NCBI GenBank assembly: GCA_005882135.1
Contig: VBDR01000042.1
Coordinates: forward strand, 1-45,054
DNA from: Chloroflexota bacterium
Lineage (GTDB): Bacteria > Chloroflexota > Dormibacteria > Dormibacterales > Dormibacteraceae
Length of the DNA: 45,054 nt
Reading direction: 5' to 3'
Below are positions 1 through 45,054 of the stretch, piece by piece. The translations under genes and the position numbers were made by a program. How positions within the stretch are numbered: position 1 is the first letter of the stretch; each line of letters begins with the position of its first letter. Under the pieces are notes generated by a model, which saw only the letters and a program-made list of their open reading frames with translations, was not told the DNA's origin and did no database searches.

Positions 1-549
1 ATGTCAGTCGCCAACACAAGCCGGCACCTCCAGGTCTTGAAGGAGGCCGGACTCGTGGCCGCCACTCGGGACGGCACACGGGTGCGGTACCGGTTGGCCT
101 CGCCGGCCGTCTACCGGTTCTGGGTAGCCCTGCGCTCGTTGGCGGCTGAAAGGTTGCCTGGCGTACAGGGCTTGGTCGAGGCGTACCTGGGTTCACGAGA
201 GGGCCTAGAAGCGATCAGCGGCGATGAACTTCTGGCCCGACTCAGGTCTGGCGAACCGTTGGTGGTGGTCGACGTCCGACCCGCCGAGGAGTATCAAGCA
301 GCGCATGTTGCCGGCGCGGTTTCGATTCCGCTTGCGGAGTTGGAGCAGCGGCTGCGGGAGTTACCACGTGAGCGCGAGGTCGTGGCTTATTGCCGCGGTC
401 CTTACTGCGCCTTTGCGCCGGAAGCGGCCCGCACCCTCCGTGAGCACGGTTACGCCGCGCGATACCTCACCGACGGCCTGCCGGAATGGGCCGCCGCCGG
501 GAATGGTGTTGAGTCGGACGGAGTCGGAAGTTCGACTGCGGACCGATGA
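1..549 (+). CDS. ArsR-family regulator fused to a rhodanese domain (5' partial)
   Basis: The protein opens in the middle of an ArsR/SmtB winged helix. The recognition-helix text SVANTSRHLQVLKEAGLV lies at residues 2-19 and the wing at 20-31, so helices 1-2 are cut off by the window edge and the ATG at base 1 is probably an internal Met. A rhodanese domain follows at about 75-168, with the DVRP..EY motif at 91-98 and a catalytic-type loop CRGPYC with Cys131. ArsR-rhodanese fusions are a known family of thiol- or metalloid-responsive repressors; the rhodanese half may sense or transfer sulfur. The stop overlaps the next ATG (ATGA, 546-549), so it heads the methyltransferase operon. The ligand is inferred, not visible. 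Confidence 0.85.
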   Translation: MSVANTSRHLQVLKEAGLVAATRDGTRVRYRLASPAVYRFWVALRSLAAERLPGVQGLVEAYLGSREGLEAISGDELLARLRSGEPLVVVDVRPAEEYQAAHVAGAVSIPLAELEQRLRELPREREVVAYCRGPYCAFAPEAARTLREHGYAARYLTDGLPEWAAAGNGVESDGVGSSTADR

Positions 550-1388
550 AGGTGGCCGACCTGACAGCGGGTCAGCAGACGGCGATGCTGGCTGACCGCT
601 ACTCGCAGCGCGCCCAAGCCTATGACGGATTGTGGAGTCCCGTCATCCGGCCGATTGGCGAGCGTTTGATCGCCCGCCTCCCTCTGACCGCCGACACCAG
701 CCACGTGATCGACGTTGGCACAGGCGCAGGCTCGTTGTTGCCAGCAATCCAGCTGGCGGCTCCGAGCGCCGTCGTCGTCGGCATCGATCGTTCGCAGGGC
801 ATGCTCCGCCTGGCCAAGGAGAGGCACTCGTGCCCGCTGGCACTCATGGATGTTCAGAGGCTGGCGCTGCCTGCCAACCGTTTTGAGGTAGCGATCGTCG
901 CCTTCGTCCTCTTCCACCTGCCATGGCCGGAACAATGCCTCGCAGAGGTCAACCGGGTGTTGCAGCCAGGAGGCTCCGTGGGCACGGTTACATGGGGGTC
1001 TGAGACAGAGCCCCCGGCGAGCGCCATTTGGGATGACGAGCTGCAAGCAGCGGGCGCGCGGGTGATCCAGCTGCCCGCAGTCGACAATCGGGATTGCTGC
1101 GACAGCACTCAGAAGATGACTACGCTGCTCGAGCAAGCGGGATTCGTCTCGATCAATGTATGGACCGAGTCGATTGAGCATCGATGGCGACCGGAAGACC
1201 ACTTCGACTATCAGTTGCGCATGAGTTCGCGACTGCGTCTTCAATCATTAGATGTCCAAGACCGTGAGTCTTGCATCAACCGTGTTCGAGACCGCCTATT
1301 CGGCGCGGATCGCGCGCAGTACGTCTACCGCGGCGAGGTGTTCATGGCGACGGCGGTCAAGGCAGATCATTCGGCACGCAAGCACTAG
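546..1388 (+). CDS. Class I SAM-dependent methyltransferase
   Basis: 280 aa. The Rossmann SAM-binding motif I is VIDVGTGAG at residues 54-62, the acidic end of strand beta2 is GIDRS near 80, and a post-motif region with VLQPGG lies near 135-140. The C-terminal third (about 180-280) is less typical and may bind substrate. It starts within the stop of the ArsR-rhodanese gene and ends 9 nt before the ArsM-like gene, so it is co-transcribed with both. The neighbours suggest metalloid or thiol chemistry, but the substrate cannot be read from the sequence; other small-molecule O-, N- or C-methylation is possible. Confidence 0.8.
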   Translation: MKVADLTAGQQTAMLADRYSQRAQAYDGLWSPVIRPIGERLIARLPLTADTSHVIDVGTGAGSLLPAIQLAAPSAVVVGIDRSQGMLRLAKERHSCPLALMDVQRLALPANRFEVAIVAFVLFHLPWPEQCLAEVNRVLQPGGSVGTVTWGSETEPPASAIWDDELQAAGARVIQLPAVDNRDCCDSTQKMTTLLEQAGFVSINVWTESIEHRWRPEDHFDYQLRMSSRLRLQSLDVQDRESCINRVRDRLFGADRAQYVYRGEVFMATAVKADHSARKH

Positions 1389-1397
1389 GAGAAGACG

Positions 1398-2006
1398 ATG
1401 GCCGAGATTCTCGAGGTGGTCGATCTGGAAGCGCTCCGCAAGGAGGTGCGCGAGAAGTACCGCGAGGTCGCAGAGGACCCCACCGCTGAGTATCACTTCC
1501 ATACCGGGCGCGCCCACGCGGTTCGACTCGGCTACCCTGCGACGCCGCTTGACCAGCTTCCCGATTACGCCTGCGAAGCCTTTGCCGGCGTGGGTAATCC
1601 TTTCTTTTGGGGCGGACCGAAGCCTGGTGAGCGGGTCGTCGATCTCGGATCCGGAGCCGGTATGGACTCCTTCTTGGCGTCGCTCTGGGTGGGCAAGGAA
1701 GGACGAGTGATTGGTGTCGACATGACTCCTGAGATGCTGGATCGCAGTCGGTCGATGGCCGCCAGGTTGGGCCTCGACAATATCGAGTTTCGCGAGGGCC
1801 TGATTGAAGATTTGCCCATCGAAGATGGGTGGGCGGACGTCGTGATATCCAACGGCGTGATCAACCTCTGCCCGGACAAGATCGGCGTCTACCGTCAGAT
1901 CTTTCGGGTGCTAAAGCCGGGAGCCCGGATGACGGTGGCGGATATCTGCCTCGAGCGCCCCGTCCCAGAGGAGGCGCTTCGTGACATCGATCTCTGGACT
2001 GGTTGA
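1398..2006 (+). CDS. ArsM-like methyltransferase, cut short by an in-frame TGA
   Basis: The SAM motif VVDLGSGAGMD lies at residues 80-90, GVDMTPEML follows near 109, and ISNGVINLCPDK lies near 152-163. The text matches the ArsM-like/arsenite-methyltransferase family in order, including AFAGVGNP before motif I. In ArsM proteins the text D-L-W-T-G-C-I-A-G-A-L carries a conserved Cys; here codon 203 at that Cys is TGA (2004-2006). The same frame continues with family-like sequence to another TGA at 2175-2177, where it overlaps the next GTG start. A TGC to TGA change, a sequencing error or selenocysteine could explain this. Arsenite methylation is inferred from family and from the ArsR neighbour. 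Confidence 0.75.
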   Translation: MAEILEVVDLEALRKEVREKYREVAEDPTAEYHFHTGRAHAVRLGYPATPLDQLPDYACEAFAGVGNPFFWGGPKPGERVVDLGSGAGMDSFLASLWVGKEGRVIGVDMTPEMLDRSRSMAARLGLDNIEFREGLIEDLPIEDGWADVVISNGVINLCPDKIGVYRQIFRVLKPGARMTVADICLERPVPEEALRDIDLWTG

Positions 2007-2177
2007 ATCGCGGGCGCCCTGCCGTGCGCAGGGTGGGAGACGGTGATTGGTGGCGCCGGGCTCATCGACGTCGAGCTGGCGAATCCGCTTGACACATTTG
2101 CCGGCGCACGTGGAGAAGAAAGCGCTCGTGAGTTCGGCACCCTCGGCTACTCGATTCGAGCCCGCCGTTCAACGTGA
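2007..2177 (+). pseudogene. 3' part of the ArsM-like gene beyond the in-frame TGA
   Basis: In the frame of the upstream gene, the codons after TGA 2004-2006 read IAGALP, then GWETVIGGAGLIDVEL, then GYSIRARR, which is the usual C-terminal layout of this methyltransferase family. The frame ends at 2175-2177 and overlaps the GTG start at 2174, the same 4-nt overlap used by other gene pairs in this operon. That geometry says the original gene ran to 2177. A hairpin lies within it: stem 2015-2022 with 2028-2035, loop CGTGC. If the TGA is a real stop, this part is dead. Confidence 0.65.
2015..2035 (+). other. Hairpin just after the in-frame TGA (SECIS-like geometry)
   Basis: An 8-bp stem (six Watson-Crick pairs, then G-U and C-G) closes a 5-nt loop CGTGC. 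It starts 8 nt after TGA 2004-2006, and the loop starts 16 nt after it. Bacterial SECIS elements are short hairpins at about this distance with a G in the first loop positions, and this one has G second. GC-rich DNA makes such stems by chance, and no sel genes are in the window, so this is only suggestive. Confidence 0.25.
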
Positions 2178-2834
2178 GCGACTGCTGCACACCGAAGGGT
2201 TACCGGCAGATCTTCAGTGAGAAGAATGCGGCCGGAGAAGCAAAACGCTACCGGCGTAAGGGCCTAGATGGGACCTCTAAGCAAATCCTTGACTTCATCA
2301 GGGAGCAGGGCGTCGAAGGCAAAGACGCTTCTGGAGGTGGAGGGTGGCATCGGAGCCATCGAGATCGAACTGCTCAGGGCCGGAATGGGAAGGGCGGTCA
2401 ATGTTGAGCTGACACCCACCTACGAATCGGCTGCCAGCGAACTTATCCTCGAGGCCGGCCTGGGTGATCGCGTCGAACGAAGGGTGATGAACTTTACCGA
2501 GGCTGATACCTCCGTGGAAGCGGCTGACGTCGTCGTCATGAATCGCGTCATCTGTTGTTACTCGGACATGCCCAAGCTGGCCGGCGCGGCGGCCGTGCGC
2601 GCCAAAGGCATGTTGGTCATGAGCTTTCCCAACTACCGCTTGTGGACCCGGCTTGGTCTAACGATTGTCAACCTCGTGTTCCGCGTCATCAGGATGCAGT
2701 TCCGAGTTTTTCTGCATCCGCCGGTGCGGATCTTGGCTGCCGTCGAGCAGCGCGGATTCAAGACCAGGCTTAACCAACCAGGCCTGATATGGCAGATCGT
2801 CGCGCTTGAGAGGACCCCCGGAGGCGCTCAGTGA
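2174..2834 (+). pseudogene. Class I SAM methyltransferase with a single-base frameshift
   Basis: The GTG start overlaps the ArsM-like frame end. Codons from 2174 give MSDCCTPKGYRQIFSEKNA and then GLDGTSKQILDFIREQGVEGK; the frame then breaks. From about 2322 a second frame gives TLLEVEGGIGAIEIELLRAG, the SAM-binding motif, and runs to 2834. Removing one A from the AAA at 2321-2323 joins the two into about 219 aa. The joined protein has a motif-I-like EVEGGIG (usually G at the E), VMNRVICCY, and a hydrophobic C-terminal stretch. This family often sits beside arsM-like genes. The lesion could be real decay or an assembly error. Its last bases overlap the next GTG (2831-2834). Confidence 0.7.
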
Positions 2835-4414
2835 TAGCGAAAGAGGGCAAGACCGAGCGGGGCCTTCGTCTGGCCGAGTTGCTCGCCGCGGTTTCGCTCG
2901 CAACTGACCTCGCGCACGATGTGCCGGCGGAGAGCGCGCTTCGAGATTCGTTGCTTGCGGTTGAGCTGGCTCGACTCGCGGGCTGGTCCGAGCCTGACCT
3001 CTCGGACGTCTTTTACCTCGCGTTGCTGTACCACATTGGATGCACCGGCGCCGTCGCGGCGCAGAGCCGGCTTGGGGCGGGCGATGACGTGAACGTGCGC
3101 CGATGGATGTCCGAAGCCGACTACGCAAATCGTCCACAGCTGATGCGCATTGCCATGACCAAGCTCGTGCCGAAGTGGGGCCCCACGAATTGGGCCCCGG
3201 CCATGGCGGCGTTGGCGACCGCCGGACGAGACCTCCCGGAAGCCTTGGCCAACACCGCCGAGGCCGCCGCTCGGCTTTCGCAGAGGCTGGGTGCGAGTCC
3301 TCGAGTCACCGCATCGCTGAGCCACGCCTATGGACGCTGGGACGGACAGGTCTTCCCGTCGCTGCCCAGCGGCGAAGGACTGTCGGCGACTGCTCGCCTC
3401 GTCCACCTGGTGCACGTGGCCCAGATCTACCACCAGATGGGCGGGCCCGACGCCGCGGATGAGGTGGTGCGCCGACGCAGCGGCACGGAGTTCGACCCCG
3501 AACTGGCCAGACTCTGGCTGCAGAACAGTCACGATCTGCTTCGCAATGTGGCGCTTGATTCGGTTTGGGATCAGGCATTGCACATCGAACCCGAGCCGCA
3601 CCGGCGCGTCGGTCCCGTCCACCTGGACGACATATGCAGTGCCCTTGCGGACTTCGTCGACCTCGCGTCGCCCTTCACGTCAGGGCACTCGGCAGGGGTC
3701 GCCCGACTGGCAGAAGCCGCAGCCCTCGATGTGGGCCTTGATTCGGACGAAGTGGCGACGATCAGGCGCGCCGGGCAGGCCCATGACCTCGGCATGGTCA
3801 GCGTCCCAAACCGAATCTGGATCACACGCAGGGCGCTGAATCCCTCCGAGTGGGAGCGAGTTCGTCTCCACACCTACCACGGCCAGCGCATCCTCAGCTT
3901 GGCGGCGCCCATGCGGTCTTTGGCTTCCGTCACGGGCCTGCATCACGAGCGACTCGACGGCTCCGGCTACCACCGCGGATTGTCCGCATCAGTGATGTCG
4001 ATGCCTGCCCGCATCCTCGCCGTCGCCGAGATGTATCAATCGATGAAGGAACCTCGTGCGTGGCGGCCGGCGCTCGCACCCGACAAGGCCACGCGTCAGT
4101 TGCGCGATGAGGTGGCCGCGCATCGTCTGGACCCACGCGCGGTCGACGCGGTCCTCCTGGCGGCTGGTCAACCCCGATCAAGCAGGAGGTCAGAGCGGGC
4201 CTGGCCCGCCGGACTCACCGATCGTGAGGTGGACGTGCTGAGGGCGATCACGCGCGGACTTGCCAACAAGGAGATCGCCCGAGGACTACATGTCTCACCG
4301 GCCACCGTGCACACGCACGTGCTCAACCTCTACGGCAAGATCGGCGTCAAGACGAGGGCGGGCGCGACACTGTATGCCTTCGAGCACGACCTCACCGACC
4401 CGGCGAACTTATAG
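2831..4414 (+). CDS. HD-domain protein with C-terminal LuxR-type HTH
   Basis: 527 aa from a GTG that overlaps the upstream stop (GTGA). The N-terminal 250 residues resemble a degenerate HD region (LLYHIG near 66-71). A second, better HD-GYP-like region lies at about 265-420, with AHDLG near 317 and HHERLDGSGYHRG near 370. A LuxR/FixJ HTH follows at about 458-515 (LTDREVDVLRAITRGLANKEIA, VSPATVHTHV). This family is seen as regulators in Chloroflexota and actinobacteria. It may sense a nucleotide or metabolite through the HD part and control transcription directly. Translation is coupled to the methyltransferase operon. Confidence 0.8.
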   Translation: MIAKEGKTERGLRLAELLAAVSLATDLAHDVPAESALRDSLLAVELARLAGWSEPDLSDVFYLALLYHIGCTGAVAAQSRLGAGDDVNVRRWMSEADYANRPQLMRIAMTKLVPKWGPTNWAPAMAALATAGRDLPEALANTAEAAARLSQRLGASPRVTASLSHAYGRWDGQVFPSLPSGEGLSATARLVHLVHVAQIYHQMGGPDAADEVVRRRSGTEFDPELARLWLQNSHDLLRNVALDSVWDQALHIEPEPHRRVGPVHLDDICSALADFVDLASPFTSGHSAGVARLAEAAALDVGLDSDEVATIRRAGQAHDLGMVSVPNRIWITRRALNPSEWERVRLHTYHGQRILSLAAPMRSLASVTGLHHERLDGSGYHRGLSASVMSMPARILAVAEMYQSMKEPRAWRPALAPDKATRQLRDEVAAHRLDPRAVDAVLLAAGQPRSSRRSERAWPAGLTDREVDVLRAITRGLANKEIARGLHVSPATVHTHVLNLYGKIGVKTRAGATLYAFEHDLTDPANL

Positions 4415-4417
4415 AAA

Positions 4418-4434
4418 TCGACCAAACGGTGGAT
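4418..4434 (+). promoter_or_regulatory. 17-nt direct repeat, copy 1 (possible operator or promoter element)
   Basis: TCGACCAAACGGTGGAT occurs here, 34 nt before the SRPBCC start, and again at 5042-5058 before the DUF4242 gene. CCA and TGG form a small inverted repeat within it. It may be bound by the LuxR-type regulator encoded just upstream; that link is inferred. Confidence 0.5.
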
Positions 4435-4468
4435 ATCCTCGGGCCGCATTGGAACCTACCGTCTGGGC

Positions 4469-5020
4469 ATGGAACAACCCTCGATGCACCTCAGCAGGCC
4501 TTGTTCGGCGCCACCGGATGTCGTCTACGATTTCCTTGCCGATCTCGGAACGCACTTGACCTGGGCCGGTAAGCAGCAGACCAGCGACTTCCGGCTCCTG
4601 TCACTCGAAGCGCCCGCCGGTCCAGCCGGCGTCGGCACCACCTTCACCAGCACCGGAACCATACCCATGTCGTCGCGACGTTGGGAGGACCGGTCGAAGG
4701 TCACGAAAGCCGAGCGCCCGAATACGTTCGAGTTCGTCACCGCCGCCACGGCGCGCGGAACCCGGCGCTCGATGGAGGCGACGTACAGGCACCGGTATGA
4801 GATCGCCGCGACACCGGGAGGTTCGAAAGTCAGCTACAGCATGACCCAGCTAACCATGTCAAATCCCTTGCTCCGGCTTGGTCTCCCTGTGGTCAGGACT
4901 ATGACCTGGCAATTGGGGATCCCGTTCATGGCGGGGCGTGGATTCCGGAACCTCCTGGCCATCGCTGAGAAGCGCGCCACCAGTGATCGTCCCTTCAGCG
5001 AACAAGCAAGTCGTGCGTGA
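4469..5020 (+). CDS. SRPBCC-family protein (polyketide cyclase/dehydrase-like)
   Basis: 183 aa. The START/SRPBCC fold is indicated by the N-terminal strand and helix SRPCSAPPDVVYDFLADLG (about 8-26), a W-containing segment, the central strands FTSTGTIPMSSRRW and FEFVTAATARGT, and a C-terminal helix with LLRLGLPVV and FRNLLAIAEK. Members bind hydrophobic ligands in a cavity; a ligand cannot be named. It follows the HD-LuxR gene in the same direction but has its own upstream repeat element (4418-4434), so it may be a separate, regulated unit. Confidence 0.75.
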   Translation: MEQPSMHLSRPCSAPPDVVYDFLADLGTHLTWAGKQQTSDFRLLSLEAPAGPAGVGTTFTSTGTIPMSSRRWEDRSKVTKAERPNTFEFVTAATARGTRRSMEATYRHRYEIAATPGGSKVSYSMTQLTMSNPLLRLGLPVVRTMTWQLGIPFMAGRGFRNLLAIAEKRATSDRPFSEQASRA

Positions 5021-5041
5021 GCTATACGACGTCTCGGTAAC

Positions 5042-5058
5042 TCGACCAAACGGTGGAT
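5042..5058 (+). promoter_or_regulatory. 17-nt direct repeat, copy 2 (possible operator or promoter element)
   Basis: Exact copy of the 17-mer at 4418-4434. It lies 98 nt before the DUF4242 start. Two exact copies upstream of two consecutive genes suggest a shared regulator. Confidence 0.5.
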
Positions 5059-5156
5059 TCCGCCGCCCTAGGCTCAATTCAGTGACAGCGGTTTGCGGGG
5101 CTCGCTGCTCACAATCACCCGTCGGCCCCGAATTTGACTTAGTGAGGAGGTTTGCG

Positions 5157-5408
5157 ATGCCGCTGTATATGGATATTCATCACAAAATCGATGGCCTGAC
5201 TGCTGAGGCGATCAAGGGTGCGCACGAACAAGATGTGAAGGTTCAGAAGAAGCACGGGGTCACGTACCACAAGTATTGGTTCGATGCGGCTTCCGGCAAA
5301 GCCTTCTGTCTGGTCGAGGCTCCAAGCAAGGAAGCTGCCAACGCCGTGCATCGTGAAGCACACGGACTGGTCGCCGACGAGATTATCGAGGTGCAGGAGG
5401 GGGCTTAG
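5157..5408 (+). CDS. DUF4242 family small protein
   Basis: 83 aa, starting at ATG 5157 with a strong GAGGAGG ribosome site at 5144-5150. The sequence MPLYMDIHHKIDGL, then HEQDVKVQKKHGVTYHKYWF, then GKAFCLVEAPSKEAANAVHR and HGLVADEIIEV is the typical DUF4242 layout. It is a ferredoxin-like fold, and an actinobacterial member has been described as nickel-binding. The conserved His residues and the E-A-P-S motif are present. Its role in this organism is unknown. Confidence 0.85.
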   Translation: MPLYMDIHHKIDGLTAEAIKGAHEQDVKVQKKHGVTYHKYWFDAASGKAFCLVEAPSKEAANAVHREAHGLVADEIIEVQEGA

Positions 5409-5546
5409 TCAGGCCGCGAGTAGCCCGCTAGCGGCGTCCAGCAGGTCGGTGTTCGCCACACCGGACGGCTGGCGCCGCCGGCGCGGTCTCAGTCGGCGAC
5501 TCTTATGAGAAGGGCGTGGCCGAGTCTGTCGTACGTCATTCAAATC

Positions 5547-5572
5547 CCGGGCGCCCCACCCGCCTTTCACCT
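5547..5572 (+). repeat. Short tRNA-like relic (T-arm text)
   Basis: TTCAAATCCCGGGC here matches the T-loop and 3' T-stem of the tRNA-Pro half repeats found at 6935, 8239 and 23628. Its own 5' stem does not pair, and no full tRNA can be folded around it. The rest of 5409-5647 shows no gene. Confidence 0.35.
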
Positions 5573-5647
5573 AAACGATAGGCATTGCTGAACCATGTGG
5601 AGCGCAATCGGCCGTATGCGAGACTTTAATCGGAGGGCTGAGGATCC

Positions 5648-5956
5648 TTGCCGGACATTACTTCGCTGCACACTTCCCTCGTTGCTCGAGTCCTCGAAGG
5701 GGAGGGCCGGGCGTCGGTCGAGATCCGCCACGCTGCCTTCAATAACGAAGGGCTAGCCGAGCCGATAGGCAAATTTGTGGAGAAGGTCGCACACAACGCC
5801 AGGATGGTCACTGATACGGACATCGGCACTCTACGCAAAGCGGGCCTGAGCGAGGACCAGATCTATGAGATCGTCGTCTGTGCCGCGATTGGCCAGGCCA
5901 CTCGCCAGTACCAGAATGCGCTCGCGGCGCTCACTGCAGCAACGGGGACGCACTGA
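5648..5956 (+). CDS. Carboxymuconolactone decarboxylase/AhpD-like helical protein, short
   Basis: 102 aa from a TTG start, with GGAGGG about 10 nt upstream. The helical text VEKVAHNARMVTDTDI and GLSEDQIYEIVVCAAIGQATRQYQNAL resembles the C-terminal helices of CMD/AhpD proteins. No CxxC pair is present, so peroxidase activity is not expected from this chain alone. It lies 3 nt before a larger CMD-like gene, so the two are probably co-translated and may form a mixed complex. Family assignment is moderate. Confidence 0.65.
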   Translation: MPDITSLHTSLVARVLEGEGRASVEIRHAAFNNEGLAEPIGKFVEKVAHNARMVTDTDIGTLRKAGLSEDQIYEIVVCAAIGQATRQYQNALAALTAATGTH

Positions 5957-5959
5957 AGC

Positions 5960-6535
5960 GTGCGCCTCGCCATCCTCGATCATGGACATGGATTCCGAGC
6001 GAAGGCGATGTTCGCCCTCATCCGGGTCTTCTCGGGGCATCCGGTGGTGGATGCGGTCAAGTTGGCGTTGTATCGCCCCAGCTTCTATCGAGCAGGAGGG
6101 CTTACCCAGGAGGCGATGCGCGGACCATCGCAATGGTCGGTCGCGGACCGCGAGCTCATGGCCGCATTTGTCTCCAAAGTGAATGAAACGGAGTTTTGCA
6201 TCGCCGCCCATACTGCGACTTCTGCAATCGCCTACAACGATGGTGCAAAAGTGTCCGCGACCCTCACCGACCTCGAGACGGCTCCTGTCACCGAGCCCCT
6301 CCGCGCGACGTTGCGCATGCTGGGCAAGCTGACGCGTGAGAGCAAGGTAGATGCTGACGACATGCGCAAGGTGCTGGCTGCGGGCGCGTCAGAGCAGCAG
6401 ATCAAGGACGCCCTAGCGGTCGCATTCGCGTTCAACGTGACCGACCGATTGGCCGACGTCTTCGGTTTCGCAGTGGACGACCCTGCGGCTATCAACGCCG
6501 GCGCAAAGTACCTGCTCGCGCGGGGCTACCGCTAA
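5960..6535 (+). CDS. Carboxymuconolactone decarboxylase (AhpD-like) family protein
   Basis: 191 aa, GTG start. The CMD core reads WSVADRELMAAFVSKVNETEFCIAAHTATSAI near 74-105. In AhpD-type peroxidases this place has a C-x-x-C pair and a downstream His. Here only the second Cys and the His remain (FCIAAH), with Thr at the first Cys position. A peroxidase with two redox Cys is therefore unlikely. A second helical block, LRMLGKLTRES and ASEQQIKDALAVAFAFNVTDRLAD, completes the fold. It follows the 5648 gene by 3 nt. A role in peroxide or aromatic metabolism is only inferred. Confidence 0.78.
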   Translation: MRLAILDHGHGFRAKAMFALIRVFSGHPVVDAVKLALYRPSFYRAGGLTQEAMRGPSQWSVADRELMAAFVSKVNETEFCIAAHTATSAIAYNDGAKVSATLTDLETAPVTEPLRATLRMLGKLTRESKVDADDMRKVLAAGASEQQIKDALAVAFAFNVTDRLADVFGFAVDDPAAINAGAKYLLARGYR

Positions 6536-6803
6536 CTGGTCACGGAGGCCGTTGTGGCCCGCACGGGGCCGATTTCGATCTGGGCTGGGAATTACCAACG
6601 TCATCGCCTCAACCGCGGCGGCAATCGTCAGCTCGACGTCGCCCTGCACCGCATCGCCATCACCCAGATCCGACTCGGAGGTGCCGCGGCGGCTACCAAT
6701 TACCGCGGAGGTAGGTAGTTCGAGTCCACCGCGGCCCTCTCCGACGGCGCCCAACACCGGGTTATTTCCGAGGACGAGGCTCAGTCACCGAGCTCCGTGG
6801 AGG

Positions 6804-6982
6804 TCACAGCCGTGTCACGCATTCGTGGAACCCAGCGGATACAGGAGGACACGAAAGGACATGGCGAGGTCGGCGGCTGAGTACAGGAGGACACTGGAGG
6901 AGCCGCTGGGAGACGGGAGGACACGACATTAGGCCGGTTCGGGACCGTGAGGCCCCGGGTTCAAATCCCGGGCCCCCGACCA
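6804..6982 (+). repeat. tRNA-Pro half repeat module, copy B (arm plus 3' tRNA core)
   Basis: The arm starts TCACAGCCGTGTCACGCATT at 6804. Exactly 131 nt later, at 6935, the core starts. The core CGGTTCGGGACC...GACCA (6935-6982) is the 3' half of a tRNA-Pro with anticodon CGG: loop TTCGGGA, T-arm CCGGG-TTCAAAT-CCCGG, acceptor GCCCCCG-A-CCA. No D-arm or 5' acceptor strand lies upstream, so it is not a tRNA gene. It ends 6 nt before the DUF6157 stop codon. Probable attachment-site scar. Confidence 0.8.
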
Positions 6983-6987
6983 ACCCC

Positions 6988-7389
6988 CTACGCGCGGGTA
7001 GAGCGAAACGCCTTGACTTTGGTCGTGTGCGGATCGTCCAGTAGCTGCTTGTACCGTGACGATTCAACGGCGATCAGCGCGATTTTGCCTGCAACGTTGT
7101 TGTGAATGCCCCAGCCGTAGCGCTTTGTCAGCGGCGACACCCGCAGGTGCGGATGGCCCTTGCTCAAGAATTTCTTGCGTTCCTTGGGCCAGAGATCCTT
7201 TGGGATGTCATGTAGGACGGCATATGTCTCAAAAGCGATGTCTTCTTCGGTGTGACTATATGGATGCTTGACGAGGATCTCGTACTCAACCACCGCCTTG
7301 GTTTTCTTGCCACCTCTTGCCAGCGGCACCTGGGCTTTCTTGGTCGGACAGTCATCTGCGACTTCTATTAATGTGTCGAAGTAGTTCAT
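6988..7389 (-). CDS. DUF6157 family protein
   Basis: 133 aa. The start MNYFDTLIEVADDCP, then RGGKKTKAVVEYEIL, FLSKGHPHLRVSPLTKRYGWGIH, and the end FRSTRA match the whole length of the DUF6157 family. No catalytic motif is known for it. Its ATG overlaps the stop of the DHFR-like gene (ATGA, 7386-7389), giving a two-gene operon. The pair lies between direct copies of the tRNA-Pro half repeat (6804-6982 and 8108-8288). A role cannot be given. Confidence 0.85.
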   Translation of the reverse strand: MNYFDTLIEVADDCPTKKAQVPLARGGKKTKAVVEYEILVKHPYSHTEEDIAFETYAVLHDIPKDLWPKERKKFLSKGHPHLRVSPLTKRYGWGIHNNVAGKIALIAVESSRYKQLLDDPHTTKVKAFRSTRA

Positions 7390-7964
7390 GACCTAAGCCG
7401 GACCACCTCGTAGATGAGAAGAGCGAGATCGTCGACCGGCCTGGTGCTGACGAGGCGCATGGGTTTCTTTTCAGTGCTATCGCCGAAGAGGCGCTCGCCA
7501 GCCCCAAGCACGACTGGGTAGATCATCAGGCGCAGCTCGTCCACAAGGTCGTGCTCCATTAGCGTGTGCCAGAGTTTGAAGCTAGCGGCGACAAGGATTT
7601 CGCCATCTAGCTCTCGCTTCAGCTTCGAGACGTTGTTGATCACGTCGCCCCTTATTACCGTCGTGTTGTTCCAGACGGGAGCATCGAGAGTCGAGGAAAC
7701 GACGTACTTGGGAAAGCTGTTCAACCTGTCCGCGAACGGGCCACTTCGGGATGGCCACCGCGCAGCCAAGAACTCGTAGCTCCGCCGGCCCAGCAGAAAG
7801 GCCTTCGCGCCCAGCGCCTCGTCGAGCGCAACTTTGGCCGCCTCGTCGCGACCCTGGCCGCCGATAACACCGACCCAGCCGCCGCGGCTGAAGCCCTCGA
7901 CGCCCGCCGGGTCCTGGATGACTCCGTCGAGCGAGACGTTCTCACTGACAACAATCCTTGCCGT
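7386..7964 (-). CDS. Dihydrofolate reductase/RibD C-terminal family, probable ACG start
   Basis: The family's usual beginning, ARIVVSENVSLDGVIQDPAG, is encoded from 7961 downward. It is followed by GGWVGVIGGQGRDEAAKVALDEALGAKAFLLGRRSYEFLAARWP, then VVSSTLD, the NTTVIRG strand and YPVVLGAGERLFG. These are typical NADPH-binding features of the RibD C-terminal fold. The codon where ATG is expected is ACG (7962-7964), with an AAGGAG ribosome site 7 nt upstream. No ATG, GTG or TTG start precedes it in frame back to the stop. From a TTG at 7769 the protein would lose about 65 N-terminal residues. Probably reduces a small pterin- or pyrimidine-like substrate; exact reaction unknown. Confidence 0.78.
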   Translation of the reverse strand, partial: TARIVVSENVSLDGVIQDPAGVEGFSRGGWVGVIGGQGRDEAAKVALDEALGAKAFLLGRRSYEFLAARWPSRSGPFADRLNSFPKYVVSSTLDAPVWNNTTVIRGDVINNVSKLKRELDGEILVAASFKLWHTLMEHDLVDELRLMIYPVVLGAGERLFGDSTEKKPMRLVSTRPVDDLALLIYEVVRLRS

Positions 7965-8107
7965 TGCGCTTCTCCTTGCCGCTGGTCGGCTAGGCAGATC
8001 GACGTCTATAAGAAGATTCGCCTAAACCTCGACGCGCCCACCAATTGGTTCACAACTTGATTCTCTCGCCGGTAAAGCCTCCGCGAGCCATTTCGTCACC
8101 TGCCGTA

Positions 8108-8288
8108 TCACAGCCGTATCACGCATTCGCGGCACCGGACGGCTATAGGGGGTCACCATAGGACACGAAGCTGGTCGATTTCGTATTCGCGAGGACGACG
8201 CGGGAGTCTGTCGGACACCGGAGGACACGTCCCCGCCACGGTTCGGGACCGTGAGGCCCCGGGTTCAAATCCCGGGCCCCCGGGGCCA
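8108..8288 (+). repeat. tRNA-Pro half repeat module, copy C
   Basis: The arm TCACAGCCGTATCACGCATT starts at 8108 and the core at 8239, again 131 nt apart. This copy keeps a perfect anticodon stem: CACGG (8237-8241), loop TTCGGGA, CCGTG (8249-8253), variable AGGCC, then a perfect T-arm and GCCCCCG. The discriminator and CCA are altered (GGGCCA). About 75% of the first 60 nt matches copy B; the middle is more divergent but needs no gaps. No 5' tRNA half is present. Confidence 0.8.
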
Positions 8289-8300
8289 ATTTTGCATTCA

Positions 8301-8361
8301 AAATCGCCGATTTCACGTGAGCTGTGAAGCCGCCGGGTCACAGCTGGGTCACAGATTCCCC
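8301..8361 (+). repeat. Palindrome and second arm to the right of core C
   Basis: AAATCGCCGATTT (8301-8313) is a perfect odd palindrome. TCACAGCTGGGTCACAGATT starts at 8338 and repeats the arm motif in the same orientation, 99 nt after the core start. Copy E has the same palindrome and arm at nearly the same distances. Nothing else was recognised between here and the DUF4386 stop at 8523. Confidence 0.6.
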
Positions 8362-8522
8362 CAGCGCATGTGGGTGACTTCAAGTCCTAAACGTCCTGCC
8401 GCCGAAGATACGTAATCGCCTACGACCTTACGATTCCAAAGCGACTGGCGATTCGTAGGCTGCCTTTATGGCCGACTTCTGGCTCAGCGATCCCTACCGC
8501 TGGTGACGCGACACCGTCGACC

Positions 8523-9242
8523 TCATCGGTTTCGGGCTGGAACAGATACTGCCGAATCGCGAGCGCCCGCGCCGGTCACCTTGATCCCGAAGATTAACAA
8601 CCACACGACGAAGACGAACTCGCCGGCGCCGCCGACCTGCCCGACCTCGAACACATAGGGAAGGTCGGGCGCAAGAAGATTGGCGAGGAACTGTCCCATC
8701 CAGCTCATCGCGGCGACTAGCAGCAGTGCGCCCACGAGCCACGGGATCTGGCGAGACTTGATGACCAGGTAGCCAAGGGGAACGAGCCACAGGCCGAAGA
8801 ACATCTCGTCGATCACGAGCCCGTTGGCATGGGCGTCGACGAACAGGGAGGCGAGCGCATTTGACGCCGGGGCGCCGAACGCCTGGATGTAGGAGGGGTT
8901 GGTAGCGATGGTCAGCGCGTTGTAGAGGTTGATGTCGCTCAGGTAGATCACGACGATCTCGATAGCGACCAGCACGACCATCGCAGCAGCCGCAAGCCGG
9001 TCGACGTGGCGCAGCAGCAGGTACAGAGCCATGCCCGCGAGCAGAAAAAATGTTCCCGAGATCAGGTCGATGGTCAGGCTGATGCGGAACAGTGGCGTTG
9101 ACGCTCGAATCCTGTCGATCAGGCCCGAGCCGCCGCCTGAACCCTCGATGCTCGAGCGGATCGCGATCGCGACCACGAAACAAACGCTGGCCAGCAGATA
9201 GAGCGAGCTCGCGATTCGGGCCAGGACCTTCGGCGATCTCAA
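8523..9242 (-). CDS. DUF4386 family membrane protein
   Basis: 239 aa from a TTG that overlaps the upstream stop. About six membrane segments are visible: IASSLYLLASVCFVVAI, ISGTFFLLAGMALYLLL, AAAMVVLVAIEIVVIYL, FFGLWLVPLGYLVI, LVGALLLVAAMSW and FVFVVWLLIFGI. The segment NLYNALTIATNP with the following DAHANGLVIDEMFFGLWL is typical of DUF4386. It closes a PadR-HAAS-DUF4386 operon. Function is unknown; its expression probably follows PadR control. Confidence 0.8.
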   Translation of the reverse strand: MRSPKVLARIASSLYLLASVCFVVAIAIRSSIEGSGGGSGLIDRIRASTPLFRISLTIDLISGTFFLLAGMALYLLLRHVDRLAAAAMVVLVAIEIVVIYLSDINLYNALTIATNPSYIQAFGAPASNALASLFVDAHANGLVIDEMFFGLWLVPLGYLVIKSRQIPWLVGALLLVAAMSWMGQFLANLLAPDLPYVFEVGQVGGAGEFVFVVWLLIFGIKVTGAGARDSAVSVPARNR

Positions 9243-9808
9243 CGGGCTCTCAGGCGGGTCGCCAGGTAGACGATCATGCCCACGGGAGCAATCAGCGCCA
9301 CAAGGCTGATGGTGAAGAGAACGGCGCCCACCGTCACGTCGACCCAGGCCGGACCGGCTTCGGAGGCGGTGGTGATCCAGTGAAACGTGGACATGATGAG
9401 GAGCACGCCTGCATATCCGCCTGGGGGGATCAGGGTGCCGAGCAGCTTCTCGCGCGTGGTCCAGGTTTTCGAGACCCAGAGCAGGATCGCTCCGACGGGC
9501 CAGGCGGCCACCAGCAGGATGAGCGCAAGCACCTCCAAGGTCCCGAAGCGCCGGGTCGTGGCAATAGAGGTTCGCGGCTTTTTGCTGCCGCGGGCTGCGG
9601 CTGCGATGTCTCCTGGGTCGCCGAGGCGCTCCAGGAGGTTCATGAGGGTGGCGTCGGACTCGTCGGCCAGGCCGCCGCGCTCCTCCGCAATGTGGCGGCG
9701 AATCTCGTCGATGATCTCGTTGCGGCTGTCAGGGGACAGGTCGGTCAGTTCTCGCTCGAGCCGCTGCAGATATTCGTCCACCAATTGCGCGGCATGCGTT
9801 GCGGTCAT
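9239..9808 (-). CDS. HAAS-domain (DUF1700-like) membrane protein
   Basis: 189 aa, taking the ATG at 9808 that overlaps the PadR stop by 1 nt. The N-terminal 75 residues are the helical HAAS region: VDEYLQRLERELTDL, EIIDEIRRHIAEE and LLERLGDPGDIA. Three or four membrane segments follow: LEVLALILLVAAWPVGAIL, YAGVLLIMSTFHW and FTISLVALIAPVGMIVYL. HAAS proteins are commonly encoded directly after a PadR gene, as here, and are thought to be membrane partners in stress responses. A longer frame from 9952 exists but lies antisense to nothing useful and overlaps PadR. Confidence 0.82.
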   Translation of the reverse strand: MTATHAAQLVDEYLQRLERELTDLSPDSRNEIIDEIRRHIAEERGGLADESDATLMNLLERLGDPGDIAAAARGSKKPRTSIATTRRFGTLEVLALILLVAAWPVGAILLWVSKTWTTREKLLGTLIPPGGYAGVLLIMSTFHWITTASEAGPAWVDVTVGAVLFTISLVALIAPVGMIVYLATRLRAR

Positions 9809-10149
9809 CACGGTTTTACTCCGTTCCGAAAGATGCTGTCCACCGAGTCGCGAAACCTGAACCACTCGTCGCGGAACTGGGCCACAGCCTTCTGACCGGA
9901 ACGGCTCAGCCGGTAGTAGCGCCGCGGGGCGCCGCCGGGAGTGTCGCGCCACTCTGTCTCGACCAGACCCTCGGAGCGCATACGGCTCAGCAGGGGATAG
10001 ATCGTCCCTTCACTGACCACGAGCTCGCCCCTGGCACGCAACATCTGGATCACCTCTCCGCCATAGCGCGGCATCTCCTTGAGCATCGCCAGCACGCAGT
10101 ACTCGATGACTCCTTTGCGAAGCTGTGTGGCGAGGCCATCGATCGGCAC
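9808..10149 (-). CDS. PadR-family transcriptional regulator
   Basis: 113 aa with GTG at 10149. The winged helix reads LRKGVIEYCVLAMLKEMPRYGGEVI, then VSEGTIYPLLSRMRSEGLVETEW, then PRRYYRLSRSGQKAV, the full PadR N-terminal domain. A longer version from TTG 10185 would begin inside the promoter, so GTG is preferred. The promoter (TTGCAA, 17 nt, TACAGT) places the transcript start about at this GTG, suggesting a leaderless message. It likely represses itself and the two membrane genes downstream. Confidence 0.85.
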   Translation of the reverse strand: MPIDGLATQLRKGVIEYCVLAMLKEMPRYGGEVIQMLRARGELVVSEGTIYPLLSRMRSEGLVETEWRDTPGGAPRRYYRLSRSGQKAVAQFRDEWFRFRDSVDSIFRNGVKP

Positions 10150-10156
10150 CGACGAT

Positions 10157-10185
10157 ACTGTAGCGCAAGGATCCTTGCATTGCAA
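10157..10185 (-). promoter_or_regulatory. PadR promoter with a palindromic operator
   Basis: On the minus strand, -35 TTGCAA (10185-10180) is followed by a 17-nt spacer and -10 TACAGT (10162-10157). The spacer holds GCAAGGATCCTTGC (10165-10178), a perfect 14-nt palindrome. A repressor bound there would block RNA polymerase. PadR proteins bind such inverted repeats, so autoregulation is likely. Confidence 0.65.
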
Positions 10186-10208
10186 GGCTCGGGACTTCTT
10201 CCAAGAAG

Positions 10209-10346
10209 CTTTTCAACGCGAGACTAGACAGCAACTCAGTTCGCACCATCGACTTCCATGAAGGTGACGCTGTCGATGAGGCCGCGTTGAAGGCGCTCAT
10301 TCTCGAAGCTGTCCGGCTGAACATGTTGAAGGTGCGTAAGCGATAG
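10209..10346 (+). pseudogene. DUF1801-family 3' fragment, copy 1
   Basis: The frame LFNARLDSNSVRT, then IDFHEGDAVDEAALKALILEA and VRLN, is the C-terminal third of a DUF1801 protein. It aligns with residues about 88-128 of the intact gene at 23047-23433. The 5' two-thirds is absent; the fragment begins beside the PadR promoter. The end is extended by KVRKR before TAG. Confidence 0.75.
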
Positions 10347-10432
10347 GCGACCGAGATGATCAACCTCCCAGTTTGTGTGTCGTTGGCGCGAGCACGTGCA
10401 GTGGGGCGTGAGTCCGCGGAGGGCGCAAACGC

Positions 10433-11407
10433 CTAGTCGGCGACAGTCATGATCACGTTTCCGACCTTCTGCTCAGAATCAACATAGCGATGCGCCTCGA
10501 CCACCTCGCCGAGCGTGTAAGTGCGGTCGATCACTACTCGGTATCTACCGGCCTCGATTAGCTCCTTGAGGAAGACGACATCCTCTTTCGTCACTGCGCG
10601 AGCCGGGAAGATCACCTTCTTGTCCTGGGAGCGCGTAGTGAGCACGCGCCAGAAGTTGTCGAATCCGTCGGTGGGCAGGAACCGCCCGCCCGGCTTTAAT
10701 GAGTTGCGGCTCCTCACGAAAGAGTGCTTTCCCACAGCGTCGAAGATGACGTCGTAACTCTGGCCGTTCTTGGTGAAGTCTTCCTTGGTGTAGTCAATGA
10801 CATCGTCGGCGCCGAGCGACTTCACGAGCTCCAGGTTCTTTGTGCTCGTGACCGCCGTCACGTGAGCGCCGAAATACTTTGCCAGTTGGACGCCCGCGGT
10901 GCCGATGGCGCCCGACCCGCCGTAGACGAGGACTGAATCTCCGTTCTTCACGTTGCCTGCGCGGAGTGGGCTGAGTGCGTAGAGGCCGCCATCGGTGATC
11001 CCCGCGGCCTCGACGTGGCTGAGATTCTTTGGCTTTCGCGTCATGCGTGAGCTCTCCGGCCTCGAGATGAACTCCGCGTAGGCGCCAAATCTAAAGCCGG
11101 TACTGCCGAAAACCTCGTCCCCGGCCGCGAACTCCTTGACTGCCGGCCCGACGGCCTCGACCACGCCGGAGAAATCGCCGCCAAGGATCGGCTGCCGCGG
11201 CCGGCGAAGGCCGAAGACGGCGCGACTCACCAGCTCGAAGCCACGGCCGCTGTTGCGGTTGGCTTGGCGTGTCGCGCAATCGGCGCGCGTCACCGCGACG
11301 GCGTAGATCCGGACCAGGACCTCGTCGTCCCTGGGGAGGGGCTTTTCTACGTCTTCGATGTGCAGGACGTCTGGACCTCCGTACCGGTCGAAGACGACTG
11401 CTCGCAC
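10433..11407 (-). CDS. Zinc-independent MDR oxidoreductase (NAD(P)-dependent quinone-reductase-like)
   Basis: 324 aa from GTG 11407. The GroES-like domain begins VRAVVFDRYGGPDVLHIEDVE and contains GGDFSGVVEAVG near 90. The Rossmann motif is VLVYGGSGAIGTAGVQLAKY near 151-170, followed by SLGADDVIDY. The residues that bind catalytic zinc in alcohol dehydrogenases are missing, so it is likely a quinone or enone reductase using NADPH. It is divergent from the PEP-utilising gene (starts 107 nt apart). A further 69 codons upstream are open but are not conserved in character. Confidence 0.85.
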   Translation of the reverse strand: MRAVVFDRYGGPDVLHIEDVEKPLPRDDEVLVRIYAVAVTRADCATRQANRNSGRGFELVSRAVFGLRRPRQPILGGDFSGVVEAVGPAVKEFAAGDEVFGSTGFRFGAYAEFISRPESSRMTRKPKNLSHVEAAGITDGGLYALSPLRAGNVKNGDSVLVYGGSGAIGTAGVQLAKYFGAHVTAVTSTKNLELVKSLGADDVIDYTKEDFTKNGQSYDVIFDAVGKHSFVRSRNSLKPGGRFLPTDGFDNFWRVLTTRSQDKKVIFPARAVTKEDVVFLKELIEAGRYRVVIDRTYTLGEVVEAHRYVDSEQKVGNVIMTVAD

Positions 11408-11514
11408 GACTCGGAACTCTAGTGCGCATCGCGCCGATGCGCCAACACGATGCGGCACCTCGATCGGCCCGCTGGTATGCCATGGGCGGTTGAGAGACGA
11501 GTAGTCTGGCCGTC

Positions 11515-14151
11515 GTGGACGGGGCGGCGCCGCTGACGGTCGACCTCGTCGACGCCGAACGGGGCGCTGGGGTACTCGTGGGCGGCAAGGCCGCAAACCT
11601 CGGCGAGCTGGCAAGGGCCGGCTTTCCAGTGCCCAATGGGTTCGTGCTCACAACCCACGCCTACGCCCTGGCCGCGGAGGCCGCTGGTGTCGACCCCGCA
11701 CGACCGGCCGAGGCGGCCGAACGGCTACGTGCCGCGCCGATGCCGGACGTGATCGCGAACGCCGCTCGCAAGGCATACGCCGCACTCGACGCTGAGCGCG
11801 TCGCCGTGCGGTCCTCGGCCACTGCCGAGGACCTGCCCGGCGCTTCGTTCGCGGGCCAGCAGGACAGCTACCTCGACGTTTCCGGCGAGGAGGGCCTCCT
11901 CGACGCGATCCGCCGCTGCTGGGCGTCGCTGTGGAACGAGCGAGCGGTCGCCTACCGGCATGCCAATGGTGTCGACAACACGGGGGTCAGCCTTGCCGTG
12001 GTCGTGCAAGAGATGGTGGATGCATCCGCGGCGGGCGTCCTCTTCACCGCCGACCCCGTAACCGGACGGCGCCGGCGTGCGGCGATCGACGCGGTCGCAG
12101 GTCTCGGCGACAAACTCGTCGCCGGCGCGGTCGACCCCGACCACTATGCGGTCGAGATCGCGAGCCACGAAGTGGTCCAGAGCCCGGCCGGCGGCCAGGG
12201 ATCCGTCCTCTCCGACCAGGAGGTGCTCACCCTTGCGGAGTTCGGGGATCGCGTCGAACGCCACTTCAACGCACCGCAGGACGTCGAATTCGCGCTCGAT
12301 CAGGAACGGCATGTGTGGCTCGTCCAGTCGCGTCCGATCACGACGCTATATCCCTTGCCCGAGGATGCGCCCGATCCCCAGAAGGAGCTTCGCGTCTACT
12401 TCTCAGGCAGCGTTTTCCAGGGCTACTTCGAGCCGATCACGCCGATGGGCATCCAGTTCTTCCGCCTCCTGAGTGGCGCCGTGTCCGGCATGTTTGGATT
12501 CTCGGTCGACGATCCCGTGGCCGGCTCCCAGATCCTCAAGGAACCCGGAATGAGGCTTTACATCGACGTGACGCCAATCGTCCGGGATCCGGTCGGCCGT
12601 CGCGCATTCGTGACCCTGACATCAATGGGCGAGGCGCGAAGCTCGGCTGTTCTAGTCCAGCTCGCTTCTGATCCGCGTCTCTCCCTCGCCAGGCGCTCCC
12701 GTTTTCGTTCGGTGCGCGCGATCGCCGGATCGATGATGCGGGCAGGCGTTCCTCACTCCGCGCTGCGAGTTCTGTGGTCACCGGAGGCGGCCCGCGCGCG
12801 TTACGTCCGCGAGATCGAGGAGTTCGCACGTATCGATCTGCCCGAAGATGCGACCTCGGAACAGCGCCTCGACGCGTTCGAGCGTCTGATCCTGACGGTG
12901 ACGCCGCAAATGTTCCCGCGGATGATCGGGACCATCATGCCTGCGATGCTCTCGTTCGCCCTGGCGGTACGGCTGCTGCGCGGCAAGGCGCGGATGGACG
13001 AGCTGCAGGCCATCACTCGGGGCGCGCCGCACAACCCAACCACCGAGATGGACCTGGCGCTGTGGGCTTTGTGCACCGATGTCCGCGACGATGCGGACTC
13101 ACGGGAGACGCTGATCCGGCGGACGCCAGCCGAGCTGGCGGCCGCCTATAGACGCGGTACGCTGCCCCCGCGCCTGCAGTCCGGCCTCAAATCATTCCTC
13201 GCCCGTTACGGCTTTCGATCGATTGGCGAGATCGACATCGGCGTCGAGCGCTGGTCCGAAAACCCGGAGCACATCCTCGGCGCGCTCGCGAATTACTTGC
13301 GCCTCGGCGACGACGCGCTGGCGCCCGACGCACAGTTCGCGAAGGGCCAGCGGGAGGCGGAGGCGATGATCGCCTCGCTGCTGACCAGAGTGCACGGCCC
13401 ACGGCGGGCGATCCTCCGAGTGGTGCTGGGTAGAGTACGTGCTCTCATCGGCGATCGAGAAGCGCCGAAGTTCCACATCATCCGCCTCCTCGCGACGCCC
13501 TCACGAGAGCTGCTCAAGCCGGTTGGTCGCGACCTGGTCGCGCGCGGCCGGCTCTCCGACGAAGACGACATCTTCTTCCTGACCCTGCCGGAGGCGCGAC
13601 GCGCCGCCGGCGGCGAGGACATGCGGAAGCTGGTCGCCGCCCGACGGGATGCCTTCGACCGCGAACGCGCGCGCCGGCGCATCCCGCGCTTGCTACTTTC
13701 CGACGGGACCGACGCGGAGGCAGCACTGGTATCGGTCGGCGAGGGACTGCGAGGTTCGCCCGCCTCCCCGGGGGTCGTCTCCGGGATCGCGCGCGTGATT
13801 CTCTCGCCGGCGGGAGCAAGGCTCGAGCCGGGAGAGATCCTGGTCGCGCCTTCCACCGATCCCGGCTGGACACCTCTCTTCCTGACTGCGGGTGCCCTGG
13901 TGATGGAAATGGGCGGAATGATGTCGCACGGCGCGGTGGTGGCCCGCGAGTACGGCATCCCGGCCGTCGTCGGAGTGGCCGGTGCCACCGAGCAGATCAT
14001 GACCGGTCAGCGCGTCACGGTCGACGGCTCTGCGGGCACGGTCGTACTGGAGGCAGGGCCGAAAGAGGAGGCCCAAGCGGTGGTGACGTCGACCACCAAG
14101 TTAGGCGCGTCGCCACCACCCGAGCCGAAGGCGAATCTCGCTGATGGTTGA
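11515..14151 (+). CDS. PEP/pyruvate-utilising enzyme, rifampicin-phosphotransferase-like
   Basis: 878 aa, GTG start. The N-terminal ATP-grasp, PEP-synthase-type domain (about 1-290) has GGKAANLGELARAGFPVP near 23-40, VRSSATAEDLPGASFAGQQDS near 98-118 and VWLVQSRPITT near 265. A long helical middle (about 290-740) matches no enzyme I can name. The swivelling phospho-His domain is at the C-terminal end, with GGMMSHGAVVAREYGIPAV and His805. PEP synthase carries a further C-terminal barrel, which is absent. The order ATP-domain, middle, His-domain and the length fit rifampicin phosphotransferase. That enzyme inactivates rifamycins with ATP; the actual substrate here could be another alcohol. Confidence 0.75.
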   Translation: MDGAAPLTVDLVDAERGAGVLVGGKAANLGELARAGFPVPNGFVLTTHAYALAAEAAGVDPARPAEAAERLRAAPMPDVIANAARKAYAALDAERVAVRSSATAEDLPGASFAGQQDSYLDVSGEEGLLDAIRRCWASLWNERAVAYRHANGVDNTGVSLAVVVQEMVDASAAGVLFTADPVTGRRRRAAIDAVAGLGDKLVAGAVDPDHYAVEIASHEVVQSPAGGQGSVLSDQEVLTLAEFGDRVERHFNAPQDVEFALDQERHVWLVQSRPITTLYPLPEDAPDPQKELRVYFSGSVFQGYFEPITPMGIQFFRLLSGAVSGMFGFSVDDPVAGSQILKEPGMRLYIDVTPIVRDPVGRRAFVTLTSMGEARSSAVLVQLASDPRLSLARRSRFRSVRAIAGSMMRAGVPHSALRVLWSPEAARARYVREIEEFARIDLPEDATSEQRLDAFERLILTVTPQMFPRMIGTIMPAMLSFALAVRLLRGKARMDELQAITRGAPHNPTTEMDLALWALCTDVRDDADSRETLIRRTPAELAAAYRRGTLPPRLQSGLKSFLARYGFRSIGEIDIGVERWSENPEHILGALANYLRLGDDALAPDAQFAKGQREAEAMIASLLTRVHGPRRAILRVVLGRVRALIGDREAPKFHIIRLLATPSRELLKPVGRDLVARGRLSDEDDIFFLTLPEARRAAGGEDMRKLVAARRDAFDRERARRRIPRLLLSDGTDAEAALVSVGEGLRGSPASPGVVSGIARVILSPAGARLEPGEILVAPSTDPGWTPLFLTAGALVMEMGGMMSHGAVVAREYGIPAVVGVAGATEQIMTGQRVTVDGSAGTVVLEAGPKEEAQAVVTSTTKLGASPPPEPKANLADG

Positions 14152-14217
14152 TCGAGCGGACATTGAATCCGAGCGTCACGCCACGAGAGAGGCTGTCCGA
14201 CTGAGTGGTGAATAGGT

Positions 14218-14319
14218 GTGTTCAGCCACGTCGCCGTCCAGGTCGACAACCTGAGCGCCACCATCGAGTCGCTATCCCAGATGGGGTTGGGGGCAGGCCC
14301 GGTCGAACGCCCAGGCGGA
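14218..14319 (+). pseudogene. VOC-family (glyoxalase-like) gene fragment
   Basis: In one frame the text FSHVAVQVDNLSATIESLSQ then GLGAGPVERPGG matches FSHLAVQVDDLSGMIEAVTK and GLNADPVERPGG in the intact VOC gene at 24008-24421, which is on the other strand. The rest of the gene is missing. The remaining bases between 14152 and 14520 hold no other gene; GAGTTCAGGCGG at 14445-14456 also occurs at 17843 and 23572. Confidence 0.7.
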
Positions 14320-14520
14320 CGAGTCGGGCTGCCGAAGTCGGGTGCTGATGCTCGGTGGTCTTGACATTGAAGTGGCATTCCCGGCCGTCTAGAAGGGCAT
14401 GACGGCTGAACAGCGCGATTGGTGCTCGCGTGGGCCTGCCGCTTGAGTTCAGGCGGGCGCCCGAGGGCTTGCCGAAGGCTTGCGGAGCTCGCGCAGCATC
14501 GGCCTTAGCATTTCCAGGGA

Positions 14521-16196
14521 TGAGCATTTCAGCTGCTGACGATCGAGCGCGAGGAGCAGGAGTCAGCGAGCGCCGCCCGATTACGGTCCTGTTTGCCGAC
14601 ATTGCGGGGTCGACCTCGATCGCGGAGAGGCTCGATCCCGAAGACTGGACCACCCTCGTCGGCGAGGCTTTCCAGCGCATGAACCGGACCATCGAACGTT
14701 ACGGCGGCAAGATCGCCCGCCTCATGGGCGATGGAGTCCTCGCTTTCTTCGGGGCCCCAACCGCCCACGAGGACGACCCCGAGCGCGCCGTGCGCTGCGG
14801 CCTCGACCTGGTTCGCGCCATCGACGAGCTTGACGCGAGCAGCCACATTTCCGGGGCTGACAAGCTTCGCGTAAGGGTTGGCATCAACACCGGGCCGGTC
14901 GTGGTCGGCATCGTTGGCACCGAGACCGCATCCGAGTACACCGCGATGGGTGACACGGTCAACGTGGCCGCCCGCATGCAGGCCTCTGCACGCCCCGGCA
15001 GCGTCCTCATCACCGCGGCCACCTACCGCTTCGTCAGCGGGCTCGTCGAGGCCGTCGACGTCGGCCAGCTCGAGCTCAAGGGCAAATCGGCAGCCGTCCG
15101 CGCCTACGAGATCACCAGCCTCAAGGAGGGCGCCGTGCACACGCGCGGCCTCGCCGGTGTCAGCTCGCCGATGGTTGGCCGCGACTCGCAGCTCCGCCAG
15201 CTCGGGCAGCTATTCCAGATCGTCAAAGCCGGGCAGGGTCGCGTCGCCTGCATTCTTGGCGAGCCTGGGATGGGGAAGAGCCGCCTGCTGGCCGAACTCC
15301 GCGCAAGCCTCGATGGCCAAGACGATCCCCCACGCTGGGTCGAGGGCCGCTGCCTCTCGTACGGCGAGACCATGCCCTACCACCTGCTTCTGGACCTCGT
15401 GCGCTCCCTCATTGGCGTGATCGAGACCACGGACGAGCCCCAGGTGGCGCATGCACTCGAATCCTTCCTCCAGTCCAACGCGGCTGATGACTGGCGCGAG
15501 AACTATGCCTACCTCGGCCACTTGCTGTCCCTGAAGCTCAGCCCCGACGCGCGAGCCCGCATCTCCAACCTCGAGGTGGAAACCGTCAAACGCTACAACG
15601 CGGCGGCCATCCAGATCGTCCGCGCGGCCGCCTCGTCTGGCCCAGTGGCAATGGTGTGCGACGACCTGCACTGGGCCGATCCCGCGTCCACCGACTCGCT
15701 CCTCACCCTGCTGCCGACGGTGGCCGGCCTTCCGATCCTCTTCATCCTGAGTTCGCGTCAGGAGCGCACCGCAGTCGGCTGGCGGCTCATCGCAGGCGCG
15801 CGCGAGATCTACGGCGACGCCCTTACTGAGATGCGCCTCGACCCCTTGTCCATCGACGACAGCCGCACTCTGATCAGCAACCTGCTCACCATTGAATCGC
15901 TGCCCGATGAGACGCGTGACCTGATTCTCGCCAGGGCCGAGGGCAATCCCTTCTTCGTCGAGGAGGTCATCCGCATGCTCATCGACCGCGGCGCGATCGC
16001 TCACGAAGGCGACCGCTGGATCGCCACGGATAAAGTAGCCGGAATCGAAATCCCCGACACGCTCCACGGCCTGCTGCTTGCCCGCATCGACCGCCTGCCC
16101 GCCGAGAGCCGGCGAACTCTGAGGGTCGCCTCGGTGATCGGCCGCCAGTTCGGTGTGACAATCCTGGAAAGGCTTCTAGGGTCGAAGACGCAATGA
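14521..16196 (+). CDS. Adenylate/guanylate cyclase with AAA ATPase domain (N-terminal part, frameshifted)
   Basis: Starts at ATG 14521. A class III nucleotide cyclase domain covers residues 18-205: metal-binding Asp27 in VLFADIAGS, Asp71 in LMGDGVLAFFG, and the GDTVNVAARMQ helix. An AAA/STAND ATPase follows, with Walker A GEPGMGKSR near 247-255 and Walker B-type VCDDLHWAD near 379-387. The frame stops at 16196 after LERLLGSKTQ. One extra G at the GGG 16179-16181 would continue into the next frame as LLGVEDAMSARDELGR, so this and the gene at 16193 are probably one protein of about 1049 aa. Family members couple a cyclase domain to TPR-type sensing; the ligand is unknown. Confidence 0.85.
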
Positions 16197-17668
16197 GCGC
16201 GCGTGACGAGCTCGGCCGCCTGGAGGCCAGCGGCCTTATCCAGATCGCCGCCTTGCAGCCCGAACTCGAGTACCTCTTCCGCCACGCCCTGGTGCAGGAG
16301 GCCGCTTACGCCTCGCTGCTCAAGCAGGACCGCCGCGCCCTACACCGCGCCGCCGCCGAGGCCATCCTCGCGCAGCATCCCGACCGCGAGCGCGAGCTGG
16401 CAAGCGTGCTCGCGCTGCACTACGAGCAGGCCGGCGAGAACGCCCGCGCCGCGGAGTACCTGGTGATGGCGGGGGATCACGCACTCGAGCGCTTCGCCAA
16501 CCGCGAGGCGATCGGCTTCTTCAGCCGCGCGAGCAGCCTTGCGGACGAATCGCAGGGCGAGCTGCAGCTGCGAGCGGCCGTGGGGGAGGCCAAGGCTTCG
16601 TGGGGATTCAAGACGAGCGGGCGTGAGGTCGATGACCTGGAGCTGGCGGTGGCTTCGGGCGAGAACGCCGAACCCAAGCTCCTTGGCGAGGCCTACTTCT
16701 GGATTGCCTACCTCCGCCGCCAACGCGGCGAGGTCCCCGAGACGAGTCCGGACCTCGCGCGAGCGACCGAGCGCGCCATCGCGATAGCAGGGACATTAAA
16801 GGACGCGCGAGCGTCGGCGTTGCCGCGGGCGATGATGGGCGCCGGCGCCGCCTTTACAGGCCGGTTGCGCGAAGGGGCAGGCGAGATGCAGGCTGCGCTC
16901 AACGACATGGACCAGAACACCGATCCGCATTCGAACGCGATGATCGCCGACTTCCTCGCCATGACGTACGCGCGACTGGGCGAGTTCGATGCCGCTGAGG
17001 AGATCGTCGCCCGCGGCACGCAGCAGGCCGCTCTGGCCGATGAGATCTCGCGCGTCGATATCGACATCACGCAATCCGCCGTCAACTACGAGCGAGGCGA
17101 GCTCGAGAGGGCAGCGCAGCAGGCGTTCCAGTGCTCGGCGCGTGCCGAGGGGCTTGGCGCATATGCGTGCGTCGTCGCGGCCAACGTGATGTTCGGCTCG
17201 GCGACCATGGCAAAGGACGACGCCTCCTCGGCGAAAGTGCCGCTCGAACGCGGCGACGAGCTTGCGATGGTGACCAACATGGCGCCGTTCCGCACGCTGA
17301 CCAAGGGTCTCCTGGCTTCAAGCTACGCGCAGCTCGGAGATCTGCCCACCGGCGTGGCCGGCTGGAACGAGGCCCTGGGCGGCGCGCGTGGCATGAACGA
17401 CCGCTATGGCGAGGCGCGGGTGCTGTGGGCCCGTGGTCGTACATTCGCACTCCAGTCGCCGCCGGACTGGACGGCGGCGCTCGCGGACTTTGACAACGCG
17501 GTCCGGCTCTTCGAGGAGATGGAGGCACGGCCGGCGCTTGCCCGCTCGCTGTACGACCGAGCGAAGGCGTTGCGGGCGCTCGGCCGCACGGCTGAAGCGG
17601 CGGAGGTCGAGCAGCGCGCCCTTACCCTCGGCCGGGACCTCGGCCTCAAAGACGCCCCGTTTGCCTGA
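16193..17668 (+). CDS. TPR-rich C-terminal part of the cyclase/ATPase protein
   Basis: The ATG at 16193 overlaps the upstream TGA (ATGA). The text begins with the usual end of the STAND winged region (LGRLEASGLIQIAALQPELEYLFRHALVQEAAYASLL). TPR-like helical repeats then run to the end (ALHYEQAGENARAAEYLVMAG, FANREAIGFFSRAS, FEEMEARPALARSLYDRAKALRALGRTAEA), ending LGLKDAPFA. As separate chains the overlap could allow coupled translation. A one-base loss at 16179-16181 is the simpler reading. A deleted second copy of this 3' end lies at 41355-41574. Confidence 0.82.
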   Translation: MSARDELGRLEASGLIQIAALQPELEYLFRHALVQEAAYASLLKQDRRALHRAAAEAILAQHPDRERELASVLALHYEQAGENARAAEYLVMAGDHALERFANREAIGFFSRASSLADESQGELQLRAAVGEAKASWGFKTSGREVDDLELAVASGENAEPKLLGEAYFWIAYLRRQRGEVPETSPDLARATERAIAIAGTLKDARASALPRAMMGAGAAFTGRLREGAGEMQAALNDMDQNTDPHSNAMIADFLAMTYARLGEFDAAEEIVARGTQQAALADEISRVDIDITQSAVNYERGELERAAQQAFQCSARAEGLGAYACVVAANVMFGSATMAKDDASSAKVPLERGDELAMVTNMAPFRTLTKGLLASSYAQLGDLPTGVAGWNEALGGARGMNDRYGEARVLWARGRTFALQSPPDWTAALADFDNAVRLFEEMEARPALARSLYDRAKALRALGRTAEAAEVEQRALTLGRDLGLKDAPFA

Positions 17669-18289
17669 ATAGCCGTAATCGGACTTTTCATCTCCGCCTA
17701 CATCTTTTGGTGCTCGGCCATACGGGTCTGGAAACGCGAGCGGCAATCCCAATGGGCGGTTTGGGGCAGGCACGCCATGGGCCTAGGGACTCGGTTATCA
17801 GTCAGGTCAGCGAACCCTTAGGAGTTCAAGTACCCCGCCTACGAGTTCAGGCGGGGAGTTCAAATAGTGTCCCGTCCCCCCGACCAACTCTTGAGTTGCG
17901 ACTCATTCCTGTTAGCGCAGTTAATCCGAGAACGACCCTGTCTTTTTGCAGCCCGGATGTAGCACACTCCTCCAATCTCGCCGAGAGACTCGGGCAACTC
18001 GCTGTCCCTCCGGACGCGCATTCAACTCCTGCCTCCTCCGCCAAGTCGAACCCGGTTTGAATACGATCCAAAAGCACACCCAGCGCATTGAGGAAAGCTC
18101 TGGGAGTACGCCGTCCCTGGCATTTCAGCGCAGCGCTGCGGCTGCCAGTGCAAGGTCAGCGAACAAGATTCGAATTGAGCAACGCGGTTCTAAAGATCCC
18201 GTTCAGGTTCGCGAACCGGGTTTCGATGGGGACTTCGCGCGTCTAGACGCAGGGAATCCACCGACGACCTGTTACATTCTGCGACCCGC
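17669..18289. other. Gene-free stretch with a tRNA-like repeat
   Basis: No credible ORF. It contains an 8-bp perfect hairpin (CCCCGCCT 17833-17840 with AGGCGGGG 17849-17856), which overlaps the 44-nt repeat at 17843-17886. It also contains a 12-nt palindrome GGTTCGCGAACC near 18206-18221. TTACATT about 12 nt before the Kelch start may be a -10 element. Confidence 0.5.
17843..17886 (+). repeat. 44-nt tRNA-3'-end-like repeat, copy 1
   Basis: GAGTTCA, 6 nt, GAGTTCAAATAGTGTCCC, 1 nt, TCCCCCCGACCA. The same 44-nt pattern occurs at 41210-41253, differing only in the spacer, one internal base and the last base. It ends like a tRNA acceptor plus CCA but the T-loop region is abnormal. It lies 175 nt after the cyclase/TPR stop. 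Confidence 0.65.
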
Positions 18290-21200
18290 ATGAAGCAGTT
18301 GGTTATCGCACGGATCGCTGCAGCTGCGTCCCTGGTTTCGCTCGCGGCCGGACTTGTGCCGATGGCCGCGCACGGTCAGACCACCGTCAACGCGAACTGG
18401 GTCCAGGTTTCGAACACCGGTCCTGCAGCCCGCGGCGGGGCCGGCATGGTGTACGACTCGGCCCGCCAGCGATCCATCCTGTTCGGTGGATCCGACGGGT
18501 CCGGCAGCTACTTCTCCGACACCTGGCAGTACGACGGAGCATCGTGGACCCAACTGCAAGTCGCCGGGCCGTCGGCTCGGTTTCTCGCCCTCATGGCCTA
18601 CAACTCTGCGCGTGGCGTCACGGTCCTCTACGGCGGATACAACAACGGTGTAATCAACAACACGTGGGAGTGGAACGGTTCGTCCTGGACGCAGCGCCTG
18701 ACCGCTCACACACCGCCAGCCCGGCTCTGGTCGGCGATGACCTACGACTCCACGCGCCACGTCATCGTCCTGTTCGGCGGCGAGCTCGACACGTTGCTAA
18801 ACGACACGTGGCAGTACGACGGGAACGACTGGACGCAGGTGATCACCGCACATGCGCCGGCTGCGCGCCGAGGCCACGCGATAGCGTATGACCCCGCGCG
18901 AGGGGTGACCGTTCTGTTCGGTGGTCAGTCCAGCGTCAACCTCAACGACACATGGGAGTTCAACGGCGTCGACTGGACCCAGGTCGCGCCCGCCAGCTCG
19001 CCGTCGGAACGCATCTGGCCGGCGATGGCATACGACCCGAACCTCGGCGGAACAGTGATGTTCGGCGGCGCATTCGGTTCCAACTACAACCCGCTCAACG
19101 ACACTTGGCTTTACGCCGAAGGCGGCTGGCAGCAGATAGCGCCGCAGGTGAACCTGAGCGCCCGCTTCTATTCGGCGTCCGCCTACGAGTCGAACCGAGG
19201 GGACTTCGTGCTGTTCGGCGGAAGTGTGATCGCGGGGGGAGGGTCCAACTTCGGTGACACTTGGTCGCTGCAGGGCGTCACCACGTCTGCCTTGGACTGG
19301 ACGCAAGCGACCACCTCGACCGCGCCAACCGCTCGGGTTTGGTCCCAGATGGACTACGACTCAGCGCGCGGCGTCAGCGTCTTGTTCGGGGGCAGCAGCG
19401 ACTCCGGTCCAGGCAACCTCCACGACACGTGGGAGTGGGACGGAGCGCGGTGGACTCAGATGGCGCCCGCCACGTCTCCGCCGCCGGTAGCCGGCGGAAT
19501 GATGGCGTACGACAGCACGCGCGGCGTGTCGGTGCTATTCGGAGGATCGGGAAGCACGGGGAGCAGTTCATCGACGTGGGAATGGGACGGGACGAATTGG
19601 ACCCAAAAGAGCCCGGCGACATCACCACCGGCGCGGCTCTGGGCCGCGATGACCTATGACTCCGCTCGGAGCCGCATGGTGCTGTTCGGCGGCGACGGTC
19701 CGAACGGCCTGCTAGGGGACACGTGGACGTACGACGGCAGCACCTGGACGCAGATGAAATCCGCCAGCTCCCCGACGCAGCGCGATGGTCCCGCTATGGC
19801 CTTCGATCCGGCGCGTGGCCGGGCCGTGCTGTTCGGTGGTCACGACTCGAACGGCCGCCTGGGCGACACGTGGGAATGGGACGGCGCCAACTGGACGCAG
19901 ATTCCCGTGACCGTTGCGCCGCACACTCGATTCTGGGAATCGCTCGCCTTCGACACGCAGCGCGGCAAGACAATCCTGTTCGGCGGCGACCACGTCCAGC
20001 CGAACGACCTCGGTGAGTCCAACGACACGTGGGAGTGGGACGGCGCCCAGTGGACACACGACTTTCCCGCTGCCGCACCCCCGATTCGCTCTGGCCAGTC
20101 GATGGCGTACGACGCGACTCGCGGACGGATGGTCATTTTTGGCGGATGGAACGCGGCCACGTCGCCAGCGACGATCTACGGCGACACATGGGAGCTCGGC
20201 AACGGAATCCAGACTCCTCCGGGCACACCGAGCGCGACTCTTAACGTGTTCGGCCTCGGAACGAACTTCGGAAGCGTGAACGTCGGCTCGGCCGCCGATG
20301 GCGTTGCGGCCTTCATGTTGTCGAGCTCCGGCACCGGCCCGCTGGCCGTCAACTCGATCGCGCTGAGCGGGCCGAGTGATTTCGTCCTCAGCACGGACTG
20401 CCCCATGCACGGGGATCCGCTGCCTGCGGGCTCGTACTGCATGGCGATCGTTTCGTTCACGCCGACCGCCGCCGGCACGCGAACCGCGGGCATCGCCTTC
20501 AGCTACAACGCGCCCGGCGGCAACCAGACGTTCCAGCTCCAGGGCACGGGAGTCGTGCATCCGACCACGCTGACGGTGTCGCCAGCGACGGCAATGTTCA
20601 ACGGAGGCGCGATCATCAGCGCGTCGCTCCAGGTCGATGGCAAACCGTTCGCCGGACAGCCCGTCACGCTGAGCCTACTGAACGGCCCCGGCAGCACGAC
20701 CCAGACCGACTCGTCGGGTATCGCCGTCTGGTTCGGCGTCAGCTTCGCCGGCATCCACGCGGGTACCTATCCGACAGGAATCCAGGCGAGGTTCGCGGGC
20801 AGCCCGGCCTACGCGCCCAGCTCCACGACGGCGGCCCTGGTGATCACGCAGCCCGTAACGACCACTTACACCGGCGAGTTCTACGTTGCTGACATCACTG
20901 CGGGCCACGTCACCATACAAGTGGACCAGCGGACGCCGGCGAGCGACCCGCAGTTCATCGACTACGCGCAGACGCCAGTCTGGGTACGCGTCACGCTGGT
21001 CGGGGCTGCGGCGTCATCCGACTTCTGGGTGCAGGTCACCGACGCAAGCAACTGGTCGACTACTGGGTTTGGGGTGGCTACAGCGCCCCTGCCCGCCCTG
21101 GCCGACGGCGGATATACGGTCGTCGCCGCCCTGGTCGATGGCCCGTCCAGCACGTCGCCGGGCAGTGCCGTGTCGAGCGACGACACCCGAACCGGCCTTG

Positions 21201-21661
21201 TGTCGTCCCCGACCAAGGGCGGTTACCTGAGCGCCGGTGGCGCCATCGCGACCGACCCGTCCACCAACACAGGTGACAGGCACGGCTATTTCTCGCTGCA
21301 GATGAAGCCCGGCAAGCCACCGGTCGGGAACCTGGTCTACAGCTACCGCGTCCGCATGGATGTTGGCGGCGGCAACCTGCGCGACGTTGATGTCTGGGTG
21401 ACCAGCACGTCGATCACCACGCTCAATGGCAACTCCGCGACCGGTCAGTTTGTCGTCGAGTACGTCGACGCGCTGACCGGACAGCGCTATACGACGTTCG
21501 AGTTCTCTGGCGGAACGTTCAAGCTGACCTTTGTCAACGCGACCGGTAACTCGCCGGCCAAGTTCGGATTGGTCCTGAAGCATCCCGATGGCACTGTCTT
21601 CCACTCCACTGGCAGCGCGCCGTCGCCGGTAGTGGTTGGCCGGCTGGTCAGCACACTCTAA
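18290..21661 (+). CDS. Secreted Kelch-like beta-propeller protein with Ig-like tail
   Basis: 1123 aa. A signal peptide (about 1-29, cut near AHG-QT) is followed by twelve Kelch/galactose-oxidase-type repeats up to about 640. Each has the form (S/D/N)WTQ, about 15 residues, (M/A)xYD..RG..VLFGG, then a loop ending DTWEWDG. Then come a choice-of-anchor D/ASH-type domain (about 650-760, FGSVNVGSAADGVAAFML), an Ig-like domain (about 765-865) and a C-terminal beta-rich domain of about 250 residues (GGYLSAGGAIATDPSTNTGDRHGYF). No anchor or LPXTG was seen, so it is probably released or held by its tail. Function is likely binding; partner unknown. Confidence 0.85.
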   Translation: MKQLVIARIAAAASLVSLAAGLVPMAAHGQTTVNANWVQVSNTGPAARGGAGMVYDSARQRSILFGGSDGSGSYFSDTWQYDGASWTQLQVAGPSARFLALMAYNSARGVTVLYGGYNNGVINNTWEWNGSSWTQRLTAHTPPARLWSAMTYDSTRHVIVLFGGELDTLLNDTWQYDGNDWTQVITAHAPAARRGHAIAYDPARGVTVLFGGQSSVNLNDTWEFNGVDWTQVAPASSPSERIWPAMAYDPNLGGTVMFGGAFGSNYNPLNDTWLYAEGGWQQIAPQVNLSARFYSASAYESNRGDFVLFGGSVIAGGGSNFGDTWSLQGVTTSALDWTQATTSTAPTARVWSQMDYDSARGVSVLFGGSSDSGPGNLHDTWEWDGARWTQMAPATSPPPVAGGMMAYDSTRGVSVLFGGSGSTGSSSSTWEWDGTNWTQKSPATSPPARLWAAMTYDSARSRMVLFGGDGPNGLLGDTWTYDGSTWTQMKSASSPTQRDGPAMAFDPARGRAVLFGGHDSNGRLGDTWEWDGANWTQIPVTVAPHTRFWESLAFDTQRGKTILFGGDHVQPNDLGESNDTWEWDGAQWTHDFPAAAPPIRSGQSMAYDATRGRMVIFGGWNAATSPATIYGDTWELGNGIQTPPGTPSATLNVFGLGTNFGSVNVGSAADGVAAFMLSSSGTGPLAVNSIALSGPSDFVLSTDCPMHGDPLPAGSYCMAIVSFTPTAAGTRTAGIAFSYNAPGGNQTFQLQGTGVVHPTTLTVSPATAMFNGGAIISASLQVDGKPFAGQPVTLSLLNGPGSTTQTDSSGIAVWFGVSFAGIHAGTYPTGIQARFAGSPAYAPSSTTAALVITQPVTTTYTGEFYVADITAGHVTIQVDQRTPASDPQFIDYAQTPVWVRVTLVGAAASSDFWVQVTDASNWSTTGFGVATAPLPALADGGYTVVAALVDGPSSTSPGSAVSSDDTRTGLVSSPTKGGYLSAGGAIATDPSTNTGDRHGYFSLQMKPGKPPVGNLVYSYRVRMDVGGGNLRDVDVWVTSTSITTLNGNSATGQFVVEYVDALTGQRYTTFEFSGGTFKLTFVNATGNSPAKFGLVLKHPDGTVFHSTGSAPSPVVVGRLVSTL

Positions 21662-21886
21662 GACCGCCGCCGTCTACAGGTATCAGTCGCTCAATAGTGG
21701 TTCCTGTCTATCTGCAACTCCCCCCGCGCGCGGCCACCAGCACTGTGTGGTGCTTCCGGTACTCGCTCATGTTGCATTCCGTGTAGTTATCCGGCTGAAG
21801 ATTGACCCAAATCTGGATGAGCGACGCCGCCCGATTAGGCACTGAAAGCGGCCAAAACGTCGCCGTTTGGACCGGCCACCACCTGA

Positions 21887-21929
21887 TTCGGGACCGTGAG
21901 CCCCGGGTCAAATCCCGGGCCCCCGACCA
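21887..21929 (+). repeat. tRNA-Pro half repeat core, copy D (degraded)
   Basis: TTCGGGACCGTGAG, CCCCGGGTCAAATCCC and GGGCCCCCGACCA match the 3' half of tRNA-Pro(CGG) with two single-base losses (one G in the variable region and one T before the T-loop). The 131-nt upstream arm is not recognisable. The rest of 21662-21953 shows no gene. Confidence 0.7.
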
Positions 21930-21953
21930 AGCCTCAGGCGGACGACGGGTTGG

Positions 21954-22412
21954 TCAAAACACTCGGCGGTATGTGATCTCGAGGTCGTCGTCCCAGTTCA
22001 CGTCGTCGAACGACAGCATCGCCTTCCCTGACATCGTCCGGTCCCCGTCCTCGAAGGTATAGGTCATGCGCTGCGAGAACGGCGCATCGGGCGATGCGAA
22101 CGAGCCGGCCGATGAGTGCCGGTCCATCGCCATCTCCCACCCCTCGCGAGTCACGCTCACCTTGAGGATCCTGTGGACGCCGCGCGTGTCGAAGTAGTGC
22201 ATGTGGAGGCCTTCGGTGTCTCCGATGATTGAGATCGAGTCAGGTATGTCTGGGTGGTCGTAGCCCGACCGATAGATGAGGAAATGCTCGCCCTCAAGCC
22301 ACTCGATCTCGCTAGACCCAGTCACGATCGCGCCGGGCAGACCCGGGTGGGTCGCTTCGGTCGTCCACCGGCCTACGAGCCGCCGCCCTAACTTCTGAAG
22401 ATCAGCGTTCAT
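21954..22412 (-). CDS. Conserved protein, lipocalin-like (DUF1579-like)
   Basis: 152 aa. The pattern LVGRWTTEATHP at the start, IEWLEGEHFLIYRSGYDHP, then ISIIGDTEGLHMHYFDTRGVHRI, then MTYTFEDGDRTMSGKAMLSFDD and LEITYRR suggests an antiparallel barrel of the kind found in DUF1579 and heme- or lipid-binding small proteins. I do not recognise a catalytic motif. It lies between tRNA-Pro half repeats D and F as a single gene. Function unknown; the His and Asp residues in HMHYFDTRGVHR may bind ligand. Confidence 0.7.
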   Translation of the reverse strand: MNADLQKLGRRLVGRWTTEATHPGLPGAIVTGSSEIEWLEGEHFLIYRSGYDHPDIPDSISIIGDTEGLHMHYFDTRGVHRILKVSVTREGWEMAMDRHSSAGSFASPDAPFSQRMTYTFEDGDRTMSGKAMLSFDDVNWDDDLEITYRRVF

Positions 22413-22606
22413 GCTCGATTTGACGTCCGCGAGCAGCCAAACTCATCGCTGCGGTGGCGAGTTCGTGCCCTCCAGGGATGCTCGGAAGTGTTCCTCCGGC
22501 ATTGGCGCCGAAATCGGTGGATTCGTGACTGCCGTCGGCGGAACTGAACTCGCTTGCCAGCAATCGATGGCTCCGCGGGGGCTTGAAGTTGAGGACGCAA
22601 CGGGCA

Positions 22607-22636
22607 GGACCGTGAGGCCCCGGTTTGGAATCGCGG
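22607..22636 (+). repeat. tRNA-Pro half repeat core, copy F (relic)
   Basis: GGACCGTGAGGCCCCGG is exact; TTTGGAATCGCGG after it is a mutated T-arm (GTTCAAATCCCGG). No 5' half and no arm. The rest of 22413-22735 shows no gene. Confidence 0.6.
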
Positions 22637-22735
22637 TGGAGTAGTCGCGCACGAGACCGCCGATGAGGCGAGCGCTCGACGCCGGGCCGACCTCAACGCC
22701 GCATTCGACCGCATCGAGGCTACGATGGGCGATCG

Positions 22736-23050
22736 ATGAGCGCCAAGATCGTCTCCGACGGAGTGGCACATACGGTGCCGGCTGATCTGAGACGTGTCCT
22801 GATTGCCAACCCAAAAGTTCTGGCGACATGGGAAGACCTCACCCCTCTTGCCCGCAATGAGTGGATCTGTTGGGTGCTCTGGCCCAAGAGGGCCGAAACG
22901 AGGAGTCAGCACATCGAGAGGCTGCGCACCGAGCTTTTGGCGGGGAAGCGACGACCCTGCTGCTGGCTTGGCTGCATCCACCGCAAGGACAAGGAACTCA
23001 GCCCTTCGGTCCGCTGGGTGGTAAGCAGCCGCAGCAAAGCGTCGGCATGA
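22736..23050 (+). CDS. YdeI/OmpD-associated family protein
   Basis: 104 aa. The second half of a YdeI-type protein is clear: VPADLRRVLIANPKVLATWEDLTPLARNEWICWV, then RSQHIERLRTELLAGKRRPCCW and GCIHRKDKELSPSVRW. The length is short but usual for the single-domain form. The stop overlaps the DUF1801 start (23047-23050), making a two-gene unit. Members of both families are often found together; a role in stress resistance has been suggested for the family, but nothing here proves it. Confidence 0.75.
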   Translation: MSAKIVSDGVAHTVPADLRRVLIANPKVLATWEDLTPLARNEWICWVLWPKRAETRSQHIERLRTELLAGKRRPCCWLGCIHRKDKELSPSVRWVVSSRSKASA

Positions 23051-23433
23051 GCGACGCATCCGCGTCCCAACAGATAGATGACATCGTCCGCAGGATGGCC
23101 GGCTGGAGGGGTGAGAGGTTGAGCCAACTGCGGGGTCTCATCAGGGGCGCCGATCCGGGCGTAATCGAAGAAGTGAAGTGGAAGAAGCCCTCCCGCCCCG
23201 AGGGGGTTCCCGTCTGGTCGCACGACGGCATCGTCTGCATCGGCGAGGCCCTCAAGAACGCGGTGAGGCTGACGTTTCCAAAGGGTGCCCAACTGAAGGA
23301 TCCGAAGGGCCTCTTCAACACGCGTCTGGACAGCAAGACGGTTCGTGCCATCGACTTCCACGAGGGTGACGCGATCAAAGAATCCGCCTTGAGGGCGCTC
23401 ATTGTCGAAGGTGTCCGTCTCAATCGAAGCTGA
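23047..23433 (+). CDS. DUF1801 domain protein
   Basis: 128 aa, intact. Helices IDDIVRRMAGWRGERLSQLRGLI, then EEVKWKKPSRPEGVPVWSHDGIVCIGEAL, then KNAVRLTFPKGAQLKDPKGLFNTRLD, then IDFHEGDAIKESALRALIVEG. This is a full-length member with the typical VKWxxP and VRLTF motifs (a YdhG-like fold). Two other DUF1801 3' fragments, at 10209-10346 and 44421-44507, match its last third. Its overlap with the YdeI-like gene and the repeats on both sides suggest it moved as a cassette. Confidence 0.82.
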   Translation: MSDASASQQIDDIVRRMAGWRGERLSQLRGLIRGADPGVIEEVKWKKPSRPEGVPVWSHDGIVCIGEALKNAVRLTFPKGAQLKDPKGLFNTRLDSKTVRAIDFHEGDAIKESALRALIVEGVRLNRS

Positions 23434-23496
23434 GATCGGCGACGGACGTCCACATCCTAAGGGTGGAATCAGGGGCTTCGTAAGAGACGGCGACGG

Positions 23497-23675
23497 GCAC
23501 AGCCGGGGCACAGATCCCTGGCACCAGGCGGCTCTACGAGAACACGGATGGACACCGAGGAGGGGCAATTTGAGTTCAGGCGGACCTCTGCGGAGCCAGC
23601 GGGACACGCGGGGCCACTCCACCAGGACGGTTCGGGAGCATGAGGCCCCGGGTTCAAATCCCGGGCCCCCGACCA
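23497..23675 (+). repeat. tRNA-Pro half repeat module, copy E
   Basis: Arm GCACAGCCGGGGCACAGATC starts at 23497; the core starts at 23628, exactly 131 nt on. The core runs to GACCA at 23675 with an intact T-arm and acceptor 3' strand; the anticodon stem 3' side is changed (GCATG for CCGTG). The centre aligns without gaps to copies B and C at about half of positions. It follows the DUF1801 stop by 63 nt. Confidence 0.8.
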
Positions 23676-23686
23676 TTCTTGTATTT

Positions 23687-23745
23687 GAAATCGGCGATTT
23701 CCCTTGTGGTTGGAGTCAGCTTCATACCGCCGTATCACAATTTCC
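23687..23745 (+). repeat. Palindrome and second arm to the right of core E
   Basis: GAAATCGGCGATTTC (23687-23701) is a perfect 15-nt palindrome, 60 nt after the core start (62 in copy C). CCGCCGTATCACAATTTCC near 23728-23746 resembles the arm GCCGTATCACGCATTC. Confidence 0.55.
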
Positions 23746-23858
23746 TGCAGACCAACCAAACCGGGGCGGTGTAACGGCGTCTTTCGTAGGCAATGTGAGA
23801 TCACGCGACTGGGAATCGTTGGATAGGCAGCGCCCCATGCCGGCGGACGCACGGGTCA

Positions 23859-23870
23859 GGACCGTGAGGC
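23859..23870 (+). repeat. tRNA-Pro half repeat relic, copy G
   Basis: GGACCGTGAGGC is all that remains of the core. It lies where a core is expected if the arm near 23724 belongs to it (predicted within about 3 nt). The rest of the stretch to the VOC stop at 24008 shows no gene. Confidence 0.5.
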
Positions 23871-24007
23871 ACCCTACGCAGAATTCCAAGCTCGATCGGC
23901 ATTAGTAATTGCCCCAGCCCTGTGGCTCGCATTCTTGAGCTCGTCGAGAAACTCCCCTGAAATCTGGCCCGTGGAGGCGGTGATGTCGGGCGCTGGGTAC
24001 CGGACGT

Positions 24008-24421
24008 CTAGCCAAAGTCGGCAGCGGTGATCCCATAGGCGTGACCTGGTGGCCACTGCACCAGCTCGATCCGGTAGCCGTCGGGGTCGCGGAGCCATGA
24101 CGTTTGTGCCCCATCAAGGCCGCCCGGGCGTTCGACTGGGTCGGCATTCAGTCCTGCCTTCGTAACAGCCTCGATCATGCCGCTGAGGTCATCGACTTGC
24201 ACCGCGAGGTGGCTGAACCCGCTGCCGATGACCACTGGTCCGTCGGGCGGCCGGTGCACCAGTTCGAGCGTAACCACTTCATCCGCCGGCAACTTGAGCA
24301 TCGTTAAAGTCACACCGTCGCCCAGATCAACGCGACCGACCTGCTCGAACCCGATTGCCCCGTAGAAGGCCAGTGAGGTGGCCAGGTCAGTGATGCGGTA
24401 CGCCGGATGCAACGTCCTCAT
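24008..24421 (-). CDS. VOC family (glyoxalase/bleomycin-resistance-like) protein
   Basis: 137 aa. Two beta-alpha-beta-beta-beta units: MRTLHPAYRITDLATSLAFYGAIGFEQVGR with LELVHRP, then GFSHLAVQVDDLSGMIEAVTKAGL with DPDGYRIELVQWPPG. Metal-binding positions of the glyoxalase type are present as His5, Glu near 54, His near 71 and Glu near 122. This layout is close to lactoylglutathione-lyase-like enzymes; glutathione or another thiol is not proven. The gene lies between relics G and H of the tRNA-Pro repeat. A partial copy exists at 14218. Confidence 0.85.
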   Translation of the reverse strand: MRTLHPAYRITDLATSLAFYGAIGFEQVGRVDLGDGVTLTMLKLPADEVVTLELVHRPPDGPVVIGSGFSHLAVQVDDLSGMIEAVTKAGLNADPVERPGGLDGAQTSWLRDPDGYRIELVQWPPGHAYGITAADFG

Positions 24422-24441
24422 GCCTAGACAGTAGGCACTAC

Positions 24442-24455
24442 GGGGACCGTGAGGC
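24442..24455 (+). repeat. tRNA-Pro half repeat relic, copy H
   Basis: GGGGACCGTGAGGC, 21 nt upstream of the VOC start. Only the anticodon 3' side is kept. Confidence 0.4.
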
Positions 24456-24518
24456 AGCAGGCCTCATTCCTGAGAAAAGATCGAGTACCTGACAAAGCGC
24501 TAGACCGGCTCGGGGCAT

Positions 24519-24707
24519 GTCAACCTCGAGTCGGTGGTTAGAGAGTATTGCCTTCACTACAACGACGAGCGGCCGCATCGGAGCCGCGCGCTCCGACCAC
24601 CAACCGCTAATTGCGATCCCGTGAAAATCGCAGGCAGTCCTATCTCGCGGCGCACGCGCCTCGGCGGTCTGCTAAGCGACTATCGCCAACTGCTGGCGGC
24701 GGCATGA
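24519..24707 (+). mobile_element. Integrase/transposase 3' fragment (IS3/IS481-like)
   Basis: The frame LESVVREYCLHYNDERPHRS, then RALRPPTA, then RRTRLGGLLSDYRQLLAAA and TGA (24705-24707) is the C-terminal end of a DDE integrase-core transposase. The DDE catalytic part is absent. Related N-terminal fragments lie at 38973 and 43043. The 140 nt between this end and the stop of the next gene hold nothing recognised. Confidence 0.7.
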
Positions 24708-24850
24708 CCTCATTTTCGAACCGAACAGGCTCCAGGCGATTGGCTTGGTCGGAAAGTTCACTCTTCCAGACGGCGGCTTTACCGAGTTCGTGTTGCGCCG
24801 CGAGTTGGACGCATTTCTTAATTCGCACTACCGGCGTCATGAGACGTGCC

Positions 24851-25303
24851 CTAACAGGACTCGTCTTGATCCAATTCAATGCACAGAACGCAGTCTTTCG
24901 CGAGGGAACCTAGATGCGTCTCAGGTTCGGGCACCAGTCTCGTGCCACAGACTCGAAGGATTTGACGTTGTCCGGACGGCGCGAGGTTGAATCCCTGCGG
25001 ACCCGTAGCCCACGACACCAGCGAACTCACCATTGCCGCCGGGGAAAACTCTGCGTCTTTGACGTCGGCGCCATGCCTTACCTGGAGCTTGATATGGCGA
25101 CAACTACAAATATGGAGATGGTCATTCTCCATAACGCCGAATTCGACCAGGAAATCATCAGCTGCCAAGGGTTCGGTCGCCGACCGCCATACTTGTGAGT
25201 TCTTATCTCCAAACTGGCGAATTAGGGTTCCGGTAGTGTCGACCAGTTCGACGCGATGACGCTTCACTTCAGTCGTTCCGTCGAGGTGAACGAAGACCTC
25301 CAT
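24851..25303 (-). CDS. Small protein with a ubiquitin-like (beta-grasp) C-terminal half
   Basis: 150 aa from ATG 25303 with GGAGG 6 nt upstream. Residues about 70-148 read like ubiquitin in order: strand IKLQVRHG, strand AEFSPAAMV, helix SSLVSWATGPQG, then PSGQRQILRVCGTRLVPEPE, THLGSLAKD and CVLCIELD. Compare ubiquitin's ITLEVEPSDTI, ENVKAKIQDKEG, PPDQQRLIFAGKQLED and STLHLVLRL. The first 65 residues may be a second, weaker beta-rich unit (MEVFVHLDG, ADDFLVEFGV, DHLHIC). The chain ends DESC without Gly-Gly. No E1, E2 or JAB gene is nearby. Function is unknown. Confidence 0.55.
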   Translation of the reverse strand: MEVFVHLDGTTEVKRHRVELVDTTGTLIRQFGDKNSQVWRSATEPLAADDFLVEFGVMENDHLHICSCRHIKLQVRHGADVKDAEFSPAAMVSSLVSWATGPQGFNLAPSGQRQILRVCGTRLVPEPETHLGSLAKDCVLCIELDQDESC

Positions 25304-25656
25304 GGCTCGCCTCCACTTGCTCCTCTCCACGAACCTTTCGCGCCTTGACGGTAGTCGGGCAGGTCGTCTCAACCGGTGATTACGGCCGAGCGCATCGCTC
25401 AACCTATCACTGCAGCCAGCGCCATCTCACCTACCCAGGCCAGCCACCATTGCGGTCCCACGGTCAGTGTTCCCCGGTCATGAGCGGAGGCTCAAGGCTC
25501 GGACTGCACTCGGGGGAAGTCTGTCGCCGCCAGGTTCGGCTAAGTTGCACGACAGGATGTACCAGTTTCATGATGGCTCTCATAGTCCCGACCATAAACC
25601 GCCTTTCGCGGTCGGCGGGGACGGTCTACCGAGGGGGTCAAATTCGAGTCACTTCG
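25304..25656. other. Gene-free stretch between the ubiquitin-like and MBL genes
   Basis: Open frames exist but have no family-like text or codon pattern. The metallo-hydrolase frame could extend upstream to 25345, but that part looks non-coding. It presumably holds the promoters of both divergent genes; none is clear. Confidence 0.5.
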
Positions 25657-26409
25657 ATGAAGTTGCTGGATCGCGTGTACCTCGTGGGCTCAGGAGCGAA
25701 TGGGTTTGATCTGAGCGATCCCTTTGATTGCCACATCTACCTGCTCGATGGTGGAGGAGAACTCGCCCTTATCGACGTTGGTGCCGGCCTGGGCACTGAG
25801 GATGTCGTCGCCAACGTTGAGAGAGAAGGGTTTGATCCTCGTTTGATCCGGCACTTGGTGCTGACGCACGGACACGCCGACCATGCTGGCGGCGCGTATC
25901 GGATGAAGCGTCGATTACATGGTCCGGCGGTTTACGCCTCTGCGTTCATTGCCGACAGCCTGCGCGAAGGCGACGAAGCGGCAATCAGCCTCGACGTCGC
26001 GAAGCAGGCAGGCGTCTACCCCATGGACTATCGATTCGAACCGTGCGCGGTCGACTGCGAGCTGCAGGAAGGAGCCACGATCGACGTGGGTAGCATTCGG
26101 CTGTCCGTGATTGACACCCCTGGTCACTCGGATGGCCATGTGTCCCTGATGTCCGACGATGGTCACGATCGAGTGCTATTTGCCGGCGATGTGGTCTTCT
26201 TTGGCGGCAAAGTCCTCCTTCAGAACATTCATGACTGCCGGCTAGACGCCTTGACAAGCTCGTTGCGGAAGCTCCGTCAACTTCAGATCTCCGCATTGCT
26301 TCCGGGTCATCTCGGGGTTTCTCTGAAGAATGGACAGCGACACATCGAGCGGGCCAACGTTGCCCTGGATAAGCTCCTCATCCCGGAACAGATGCTGTCA
26401 GCTTGGTGA
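25657..26409 (+). CDS. Metallo-beta-lactamase-fold hydrolase
   Basis: 250 aa from ATG 25657. The MBL signature is THGHADH (His71, His73, Asp75, His76), with further metal ligands in TPGHSDGH (about 152), FAGDVVFF (about 173) and LLPGHLG (about 219). The start MKLLDRVYLVGSG with FDCHIYLLDGGGELALIDVGAGLG is typical of the glyoxalase II-like/lactonase branch. It probably hydrolyses an ester, thioester or lactone with two metal ions. It converges on the M20 gene and borders the catabolic operon, so it may act on a pathway intermediate. Confidence 0.85.
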   Translation: MKLLDRVYLVGSGANGFDLSDPFDCHIYLLDGGGELALIDVGAGLGTEDVVANVEREGFDPRLIRHLVLTHGHADHAGGAYRMKRRLHGPAVYASAFIADSLREGDEAAISLDVAKQAGVYPMDYRFEPCAVDCELQEGATIDVGSIRLSVIDTPGHSDGHVSLMSDDGHDRVLFAGDVVFFGGKVLLQNIHDCRLDALTSSLRKLRQLQISALLPGHLGVSLKNGQRHIERANVALDKLLIPEQMLSAW

Positions 26410-26435
26410 GCTAGCGGATTGCGGTGCCGGCGCAA

Positions 26436-27734
26436 CTATGATGGCGCGCCTGCGCTGAGGAACCTCAACGCCGTGAGGGCGTGGATGCGGGAGGCAACGA
26501 CAATGTCCTCGACTGCGACGTTCTCGTTTGGCCGGTGAGCGGCAAGCAAGGAACCCGGTCCGAAGGCCGGAATGCAGGGAATCCCCGCCTCGGCCCAAAA
26601 CGATCCATCCGTAAAGGCCGGCATGGTTCCCAATGGCACGTCGCGACCCAGGACGTCTCGGGCGGCGGATTGCGCGGCCCTGACCAAGGCGTGGCCAGGC
26701 TCGATGGAGCACGGAGGCATCCAGTCCAGACCAGCGACAGACTCAGCGGTCACCACGAGCTGTGGATCTTCGCGCCGGAGCCGCTCGAGGAAGACCTCAA
26801 GGTCGGCTTTCAGACCCGAAAGAGTCATGCCCGGCACGGTGCGAATGTCGACTCCGAATTCGGCCTCACCTGGGTAGACGCCAAAGTAGACCCCTCCCTT
26901 CAGGGTCACGCCCGGATTGACGGTCACGTGGCCGCCGGCGCCACCGTCTTGCGTACGGCTCGGCCGGAATTCCCCGGCCATCCGCGAGAGCACGCCCGCT
27001 AGCTTGACACTAGCGTTGATCGAATCCACCTGATCGCTCAGACCCGAGTGCATCTGCGTGCCGTGGACGCGGATTACGAAGCATGAAAGGCCACGCGATG
27101 CGACAGCGACATAGGCCCAACCCGACTTCATTCCTGTTGGTTCGCCAACAAGAACGGCGTCCGATGAGAATTCTTCGCGGTGAGCAACAAATCTCACGCC
27201 GAAATGGCTTCCAGCCTCCTCGTCTGCCGTAAGACCGATCTTGAGCGAGCCGGCCGGAACATCGAGTTGGCCGAGTGCTGCCCCTGCATAAACCATCGCT
27301 GCGACGCCACCTTTCATGTCCGCCGCGCCAAGTCCGTAGAGATGTCCGTCACGGAGCACCGGGTCATAAGGGTCGGTTTCCCATTCGGTTCGATCACCGG
27401 CGGGCTTCGTATCAAGGTGGCCATTCAGCATCAGGACACGCCCTGGAGAGCCTCCAACAATTTCGCCTACGAGGTTTGGACGGGCGGCTTCAATCGCGAC
27501 GCTTTTCAAGTTCTTGTATCCCAGAGCTGCCAGGCGCTCGCGTGAAAGCGCAATCACATCGCGCTCGTCGCCCGGTGGGTTCGGACTTGGTGTTGCCACC
27601 AGTTCGCGTGCGAAGTCGATCAGCTGAACTTCGTACGAGGCAAGAAACCGCAGGGCATCGCGCTCAAGCCGGGCGCGACCCCCCTCAGACCGATGCGTGG
27701 GCCTCTTCGTAGCTCGGGCCGCCTGAGTCTTCAA
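26436..27734 (-). CDS. M20 family metallopeptidase (ArgE/DapE-like)
   Basis: 432 aa from the longest start, which overlaps the split-barrel gene by 50 nt; a shorter start near residue 25 is possible. Metal and catalytic residues: LNGHLDTK (His106, Asp108), GAADMKGG (Asp139), TADEEAGS (Glu172/173), VGEPTG and LLAAHRPNE (His near 408). The dimerisation part includes HSGLSDQVDSI. The family removes acyl, succinyl or carbamoyl groups from amino nitrogen. Next to an amidase operon it may act on an N-acyl or N-carbamoyl intermediate (inference). Confidence 0.85.
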   Translation of the reverse strand: MKTQAARATKRPTHRSEGGRARLERDALRFLASYEVQLIDFARELVATPSPNPPGDERDVIALSRERLAALGYKNLKSVAIEAARPNLVGEIVGGSPGRVLMLNGHLDTKPAGDRTEWETDPYDPVLRDGHLYGLGAADMKGGVAAMVYAGAALGQLDVPAGSLKIGLTADEEAGSHFGVRFVAHREEFSSDAVLVGEPTGMKSGWAYVAVASRGLSCFVIRVHGTQMHSGLSDQVDSINASVKLAGVLSRMAGEFRPSRTQDGGAGGHVTVNPGVTLKGGVYFGVYPGEAEFGVDIRTVPGMTLSGLKADLEVFLERLRREDPQLVVTAESVAGLDWMPPCSIEPGHALVRAAQSAARDVLGRDVPLGTMPAFTDGSFWAEAGIPCIPAFGPGSLLAAHRPNENVAVEDIVVASRIHALTALRFLSAGAPS

Positions 27735-28206
27735 CCCAGTAATGCCGAGCCCATCCGACGCCCTGCCAGGTCTTGATCATTTCTGGCCTGATCCTGAACA
27801 GCCAGCGGGGTTGGGCCATCGTCGACTCCAGATAGGTCGGACCGTTCTTGCCCAAGTATCTATAGCTCATGCGCGTGGCAATCGGTACCCAGGCGCCGCC
27901 GACGTTGGGCCGCTCGATCACCTCGGCGGTCCCTCTCCCGACGACCTTGCCGAGGGTCTTCGGTTGTTCGATGACGAATGAGACCCTGGGATCCTTGGCC
28001 AAGTATTCCGCCCATTGCGAGCGCTGACGTGGGATCACCCAGAAATAGCCGTCGCGCCACTCATGCCAGCAGACCGTGGCGTAGGGGTATCCCTCGGGCG
28101 TGAGACATGCCAGGTACATGTTGACCCCGAGCGAGAGAAACTCGGCCACTTCGCTGTCGGTCATGCCGCGGACTTTTCCGCGCCAGGTCTCCTCGTTCTC
28201 TCTCAC
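27685..28206 (-). CDS. Pyridoxamine 5'-phosphate oxidase-like split-barrel protein
   Basis: 173 aa, GTG start. The flavin split-barrel reads EVAEFLSLGVNMYLACLTPEGYPYATVCWHEW, then GYFWVIPRQRSQWAEYLAKDPRVSFVIE, then GRGTAEVIE and WLFRIRPEMIKTWQG. These proteins bind FMN or F420; which is used cannot be told. Its transcript starts divergently from the EthD-IclR operon, 198 nt apart, so IclR could control both. The downstream M20 gene overlaps its 3' end. Confidence 0.8.
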   Translation of the reverse strand: MRENEETWRGKVRGMTDSEVAEFLSLGVNMYLACLTPEGYPYATVCWHEWRDGYFWVIPRQRSQWAEYLAKDPRVSFVIEQPKTLGKVVGRGTAEVIERPNVGGAWVPIATRMSYRYLGKNGPTYLESTMAQPRWLFRIRPEMIKTWQGVGWARHYWVEDSGGPSYEEAHASV

Positions 28207-28386
28207 TGACCCCGTCTAGGCACTTTGGCACCCCGCTGTGGCCCCGTCAAGCGACTCATTGGGGATCAGTTTCGCCGGCCTGAATGACCAGCCCGGTCCG
28301 ACGTCCGAACCAGCTGACCGCTTCCCCGAGTGGCGGCCTTGATTTTCTTCCCGACCAGAGTTACGGTTGTCACAGTCATGATGTGC

Positions 28387-28402
28387 GTTCACATACGTGA
28401 AC
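28387..28402 (+). promoter_or_regulatory. Perfect inverted repeat at the EthD start (probable IclR operator)
   Basis: GTTCAC-ATAC-GTGAAC is a perfect 6-bp inverted repeat with a 4-nt spacer, ending 1 nt before the ATG of the operon's first gene. TTGTCA at 28367-28372 could be the -35, with CATACG inside the palindrome as -10, giving a short or absent leader. An IclR-type regulator is the second gene of the operon. Confidence 0.6.
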
Positions 28403-28403
28403 A

Positions 28404-28754
28404 ATGACTAGAATCGTTTCGCTCCACGGGCACCCAGCTGATCCGGCCGAATTCGACCGATACTACCGCGAGGTCCACACGCCATTGGTTCAGCGGATCC
28501 CTGGTGTGCGCAACATCCGGTTCGGGCGCGTCGTGCGCATGGAGGATGGCTCTCCGCCGCCCTTCTATCTGGTGTCAGATGTTTATTTCGACAATCCTCA
28601 AGCGCTGGATGCGGCGCAAACGACACCGGAGATGGCGGCAGCGCTCGCGGACGTCCCGCGCTTTGCTAGCGGGGGAGTGACGATCATGATCTGCGAGTAC
28701 GAAGACTTCCCTCCCGAGGCTGGCATGCGCGCGGACGAACCGCGCTCGCGGTAG
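28404..28754 (+). CDS. EthD domain protein
   Basis: 116 aa. MTRIVSLHGHPADPAEFDRYYREVHTPLVQRIPGVRNIRFGRV and the later DVYFDNPQALDAAQTTPEMAAALADVPRFASGG make a complete EthD ferredoxin-like fold with the conserved YYREVHTPL. EthD-type proteins accompany degradation pathways and may help a monooxygenase or isomerase. It is the first gene of the operon and starts just after the palindrome. The IclR gene begins 6 nt after its stop. Confidence 0.85.
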   Translation: MTRIVSLHGHPADPAEFDRYYREVHTPLVQRIPGVRNIRFGRVVRMEDGSPPPFYLVSDVYFDNPQALDAAQTTPEMAAALADVPRFASGGVTIMICEYEDFPPEAGMRADEPRSR

Positions 28755-28760
28755 CTCGTC

Positions 28761-29615
28761 GTGGGAGCCAGACCATCTGACACACTACCGGTCAAGTCTG
28801 CGGACAGGACCCTCGACATTCTCGAGCTGCTGGCCGGCGAGCAGCGCGGCCTGACAATCTCCGAGATCAGTAGCCGGCTGAGCTTCGCCCGCAGCAGCAC
28901 TCATGGTCTGGTCCACACGCTCGAATCGCGCGGTTACCTGTCGCAGGACGGCGGCCGGCGTTATCAGCTCGGAGCGCGGCTCGTGCAAATGGGAATGAAC
29001 GCAGGTGATCGTATCGAGCTTCGCTCTGCGGCGCACGCAACGCTTCAGAGCCTGGTCGCCGCCACTCATGACACGGCCATGCTCGCGGTGCCGGCGCACG
29101 GCGAGCTGCTGTATGTGGACAAGGTCCTGAGCGATGCCCGTGACGTGCGCACCGATCCACGCGTCACTTCGCGAGTGCCGTTGCACTGTTCGAGCCTGGG
29201 CAAGGCGCTCCTCGCCGCAGTCGACGACGCCGCAGTCATCCGTCTTCTCGGTAGGACTGCCCTTCGAAGTGTCACTGCATTCACGATCCCCGACGTACGG
29301 CGCCTGTTGACTGATCTGGCGCAGACACGTGGGCGCGGCTATTCGGTCGACCAGCAAGAGGGGATCCTTGGCGTGTTCTGCGTCGGCGCGCCGGTCCGCG
29401 ACCACACGGGCAGATCCGTCGCGGCGATCAGCCTGTCGACCATCAAGGACTTCTTCAAGCCAGAAAGGACGGGTCCCCTCGTTGCCGCCGCTGCGGTCGA
29501 GGTCTCGCGGGCAATGGGCTGGAAAGGCGATCGCTCGACGCTCTTCTCGCCGGTCGCGGGCTCAGAAGTGCTGCTCCTCGATTCCTCTTCTCGCGGTGCG
29601 GGACGAGGGAGATGA
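28761..29615 (+). CDS. IclR-family transcriptional regulator
   Basis: 284 aa, GTG start. HTH at about 15-65 (SADRTLDILELLAGEQRGLTISEISSRLSFARSSTHGLVHTLESRGYL). The effector domain contains PLHCSSLGKALLA near 152 and SVDQQEGILGVFCVGAPVRD near 200, the pocket seen in this family. Effectors of IclR proteins are usually small aromatic or carboxylic acids. It overlaps the following permease by 4 nt (ATGA) and is within the operon it presumably controls. Confidence 0.88.
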   Translation: MGARPSDTLPVKSADRTLDILELLAGEQRGLTISEISSRLSFARSSTHGLVHTLESRGYLSQDGGRRYQLGARLVQMGMNAGDRIELRSAAHATLQSLVAATHDTAMLAVPAHGELLYVDKVLSDARDVRTDPRVTSRVPLHCSSLGKALLAAVDDAAVIRLLGRTALRSVTAFTIPDVRRLLTDLAQTRGRGYSVDQQEGILGVFCVGAPVRDHTGRSVAAISLSTIKDFFKPERTGPLVAAAAVEVSRAMGWKGDRSTLFSPVAGSEVLLLDSSSRGAGRGR

Positions 29616-30727
29616 AGGCATTCGATTGGTTGGCCGCCGGGCTTCGCCTAAGCGCCTTCAGTGCGTCGCCAAAGCCGGAGAACTCCGACGCCCCGTCCCT
29701 GAGTCGGTCATCACCCGCAACCAGTCCCACCCGACCTCCATCCCGTCTGCGCTCGGGATATCAGGCGATCTCATCGTCGTGGCTGCGGATTCCGGCTACT
29801 GTGCGCGGCTATGGCCTTCCCGTCGGTGCCACGGCGATCGTGGCGGCCGTCATAGCGGTCGTCGAACCAGGCTTTTATCGGCCGGCGAATCTTCACGTGG
29901 TCATGCAGCAGTACGCGGTTCTAGGCCTTGTCACAATCGGCCAGGTTCTCGTTCTGCTGGTCAGTGGAATCGATCTTTCGGTCGGGGCAGTGATGAACGC
30001 CGCGCTAATCGTCATCGCGCTCATGAACCACTACAACGAGAACCTCCTCCTCCTCTCTCTCGTGCTTTGCATCTTGTTGGGAGCCGGAGTCGGCGTCACG
30101 AATGGGTTGCTCGTGTCACTTCGTGACGTACCGCCGTTTGCCGCAACGCTCGGCATGACAGCGTGCGTGCAGGGGGCGATTCTCGTCTATACCTTGGGCA
30201 TACCGGCTGGCAACATCCCGGCAGCACTGAGGCCGGTGGCCCTAGATGGCATCGGCATCGTTCCGTATTCGCTGCTGATCTGCCTCGCAATCGGACTGAT
30301 AGTGGTCGCCTTTCTGTCCAGAGGAACTTACGGCCGGATGATCTATGCGGTAGGGCGTTCGCCAGAAGTGGCGCGGCGAGTCGGAATCTCTACCACGACC
30401 GTGCGAGTCTCCGCCTACACACTCTGCGGAATCTTCGCGGCCTTGGCCGGAATCATCCTCAGTGCATATATCGGGTACGTCGATCCCGCCATCGGTGGCA
30501 CGTACAACCTGCAGTCGATCGCAGCGGCCGTGGTAGGCGGGGTTTCGTTCGTCGGCGGCGAGGGCAAGCCGGCCGGTGCGCTGATCGGCGCTCTCTTTCT
30601 ACTCGCGCTGCTCAACGTGACCACTCTTTCTTCGCTCAATCCGTTCGCCCAGCTCATCGTGCAGGGGGTGGTGATGTTAGTCGCGGTGTCGCTGTTTCAT
30701 CTGGTCAAGAGAGGTTCATTTGCATAG
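29612..30727 (+). CDS. Ribose-type ABC transporter permease (first of two)
   Basis: 371 aa. The first 55 or so residues are Ser/Pro/Arg-rich and may be untranslated if a later start is used. About 8-10 membrane segments follow with the family motif VLLVSGIDLSVGAVMNAA near 115-130, ATLGMTACVQGAILV, and GRMIYAVGRSPEVARRVGI near 245-265, the loop that contacts the ATPase. It belongs to the BPD_transp_2 group (RbsC/XylH-like). With 31823 and 33386 it completes a heterodimeric importer. Confidence 0.87.
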   Translation: MKAFDWLAAGLRLSAFSASPKPENSDAPSLSRSSPATSPTRPPSRLRSGYQAISSSWLRIPATVRGYGLPVGATAIVAAVIAVVEPGFYRPANLHVVMQQYAVLGLVTIGQVLVLLVSGIDLSVGAVMNAALIVIALMNHYNENLLLLSLVLCILLGAGVGVTNGLLVSLRDVPPFAATLGMTACVQGAILVYTLGIPAGNIPAALRPVALDGIGIVPYSLLICLAIGLIVVAFLSRGTYGRMIYAVGRSPEVARRVGISTTTVRVSAYTLCGIFAALAGIILSAYIGYVDPAIGGTYNLQSIAAAVVGGVSFVGGEGKPAGALIGALFLLALLNVTTLSSLNPFAQLIVQGVVMLVAVSLFHLVKRGSFA

Positions 30728-30745
30728 GGGAAAAAGGAGGTCGTG

Positions 30746-31801
30746 ATGTCAAGAGATTTAGTCCGCATCTGGTCGAGGCGTTCACGAGCGGGCTTCGCGG
30801 GAGTCGCTGCTGTGCTGCTCGCATTGACAGCGTGTGGCGGCTCGTCCGGCTCGTCTGGAGGGACGAAAACATACACGATCGCTTTCATTTCACAGGGCAC
30901 GTCCAATAGTTGGGCCGCGCAACTAGACGCTGTGGCGCGCAAGACGGCGAAGGCAGATGGTATCAAGCTGGTCTATTTCAACGGCCAGGGAGACGCGACG
31001 AAGCAGTTGCCTGAAATCGACACCGCAATTGCCCAGAAGCCTGACGCGATCGTGCTGGTGCCACTCGGTGGGGCCGCGGACACCGGACCGGTCGAGCGAG
31101 CGATGGGGCAAAACATCAAGGTCATCCTCTGCGATAGCACCATCACGTCGACAAACTACACGTCGTTGGTGACGCCGCATGCTGAGACGGCCACGGTGCC
31201 GCTGGCGCAGTGGTTGGCAGACAAGATGAACCACCAAGGAAACTTGCTTTATATCGGGGGACTGCCCGGCAACACCACCACGACCACCTATGACCAGGGA
31301 TTCAATTCAGTAATGCAGAAGTATCCAGACATCCACATCATCAACGCCGGCAACGCGAACTACTCGATCAGCACCGCCAAGCAGTTGGCGGCGACGGCCA
31401 TCGCTTCCGGCAGGACATTCGCTGGTGCCTGGGGAGTTGGCGGTGAAGCCGTCACAGGGATGATGCAGGCGTACGTCGACGCTGGGGTGACGTCTATACC
31501 ACCAATCGGAGGCAACTCCGCGACCAACGGCACTATGCGCCTGGCAATTCAACATACCATTCAGGTTGCTTCGTTGCAGTTTCCACCGACCAGCTCACAG
31601 GTCTGCATCGATACAGCATTCAAGGCGGCTAAGGGCGAGTCTGTCCCGAAGAGCATCAACCTCTCCGATCTGCCCCAGTACGGCCCAATCTTTCCGCCGC
31701 TGGACAAGTACTACAAGTCTCAATACAGCGACGACATGTACGTTGGAACCGACTCGGTTCTGACGTTCGACGAGCTGAAGGCTATAAACCTGGTGAAGTA
31801 A
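30746..31801 (+). CDS. Substrate-binding lipoprotein of the ribose-type ABC importer
   Basis: 351 aa taking ATG 30746 (AGGAGG at 30735-30740, 5 nt away); GTG 30743 is too close to that site. The signal peptide ends in lipobox LTAC with Cys30. The binding domain starts YTIAFISQGTSNSWAAQLDAVARKTAKADGIKLVYFNGQGD and has IDTAIAQKPDAIVLVPLG, the typical periplasmic-binding-protein type I fold. No clear sugar-binding signature was seen, so the ligand may be a non-sugar small molecule. Lipid anchoring suits a monoderm or similar envelope. Confidence 0.87.
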   Translation: MSRDLVRIWSRRSRAGFAGVAAVLLALTACGGSSGSSGGTKTYTIAFISQGTSNSWAAQLDAVARKTAKADGIKLVYFNGQGDATKQLPEIDTAIAQKPDAIVLVPLGGAADTGPVERAMGQNIKVILCDSTITSTNYTSLVTPHAETATVPLAQWLADKMNHQGNLLYIGGLPGNTTTTTYDQGFNSVMQKYPDIHIINAGNANYSISTAKQLAATAIASGRTFAGAWGVGGEAVTGMMQAYVDAGVTSIPPIGGNSATNGTMRLAIQHTIQVASLQFPPTSSQVCIDTAFKAAKGESVPKSINLSDLPQYGPIFPPLDKYYKSQYSDDMYVGTDSVLTFDELKAINLVK

Positions 31802-31822
31802 AGAGCAGAAAGGCCCACGGGT

Positions 31823-33364
31823 ATGAAAGCTGAGCGGGCGCTCGTCTCCGCAGTTGGCATATACAAGCACTACGGCGGAATTCGAGCGCTCGCCGACGTT
31901 TCCCTCGAGATCGCGCCTGCGGAAGTCCATGCCCTGGTCGGCGAGAACGGGGCAGGCAAGTCGACACTCGTCAAGATCATGACGGGGGCTGAGAAGCAAG
32001 ACGCCGGGCAGGTGCTTATCGATGGTACCGAGGCGGCGCTAAACCCCGAGAAGGCTCGCGAGCTCGGGATCGGCGCGGTCTATCAAGAACCCAGCCTGAT
32101 TCCGGCCCTGACCGTACTCGAAAACGTATTTCTCGGCTCGGAGAAGCAGGTTGGGCTGCGCCTGCTCGACCACCGGCGAATGAGGCGGGAAGCAGCGGCT
32201 GCGCTTGACAGGATCGGCGCGCGCATCCGTCTCGAAACCGAGGTCGCCAGCTTGAGCGTGGCAGACCGGCAGCTGGTCGAGATCGCGCGCGCTCTGGTCC
32301 TGCAAGCTCGTGTGCTCATCTTTGACGAACCATCGGCGGTCCTATCAGGAATCGAGCTCGAACGAGTATTCCGCGTGATCAAGGAGCTCCGCTCGCATGG
32401 TCTCGGGATCCTGTACATCTCCCATCGGCTGGCCGAGATCTTCGAGCTCGCCGATCGCGCCACCGTGCTAAAGGATGGCCGCGTGGTGGCGAGCCGACCC
32501 GTCCGGGAGCTGTCGATGCCAGACCTAATTCGGTTGATGGTCGGACGCGACATTGGAGGGCGTCCTCCGAGGCCGGAATTGTCGAGGGCCAAGGTTGTTC
32601 TGACCGTGGAAAATCTCGTGCTCGGCCAGGACCGGGAGCCGATCAGCTTCCAGCTCCACGCGGGTGAGGTGCTTGGCCTCGCGGGGCTTGTTGGTTCCGG
32701 TCGCACACGACTGGCCAATGCGTTGGGCGGAATCCGCGCCGCCCGAGGCGGCGTTGTGACCAGGAATGGCCGGCCGGTCAGGCTCAAACGCCCAAGCGAC
32801 GCCATGCGGAGCGGAATCGCCGTGATACCCGAGGACCGGAAGCGCGAGGGCCTGATCCTTGGTCATTCCGTTCGCGAGAATCTCGCTCTCCCGTCTCTGA
32901 GGGACCTTTCGGCGATGGGGATGGTGAGATCGAGGACCGAACGTCGCCTTGCCTCAGAGGCGGTAAGGGCATTCGGCGTCCGGCCCCCCCTGATCGATAT
33001 AGCGTCTGGAACGTTGAGCGGCGGCAACCAGCAGAAGGTCGTGCTGGGCAAGTGGCTCGTGCGCGAGCCGGCTGCCGAGGTGGTGGTTCTCGACGAACCT
33101 ACTCGGGGCGTCGACGTGGGGGCCAAATACGAGATCTACAACCTGATCGATAAACTCGTGTCTCGGGGAAGCGGCGTCCTGCTGATCTCGTCTGAGCTGC
33201 CGGAAATCATCGCGATGAGCGATCGAGTCCTTGTCATGAGCGCCGGCAACATCGTAGGCGAGCTCGACCGCAGTGAGTTCAGCGAGGAGCGAATCCTCAG
33301 GCTGGCCGTGCTCGGTCGAGAGCAGGAGGTGGCGACTTCTGAAGGCGGCGGGCATGCAGCTTGA
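31823..33364 (+). CDS. Ribose-type ABC transporter ATP-binding protein (tandem NBD)
   Basis: 513 aa with two nucleotide-binding domains. First: Walker A GENGAGKST (40-48), signature LSVADRQLVEIARAL (about 142), Walker B LIFDEPSAVLSG. Second: a degenerate Walker A GLVGSGRTRLAN (about 293), signature LSGGNQQKVVLGKWL (about 398), Walker B VVLDEPTRGVDVGAKYE. The altered Walker A of the second domain is normal for the RbsA/MglA/XylG group. It energises import through the permeases at 29612 and 33386. Confidence 0.9.
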   Translation: MKAERALVSAVGIYKHYGGIRALADVSLEIAPAEVHALVGENGAGKSTLVKIMTGAEKQDAGQVLIDGTEAALNPEKARELGIGAVYQEPSLIPALTVLENVFLGSEKQVGLRLLDHRRMRREAAAALDRIGARIRLETEVASLSVADRQLVEIARALVLQARVLIFDEPSAVLSGIELERVFRVIKELRSHGLGILYISHRLAEIFELADRATVLKDGRVVASRPVRELSMPDLIRLMVGRDIGGRPPRPELSRAKVVLTVENLVLGQDREPISFQLHAGEVLGLAGLVGSGRTRLANALGGIRAARGGVVTRNGRPVRLKRPSDAMRSGIAVIPEDRKREGLILGHSVRENLALPSLRDLSAMGMVRSRTERRLASEAVRAFGVRPPLIDIASGTLSGGNQQKVVLGKWLVREPAAEVVVLDEPTRGVDVGAKYEIYNLIDKLVSRGSGVLLISSELPEIIAMSDRVLVMSAGNIVGELDRSEFSEERILRLAVLGREQEVATSEGGGHAA

Positions 33365-33385
33365 CCGGCGGCGGAGGGCGCGAGC

Positions 33386-34363
33386 GTGAGTGCACAGCCG
33401 GTTGCCTCGAGGTGGACGGTAGGCCGGCCCAGCGAGTGGGTGCGGCGTCAGGCACGCACCCTGCTGGCATGGTCGCTGCTCGTCGCGCTTTTATTGTTGA
33501 CGACGGCGCTTTCGGAGACGTTCCGCTCACCGGCGGTCGTGCTCGAAACCTTCAAGGGCGCAACTTTCGTCAGCATGGCGGCGGCGGCCGAGTTCTTCGT
33601 CGTCGTCACCGGAGGAATCGACCTGTCGATCGGCTCAGTCGCGACGATAAGCGGGATGGCCGCGGCGGTCCTTATGAATGGCCGGGATCCCAACATCCCG
33701 CTTGCGGTCGGGGCGGCGTTGGGCATCGGACTCGTCGTAGGCGTGATCAATGGCCTGTTGGTGACGTGGGTGAAGATCACGCCGTTCGTGGCGACCTTCG
33801 GCATGCTCTACGTCCTGCAGGGCCTTGCCTTTACCTACAGCGTCAACCCGGTAGGTCAGGCGGCGCCCACGTTCTACGGCCTCTACGAGGACTCAATCGC
33901 CGGTGTGCCGGTCCTGCTTCTGCTGATGGCGGGGTTCTGGGCGATCTGCTGGTATGTAGCAAGGCAGACAGCCTTCGGCAAGCATCTGTACGCCGTGGGT
34001 GGCGACAGCGAGGCGGCCCGCCTAGCCGGTGTCCGCACCACCCGAGTCAGCTTTGCGTCTTACGTGATCTGTTCACTGCTCGCTGCTGCGGCGGGCCTCC
34101 TCGAGTTGACGCAGACCTACGTCGGCACTCCCGATCTTGGAGCCACACTCCTGCTGACCACGATCTCAGCGGTCGTCATTGGCGGTGTGAGCCTTTTTGG
34201 GGGTGAAGGATCGCTGATCGGCGTCCTGGGTGGCGCCCTGGTTTTAGCCTTTCTGGGCCAGTTCTTCGATAGCGTCCAGGTCAACGCTTTCTATCAGCAG
34301 CTGATCGAGGGCCTGATCATCCTGGCGCTGTTGGGCATATACCGTCAGAAAGTCAAGAGGTAG
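33386..34363 (+). CDS. Ribose-type ABC transporter permease (second)
   Basis: 325 aa, GTG start 21 nt after the ATPase stop. Membrane segments include LLAWSLLVALLLLTTAL, FFVVVTGGIDLSIGSVATISG (the family motif near 70-90), LAVGAALGIGLVVGVINGLLV and FVATFGMLYVLQGLAFTY. The ATPase-contact loop GKHLYAVGGDSEAARLAGV lies near 198-216. It ends 2 nt before the creatininase-family gene. Two different permeases suggest a heterodimeric channel. Confidence 0.88.
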   Translation: MSAQPVASRWTVGRPSEWVRRQARTLLAWSLLVALLLLTTALSETFRSPAVVLETFKGATFVSMAAAAEFFVVVTGGIDLSIGSVATISGMAAAVLMNGRDPNIPLAVGAALGIGLVVGVINGLLVTWVKITPFVATFGMLYVLQGLAFTYSVNPVGQAAPTFYGLYEDSIAGVPVLLLLMAGFWAICWYVARQTAFGKHLYAVGGDSEAARLAGVRTTRVSFASYVICSLLAAAAGLLELTQTYVGTPDLGATLLLTTISAVVIGGVSLFGGEGSLIGVLGGALVLAFLGQFFDSVQVNAFYQQLIEGLIILALLGIYRQKVKR

Positions 34364-34365
34364 CG

Positions 34366-35178
34366 ATGACCGAAAACAAAGCGGGTGGGGAGAAGTTGCC
34401 TCTGTACCTGGCGGAGTGCACCCTGCTCGAGGTGAAGTCACATCTCGCGCGAAGTGCGAAGGTAGTGATCCCTGTCGGTTCTACCGAACAGCATGGACCA
34501 CATTCGCCGTACGGGACGGATGCGATCCTCGCAAGCGAAGTGGCGGCGCGACTGGGGCGGCGAATCGGCGCGCTCGTCGCGCCTGCTTTCTCCTATGGGT
34601 TGTCGGGGGATCACAAGGGGTATCCGGGCATCCCGTTTCTCAGAGCGGAGACGATGATGCACTTCGTCCAGGATGTGGTCATGTCGCTGGCCGAAGGCGG
34701 CTTTCGCGAGATCATCTTGGTCAACGGTCACTACACCAACTCGATCGTCCTCTCGGCCGCGCTGATGGAGATTGGCGAGAAGCTGCCAAAAGGCGCCATC
34801 GCATTTCCATTCAATTACTGGGATGCGCTGCCGCCGGACCAGCTCGGCGGATACCTGAGCTCGGAGGTCGGCCTTCATGCGAACATCGGCGAGACCTCGG
34901 CGGTCCTCGCGATCGATCCGTCGCTTGTCAAGCTCGAGCACGCAGTGCGCGAATACCCAGCGTTTCCCGTCGACCCCTCGCCCGCGATGATCTCCGCCTA
35001 CTTCTTTTCCACTCTTGGAACCTTGCCGAGAGCCAGCCAGTCCGGAGTGTGGGGCGACCCGTCGCAGTCCACGGAAGAGCGCGGGCGGGAATACCTCGAC
35101 CAGATCGAAGAGGCGAGTGTCCGTTTCGTCGAGAACGTAGAGGCGATGTTCAAAGCCTTTCCCGAGGAAGGAAGATGA
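34366..35178 (+). CDS. Creatininase-family amidohydrolase
   Basis: 270 aa. Metal-binding motifs VVIPVGSTEQHGPHSPYGTDAI (Glu41, His43, Asp52), VNGHYTNS near 121-128, and GLHANIGETSAV near 164 with a Glu. This set binds two metals in creatininase and related amidases that open cyclic or linear amides. It is overlapped by the AtzG-like gene (ATGA, 35175-35178). Creatinine itself is not shown as substrate; other lactams or formamides, or an inosose-type ring, are possible. Confidence 0.87.
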   Translation: MTENKAGGEKLPLYLAECTLLEVKSHLARSAKVVIPVGSTEQHGPHSPYGTDAILASEVAARLGRRIGALVAPAFSYGLSGDHKGYPGIPFLRAETMMHFVQDVVMSLAEGGFREIILVNGHYTNSIVLSAALMEIGEKLPKGAIAFPFNYWDALPPDQLGGYLSSEVGLHANIGETSAVLAIDPSLVKLEHAVREYPAFPVDPSPAMISAYFFSTLGTLPRASQSGVWGDPSQSTEERGREYLDQIEEASVRFVENVEAMFKAFPEEGR

Positions 35179-35354
35179 ACGAGGAGACAGTTCGAGAGTG
35201 GGCGCGCATGCTCACTATCCGCCTGCCTGAGGACCGAGTCGAGACTGTCACAGCTCAGCTCGAAGGGCAGATCGCGGAGCATGGTGGACTCTCGCCGGAG
35301 GAGCTCGAGGGAATCGAACCTGCGATCGTCTTCGAGCCTGAGTGGGCCGAATGA
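35175..35354 (+). CDS. AtzG-like (DUF4089/GatC-type) small amidase subunit
   Basis: 59 aa. MNEETVREWARMLTIRLPEDRVETVTAQLEGQIAEHGGLSPEELEGIEPAIVFEPEW resembles AtzG/GatC: a short helix, an LPEDR.. helix, and a C-terminal I-P-A-x-V-F-x-P tail that wraps the amidase. It is overlapped on both sides (ATGA at 35175 and 35351), ahead of the amidase gene, just as atzG precedes atzE. It should be the partner of the amidase at 35351. Confidence 0.75.
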   Translation: MNEETVREWARMLTIRLPEDRVETVTAQLEGQIAEHGGLSPEELEGIEPAIVFEPEWAE

Positions 35355-36757
35355 CAGCGGCACCGTGGTCGCTGAGCGTGGTCCAGGCCGCGGAGCTGAT
35401 CAAGACCAAACGGCTCAAGCCGTCTGAGCTGGCCGAATCGGCTCTTGAGCGGTATCGGGTTGTCGAACCGCTGGTTCATGCCTTTGTCTCGGTCGACGAA
35501 GACCGTGTGATGCGCGATGCAAAGGCGCAGGACGGACATTCAGGAGGTCCGCTCCATGGAATACCGGTCGCAATCAAGGACATCTTCGACATCAACGGCT
35601 CGAAAACAGGTTGCGGATCGAAGGCGATGCAGGACGCACCCCCGGCGACACGTGATTCGGCGGCGGTGGCGAGGCTAAGAGCGGCGGGAGCGATCATCTT
35701 CGGCAAGACGACGACACACGAGCTGGCCTGCGGCGTCTACACGCCGCCGACCCGAAACCCATGGGACCTCGAACGGAGCGCTGGCGGGTCGAGTGGTGGA
35801 ACTGGCGCATCCGTCGCGGCGGGCATCGTGGCCGGTGGCATCGGCTCTGACACCGGCGGATCGATCAGAATTCCGGCCTCCCACTGTGGTCTCGTCGGCC
35901 TCAAGCCCACGTATGCCCGTATCAGCCGGGCGGGCGCACTAACGCTCAGCTGGTCACTGGACCATGTCGGCACTCTTACGCGCACAGTCGCCGATGCGGC
36001 GCTGATGCTGTCGGTGCTGGCAGGTCCCGACCCGGCCGATCCGACCACCATCGGCCGGCCGCCGGTGCCAGGCCCAAACATCCCTGACGATGGAGTCCGG
36101 GGAATGCGAATTGCGATCCTGAGAGGAAGCCCGTTTGATCCCATCGAAGATGAGATGGAGGACGCCCTCAAAAGTGTGGCGGCACACATACGAGCTGCCG
36201 GCGCCGACGTCAGCGATGCAACACTGCCCGAACTCGAAGCTGGGCTGGCCGCCGAGTTCTCCATAGTCGCTGCAGAAGCCGCGTCATATCACGAGGCGCG
36301 AATGCCCATCAGTGCCGCACTGATCGGGGAGGACGTGCGCGGGCTGCTCGAGACAGGTCTTCTCCTTCCGGCCGCCTTGTACCTCCGGGCCCAGAGGACA
36401 CGCAGGGTGATCCAGGAAGCGTTCAAGACGCTGTTCCGCGAACGCGGGCTTGACGCGGTGATCGCGCCGACAGTTCCGGCCAAGGCGCAGAGGGTCGACC
36501 AGATGGAATATCAGTACGACGGCACCTCGGAACCGGTCATCACTGGACTTGTTCGAACAACGGCGCCCTTCAACCTTTCCGGTCTTCCGACCGTCGCTGT
36601 CCCGAGCGGAATCGGAGCGTCTGGCTTTCCGACTAGCGTGCAGATTGCCACGCGGCCATTTGCGGAGCAGACGGCGTTGCGAATCGCGCAGGAGGTACAG
36701 CGGGCCGCTGGTTCGGTATTTATTCCGAAGGGCCTTGAGACGGCACTTAAGACCTAA
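35351..36757 (+). CDS. Amidase-signature hydrolase (AtzE/GatA-like)
   Basis: 468 aa from ATG 35351. The Ser-cisSer-Lys triad: Lys76 in GIPVAIKDIFD, Ser147/148 in RSAGGSSGGTGAS, and Ser171 in GSDTGGSIRIPA. The C-terminal YDGTSEPV..LVRTTAPFNLSGLPTVAVP is typical for AtzE-type enzymes. The small AtzG-like partner directly upstream favours a 1-carboxybiuret hydrolase or similar carboxyamide hydrolase rather than a tRNA amidotransferase (no gatB here). It may cleave the linear amide produced by the creatininase-family enzyme. Confidence 0.88.
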   Translation: MTAAPWSLSVVQAAELIKTKRLKPSELAESALERYRVVEPLVHAFVSVDEDRVMRDAKAQDGHSGGPLHGIPVAIKDIFDINGSKTGCGSKAMQDAPPATRDSAAVARLRAAGAIIFGKTTTHELACGVYTPPTRNPWDLERSAGGSSGGTGASVAAGIVAGGIGSDTGGSIRIPASHCGLVGLKPTYARISRAGALTLSWSLDHVGTLTRTVADAALMLSVLAGPDPADPTTIGRPPVPGPNIPDDGVRGMRIAILRGSPFDPIEDEMEDALKSVAAHIRAAGADVSDATLPELEAGLAAEFSIVAAEAASYHEARMPISAALIGEDVRGLLETGLLLPAALYLRAQRTRRVIQEAFKTLFRERGLDAVIAPTVPAKAQRVDQMEYQYDGTSEPVITGLVRTTAPFNLSGLPTVAVPSGIGASGFPTSVQIATRPFAEQTALRIAQEVQRAAGSVFIPKGLETALKT

Positions 36758-36771
36758 GCAGAGGAGGCGAC

Positions 36772-37161
36772 ATGGAGCGGACGTACCTGAAGCCGGCCGG
36801 GATCGCGGCTGCGCCTGAGCCGTACAGTCATGCGATCCGATGCGGCAACACAGTCTATATCGCCGGTCAGGTCGCCTTTGACGAATCGAATCGCGTGGTT
36901 GGCGTAGGTGATGCTCGGAAGCAGGCTGAGCGGGTCTGGCACAACATCCGGCTTGCGGTCGAGGCAGCGGGAGGCAAGGTCACCGACGTCGTGAAGATCA
37001 CGATCTTTATCAAGGACATACGCCACGCGCCTGACGAGATTGCGGTTCGCCAGAAGCTCTTCGAGCCGGGACGGTTTCCAATCTGCACCCAGGTCCAGGT
37101 AGCCAACCTGGGCCTACCCGACCTGCTGATGGAAGTCGACGCAGTCGCGGTACTCAAGTAA
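36772..37161 (+). CDS. RidA/YjgF-like protein without the usual Arg
   Basis: 129 aa. The fold is complete: AAPEPYSHAIRCGNTVYIAGQVAFD, then QAERVWHNIRLAVEAAGGKVTDVVKITIFI, and LLMEVDAVAVL. In 2-iminopropanoate deaminases (RidA) an Arg near position 105 binds the substrate carboxylate. Here the text is FPICTQVQV, with Cys105. It is therefore probably not a standard imine deaminase but one of the diverged Rid groups seen in catabolic clusters. It starts 14 nt after the amidase stop. Confidence 0.85.
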   Translation: MERTYLKPAGIAAAPEPYSHAIRCGNTVYIAGQVAFDESNRVVGVGDARKQAERVWHNIRLAVEAAGGKVTDVVKITIFIKDIRHAPDEIAVRQKLFEPGRFPICTQVQVANLGLPDLLMEVDAVAVLK

Positions 37162-37180
37162 ACCCGAGATTCTGTGATCA

Positions 37181-37966
37181 ATGAACGGCCTACGTGGCAA
37201 GGTGGCGATCGTCACCGGTGGCGGACGCGGTCTTGGCTACGCGATTGTCGAGCGCCTCGTGACTGAAGGAGTGTCAGTTGCCATTCTCGCCCTGCATGCG
37301 GAATCTGTCCGCGACGCCATAAACAACCTTGGAGCGGATCGCAAGGATGTGATCGGGCTGGTCGCGGACGTGACCCTCGAGGAAGAAGTAAGGGATGCGG
37401 TAGCGCGAACCGTCGCAGCCTTCGGACACCTCGACATCATGGTCAACAATGCCGGCACCATCGTGATCAGCCCTCTGGTGGACATGACCACAGAAGCTTG
37501 GGATCATGTTGTCGATGTGAACCTACGCGGCGTTTTCCTTGGGTGTCGGGAAGCTGCGCGACAGATGATCGCTCAAGGTCGTGGAGGTCGCATCATCAAT
37601 GGCGCCTCGGGAGCCGGACGCCGAGGAGGCAGCCTCATCAGCGCCTACTCGGCGACCAAGTTCGGTGTGATCGGACTGACCCAGAGCCTTGCTGTGGAGC
37701 TTGCTCCCCATGGGATCACGGTCAACGCGTACTGCCCAGGACACGTAACGTCGACCCCAATGTGGGACTTCATCGACCGGGAGATGGCGTCAATTACCGG
37801 CGAAGAAATCGGATCGGCAAGACGAGCGGCGGAGAGCGAAGCGCCATTGGGTCGCGCAGGCAAACCCGAGGAAGTTGCCGCCGCTGTCGCATTTCTCGCT
37901 TCTGATGAAGCTCCGTTCATAACCGGTGAGTCGTTGTTGATCGATGGCGGACTGGTTCGGTTCTAG
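37181..37966 (+). CDS. Short-chain dehydrogenase/reductase (SDR)
   Basis: 261 aa. Cofactor motif TGGGRGLG (12-19), NNAG (89-92), catalytic Ser143, Tyr156 and Lys160 (AYSATK), and the C-terminal FITGESLLIDGGL. Asp/Val at the end of strand 2 is unclear, so NAD or NADP cannot be chosen. The family oxidises alcohols or reduces keto groups. Its place near the end of the operon suggests that it handles an aldehyde, hydroxy or keto acid left after nitrogen removal. Confidence 0.88.
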   Translation: MNGLRGKVAIVTGGGRGLGYAIVERLVTEGVSVAILALHAESVRDAINNLGADRKDVIGLVADVTLEEEVRDAVARTVAAFGHLDIMVNNAGTIVISPLVDMTTEAWDHVVDVNLRGVFLGCREAARQMIAQGRGGRIINGASGAGRRGGSLISAYSATKFGVIGLTQSLAVELAPHGITVNAYCPGHVTSTPMWDFIDREMASITGEEIGSARRAAESEAPLGRAGKPEEVAAAVAFLASDEAPFITGESLLIDGGLVRF

Positions 37967-37976
37967 AGATTCGCAT

Positions 37977-38048
37977 ATGGCATTTGTGGAGACGGCCTAC
38001 GAGTTCAACAGCCTGAAGCTCGACATCTTGGCGAGGCACTCCGCGTAA
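37977..38048 (+). CDS. Very small ORF (23 aa), possibly a gene remnant
   Basis: ATG 37977, MAFVETAYEFNSLKLDILAR and HSA, then TAA 2 nt before the hydrolase ATG. It lies 10 nt after the SDR stop in the same direction. It could be a leader peptide, a remnant or chance; no family recognised. Confidence 0.25.
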   Translation: MAFVETAYEFNSLKLDILARHSA

Positions 38049-38050
38049 CA

Positions 38051-38863
38051 ATGCCCTACCTTCAGCTGCCCGATGGCGTGCCGTTGTACTACGAAGAGCA
38101 TGGTGCCGGCAAGCCGATCCTCCTGCTTCCCGGCTGGACGGTCACTACGGGTTTCTGGCAGCGGCAGATCGTTGATCTCAGTCGCGACCACCGTGTCCTG
38201 ACGTTCGACTTACGCGGGCAAGGGGCCTCTGGCAAGACGCCCGATGGACATACGTTGAGTGGATACGCGGCGGACCTGGCCAGGTTTTTGACGGAGAAGA
38301 ACCTAGAGAACGTGACGCTCATTGCTTGGGCAATGGGGGTTTCAGTGTCCGTTCACTATCTGGCAGCATTTGGCACAGACCGGGTCTCGCGGTTCGTCTG
38401 GGTCGACCACAGCCCCCGCTTCTTCGCGAACCCTGACTGGCCTTTTGCGCTGTCCGGGAACTTCAGCCCTCAGGCGCTGGATACAACGTTGCACCAGCTC
38501 CGCCACGATCGGCGATCCGCAACCTTGGAGATGCTCAAGATCATGTTTCCCAACGGTCTCACCGAATCCGAAGAAGAGTGGATGTACGGCGAGATGCTCA
38601 AGACCCCGACCGAGGTGGCGATTGCGATGTTAGGCGCCGTGGCGGGAACGGATCTGCGGCCGCTGCTGTCAGGTCTGAAACTCCCTGTCCTGCTCGTCAA
38701 CGGGACTCGGAGCGCGGTTCCTTACGACGTCGGCGGCTGGCTTCAGGACCACCTTCAGGACAGCCGACGCCTGGTCCTGGAGGGCGCTGGCCACTCCCCC
38801 AACTGGGACGCCTCCGAAGGCTTTAACAAGGGAATACGGAAGTTCATTGACGAAACGTCGTGA
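38051..38863 (+). CDS. Alpha/beta-hydrolase-fold protein with altered nucleophile elbow
   Basis: 270 aa. The fold is clear: LLLPGWTVTTGFWQRQI (oxyanion area), VLTFDLRGQGASGK, then LPVLLVNGTRSAVP and EGAGHSPNW with His near 250. The elbow normally reads G-x-S-x-G; here it is IAWAMGVS, with Ala94 at the nucleophile (codon GCA 38330-38332, one base from TCA). The acid residue is also not obvious. It may be inactive, act by another chemistry, or reflect a mutation. It is the last gene of the operon. Confidence 0.82.
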   Translation: MPYLQLPDGVPLYYEEHGAGKPILLLPGWTVTTGFWQRQIVDLSRDHRVLTFDLRGQGASGKTPDGHTLSGYAADLARFLTEKNLENVTLIAWAMGVSVSVHYLAAFGTDRVSRFVWVDHSPRFFANPDWPFALSGNFSPQALDTTLHQLRHDRRSATLEMLKIMFPNGLTESEEEWMYGEMLKTPTEVAIAMLGAVAGTDLRPLLSGLKLPVLLVNGTRSAVPYDVGGWLQDHLQDSRRLVLEGAGHSPNWDASEGFNKGIRKFIDETS

Positions 38864-38972
38864 AAATCATTTGACACGGGCCCATAGACGGTAACCTGCG
38901 TGTGGGGCTCACATATTCGTAGGTGGGTTGGCTACCCGGAGCGGCGGTAGCTAGCCGCTACGATCGCCATCG

Positions 38973-39375
38973 GATGCTATTCGCTTTCGCCTACTCGGTG
39001 CTGCGCCTGCTCCTTGACATCTTCGACGTGCGGCTGCGGGTGCGGGATCCCGAGGCGGAATTGCTGCTCCTGCGCCACCAGCTGCGCGTAGTGCGGCGCC
39101 AGGTGAAGAGGCCGCAACTGGACATGGCGGACCGGACGATCATGGCCGCACTGAGCCGGCGCTTGGGCCGGGCATCGCTGGTCGGGATGCTGGTCCAACC
39201 GGAAGCGGTTATCGGTTCGCATCGTGAGCTGGTGAGGAGAAAGTGGGCGGCCTTCAGTCGCCGCCGAGGCCCGGGCCGACCAGCAGGAAGCCGCTGCGTT
39301 GAGCGGAGCCCGCGACCAGGCTCGGCGATTTTGGCCCTGGGGGCACAGGGGGCCACGGAGTTGCAGGAAGCCTGA
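38973..39375 (+). mobile_element. Transposase (IS3/IS481-like) N-terminal fragment
   Basis: From ATG 38973, RDPEAELLLLRHQLRVVRRQ, then VKRPQLDMADRTIMAALSRR, then HRELVRRKWAAFSRRRGPGRP is the HTH-containing N-terminus of integrase-type transposases. After about 39285 the frame no longer resembles a transposase, and no DDE core exists. The canonical W in the 'W-H-R-E-L-V' motif is changed (GSHRELV). The intergenic part 38864-38972 contains GCGGTAGCTAGCCGC, a small inverted repeat; TTGACA at 38871 could be a weak promoter. Confidence 0.7.
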
Positions 39376-39501
39376 ACGGCAGCCCGCAGATTCGTGCTTT
39401 CCAACGAGCTGCGACTCTTGCCTTCCTGCCGCGGAGCCCGGCCAGCGAACTCAAAGAGCAGTTTTGGCACGGCCCCTCCTTTGTTCGTGACGCAGTCGCA
39501 C

Positions 39502-40314
39502 TCAGGTTCCGGCCAGCTTAGCGACGACCGGCGCAAGTGAGTCGGAGACCTCGGCGCCGAAGACGAAGTAGGAGAAGCCGAGCTCCTCCCGACGCCGCTG
39601 GATTTCCTCGGCCGCGGCCACCGGGGTCATCCGGAAGGATCTCCAGCGAGTCCGCGGCACGCAGCGCAGCCGGGTCGTATCGGGAGATGCCATGAACGGC
39701 GCGACAGCGTTGCCGATGACCGCGACGTGCTGCGACAGCTCAACGTCCCGGATGGCGTGGAAGTCGCGCACCCGGCGTTGACGTCGGCTCGTGCCTCACC
39801 GGGCATCAGTGCGAACGTGACCGTGTCGGCGATGTCGGCCGCGAGCGCCTGTGCCTTTGGTCCGTGCACGGCCATTACCACGGGCGTGTAAAGGGCGGAG
39901 CCGTCGAGCTCTCGCAGCATCGTCACCGTTTCGCGCACTCGGGGGTACGACCGGCATGCCCAGATCACGGAGCTCGTCTTCGATCCCCGGCCTTCCGGTG
40001 CCGATACCCATCTCGAAGCGTCGCTCGGTCAGCACCGACAGGGAATGAGCTTCCCAGGCCGTGCTCCTCGTCGGACGCAGGGGCGAGGCATACACCCAGG
40101 TGCCCACGCGCATGCCCGTGAGCGTGGCGGCGGCGGCAAGCGTCGGGCCGGGCGAGGGCTGAAGTTGCCGGAAGTCGGGCATCAGTAGCGTCGAGTAACC
40201 GCTGTCGGCGAAGCGGAGAATGCGGTCTCGCCAGGTTGGCAGATCCGTTCTGATCGGCACGGTGACTCCGAATCGAAATGGTCGAGTGCGGACGGTTGTC
40301 CTCGAATCGGCCAT
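39502..40314 (-). pseudogene. LLM-class (F420/FMN-dependent) oxidoreductase, several frameshifts
   Basis: ATG 40314 has a GAGGAG site upstream and starts MADSRTTVRTRPFRFGVTVP, then VGTWVYASPLRP, then ERRFEMGIGTGRPG. The frame breaks at the GGGGG run near 39941-39945 (plus strand). It goes on as VRETVTMLRELDGSALYTPVVMAVHGPKAQALAADIADTVTFAL in the next frame, then changes again near 39770 to RDFHAIRDVELSQHVAVIGN. It shifts twice more near 39690 and 39630 before AAEEIQRRREELGFSYFVFGA. At least four lesions: a dead gene, or a poorly sequenced stretch. Confidence 0.75.
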
Positions 40315-40400
40315 CGCTTGTCTCCTCGAGTGGTTGACCACTGAAGAGAAAGACGGCCGAGGACGGCAAAACTCATCTGTCAGAGAGGGCGGGACACGTC

Positions 40401-40604
40401 CTAGTTCTCGGCGGGTACTGCCGTGGTCGGTGTTCGAGGGGTCGTAAGCAACGACCCGAGACGTGACGCGGTCGTAAGATCGAGTGTGGTCTGGACGTAA
40501 TCGCGGCCCAGGCGCTCGCTCACGGTCTTGACGTAGACACCTGCCTCGGCGAGCAGGTCGGCAACCTGGACTGGTGCGATCGTGATTGACGCGGAGGCGT
40601 TCAT
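40401..40604 (-). pseudogene. Possible tyrosine-recombinase C-terminal relic
   Basis: 67 aa. ADLLAEAGVYVKTVSERLGRDYVQTTLDLTTASR resembles the end of phage-type integrases (L-AGV-x-x-K-x-V-S-E-R-L-G-H-x-S-x-x-T-T-L-D-x-Y-x-H). The catalytic Tyr position is lost. A 13-residue ORF with a GAGGAG site lies just upstream and overlaps its ATG. If correct it is a relic of an integrase. Alternative: an unrelated small protein. Confidence 0.4.
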
Positions 40605-40706
40605 TGCGTTCCGACCGCTGTGGTGGTGGATGTGTGAGTCATGATGATCTCCTCATCGGTTAGTGGCTGACACGCGGCCAGCCGCATTAGACGAACGGAG
40701 GTAGCG

Positions 40707-41060
40707 ATGAACTTCAACAGCATCATGATCGGATCGGAGGATCCCAAGCGGCTCGTCGATTACTACACGAAGATCCTCGGCAAGCCGGCCATGTCGGAAG
40801 GGGGCTATGACGGCTGGCAGATCGGCAGCGGACGGATAACGATCGGCCCCCATGACGAGGTCAAGGGCAAGAACCCGACGCCGGGCCGGCTTATCCTCAA
40901 CATCGAGAGCGAAGACGTAAAGGGGGACTTTGAGAAGTTCAGGGCTGCAGGCGCCAAAGTCGTCCGCGAGCCATACAACGTCGGAGGTGAGTCGCCCTAT
41001 TGGATCGCGACCTTCGCCGATCCCGACGACAACTACTTCCAGCTCATGAGCCCGATGTAA
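40707..41060 (+). CDS. VOC family protein
   Basis: 117 aa, GGAGGT at 40697-40702. MNFNSIMIGSEDPKRLVDYYTKILGKPAMSEGGYDGWQIGSG, then GRLILNIESEDVKGDFEKFRAAGAKVVREPYN, and ATFADPDDNYFQLMSPM fit one glyoxalase-like domain pair. Metal ligands are not complete (no His in the first strand), so it may bind rather than catalyse. It lies alone between an integrase-like relic and the 44-nt repeat. Confidence 0.83.
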   Translation: MNFNSIMIGSEDPKRLVDYYTKILGKPAMSEGGYDGWQIGSGRITIGPHDEVKGKNPTPGRLILNIESEDVKGDFEKFRAAGAKVVREPYNVGGESPYWIATFADPDDNYFQLMSPM

Positions 41061-41209
41061 CTGATTTCCTGTTCATCGCCCGCCCAATCAGAGAGTGCGG
41101 GCCGGTTCGTGGCCGACGATCAGGTCTAGCGCTCACACCTTCCGCTGGCACTGACTGCCTTTTCAAGCCGGTCGCAATGGGTCCTGATTAGGTCGAGGAG
41201 GCCGCTGCC

Positions 41210-41253
41210 GAGTTCAATTCGAGAGTTCAAATAGTGTCCCCTCCCCCCGACCA
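41210..41253 (+). repeat. 44-nt tRNA-3'-end-like repeat, copy 2
   Basis: Same pattern as 17843-17886. The fragment of the cyclase 3' end lies 102 nt further on but in the opposite orientation. Nothing else is recognised between 41061 and 41354. Confidence 0.65.
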
Positions 41254-41354
41254 GTTGTCGAACACGAATCCGATGATCCCGACCGTCGCATCTGTGAGCC
41301 TGCGGCTGTCATTACGGTGCGCCCACTATCGCTTCCCCGCTAAGTGCTGCCGAA

Positions 41355-41574
41355 TCAGGCGAACGGTGCGTCCTTGAGGCCGAGCTGACGGCCCAATTGA
41401 AGCGCCTGGTTCTCCCGTCGGCGGCTTTCGGATGCACGGCCCAGGCCGCGCAGCGCCTTCGACCGGTCCAGCAGCGCGCGAGCCACGGACGGCCGCGCTT
41501 CCATGCCCTCGAACAACTCCGGCGGGTAGGTCGCCCAGCTGGGCCCGCGTCGAGGCAAGCAGGCCCTTGGTTTT
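41355..41574 (-). pseudogene. Deleted copy of the cyclase/TPR gene 3' end
   Basis: KGLLASTRAQLGDLP here matches KGLLASSYAQLGDLP in the gene at 16193-17668. In a shifted frame LFEGMEARPSVARALLDRSKALRGLGR and LGRQLGLKDAPFA match the very end. About 55 codons between the two blocks are missing. It lies antisense and ends beside the HNH gene. Confidence 0.8.
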
Positions 41575-41652
41575 GTGGCGCAGCGGACCAGTTGCGGCGG
41601 TGGAAGACTTTCGCTGGATCCGAGAAACTGGGGTTACCATGGCCTCAAACGC

Positions 41653-42300
41653 ATGTTTGGGGGACTGCGCTTAGCTCCGAGCGTCCGGCTTGCGCTCGAG
41701 CGCCGGTGCGCGGGAGCCTGCGAGGCGTGCAGGCTGGACTGGCGGTGGGCCCTTTTCGTCTTCAAGATCGAGGCGGCCCGGCCGGCGACTGCTGACAACC
41801 TGATTGTCCTCTGCGGCACCTGCTCGGCGAGCCGCGAAGACGGATTCGCCCCCTTCGTAGGAAGGCGCACCACCCGCGACCGGATGCGAACCGCCAACAA
41901 CCGACGGGCCGGCGCCCAGCCGCTCACGGACGGTCGCCGACGCGCGCTGATCAAGGCCCGCGGCAGCGCGTGTGAGGTGTGCGGGGCGGCGGCCGCGGAA
42001 CGTGTGCTGCAGGTGCATCATCGGCTTGCCGTACTGCAGGGCGGCAGCGATGACGAGGCAAACCTCCAGGTCCTCTGTTTCGCCTGCCACCACGTGCTGC
42101 AGCCGTGCAACACCGGCTGCGGCGCCTGGGCGAGCAAGAAAAGAGGCATCTGCCACAACTGTCAGATGCGTGCACAGCTAGAGAGACTGATGCCCGGCGC
42201 TACCTGGGATGAGATTAAAGCCCGCTTTCCGGGCTTCGTCCAGCAGTGGAAGCCCGGTTATGAACCCAAGCCGCTGCCGCGAGCAATGGGCGAGGCATAA
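41653..42300 (+). CDS. HNH-type endonuclease with two zinc-knuckle units
   Basis: 215 aa from ATG 41653. Unit 1: CEACRLDW, then ADNLIVLCGTCSASR (about 20-65), an HNH-like zinc frame in which the catalytic His pair is missing. Unit 2: CEVCGAAAAERVLQVHHRLAVLQGGSDDEANLQVLCFACHH (about 113-153) has the H-H, N and C-x-x-C arrangement of an active HNH. A third Cys-rich part follows (CNTGCGAW, CHNCQ). It may be a phage- or element-derived nuclease, or a restriction-type enzyme. Longer starts at 41575 exist but lie in the antisense relic. Confidence 0.78.
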   Translation: MFGGLRLAPSVRLALERRCAGACEACRLDWRWALFVFKIEAARPATADNLIVLCGTCSASREDGFAPFVGRRTTRDRMRTANNRRAGAQPLTDGRRRALIKARGSACEVCGAAAAERVLQVHHRLAVLQGGSDDEANLQVLCFACHHVLQPCNTGCGAWASKKRGICHNCQMRAQLERLMPGATWDEIKARFPGFVQQWKPGYEPKPLPRAMGEA

Positions 42301-42529
42301 ACACCGCCTCGGTCCACGTCCTGAACCTGTAGTACGACCACGCACACGAAGGTTCGCTCTAAGTTGCCACCGCGGCACGGCAAATCTACCGAGACGCCGG
42401 CTGCCCGACAAGGACGCACCACACGCTATCGATAAGCCAGTGCTTATCTGCATCCGGATATCAATCGGAGTGGGCTCCCGATAACTACCTCCTATCGCGA
42501 GCCGGAAGGCCATACCGTTAAGACGCCGC

Positions 42530-42949
42530 ATGAGAGGCTTGCTCGAGTTGGTGCTGGAGGTCAACGATCTGGAGAAGTCGTTGGCTTTCTACTGCGGTGC
42601 TCTTGAGCTGGCTGAAGTTGAACATTGGCCGCCGCCTCGCGTGGCGACGTGGCTCTCAATCGGCCGAAACGCCGTTCTCGGCCTTTGGCCTAGTGCCTCG
42701 GGGGGAGAGGGGGTTGCCATTGCCGGCTCCCGGGGTGGTTCGCACGTCCATTTCGCAATCTACGTCGAGCCAGGCAGCCTATCCATGTGGCAAGAGAGAC
42801 TAGTTGCGGCCGACTTCAAGGTGGTGGGGCCGATCGCATTCGCTCATGGCAACCGGTCCGTATTTGTCTCGGATCCGGATGGCAATGTCGTGGAGCTAGC
42901 AGACTGGACTGTTGATTGGTCTGGGGAGGGAATACAAAGGCCGGGTTGA
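42530..42949 (+). CDS. VOC family (glyoxalase/fosfomycin-resistance-like) protein
   Basis: 139 aa. MRGLLELVLEVNDLEKSLAFYCGALELAEVEHW, then SHVHFAIYVEPGSLSMWQERLVAADF and SVFVSDPDGNVVELADWTVD. The positions of His75-77 and Glu near 124 fit metal binding in the second half; the first strand lacks the usual His. It may handle a small reactive compound or antibiotic. The 230 nt upstream hold no other gene. Confidence 0.83.
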   Translation: MRGLLELVLEVNDLEKSLAFYCGALELAEVEHWPPPRVATWLSIGRNAVLGLWPSASGGEGVAIAGSRGGSHVHFAIYVEPGSLSMWQERLVAADFKVVGPIAFAHGNRSVFVSDPDGNVVELADWTVDWSGEGIQRPG

Positions 42950-43042
42950 CTCTGCCTGAGTATGGCCGGCTGAAGGGCGGCAAAAGTCGATCTCGGATCG
43001 TCCAGACCGCGGCGCGCCCTGCCCTGATATGCTCCCGCGCCG

Positions 43043-43294
43043 GTGCTGGGCTTCCTCTCGATGCTGCTTCGCATCCTGATTGATTTCTGTCGTTCCCGCA
43101 AAGACCTCGCGCTCGAGAACCTCGTCCTGCGCCACCAACTCGATGTCCTCCTACGCCGTAAGCCAAAGCCACGTCTACACAAACGGGATCGGATCCTTTG
43201 CATCTGCGTCCGGCGGCTCTGGCCGGTTGGACGAGTAGCTTGGCCGCGACTGCGGAAGGCAAATCGAAGGAGCGATTTCTCTCTGACGCGCTGA
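43043..43294 (+). mobile_element. Transposase N-terminal fragment
   Basis: RILIDFCRSRKDLALENLVLRHQLDVLLRR, then KPKPRLHKRDRILCICVRRLWP is the HTH N-terminus of integrase-type transposases. The frame then ends without the DDE core. It stops 7 nt before the converging SDR stop. Confidence 0.65.
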
Positions 43295-43300
43295 ATTCTG

Positions 43301-44059
43301 TCAGTCGAAGTAGATGCCGCCATTGACGTCGATCACTTCGCCGGTCACATAGCTTGCCTCTGCGGAGGCTAGGAATAGCGCCGCGTTAGCAACATCTTCG
43401 GGTACCCCGCTTCGGCGCACCGGCGCCGTGTCGCTAATGGTGCGGTCGAGCTCGGCCTCCTGCTTAGCGTCGAGTGCTTTGGTCGCGATGCCCGTGAGAA
43501 TGAACCCAGGCGCAATCGCATTGCTAGTGATGCCATAAGGACCCAGCTCACGGGCCGCAGCTTGGCAAAGCCCAATCACACCCGCTTTGCTAGCGGCGTA
43601 GTGGGCAGTCCCGATGATCCCCCCTCCCTGCTTGCCGGCGACGCTGGAGATCCAAATGACACGGCCCCAACGGCGAGCCATCATTCCTGCGACAACGGCT
43701 CTGAGGCAAACAAAGCCTCCCCGAAGGTTGATTGAGAGCAGCCTGTCGAAGTCATCCGTCGAGAGCTCCCAAATGGGCATGCGCTGCGTTACACCTGCGT
43801 TGTTGACGAGGATGTCGACTGGTCCGATCTCATGCACTGCGGCCAGAACTGAGCTCTCGTCAGTCACGTCCATTAATACGGCGCGGCTCGCGGCTCCGAT
43901 CGCCGCAGCGTTGCGGGTGGCGCCATCGATGTCAATGTCGCTTAGCACGACCTCGGCGCCGGCCGTTGCCAAAGCACGAGCGATCGCATTTCCCAGGCCA
44001 GTTGCAGAGCCCGCGCCCGTGACCAACGCGACCTTACCGACGAGCGTCACAGATGACAT
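43301..44059 (-). CDS. Short-chain dehydrogenase/reductase
   Basis: 252 aa. Cofactor motif TGAGSATGLG (15-24), NNAG near 87, Ser near 139 (WISSVAG), AHYAASKAG with Tyr and Lys near 153-157, and YVTGEVIDVNGGIYF at the end. Asp after strand 2 (LSDIDID) suggests NAD(H). It is isolated from the main operon. Substrate unknown; resembles FabG/polyol-type SDRs. Confidence 0.88.
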   Translation of the reverse strand: MSSVTLVGKVALVTGAGSATGLGNAIARALATAGAEVVLSDIDIDGATRNAAAIGAASRAVLMDVTDESSVLAAVHEIGPVDILVNNAGVTQRMPIWELSTDDFDRLLSINLRGGFVCLRAVVAGMMARRWGRVIWISSVAGKQGGGIIGTAHYAASKAGVIGLCQAAARELGPYGITSNAIAPGFILTGIATKALDAKQEAELDRTISDTAPVRRSGVPEDVANAALFLASAEASYVTGEVIDVNGGIYFD

Positions 44060-44420
44060 CTTATGTGTCGCCAGCCGTCAGTCTCACAAACCTGAATTCG
44101 ACGTCGGCGGTCCTGATCCACGCTTCACGTCAGATCCGTTGAGGCCGACGAACAGCCTCCAAATCCGGAGTCGGATCTACGGCTTGCGGATCTAGCCTCG
44201 GCCGACGAAGGGCATTTCGATCGTTTCAGCGGTTTCTCGACGAGAGTCCATAGGGTCGGGACCCTGAGGCTGCGGATTGGGCAGCTCAGGTGTGGTGAAC
44301 GGTGCAGCTACGGGTGCCGCCACGACAGCCAAGATGATGCGATGAAGGAGCGGGCCTCCGCTCCCATGGTTAAGGGTCGAGATTGATCTCGCCCGCGATC
44401 ATGCAACCGACAGGAAGGAG
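44060..44420. other. Gene-free stretch with a repeat relic
   Basis: TCGGGACC, one changed base, TGAGGC at 44256-44270 resembles the tRNA-Pro half core (copy I), followed by TGCGGATTGG. No promoter or gene is clear. Confidence 0.4.
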
Positions 44421-44507
44421 GCATCGATTTTCCACGAGGGTGACGCCATCAACGCGTCCGCCCTGAAGGCGCTGATTGTCCAAGGCGCCCGTCTCAACCG
44501 AAGCTGA
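44421..44507 (+). pseudogene. DUF1801-family 3' fragment, copy 3
   Basis: IFHEGDAINASALKALIVQGARLNRS and TGA. It matches the end of the intact gene at 23047-23433, and the identity continues past the stop (CGAAGCTGAGATCGGC in both). The 5' part is missing. Confidence 0.75.
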
Positions 44508-44587
44508 GATCGGCTCGGCAAGCCCCGCTGCTTCGATCCCATGGGAGTGGGCACGGTCGTCGTGGAAATCGGGCTGGGCGTCGGCAA

Positions 44588-45001
44588 TCATCCGCGGCGC
44601 AGGGTGGCGATGAGGATGGTGGCGACCGCAACGTGCATCAGCGCCAGCGAGGCTTTGGCCGATATCGTGGTTCCAGCAACCAGGGGAAAGCTCAAAGAGA
44701 TGACCAGAGCAGCGATTGAAACGGCAGTCCAGATTGTGATGGCGCGGGACGAGATCTTCTCGAGCGCGACGAGCAGGCCCAGGCCTGCCGATGAACCAAT
44801 CAAGCTGGCGATTACCACTAGTCCGATCCCGATGTTCTGGGCGTCAGCGTTTCCGAACCGCGTGGCGAGGTGAACACCAAGAACAGGCACTGCGACGGCC
44901 CAGACAGCCACCGCGGCGAGAGTCGCACCCAGAACACCGAGGGCTCGACTTCGGATGACGTTGGCGGTGACCGGCGTATTGGCGACAGGGCTAGTGACCA
45001 T
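44588..45001 (-). CDS. DUF6069 family membrane protein
   Basis: 137 aa taking ATG 45001, with AAGGAG 7 nt upstream; a start at 45019 is possible. Four membrane segments: ALGVLGATLAAVAVWAVAVPVLGV, NIGIGLVVIASLIGSSAGLGLLVAL, IWTAVSIAALVISLSFPLV and ASLALMHVAVATILIATL. The text from RSRALGVLGA to the end matches DUF6069. No function is known. Confidence 0.8.
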   Translation of the reverse strand: MVTSPVANTPVTANVIRSRALGVLGATLAAVAVWAVAVPVLGVHLATRFGNADAQNIGIGLVVIASLIGSSAGLGLLVALEKISSRAITIWTAVSIAALVISLSFPLVAGTTISAKASLALMHVAVATILIATLRRG

Positions 45002-45054
45002 CAGAAGACTCCTTTTCATTGAGCGTTGGGAGGCGCTCGTCCGCTAGAATTACT

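Follow-up and report, generated by a model that had tools for sequence, protein, structure and literature searches.

Tandem tRNA-Pro(CGG) 3′ halves with arms of fixed geometry point to stacked, mostly integrase-less elements in soil Dormibacteria

Why should several 3′ halves of a single tRNA lie in one contig, and why should the sequence ahead of them diverge in its letters while holding its length? The question is raised by contig C68 of a Dormibacteria-like soil MAG, a stretch of 45,054 nt that we call the window. A sequence-only reading of the window reported exact or nearly exact 3′ halves of tRNA-Pro(CGG) with no 5′ halves, preceded in the three best copies by a motif at exactly 131 nt, and proposed an integrase-bound attachment site or, alternatively, an old repeat spared by indels. 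From comparison of sequences across the class, we consider it very probable that the repeats mark where site-specifically integrated elements, which entered at the tRNA-Pro(CGG) 3′ half, meet head to tail in an array. Tandem accretion of tRNA-integrating elements, most of them integrase-less, would best describe such an array.

The features of the window are collected in Table 1. Core coordinates are counted from the anticodon loop TTCGGGA, 3 nt after the starts used in the earlier reading, and distances to arm motifs are given from TTCGGGA with the leading G included, so that the earlier 131 nt becomes −135 (131 plus 4). The three best cores are indeed exact or near-exact 3′ halves, no tRNA is called in the window by ARAGORN or Rfam, no 5′ half is seen, and the motif starts at 6804, 8108 and 23497, exactly 131 nt ahead of the earlier core starts. 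Allowing up to 3 mismatches, TCACAGCCGnnTCACnnATT matches four times in the window (in shuffled sequences 0.35 times on average and at most 3). As claimed, no gap is needed to align the three 134-nt arms; the agreement at about half of positions was an underestimate, the measured identities being 85, 86 and 81 of 134. Among the proposed relics, the one at 21887 is near-complete and those at 22607, 23859 and 24444 are exact 12-mers, whereas that at 44259 is weak, matching GGACCGTGAGGC with 1 mismatch. With up to 2 mismatches this 12-mer occurs 12 times in the window against 9.5 expected, which is not above chance, and we therefore trust only longer or exact relics. A pseudo-core at the same place as that at 23859, 183 nt past the core end, is found in a number of left arms.

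Table 1. Coordinates of cores, arms, cargo and recombinase sequence in the window
Feature	Position	Strand	Remarks
Class A right (P-type) arm; its unit ends at core 6938	6804..6937	+	Doublet at 5′ end; exact motif TCACAGCCGnnTCACnnATT
Core, tRNA-Pro(CGG) 3′ half	6938..6982	+	Exact over 45 nt
Cargo of 1.26-kb unit 6938-8241	6988..7769	-	DUF6157 6988-7389; RibD_C reductase 7386-7769 (Pfam)
Class A right arm (DUF6157 unit)	8108..8241	+	Motif TCACAGCCGnnTCACnnATT exact
Core, tRNA-Pro 3′ half	8242..8282	+	Exact over 41 nt; CGACCA end lacking, CCA altered
Left (P′-type) arm doublet	8337..8352	+	GTCACAGCTGGGTCAC, 50 nt after core
Cargo of stretch 8242-23630	8523..21661	.	DUF4386, HAAS, zinc dehydrogenase, PPDK_N/PEP-utilizer, cyclase-AAA, Kelch protein; further protein with weak TPR match (Pfam)
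Decayed near-complete core	21887..21929	+	Two single-base deletions; no recognised arm
Relic core fragment	22607..22618	+	Exact 12-mer GGACCGTGAGGC
Cargo before third core	22736..23433	+	OmdA family 22736-23050; DUF1801 23047-23433 (Pfam)
Right arm, class A	23497..23630	+	Doublet GCACAGCCGGGGCAC; 3 mismatches to TCACAGCCGnnTCACnnATT
Core, tRNA-Pro 3′ half	23631..23675	+	2 mismatches
Pseudo-core	23859..23870	+	Exact 12-mer GGACCGTGAGGC, 183 nt past core end
Relic core fragment	24444..24455	+	Exact 12-mer GGACCGTGAGGC
Integrase of the array clade, decayed C-terminal piece	40404..40652	-	Catalytic-Tyr stretch gone

The full tRNA to which the repeat corresponds lies elsewhere in the same genome. 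The intact tRNA-Pro(CGG) gene, which the sequence-only reading had thought worth seeking, is at C34:51864-51940, and the core within it, at C34:51896, is the only one in this genome that belongs to a full tRNA; further 3′-half copies stand behind the intact gene on C34 and on C68, C74 and C83. The repeat thus equals the second half of a complete tRNA gene present at one end, as in tRNA-integrating elements. The sequence common to the cores has the 7-nt anticodon loop TTCGGGA as its exact beginning and CCA as its end, 45 bp in all.

The core, counting the intact gene, is present in 39 of 110 genomes of the class and reaches a maximum of 32 per genome. Contig pieces fetched around it (68 of 70 contain a core) yielded 131 cores, 84 of them exact over 40 nt, and 37 of the 38 pieces with at least two cores show a single core orientation. 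Between successive cores lie 63 complete units with a median length of 3.9 kb. As a control, a real tRNA-Asn half was found in 16 of 42 genomes of the family and never in more than four copies per genome, which marks the tRNA-Pro array as exceptional; tRNA-Asn may be a minor target. Two array loci, L018 and L047, gave ARAGORN calls of tRNA-Pro (6697-6768 and 7410-7484, respectively) in which an arm takes the place of the 5′ half, and we regard both calls as spurious because Rfam at its threshold finds no tRNA in either. Could the arrays be an artefact of metagenome assembly or binning? Contigs frequently end at cores and some MAGs of another family hold near-identical array contigs, but at least two cores occur in 21 of the 110 genomes, from differently named soil samples and sites, and complete units lie within single contigs, with three cores in the window itself; we give this explanation hardly any weight. 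The MAGs G061 and G059 possibly contain misbinned contigs.

The 131-nt geometry is real and extends well outside the window. We recounted doublets at 105 distinct non-tRNA sites, unsorted by class, taking the 220 nt ahead of each and accepting class A at up to 2 mismatches. The class A doublet, GTCACAG-N4-GTCAC, is present in 45 sites and stands at −135 in 35 of them, so that the strict spacing does hold elsewhere; variable spacing, which would speak against it, exists as a minority of 10 of 45 (three at −134, three at −125, and single cases at −145, −132, −131 and −111), 4 of the 10 being displaced by exactly 10 bp. A second doublet, class B (TGTAGTA), is found in 40 sites, at −123 to −126 in 38, and 20 sites carry neither. 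Random 220-nt windows of the same contigs give 57 class A and 22 class B doublets in 1,500. In a set of 47 distinct class A arms, seeded with the doublet and then assigned by ungapped fit, conservation amounts to 135 bits over 140 ungapped positions, a value somewhat inflated by that mode of assignment. GGACAC recurs in these arms at −101, −91, −81, −49, −39, −29 and −19, with 51 adjacent spacings of exactly 10, that is, with 10-bp phasing. Arm subtypes are common to different genera: the arm at the window's core 8242 has an identity of 0.90 to an arm of G096.

On the other side of the core, the class A doublet is found in 37 of 116 distinct downstream flanks, 30 times at +46 to +51, and the class B doublet in 8 of 116, always at +58 or +59; of the 131 cores, no more than 48 have a recognisable left doublet. 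Class A tends to stand at both ends of the same unit (15/19 versus 16/35, p=0.023), a modest effect among 54 distinct units in which class B could hardly be tested. Across a junction, arm class shows no link (p=0.67). The existence of class B hints at a further integrase, or a further specificity, acting on the same core. Both this class and the left arms, like the unit structure and the predominance of integrase-less units, lay outside the view of the sequence-only reading.

Strict spacing at the same position in many copies might also be expected of a structured RNA, or of some other element travelling with the tRNA half, in place of a protein-binding arm. We think this very improbable, since neither the window nor any of four array loci contains an Rfam family at gathering score, the direct repeats are phased by 10 bp, and a like doublet lies on the far side of some cores.

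Homology between contigs often breaks off at these same landmarks. Cross-contig alignments gave 69 usable left ends, of which 15 coincide with a core start in both partners, where random placement would give 0.42, and 12 with a right-arm start; 8 of 55 right ends stop at a core end. The remaining ends (42/69 left, 47/55 right) fall elsewhere, and those at cores are non-independent, the DUF6157 unit alone contributing several. Neighbours change as well, with different upstream neighbours for 6 of 14 recurrent unit left ends and different downstream neighbours for 5 of 15 recurrent right ends. In the window, homology to other genomes begins at 6803, next to the first right arm. The start of the DUF6157 unit, in which no recombinase sequence was found, recurs in four other sampled places: contig C34 of its own genome, G075, G059 and G079. 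The left end of the stretch 8242-23630 recurs in G073 behind a different neighbour; the stretch is probably composite, because decayed cores lie inside it.

Which enzyme could have built the arrays? A clade of phage-type tyrosine integrases is located within them. A long clade ORF on G098:C12, a contig that begins inside a core, lies near an excisionase-family gene, and G098:C20 holds another integrase near a right arm identical to that at 8108-8241 in 109 of 134 positions; both contigs end in a core. Pieces of the clade occur in G061, G072, G069 and the window, where 63 aligned positions, interrupted by a 10-residue gap, give 59% identity to the G077:C100 integrase; Pfam alone gives no match for the window piece. 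Recognisable recombinase sequence is absent from 59 of the 63 complete units, which are those fitting one contig, so that longer integrase-bearing units may be under-sampled. Three of the other four hold pieces only, and the single long recombinase ORF, on G077:C100, is a chimera with a pyridoxamine-oxidase-like N-terminus. A tyrosine recombinase beside the intact tRNA gene had been suggested; PF00589 matches in this genome lie at C73 (Xer-like) and C40 only. In G073, with 11 cores, the sole PF00589 match is Xer, and the array enzyme is thus either missing there or encoded in the unassembled part. Nor are tyrosine recombinases scarce in all array genomes: matches and cores number 11 and 10 in G098, 6 and 7 in G096 and 13 and 1 in G092, most of the listed matches in these three genomes not being on core-bearing contigs. 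Fixed geometry, 10-bp phasing, doublets on both sides, core-bounded homology and an integrase clade inside the arrays together support the proposed integrase-bound attachment site. As to a phage origin, IMG/VR viral contigs contain no exact copy of the opening 35 nt of the core.

We propose the following course of events. Each junction would be an attachment core, with crossover likely in the anticodon loop, where the shared sequence exactly starts, and with the anticodon stem CACGG/CCGTG as putative inverted core-binding sites. By bringing its own 3′ half, an incoming unit would make the tRNA whole again and displace the old half downstream, and repeated entry would give an array of single orientation. 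The 131-nt stretch would form the attachment site's right arm, to which a predicted tyrosine integrase, possibly with helper proteins, would bind at helically fixed places. With most sampled units made up of cargo without a recognisable integrase, these units may have decayed or been stripped and would depend on the few integrase-bearing ones for movement in trans or in cis. The shared arms suggest mobilisation in trans, and the arrays may be active at present.

No excised circle or empty site was seen. One candidate circle, G069:C125, in which the contig end resembles the start of its own unit, was rejected: its copies match each other at 155 of 165 positions, whereas a copy from another genome matches at 164, indicating a related unit.

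The main competitor to movement in trans is an array that entered long ago with its own integrases, decayed in place and was reshuffled by homologous recombination between the 45-bp cores. This would fit the recombinase-bearing units reduced to pieces, the decayed cores of the window and the Xer-only array of G073, and RecA-type exchange at identical cores would likewise break homology there. Against it, the class A arms retain their (somewhat inflated) 135 bits although most come from units without integrase sequence, most cores are exact over 40 nt and arm subtypes cross genera, all of which looks recent; we judge such a fossil unlikely, while leaving it a real share of the probability. Tandem accretion by site-specific integration could extend to an integron-like capture platform on a tRNA gene, in which many integrase-less cassettes with standard arms would be collected, reordered and passed between soil Dormibacteria; a small number of tyrosine integrases would act on them in trans, and two arm specificities would share one anticodon-loop core. 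This we put forward tentatively, at less than an even chance.

In chromosomal integrons, too, numerous short cargo cassettes face the same way behind a single anchor, and recombinase genes are few in the array. Here, in contrast, the sites are tRNA-derived with long arms, and four array integrases score 53.2, 63.7, 30.5 and 36.8 bits against TIGR02249, far below its cut-off of 265 for the IntI type. The pSAM2-like elements of actinomycetes are conjugative and share both the tyrosine integrase and the tRNA-Pro gene as target. Tycheposons, too, are tRNA-targeted elements carrying cargo.

In the portions of the literature available to us, the closest systems are the ssrA islands of Dehalococcoides and the CIMEs. 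The former are described as islands in tandem behind one RNA gene, as here, with more than a dozen direct repeats of that gene's 3′ end as their borders and with variable cargo; 16 islands have an integration module and 15 lack one (PMC3146451), compared with the 59 of 63 complete units without recognisable recombinase here. Their target is tmRNA, the repeat 20 bp and the enzyme a CcrB-type serine recombinase (PMC3146451), whereas here we find tRNA-Pro(CGG), a 45-bp repeat from the anticodon loop and a tyrosine integrase. On the strength of that same tandem layout (PMC3146451), a serine recombinase could be held responsible here too; we find this most improbable, as PF00239 has no match in five of six genomes (G000, G073, G077, G069 and G075; two matches in G098) and tyrosine integrase genes sit inside the units instead. 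CIMEs are described as having lost the integration genes, keeping both attachment sites and being stacked by site-specific integration at ICE/IME sites (PMC5704250), much like the 59 of our 63 complete tandem units that have predicted sites on both sides and no recombinase sequence. Here the arrays differ in reaching 32 cores per genome, in their 3.9-kb median unit and in two rigid arm classes on one core. Among the matches listed in our literature search, no title or abstract opening reports such arrays in Dormibacteria, which is weak evidence of novelty given a coverage of few subscription papers and preprints.

In uncultured soil bacteria, the tRNA-Pro gene thus seems to act as a dock at which foreign genes are loaded. 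If integrase-less units do move in trans, one tRNA gene would act as a cassette dock in an uncultured soil lineage, and the rigid arms would offer both a sequence handle for finding units in metagenomes and a means of testing the integrase reading of arm geometry. The MAG contigs that carry arrays are frequently broken at cores; such a dock would explain breaks at one repeat and would locate part of the accessory genes of these MAGs.

The arrays were very probably built by integrases through accretion: tandem accretion of tRNA-integrating elements would account for tRNA halves lying in one orientation, for the arms and for where the units end. In the window, the three cores (copies of the tRNA-Pro(CGG) 3′ half, from the anticodon loop TTCGGGA to CCA), the absent 5′ halves and the 131-nt distance to an upstream motif are all as the sequence-only reading described. 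That motif is present in the three best copies, but with 3 mismatches in the third, and the cores are near-exact overall, but the second is without its CCA end. The arms match at 60–64% of positions rather than at the proposed half, and at 2 mismatches the number of short relics is not above chance.

For the anatomy of the sites, we fetched 70 contig pieces (L numbers), chosen rather than random and mostly from core-rich genomes. An exhaustive scan that allowed up to 9 mismatches over a core's first 40 nt yielded 131 cores; 68 pieces have at least one, and 84 cores match exactly over those 40 nt. The shared core sequence starts at TTCGGGA, the anticodon loop. By ungapped fit, 53 of the 131 follow a class A right arm, the upstream stretch of ~131 nt, 48 a class B arm, 19 neither, and 10 belong to intact tRNAs; the remaining one, at a contig end, has too short an upstream sequence, and ARAGORN reads tRNA-Pro there. 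The A doublet, GTCACAG-N4-GTCAC, lies upstream of 45 of 105 distinct sites (unsorted), the B doublet, TGTAGTA-N5-TGTAGTA, of 40, and neither of 20, against 57 (A) and 22 (B) of 1,500 random 220-nt windows in the same contigs. The 131-nt spacing extends beyond the window to 35 of the 45 A doublets, at −135 from TTCGGGA (the earlier 131 plus 4), but not to the other ten (−134 and −125, three each; −145, −132, −131 and −111, one each). B doublets fall at −123 to −126 in 38 cases, with one at −68 and one at −163. Within class A arms the hexamer GGACAC recurs at −101, −91, −81, −49, −39, −29 and −19, and 51 neighbouring spacings are exactly 10.

Downstream of the core, 37 of 116 distinct flanks carry the A doublet (30 at +46 to +51, six at +58 to +60, one at +38) and eight the B doublet (+58 or +59); no left doublet was recognised in the others. 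A number of left arms, from an incomplete site list, also contain a pseudo-core, GGACCGTGAGGC, in a constant position at about +172 to +187 after the core, sometimes followed ~70 nt beyond by a second; one of this kind lies at 23859 in the window. At two array cores (L018 6697–6768 and L047 7410–7484) ARAGORN calls tRNA-Pro(CGG), the arm replacing the 5′ half, and Rfam finds no tRNA at either. Both core orientations occur in a single fetched piece, L033 (G096:C14).

The 63 complete core-to-core units measure 911 to 15,344 nt (median 3.9 kb); by a simple script run on an earlier list of 44, the median number of predicted genes is four. The longest unit lies in the window and is probably composite, since it contains decayed cores. 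The genes carried in the window are of accessory type: DUF6157, RibD_C, DUF4386, OmdA, DUF1801, glyoxalase, dehydrogenase and a Kelch protein. The 21 kb beyond the third core, either one large unit or chromosome, encode a glyoxalase, M20 peptidase, IclR regulator, sugar-type ABC transporter, amidase, creatininase and dehydrogenases; at 28761–38863, genes for the IclR regulator, transporter, creatininase, amidase, a dehydrogenase and a hydrolase all run in one direction.

Several comparisons indicate that the units are what changes place. Comparing all pieces with one another gave 122 alignments (≥350 nt, ≥80%), which are not mutually independent, with 31 left out as backbone before the tRNA. 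Among 69 left ends, 15 fall at the core start in both partners (random placement: mean 0.42, maximum 4 in 1,000 trials) and 12 at the right-arm start; 8 of 55 right ends fall at the core end. Of the ends that recur, 6 of 14 on the left and 5 of 15 on the right have different neighbours; the rest show an unchanged arrangement again on further contigs. Five copies of the DUF6157 unit follow four different neighbours. Two of these copies are in the window's genome, where the one on contig C34 matches the window from 6937 at 95.7% over 558 nt. An A arm at the unit start goes with an A arm at the unit end in 15 of 19 cases versus 16 of 35 for others (p = 0.023), and no such linkage was detected across junctions (p = 0.67), which supports, though not strongly, the view that it is the unit that moves.

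The window spans contig C68 in full, part of a 2.7-Mb MAG (91 contigs, 85% complete). The intact tRNA-Pro(CGG) gene sought by the sequence-only reading was located on C34; directly behind it, beside a cut core, stands an apparent IS3-type transposase pair (L003 ~10028–11100). The genome's tyrosine recombinases comprise Xer, the decayed remnant within the window, and an integrase fragment at C40 next to tRNA-Asn, which may be a smaller second target. After the CCA of that tRNA-Asn lies a motif, TTTCGAATACGAAA, resembling that behind many Pro cores.

Intact tRNAs, a further core and integrase sequences in the window's genome and other class genomes (G numbers; C, contig)
Feature	Location	Strand	Remark
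Intact tRNA-Pro(CGG)	C34:51864-51940		
Further core	C34:56115		start of second DUF6157-unit copy
tRNA-Asn(GTT)	C40, L007 742-817	-	own contig
Integrase piece adjoining tRNA-Asn(GTT)	C40, L007 3-635	+	own contig
Integrase, close clade	G077:C100, L014 967-2253	-	inside complete unit
Integrase, close clade	G098:C12		contig starts within core, then left arm; excisionase-family gene on same contig
Integrase piece, close clade	G061:C435		
Integrase piece, close clade	G072:C361		
Integrase piece, close clade	G069:C138		
Integrase piece, close clade	window 40404-40652		

The G077:C100 integrase found matches in 59 of 110 genomes; nearly all those listed are distant tyrosine recombinases (28–43%), the close clade reaching 77–80% and the window piece 59%. 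Its reading frame is a chimera: a pyridoxamine-oxidase-like N-terminus, joined in frame, seems to have replaced its arm-binding end. Some listed matches at 55–72% were rejected as integrases, since they cover only query residues 1–101 and are read as matching that N-terminus. When aligned with a tyrosine recombinase of solved structure, the G098:C12 protein retains residues in the catalytic stretches.

Recombinase sequence is recognisable in only 4 of the 63 complete units (five seed proteins, E ≤ 1e-4), and G073 (95% complete, 11 cores) has Xer as its sole tyrosine recombinase. Other genomes have at least as many tyrosine recombinases as cores (11 versus 10 in G098, 13 versus 1 in G092), so that 'few integrases' describes units, not every genome. 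Missing integrases and decayed cores favour an array that is partly fossil; helical phasing and shared arms favour integrase-less units that may still be moving. The best evidence that a cassette lacking an integrase bears the address of one encoded at another place is on G098:C20, where a right arm ~1.7 kb from a second, distant integrase agrees at 109 of 134 positions with that of the integrase-less unit in the window. Active integron-like exchange is possible but rather doubtful.

Its integrase places the Pro array outside the integrons. The nearest published system compared, the Dehalococcoides ssrA array, pairs this layout with a serine recombinase (PMC3146451), and CIME accretion, as outlined in PMC5704250, is a general concept that covers the Pro array.

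Counted at ≤3 mismatches over 45 nt, the intact gene included, cores are present in 39 of 110 class genomes, with two or more in 21, and are most numerous in G077 (32), G069 (19), G061 (12), G073 (11), G098 (10) and G096 (7). The 3′ half of tRNA-Asn, taken as a control, has at most 4 copies per genome among 42 genomes (1 to 4 in the 16 that match). By family, cores occur in 35 of the 42 genomes of the window's own family, in 4 of 18 of a fourth, and in 0 of 32 and 0 of 18 of two others, an absence for which a tRNA difference alone may account. Exact 45-nt copies in named genomes (80 of 85 stretches listed) come from MAGs that bear the labels Chloroflexi or Candidatus Dormiibacterota / Dormibacteraeota; the one exception among those 80 is a contig labelled Acidobacteria gp7 (L139), perhaps misbinned or transferred. 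The class is therefore probably Dormibacteria, and sample names such as palsa, pasture and depth in cm suggest a soil origin. Array contigs of G061 and G059, of another family (L026–L030, L047, L078), are >99% identical to window-family ones, reflecting either misbinning or recent transfer.
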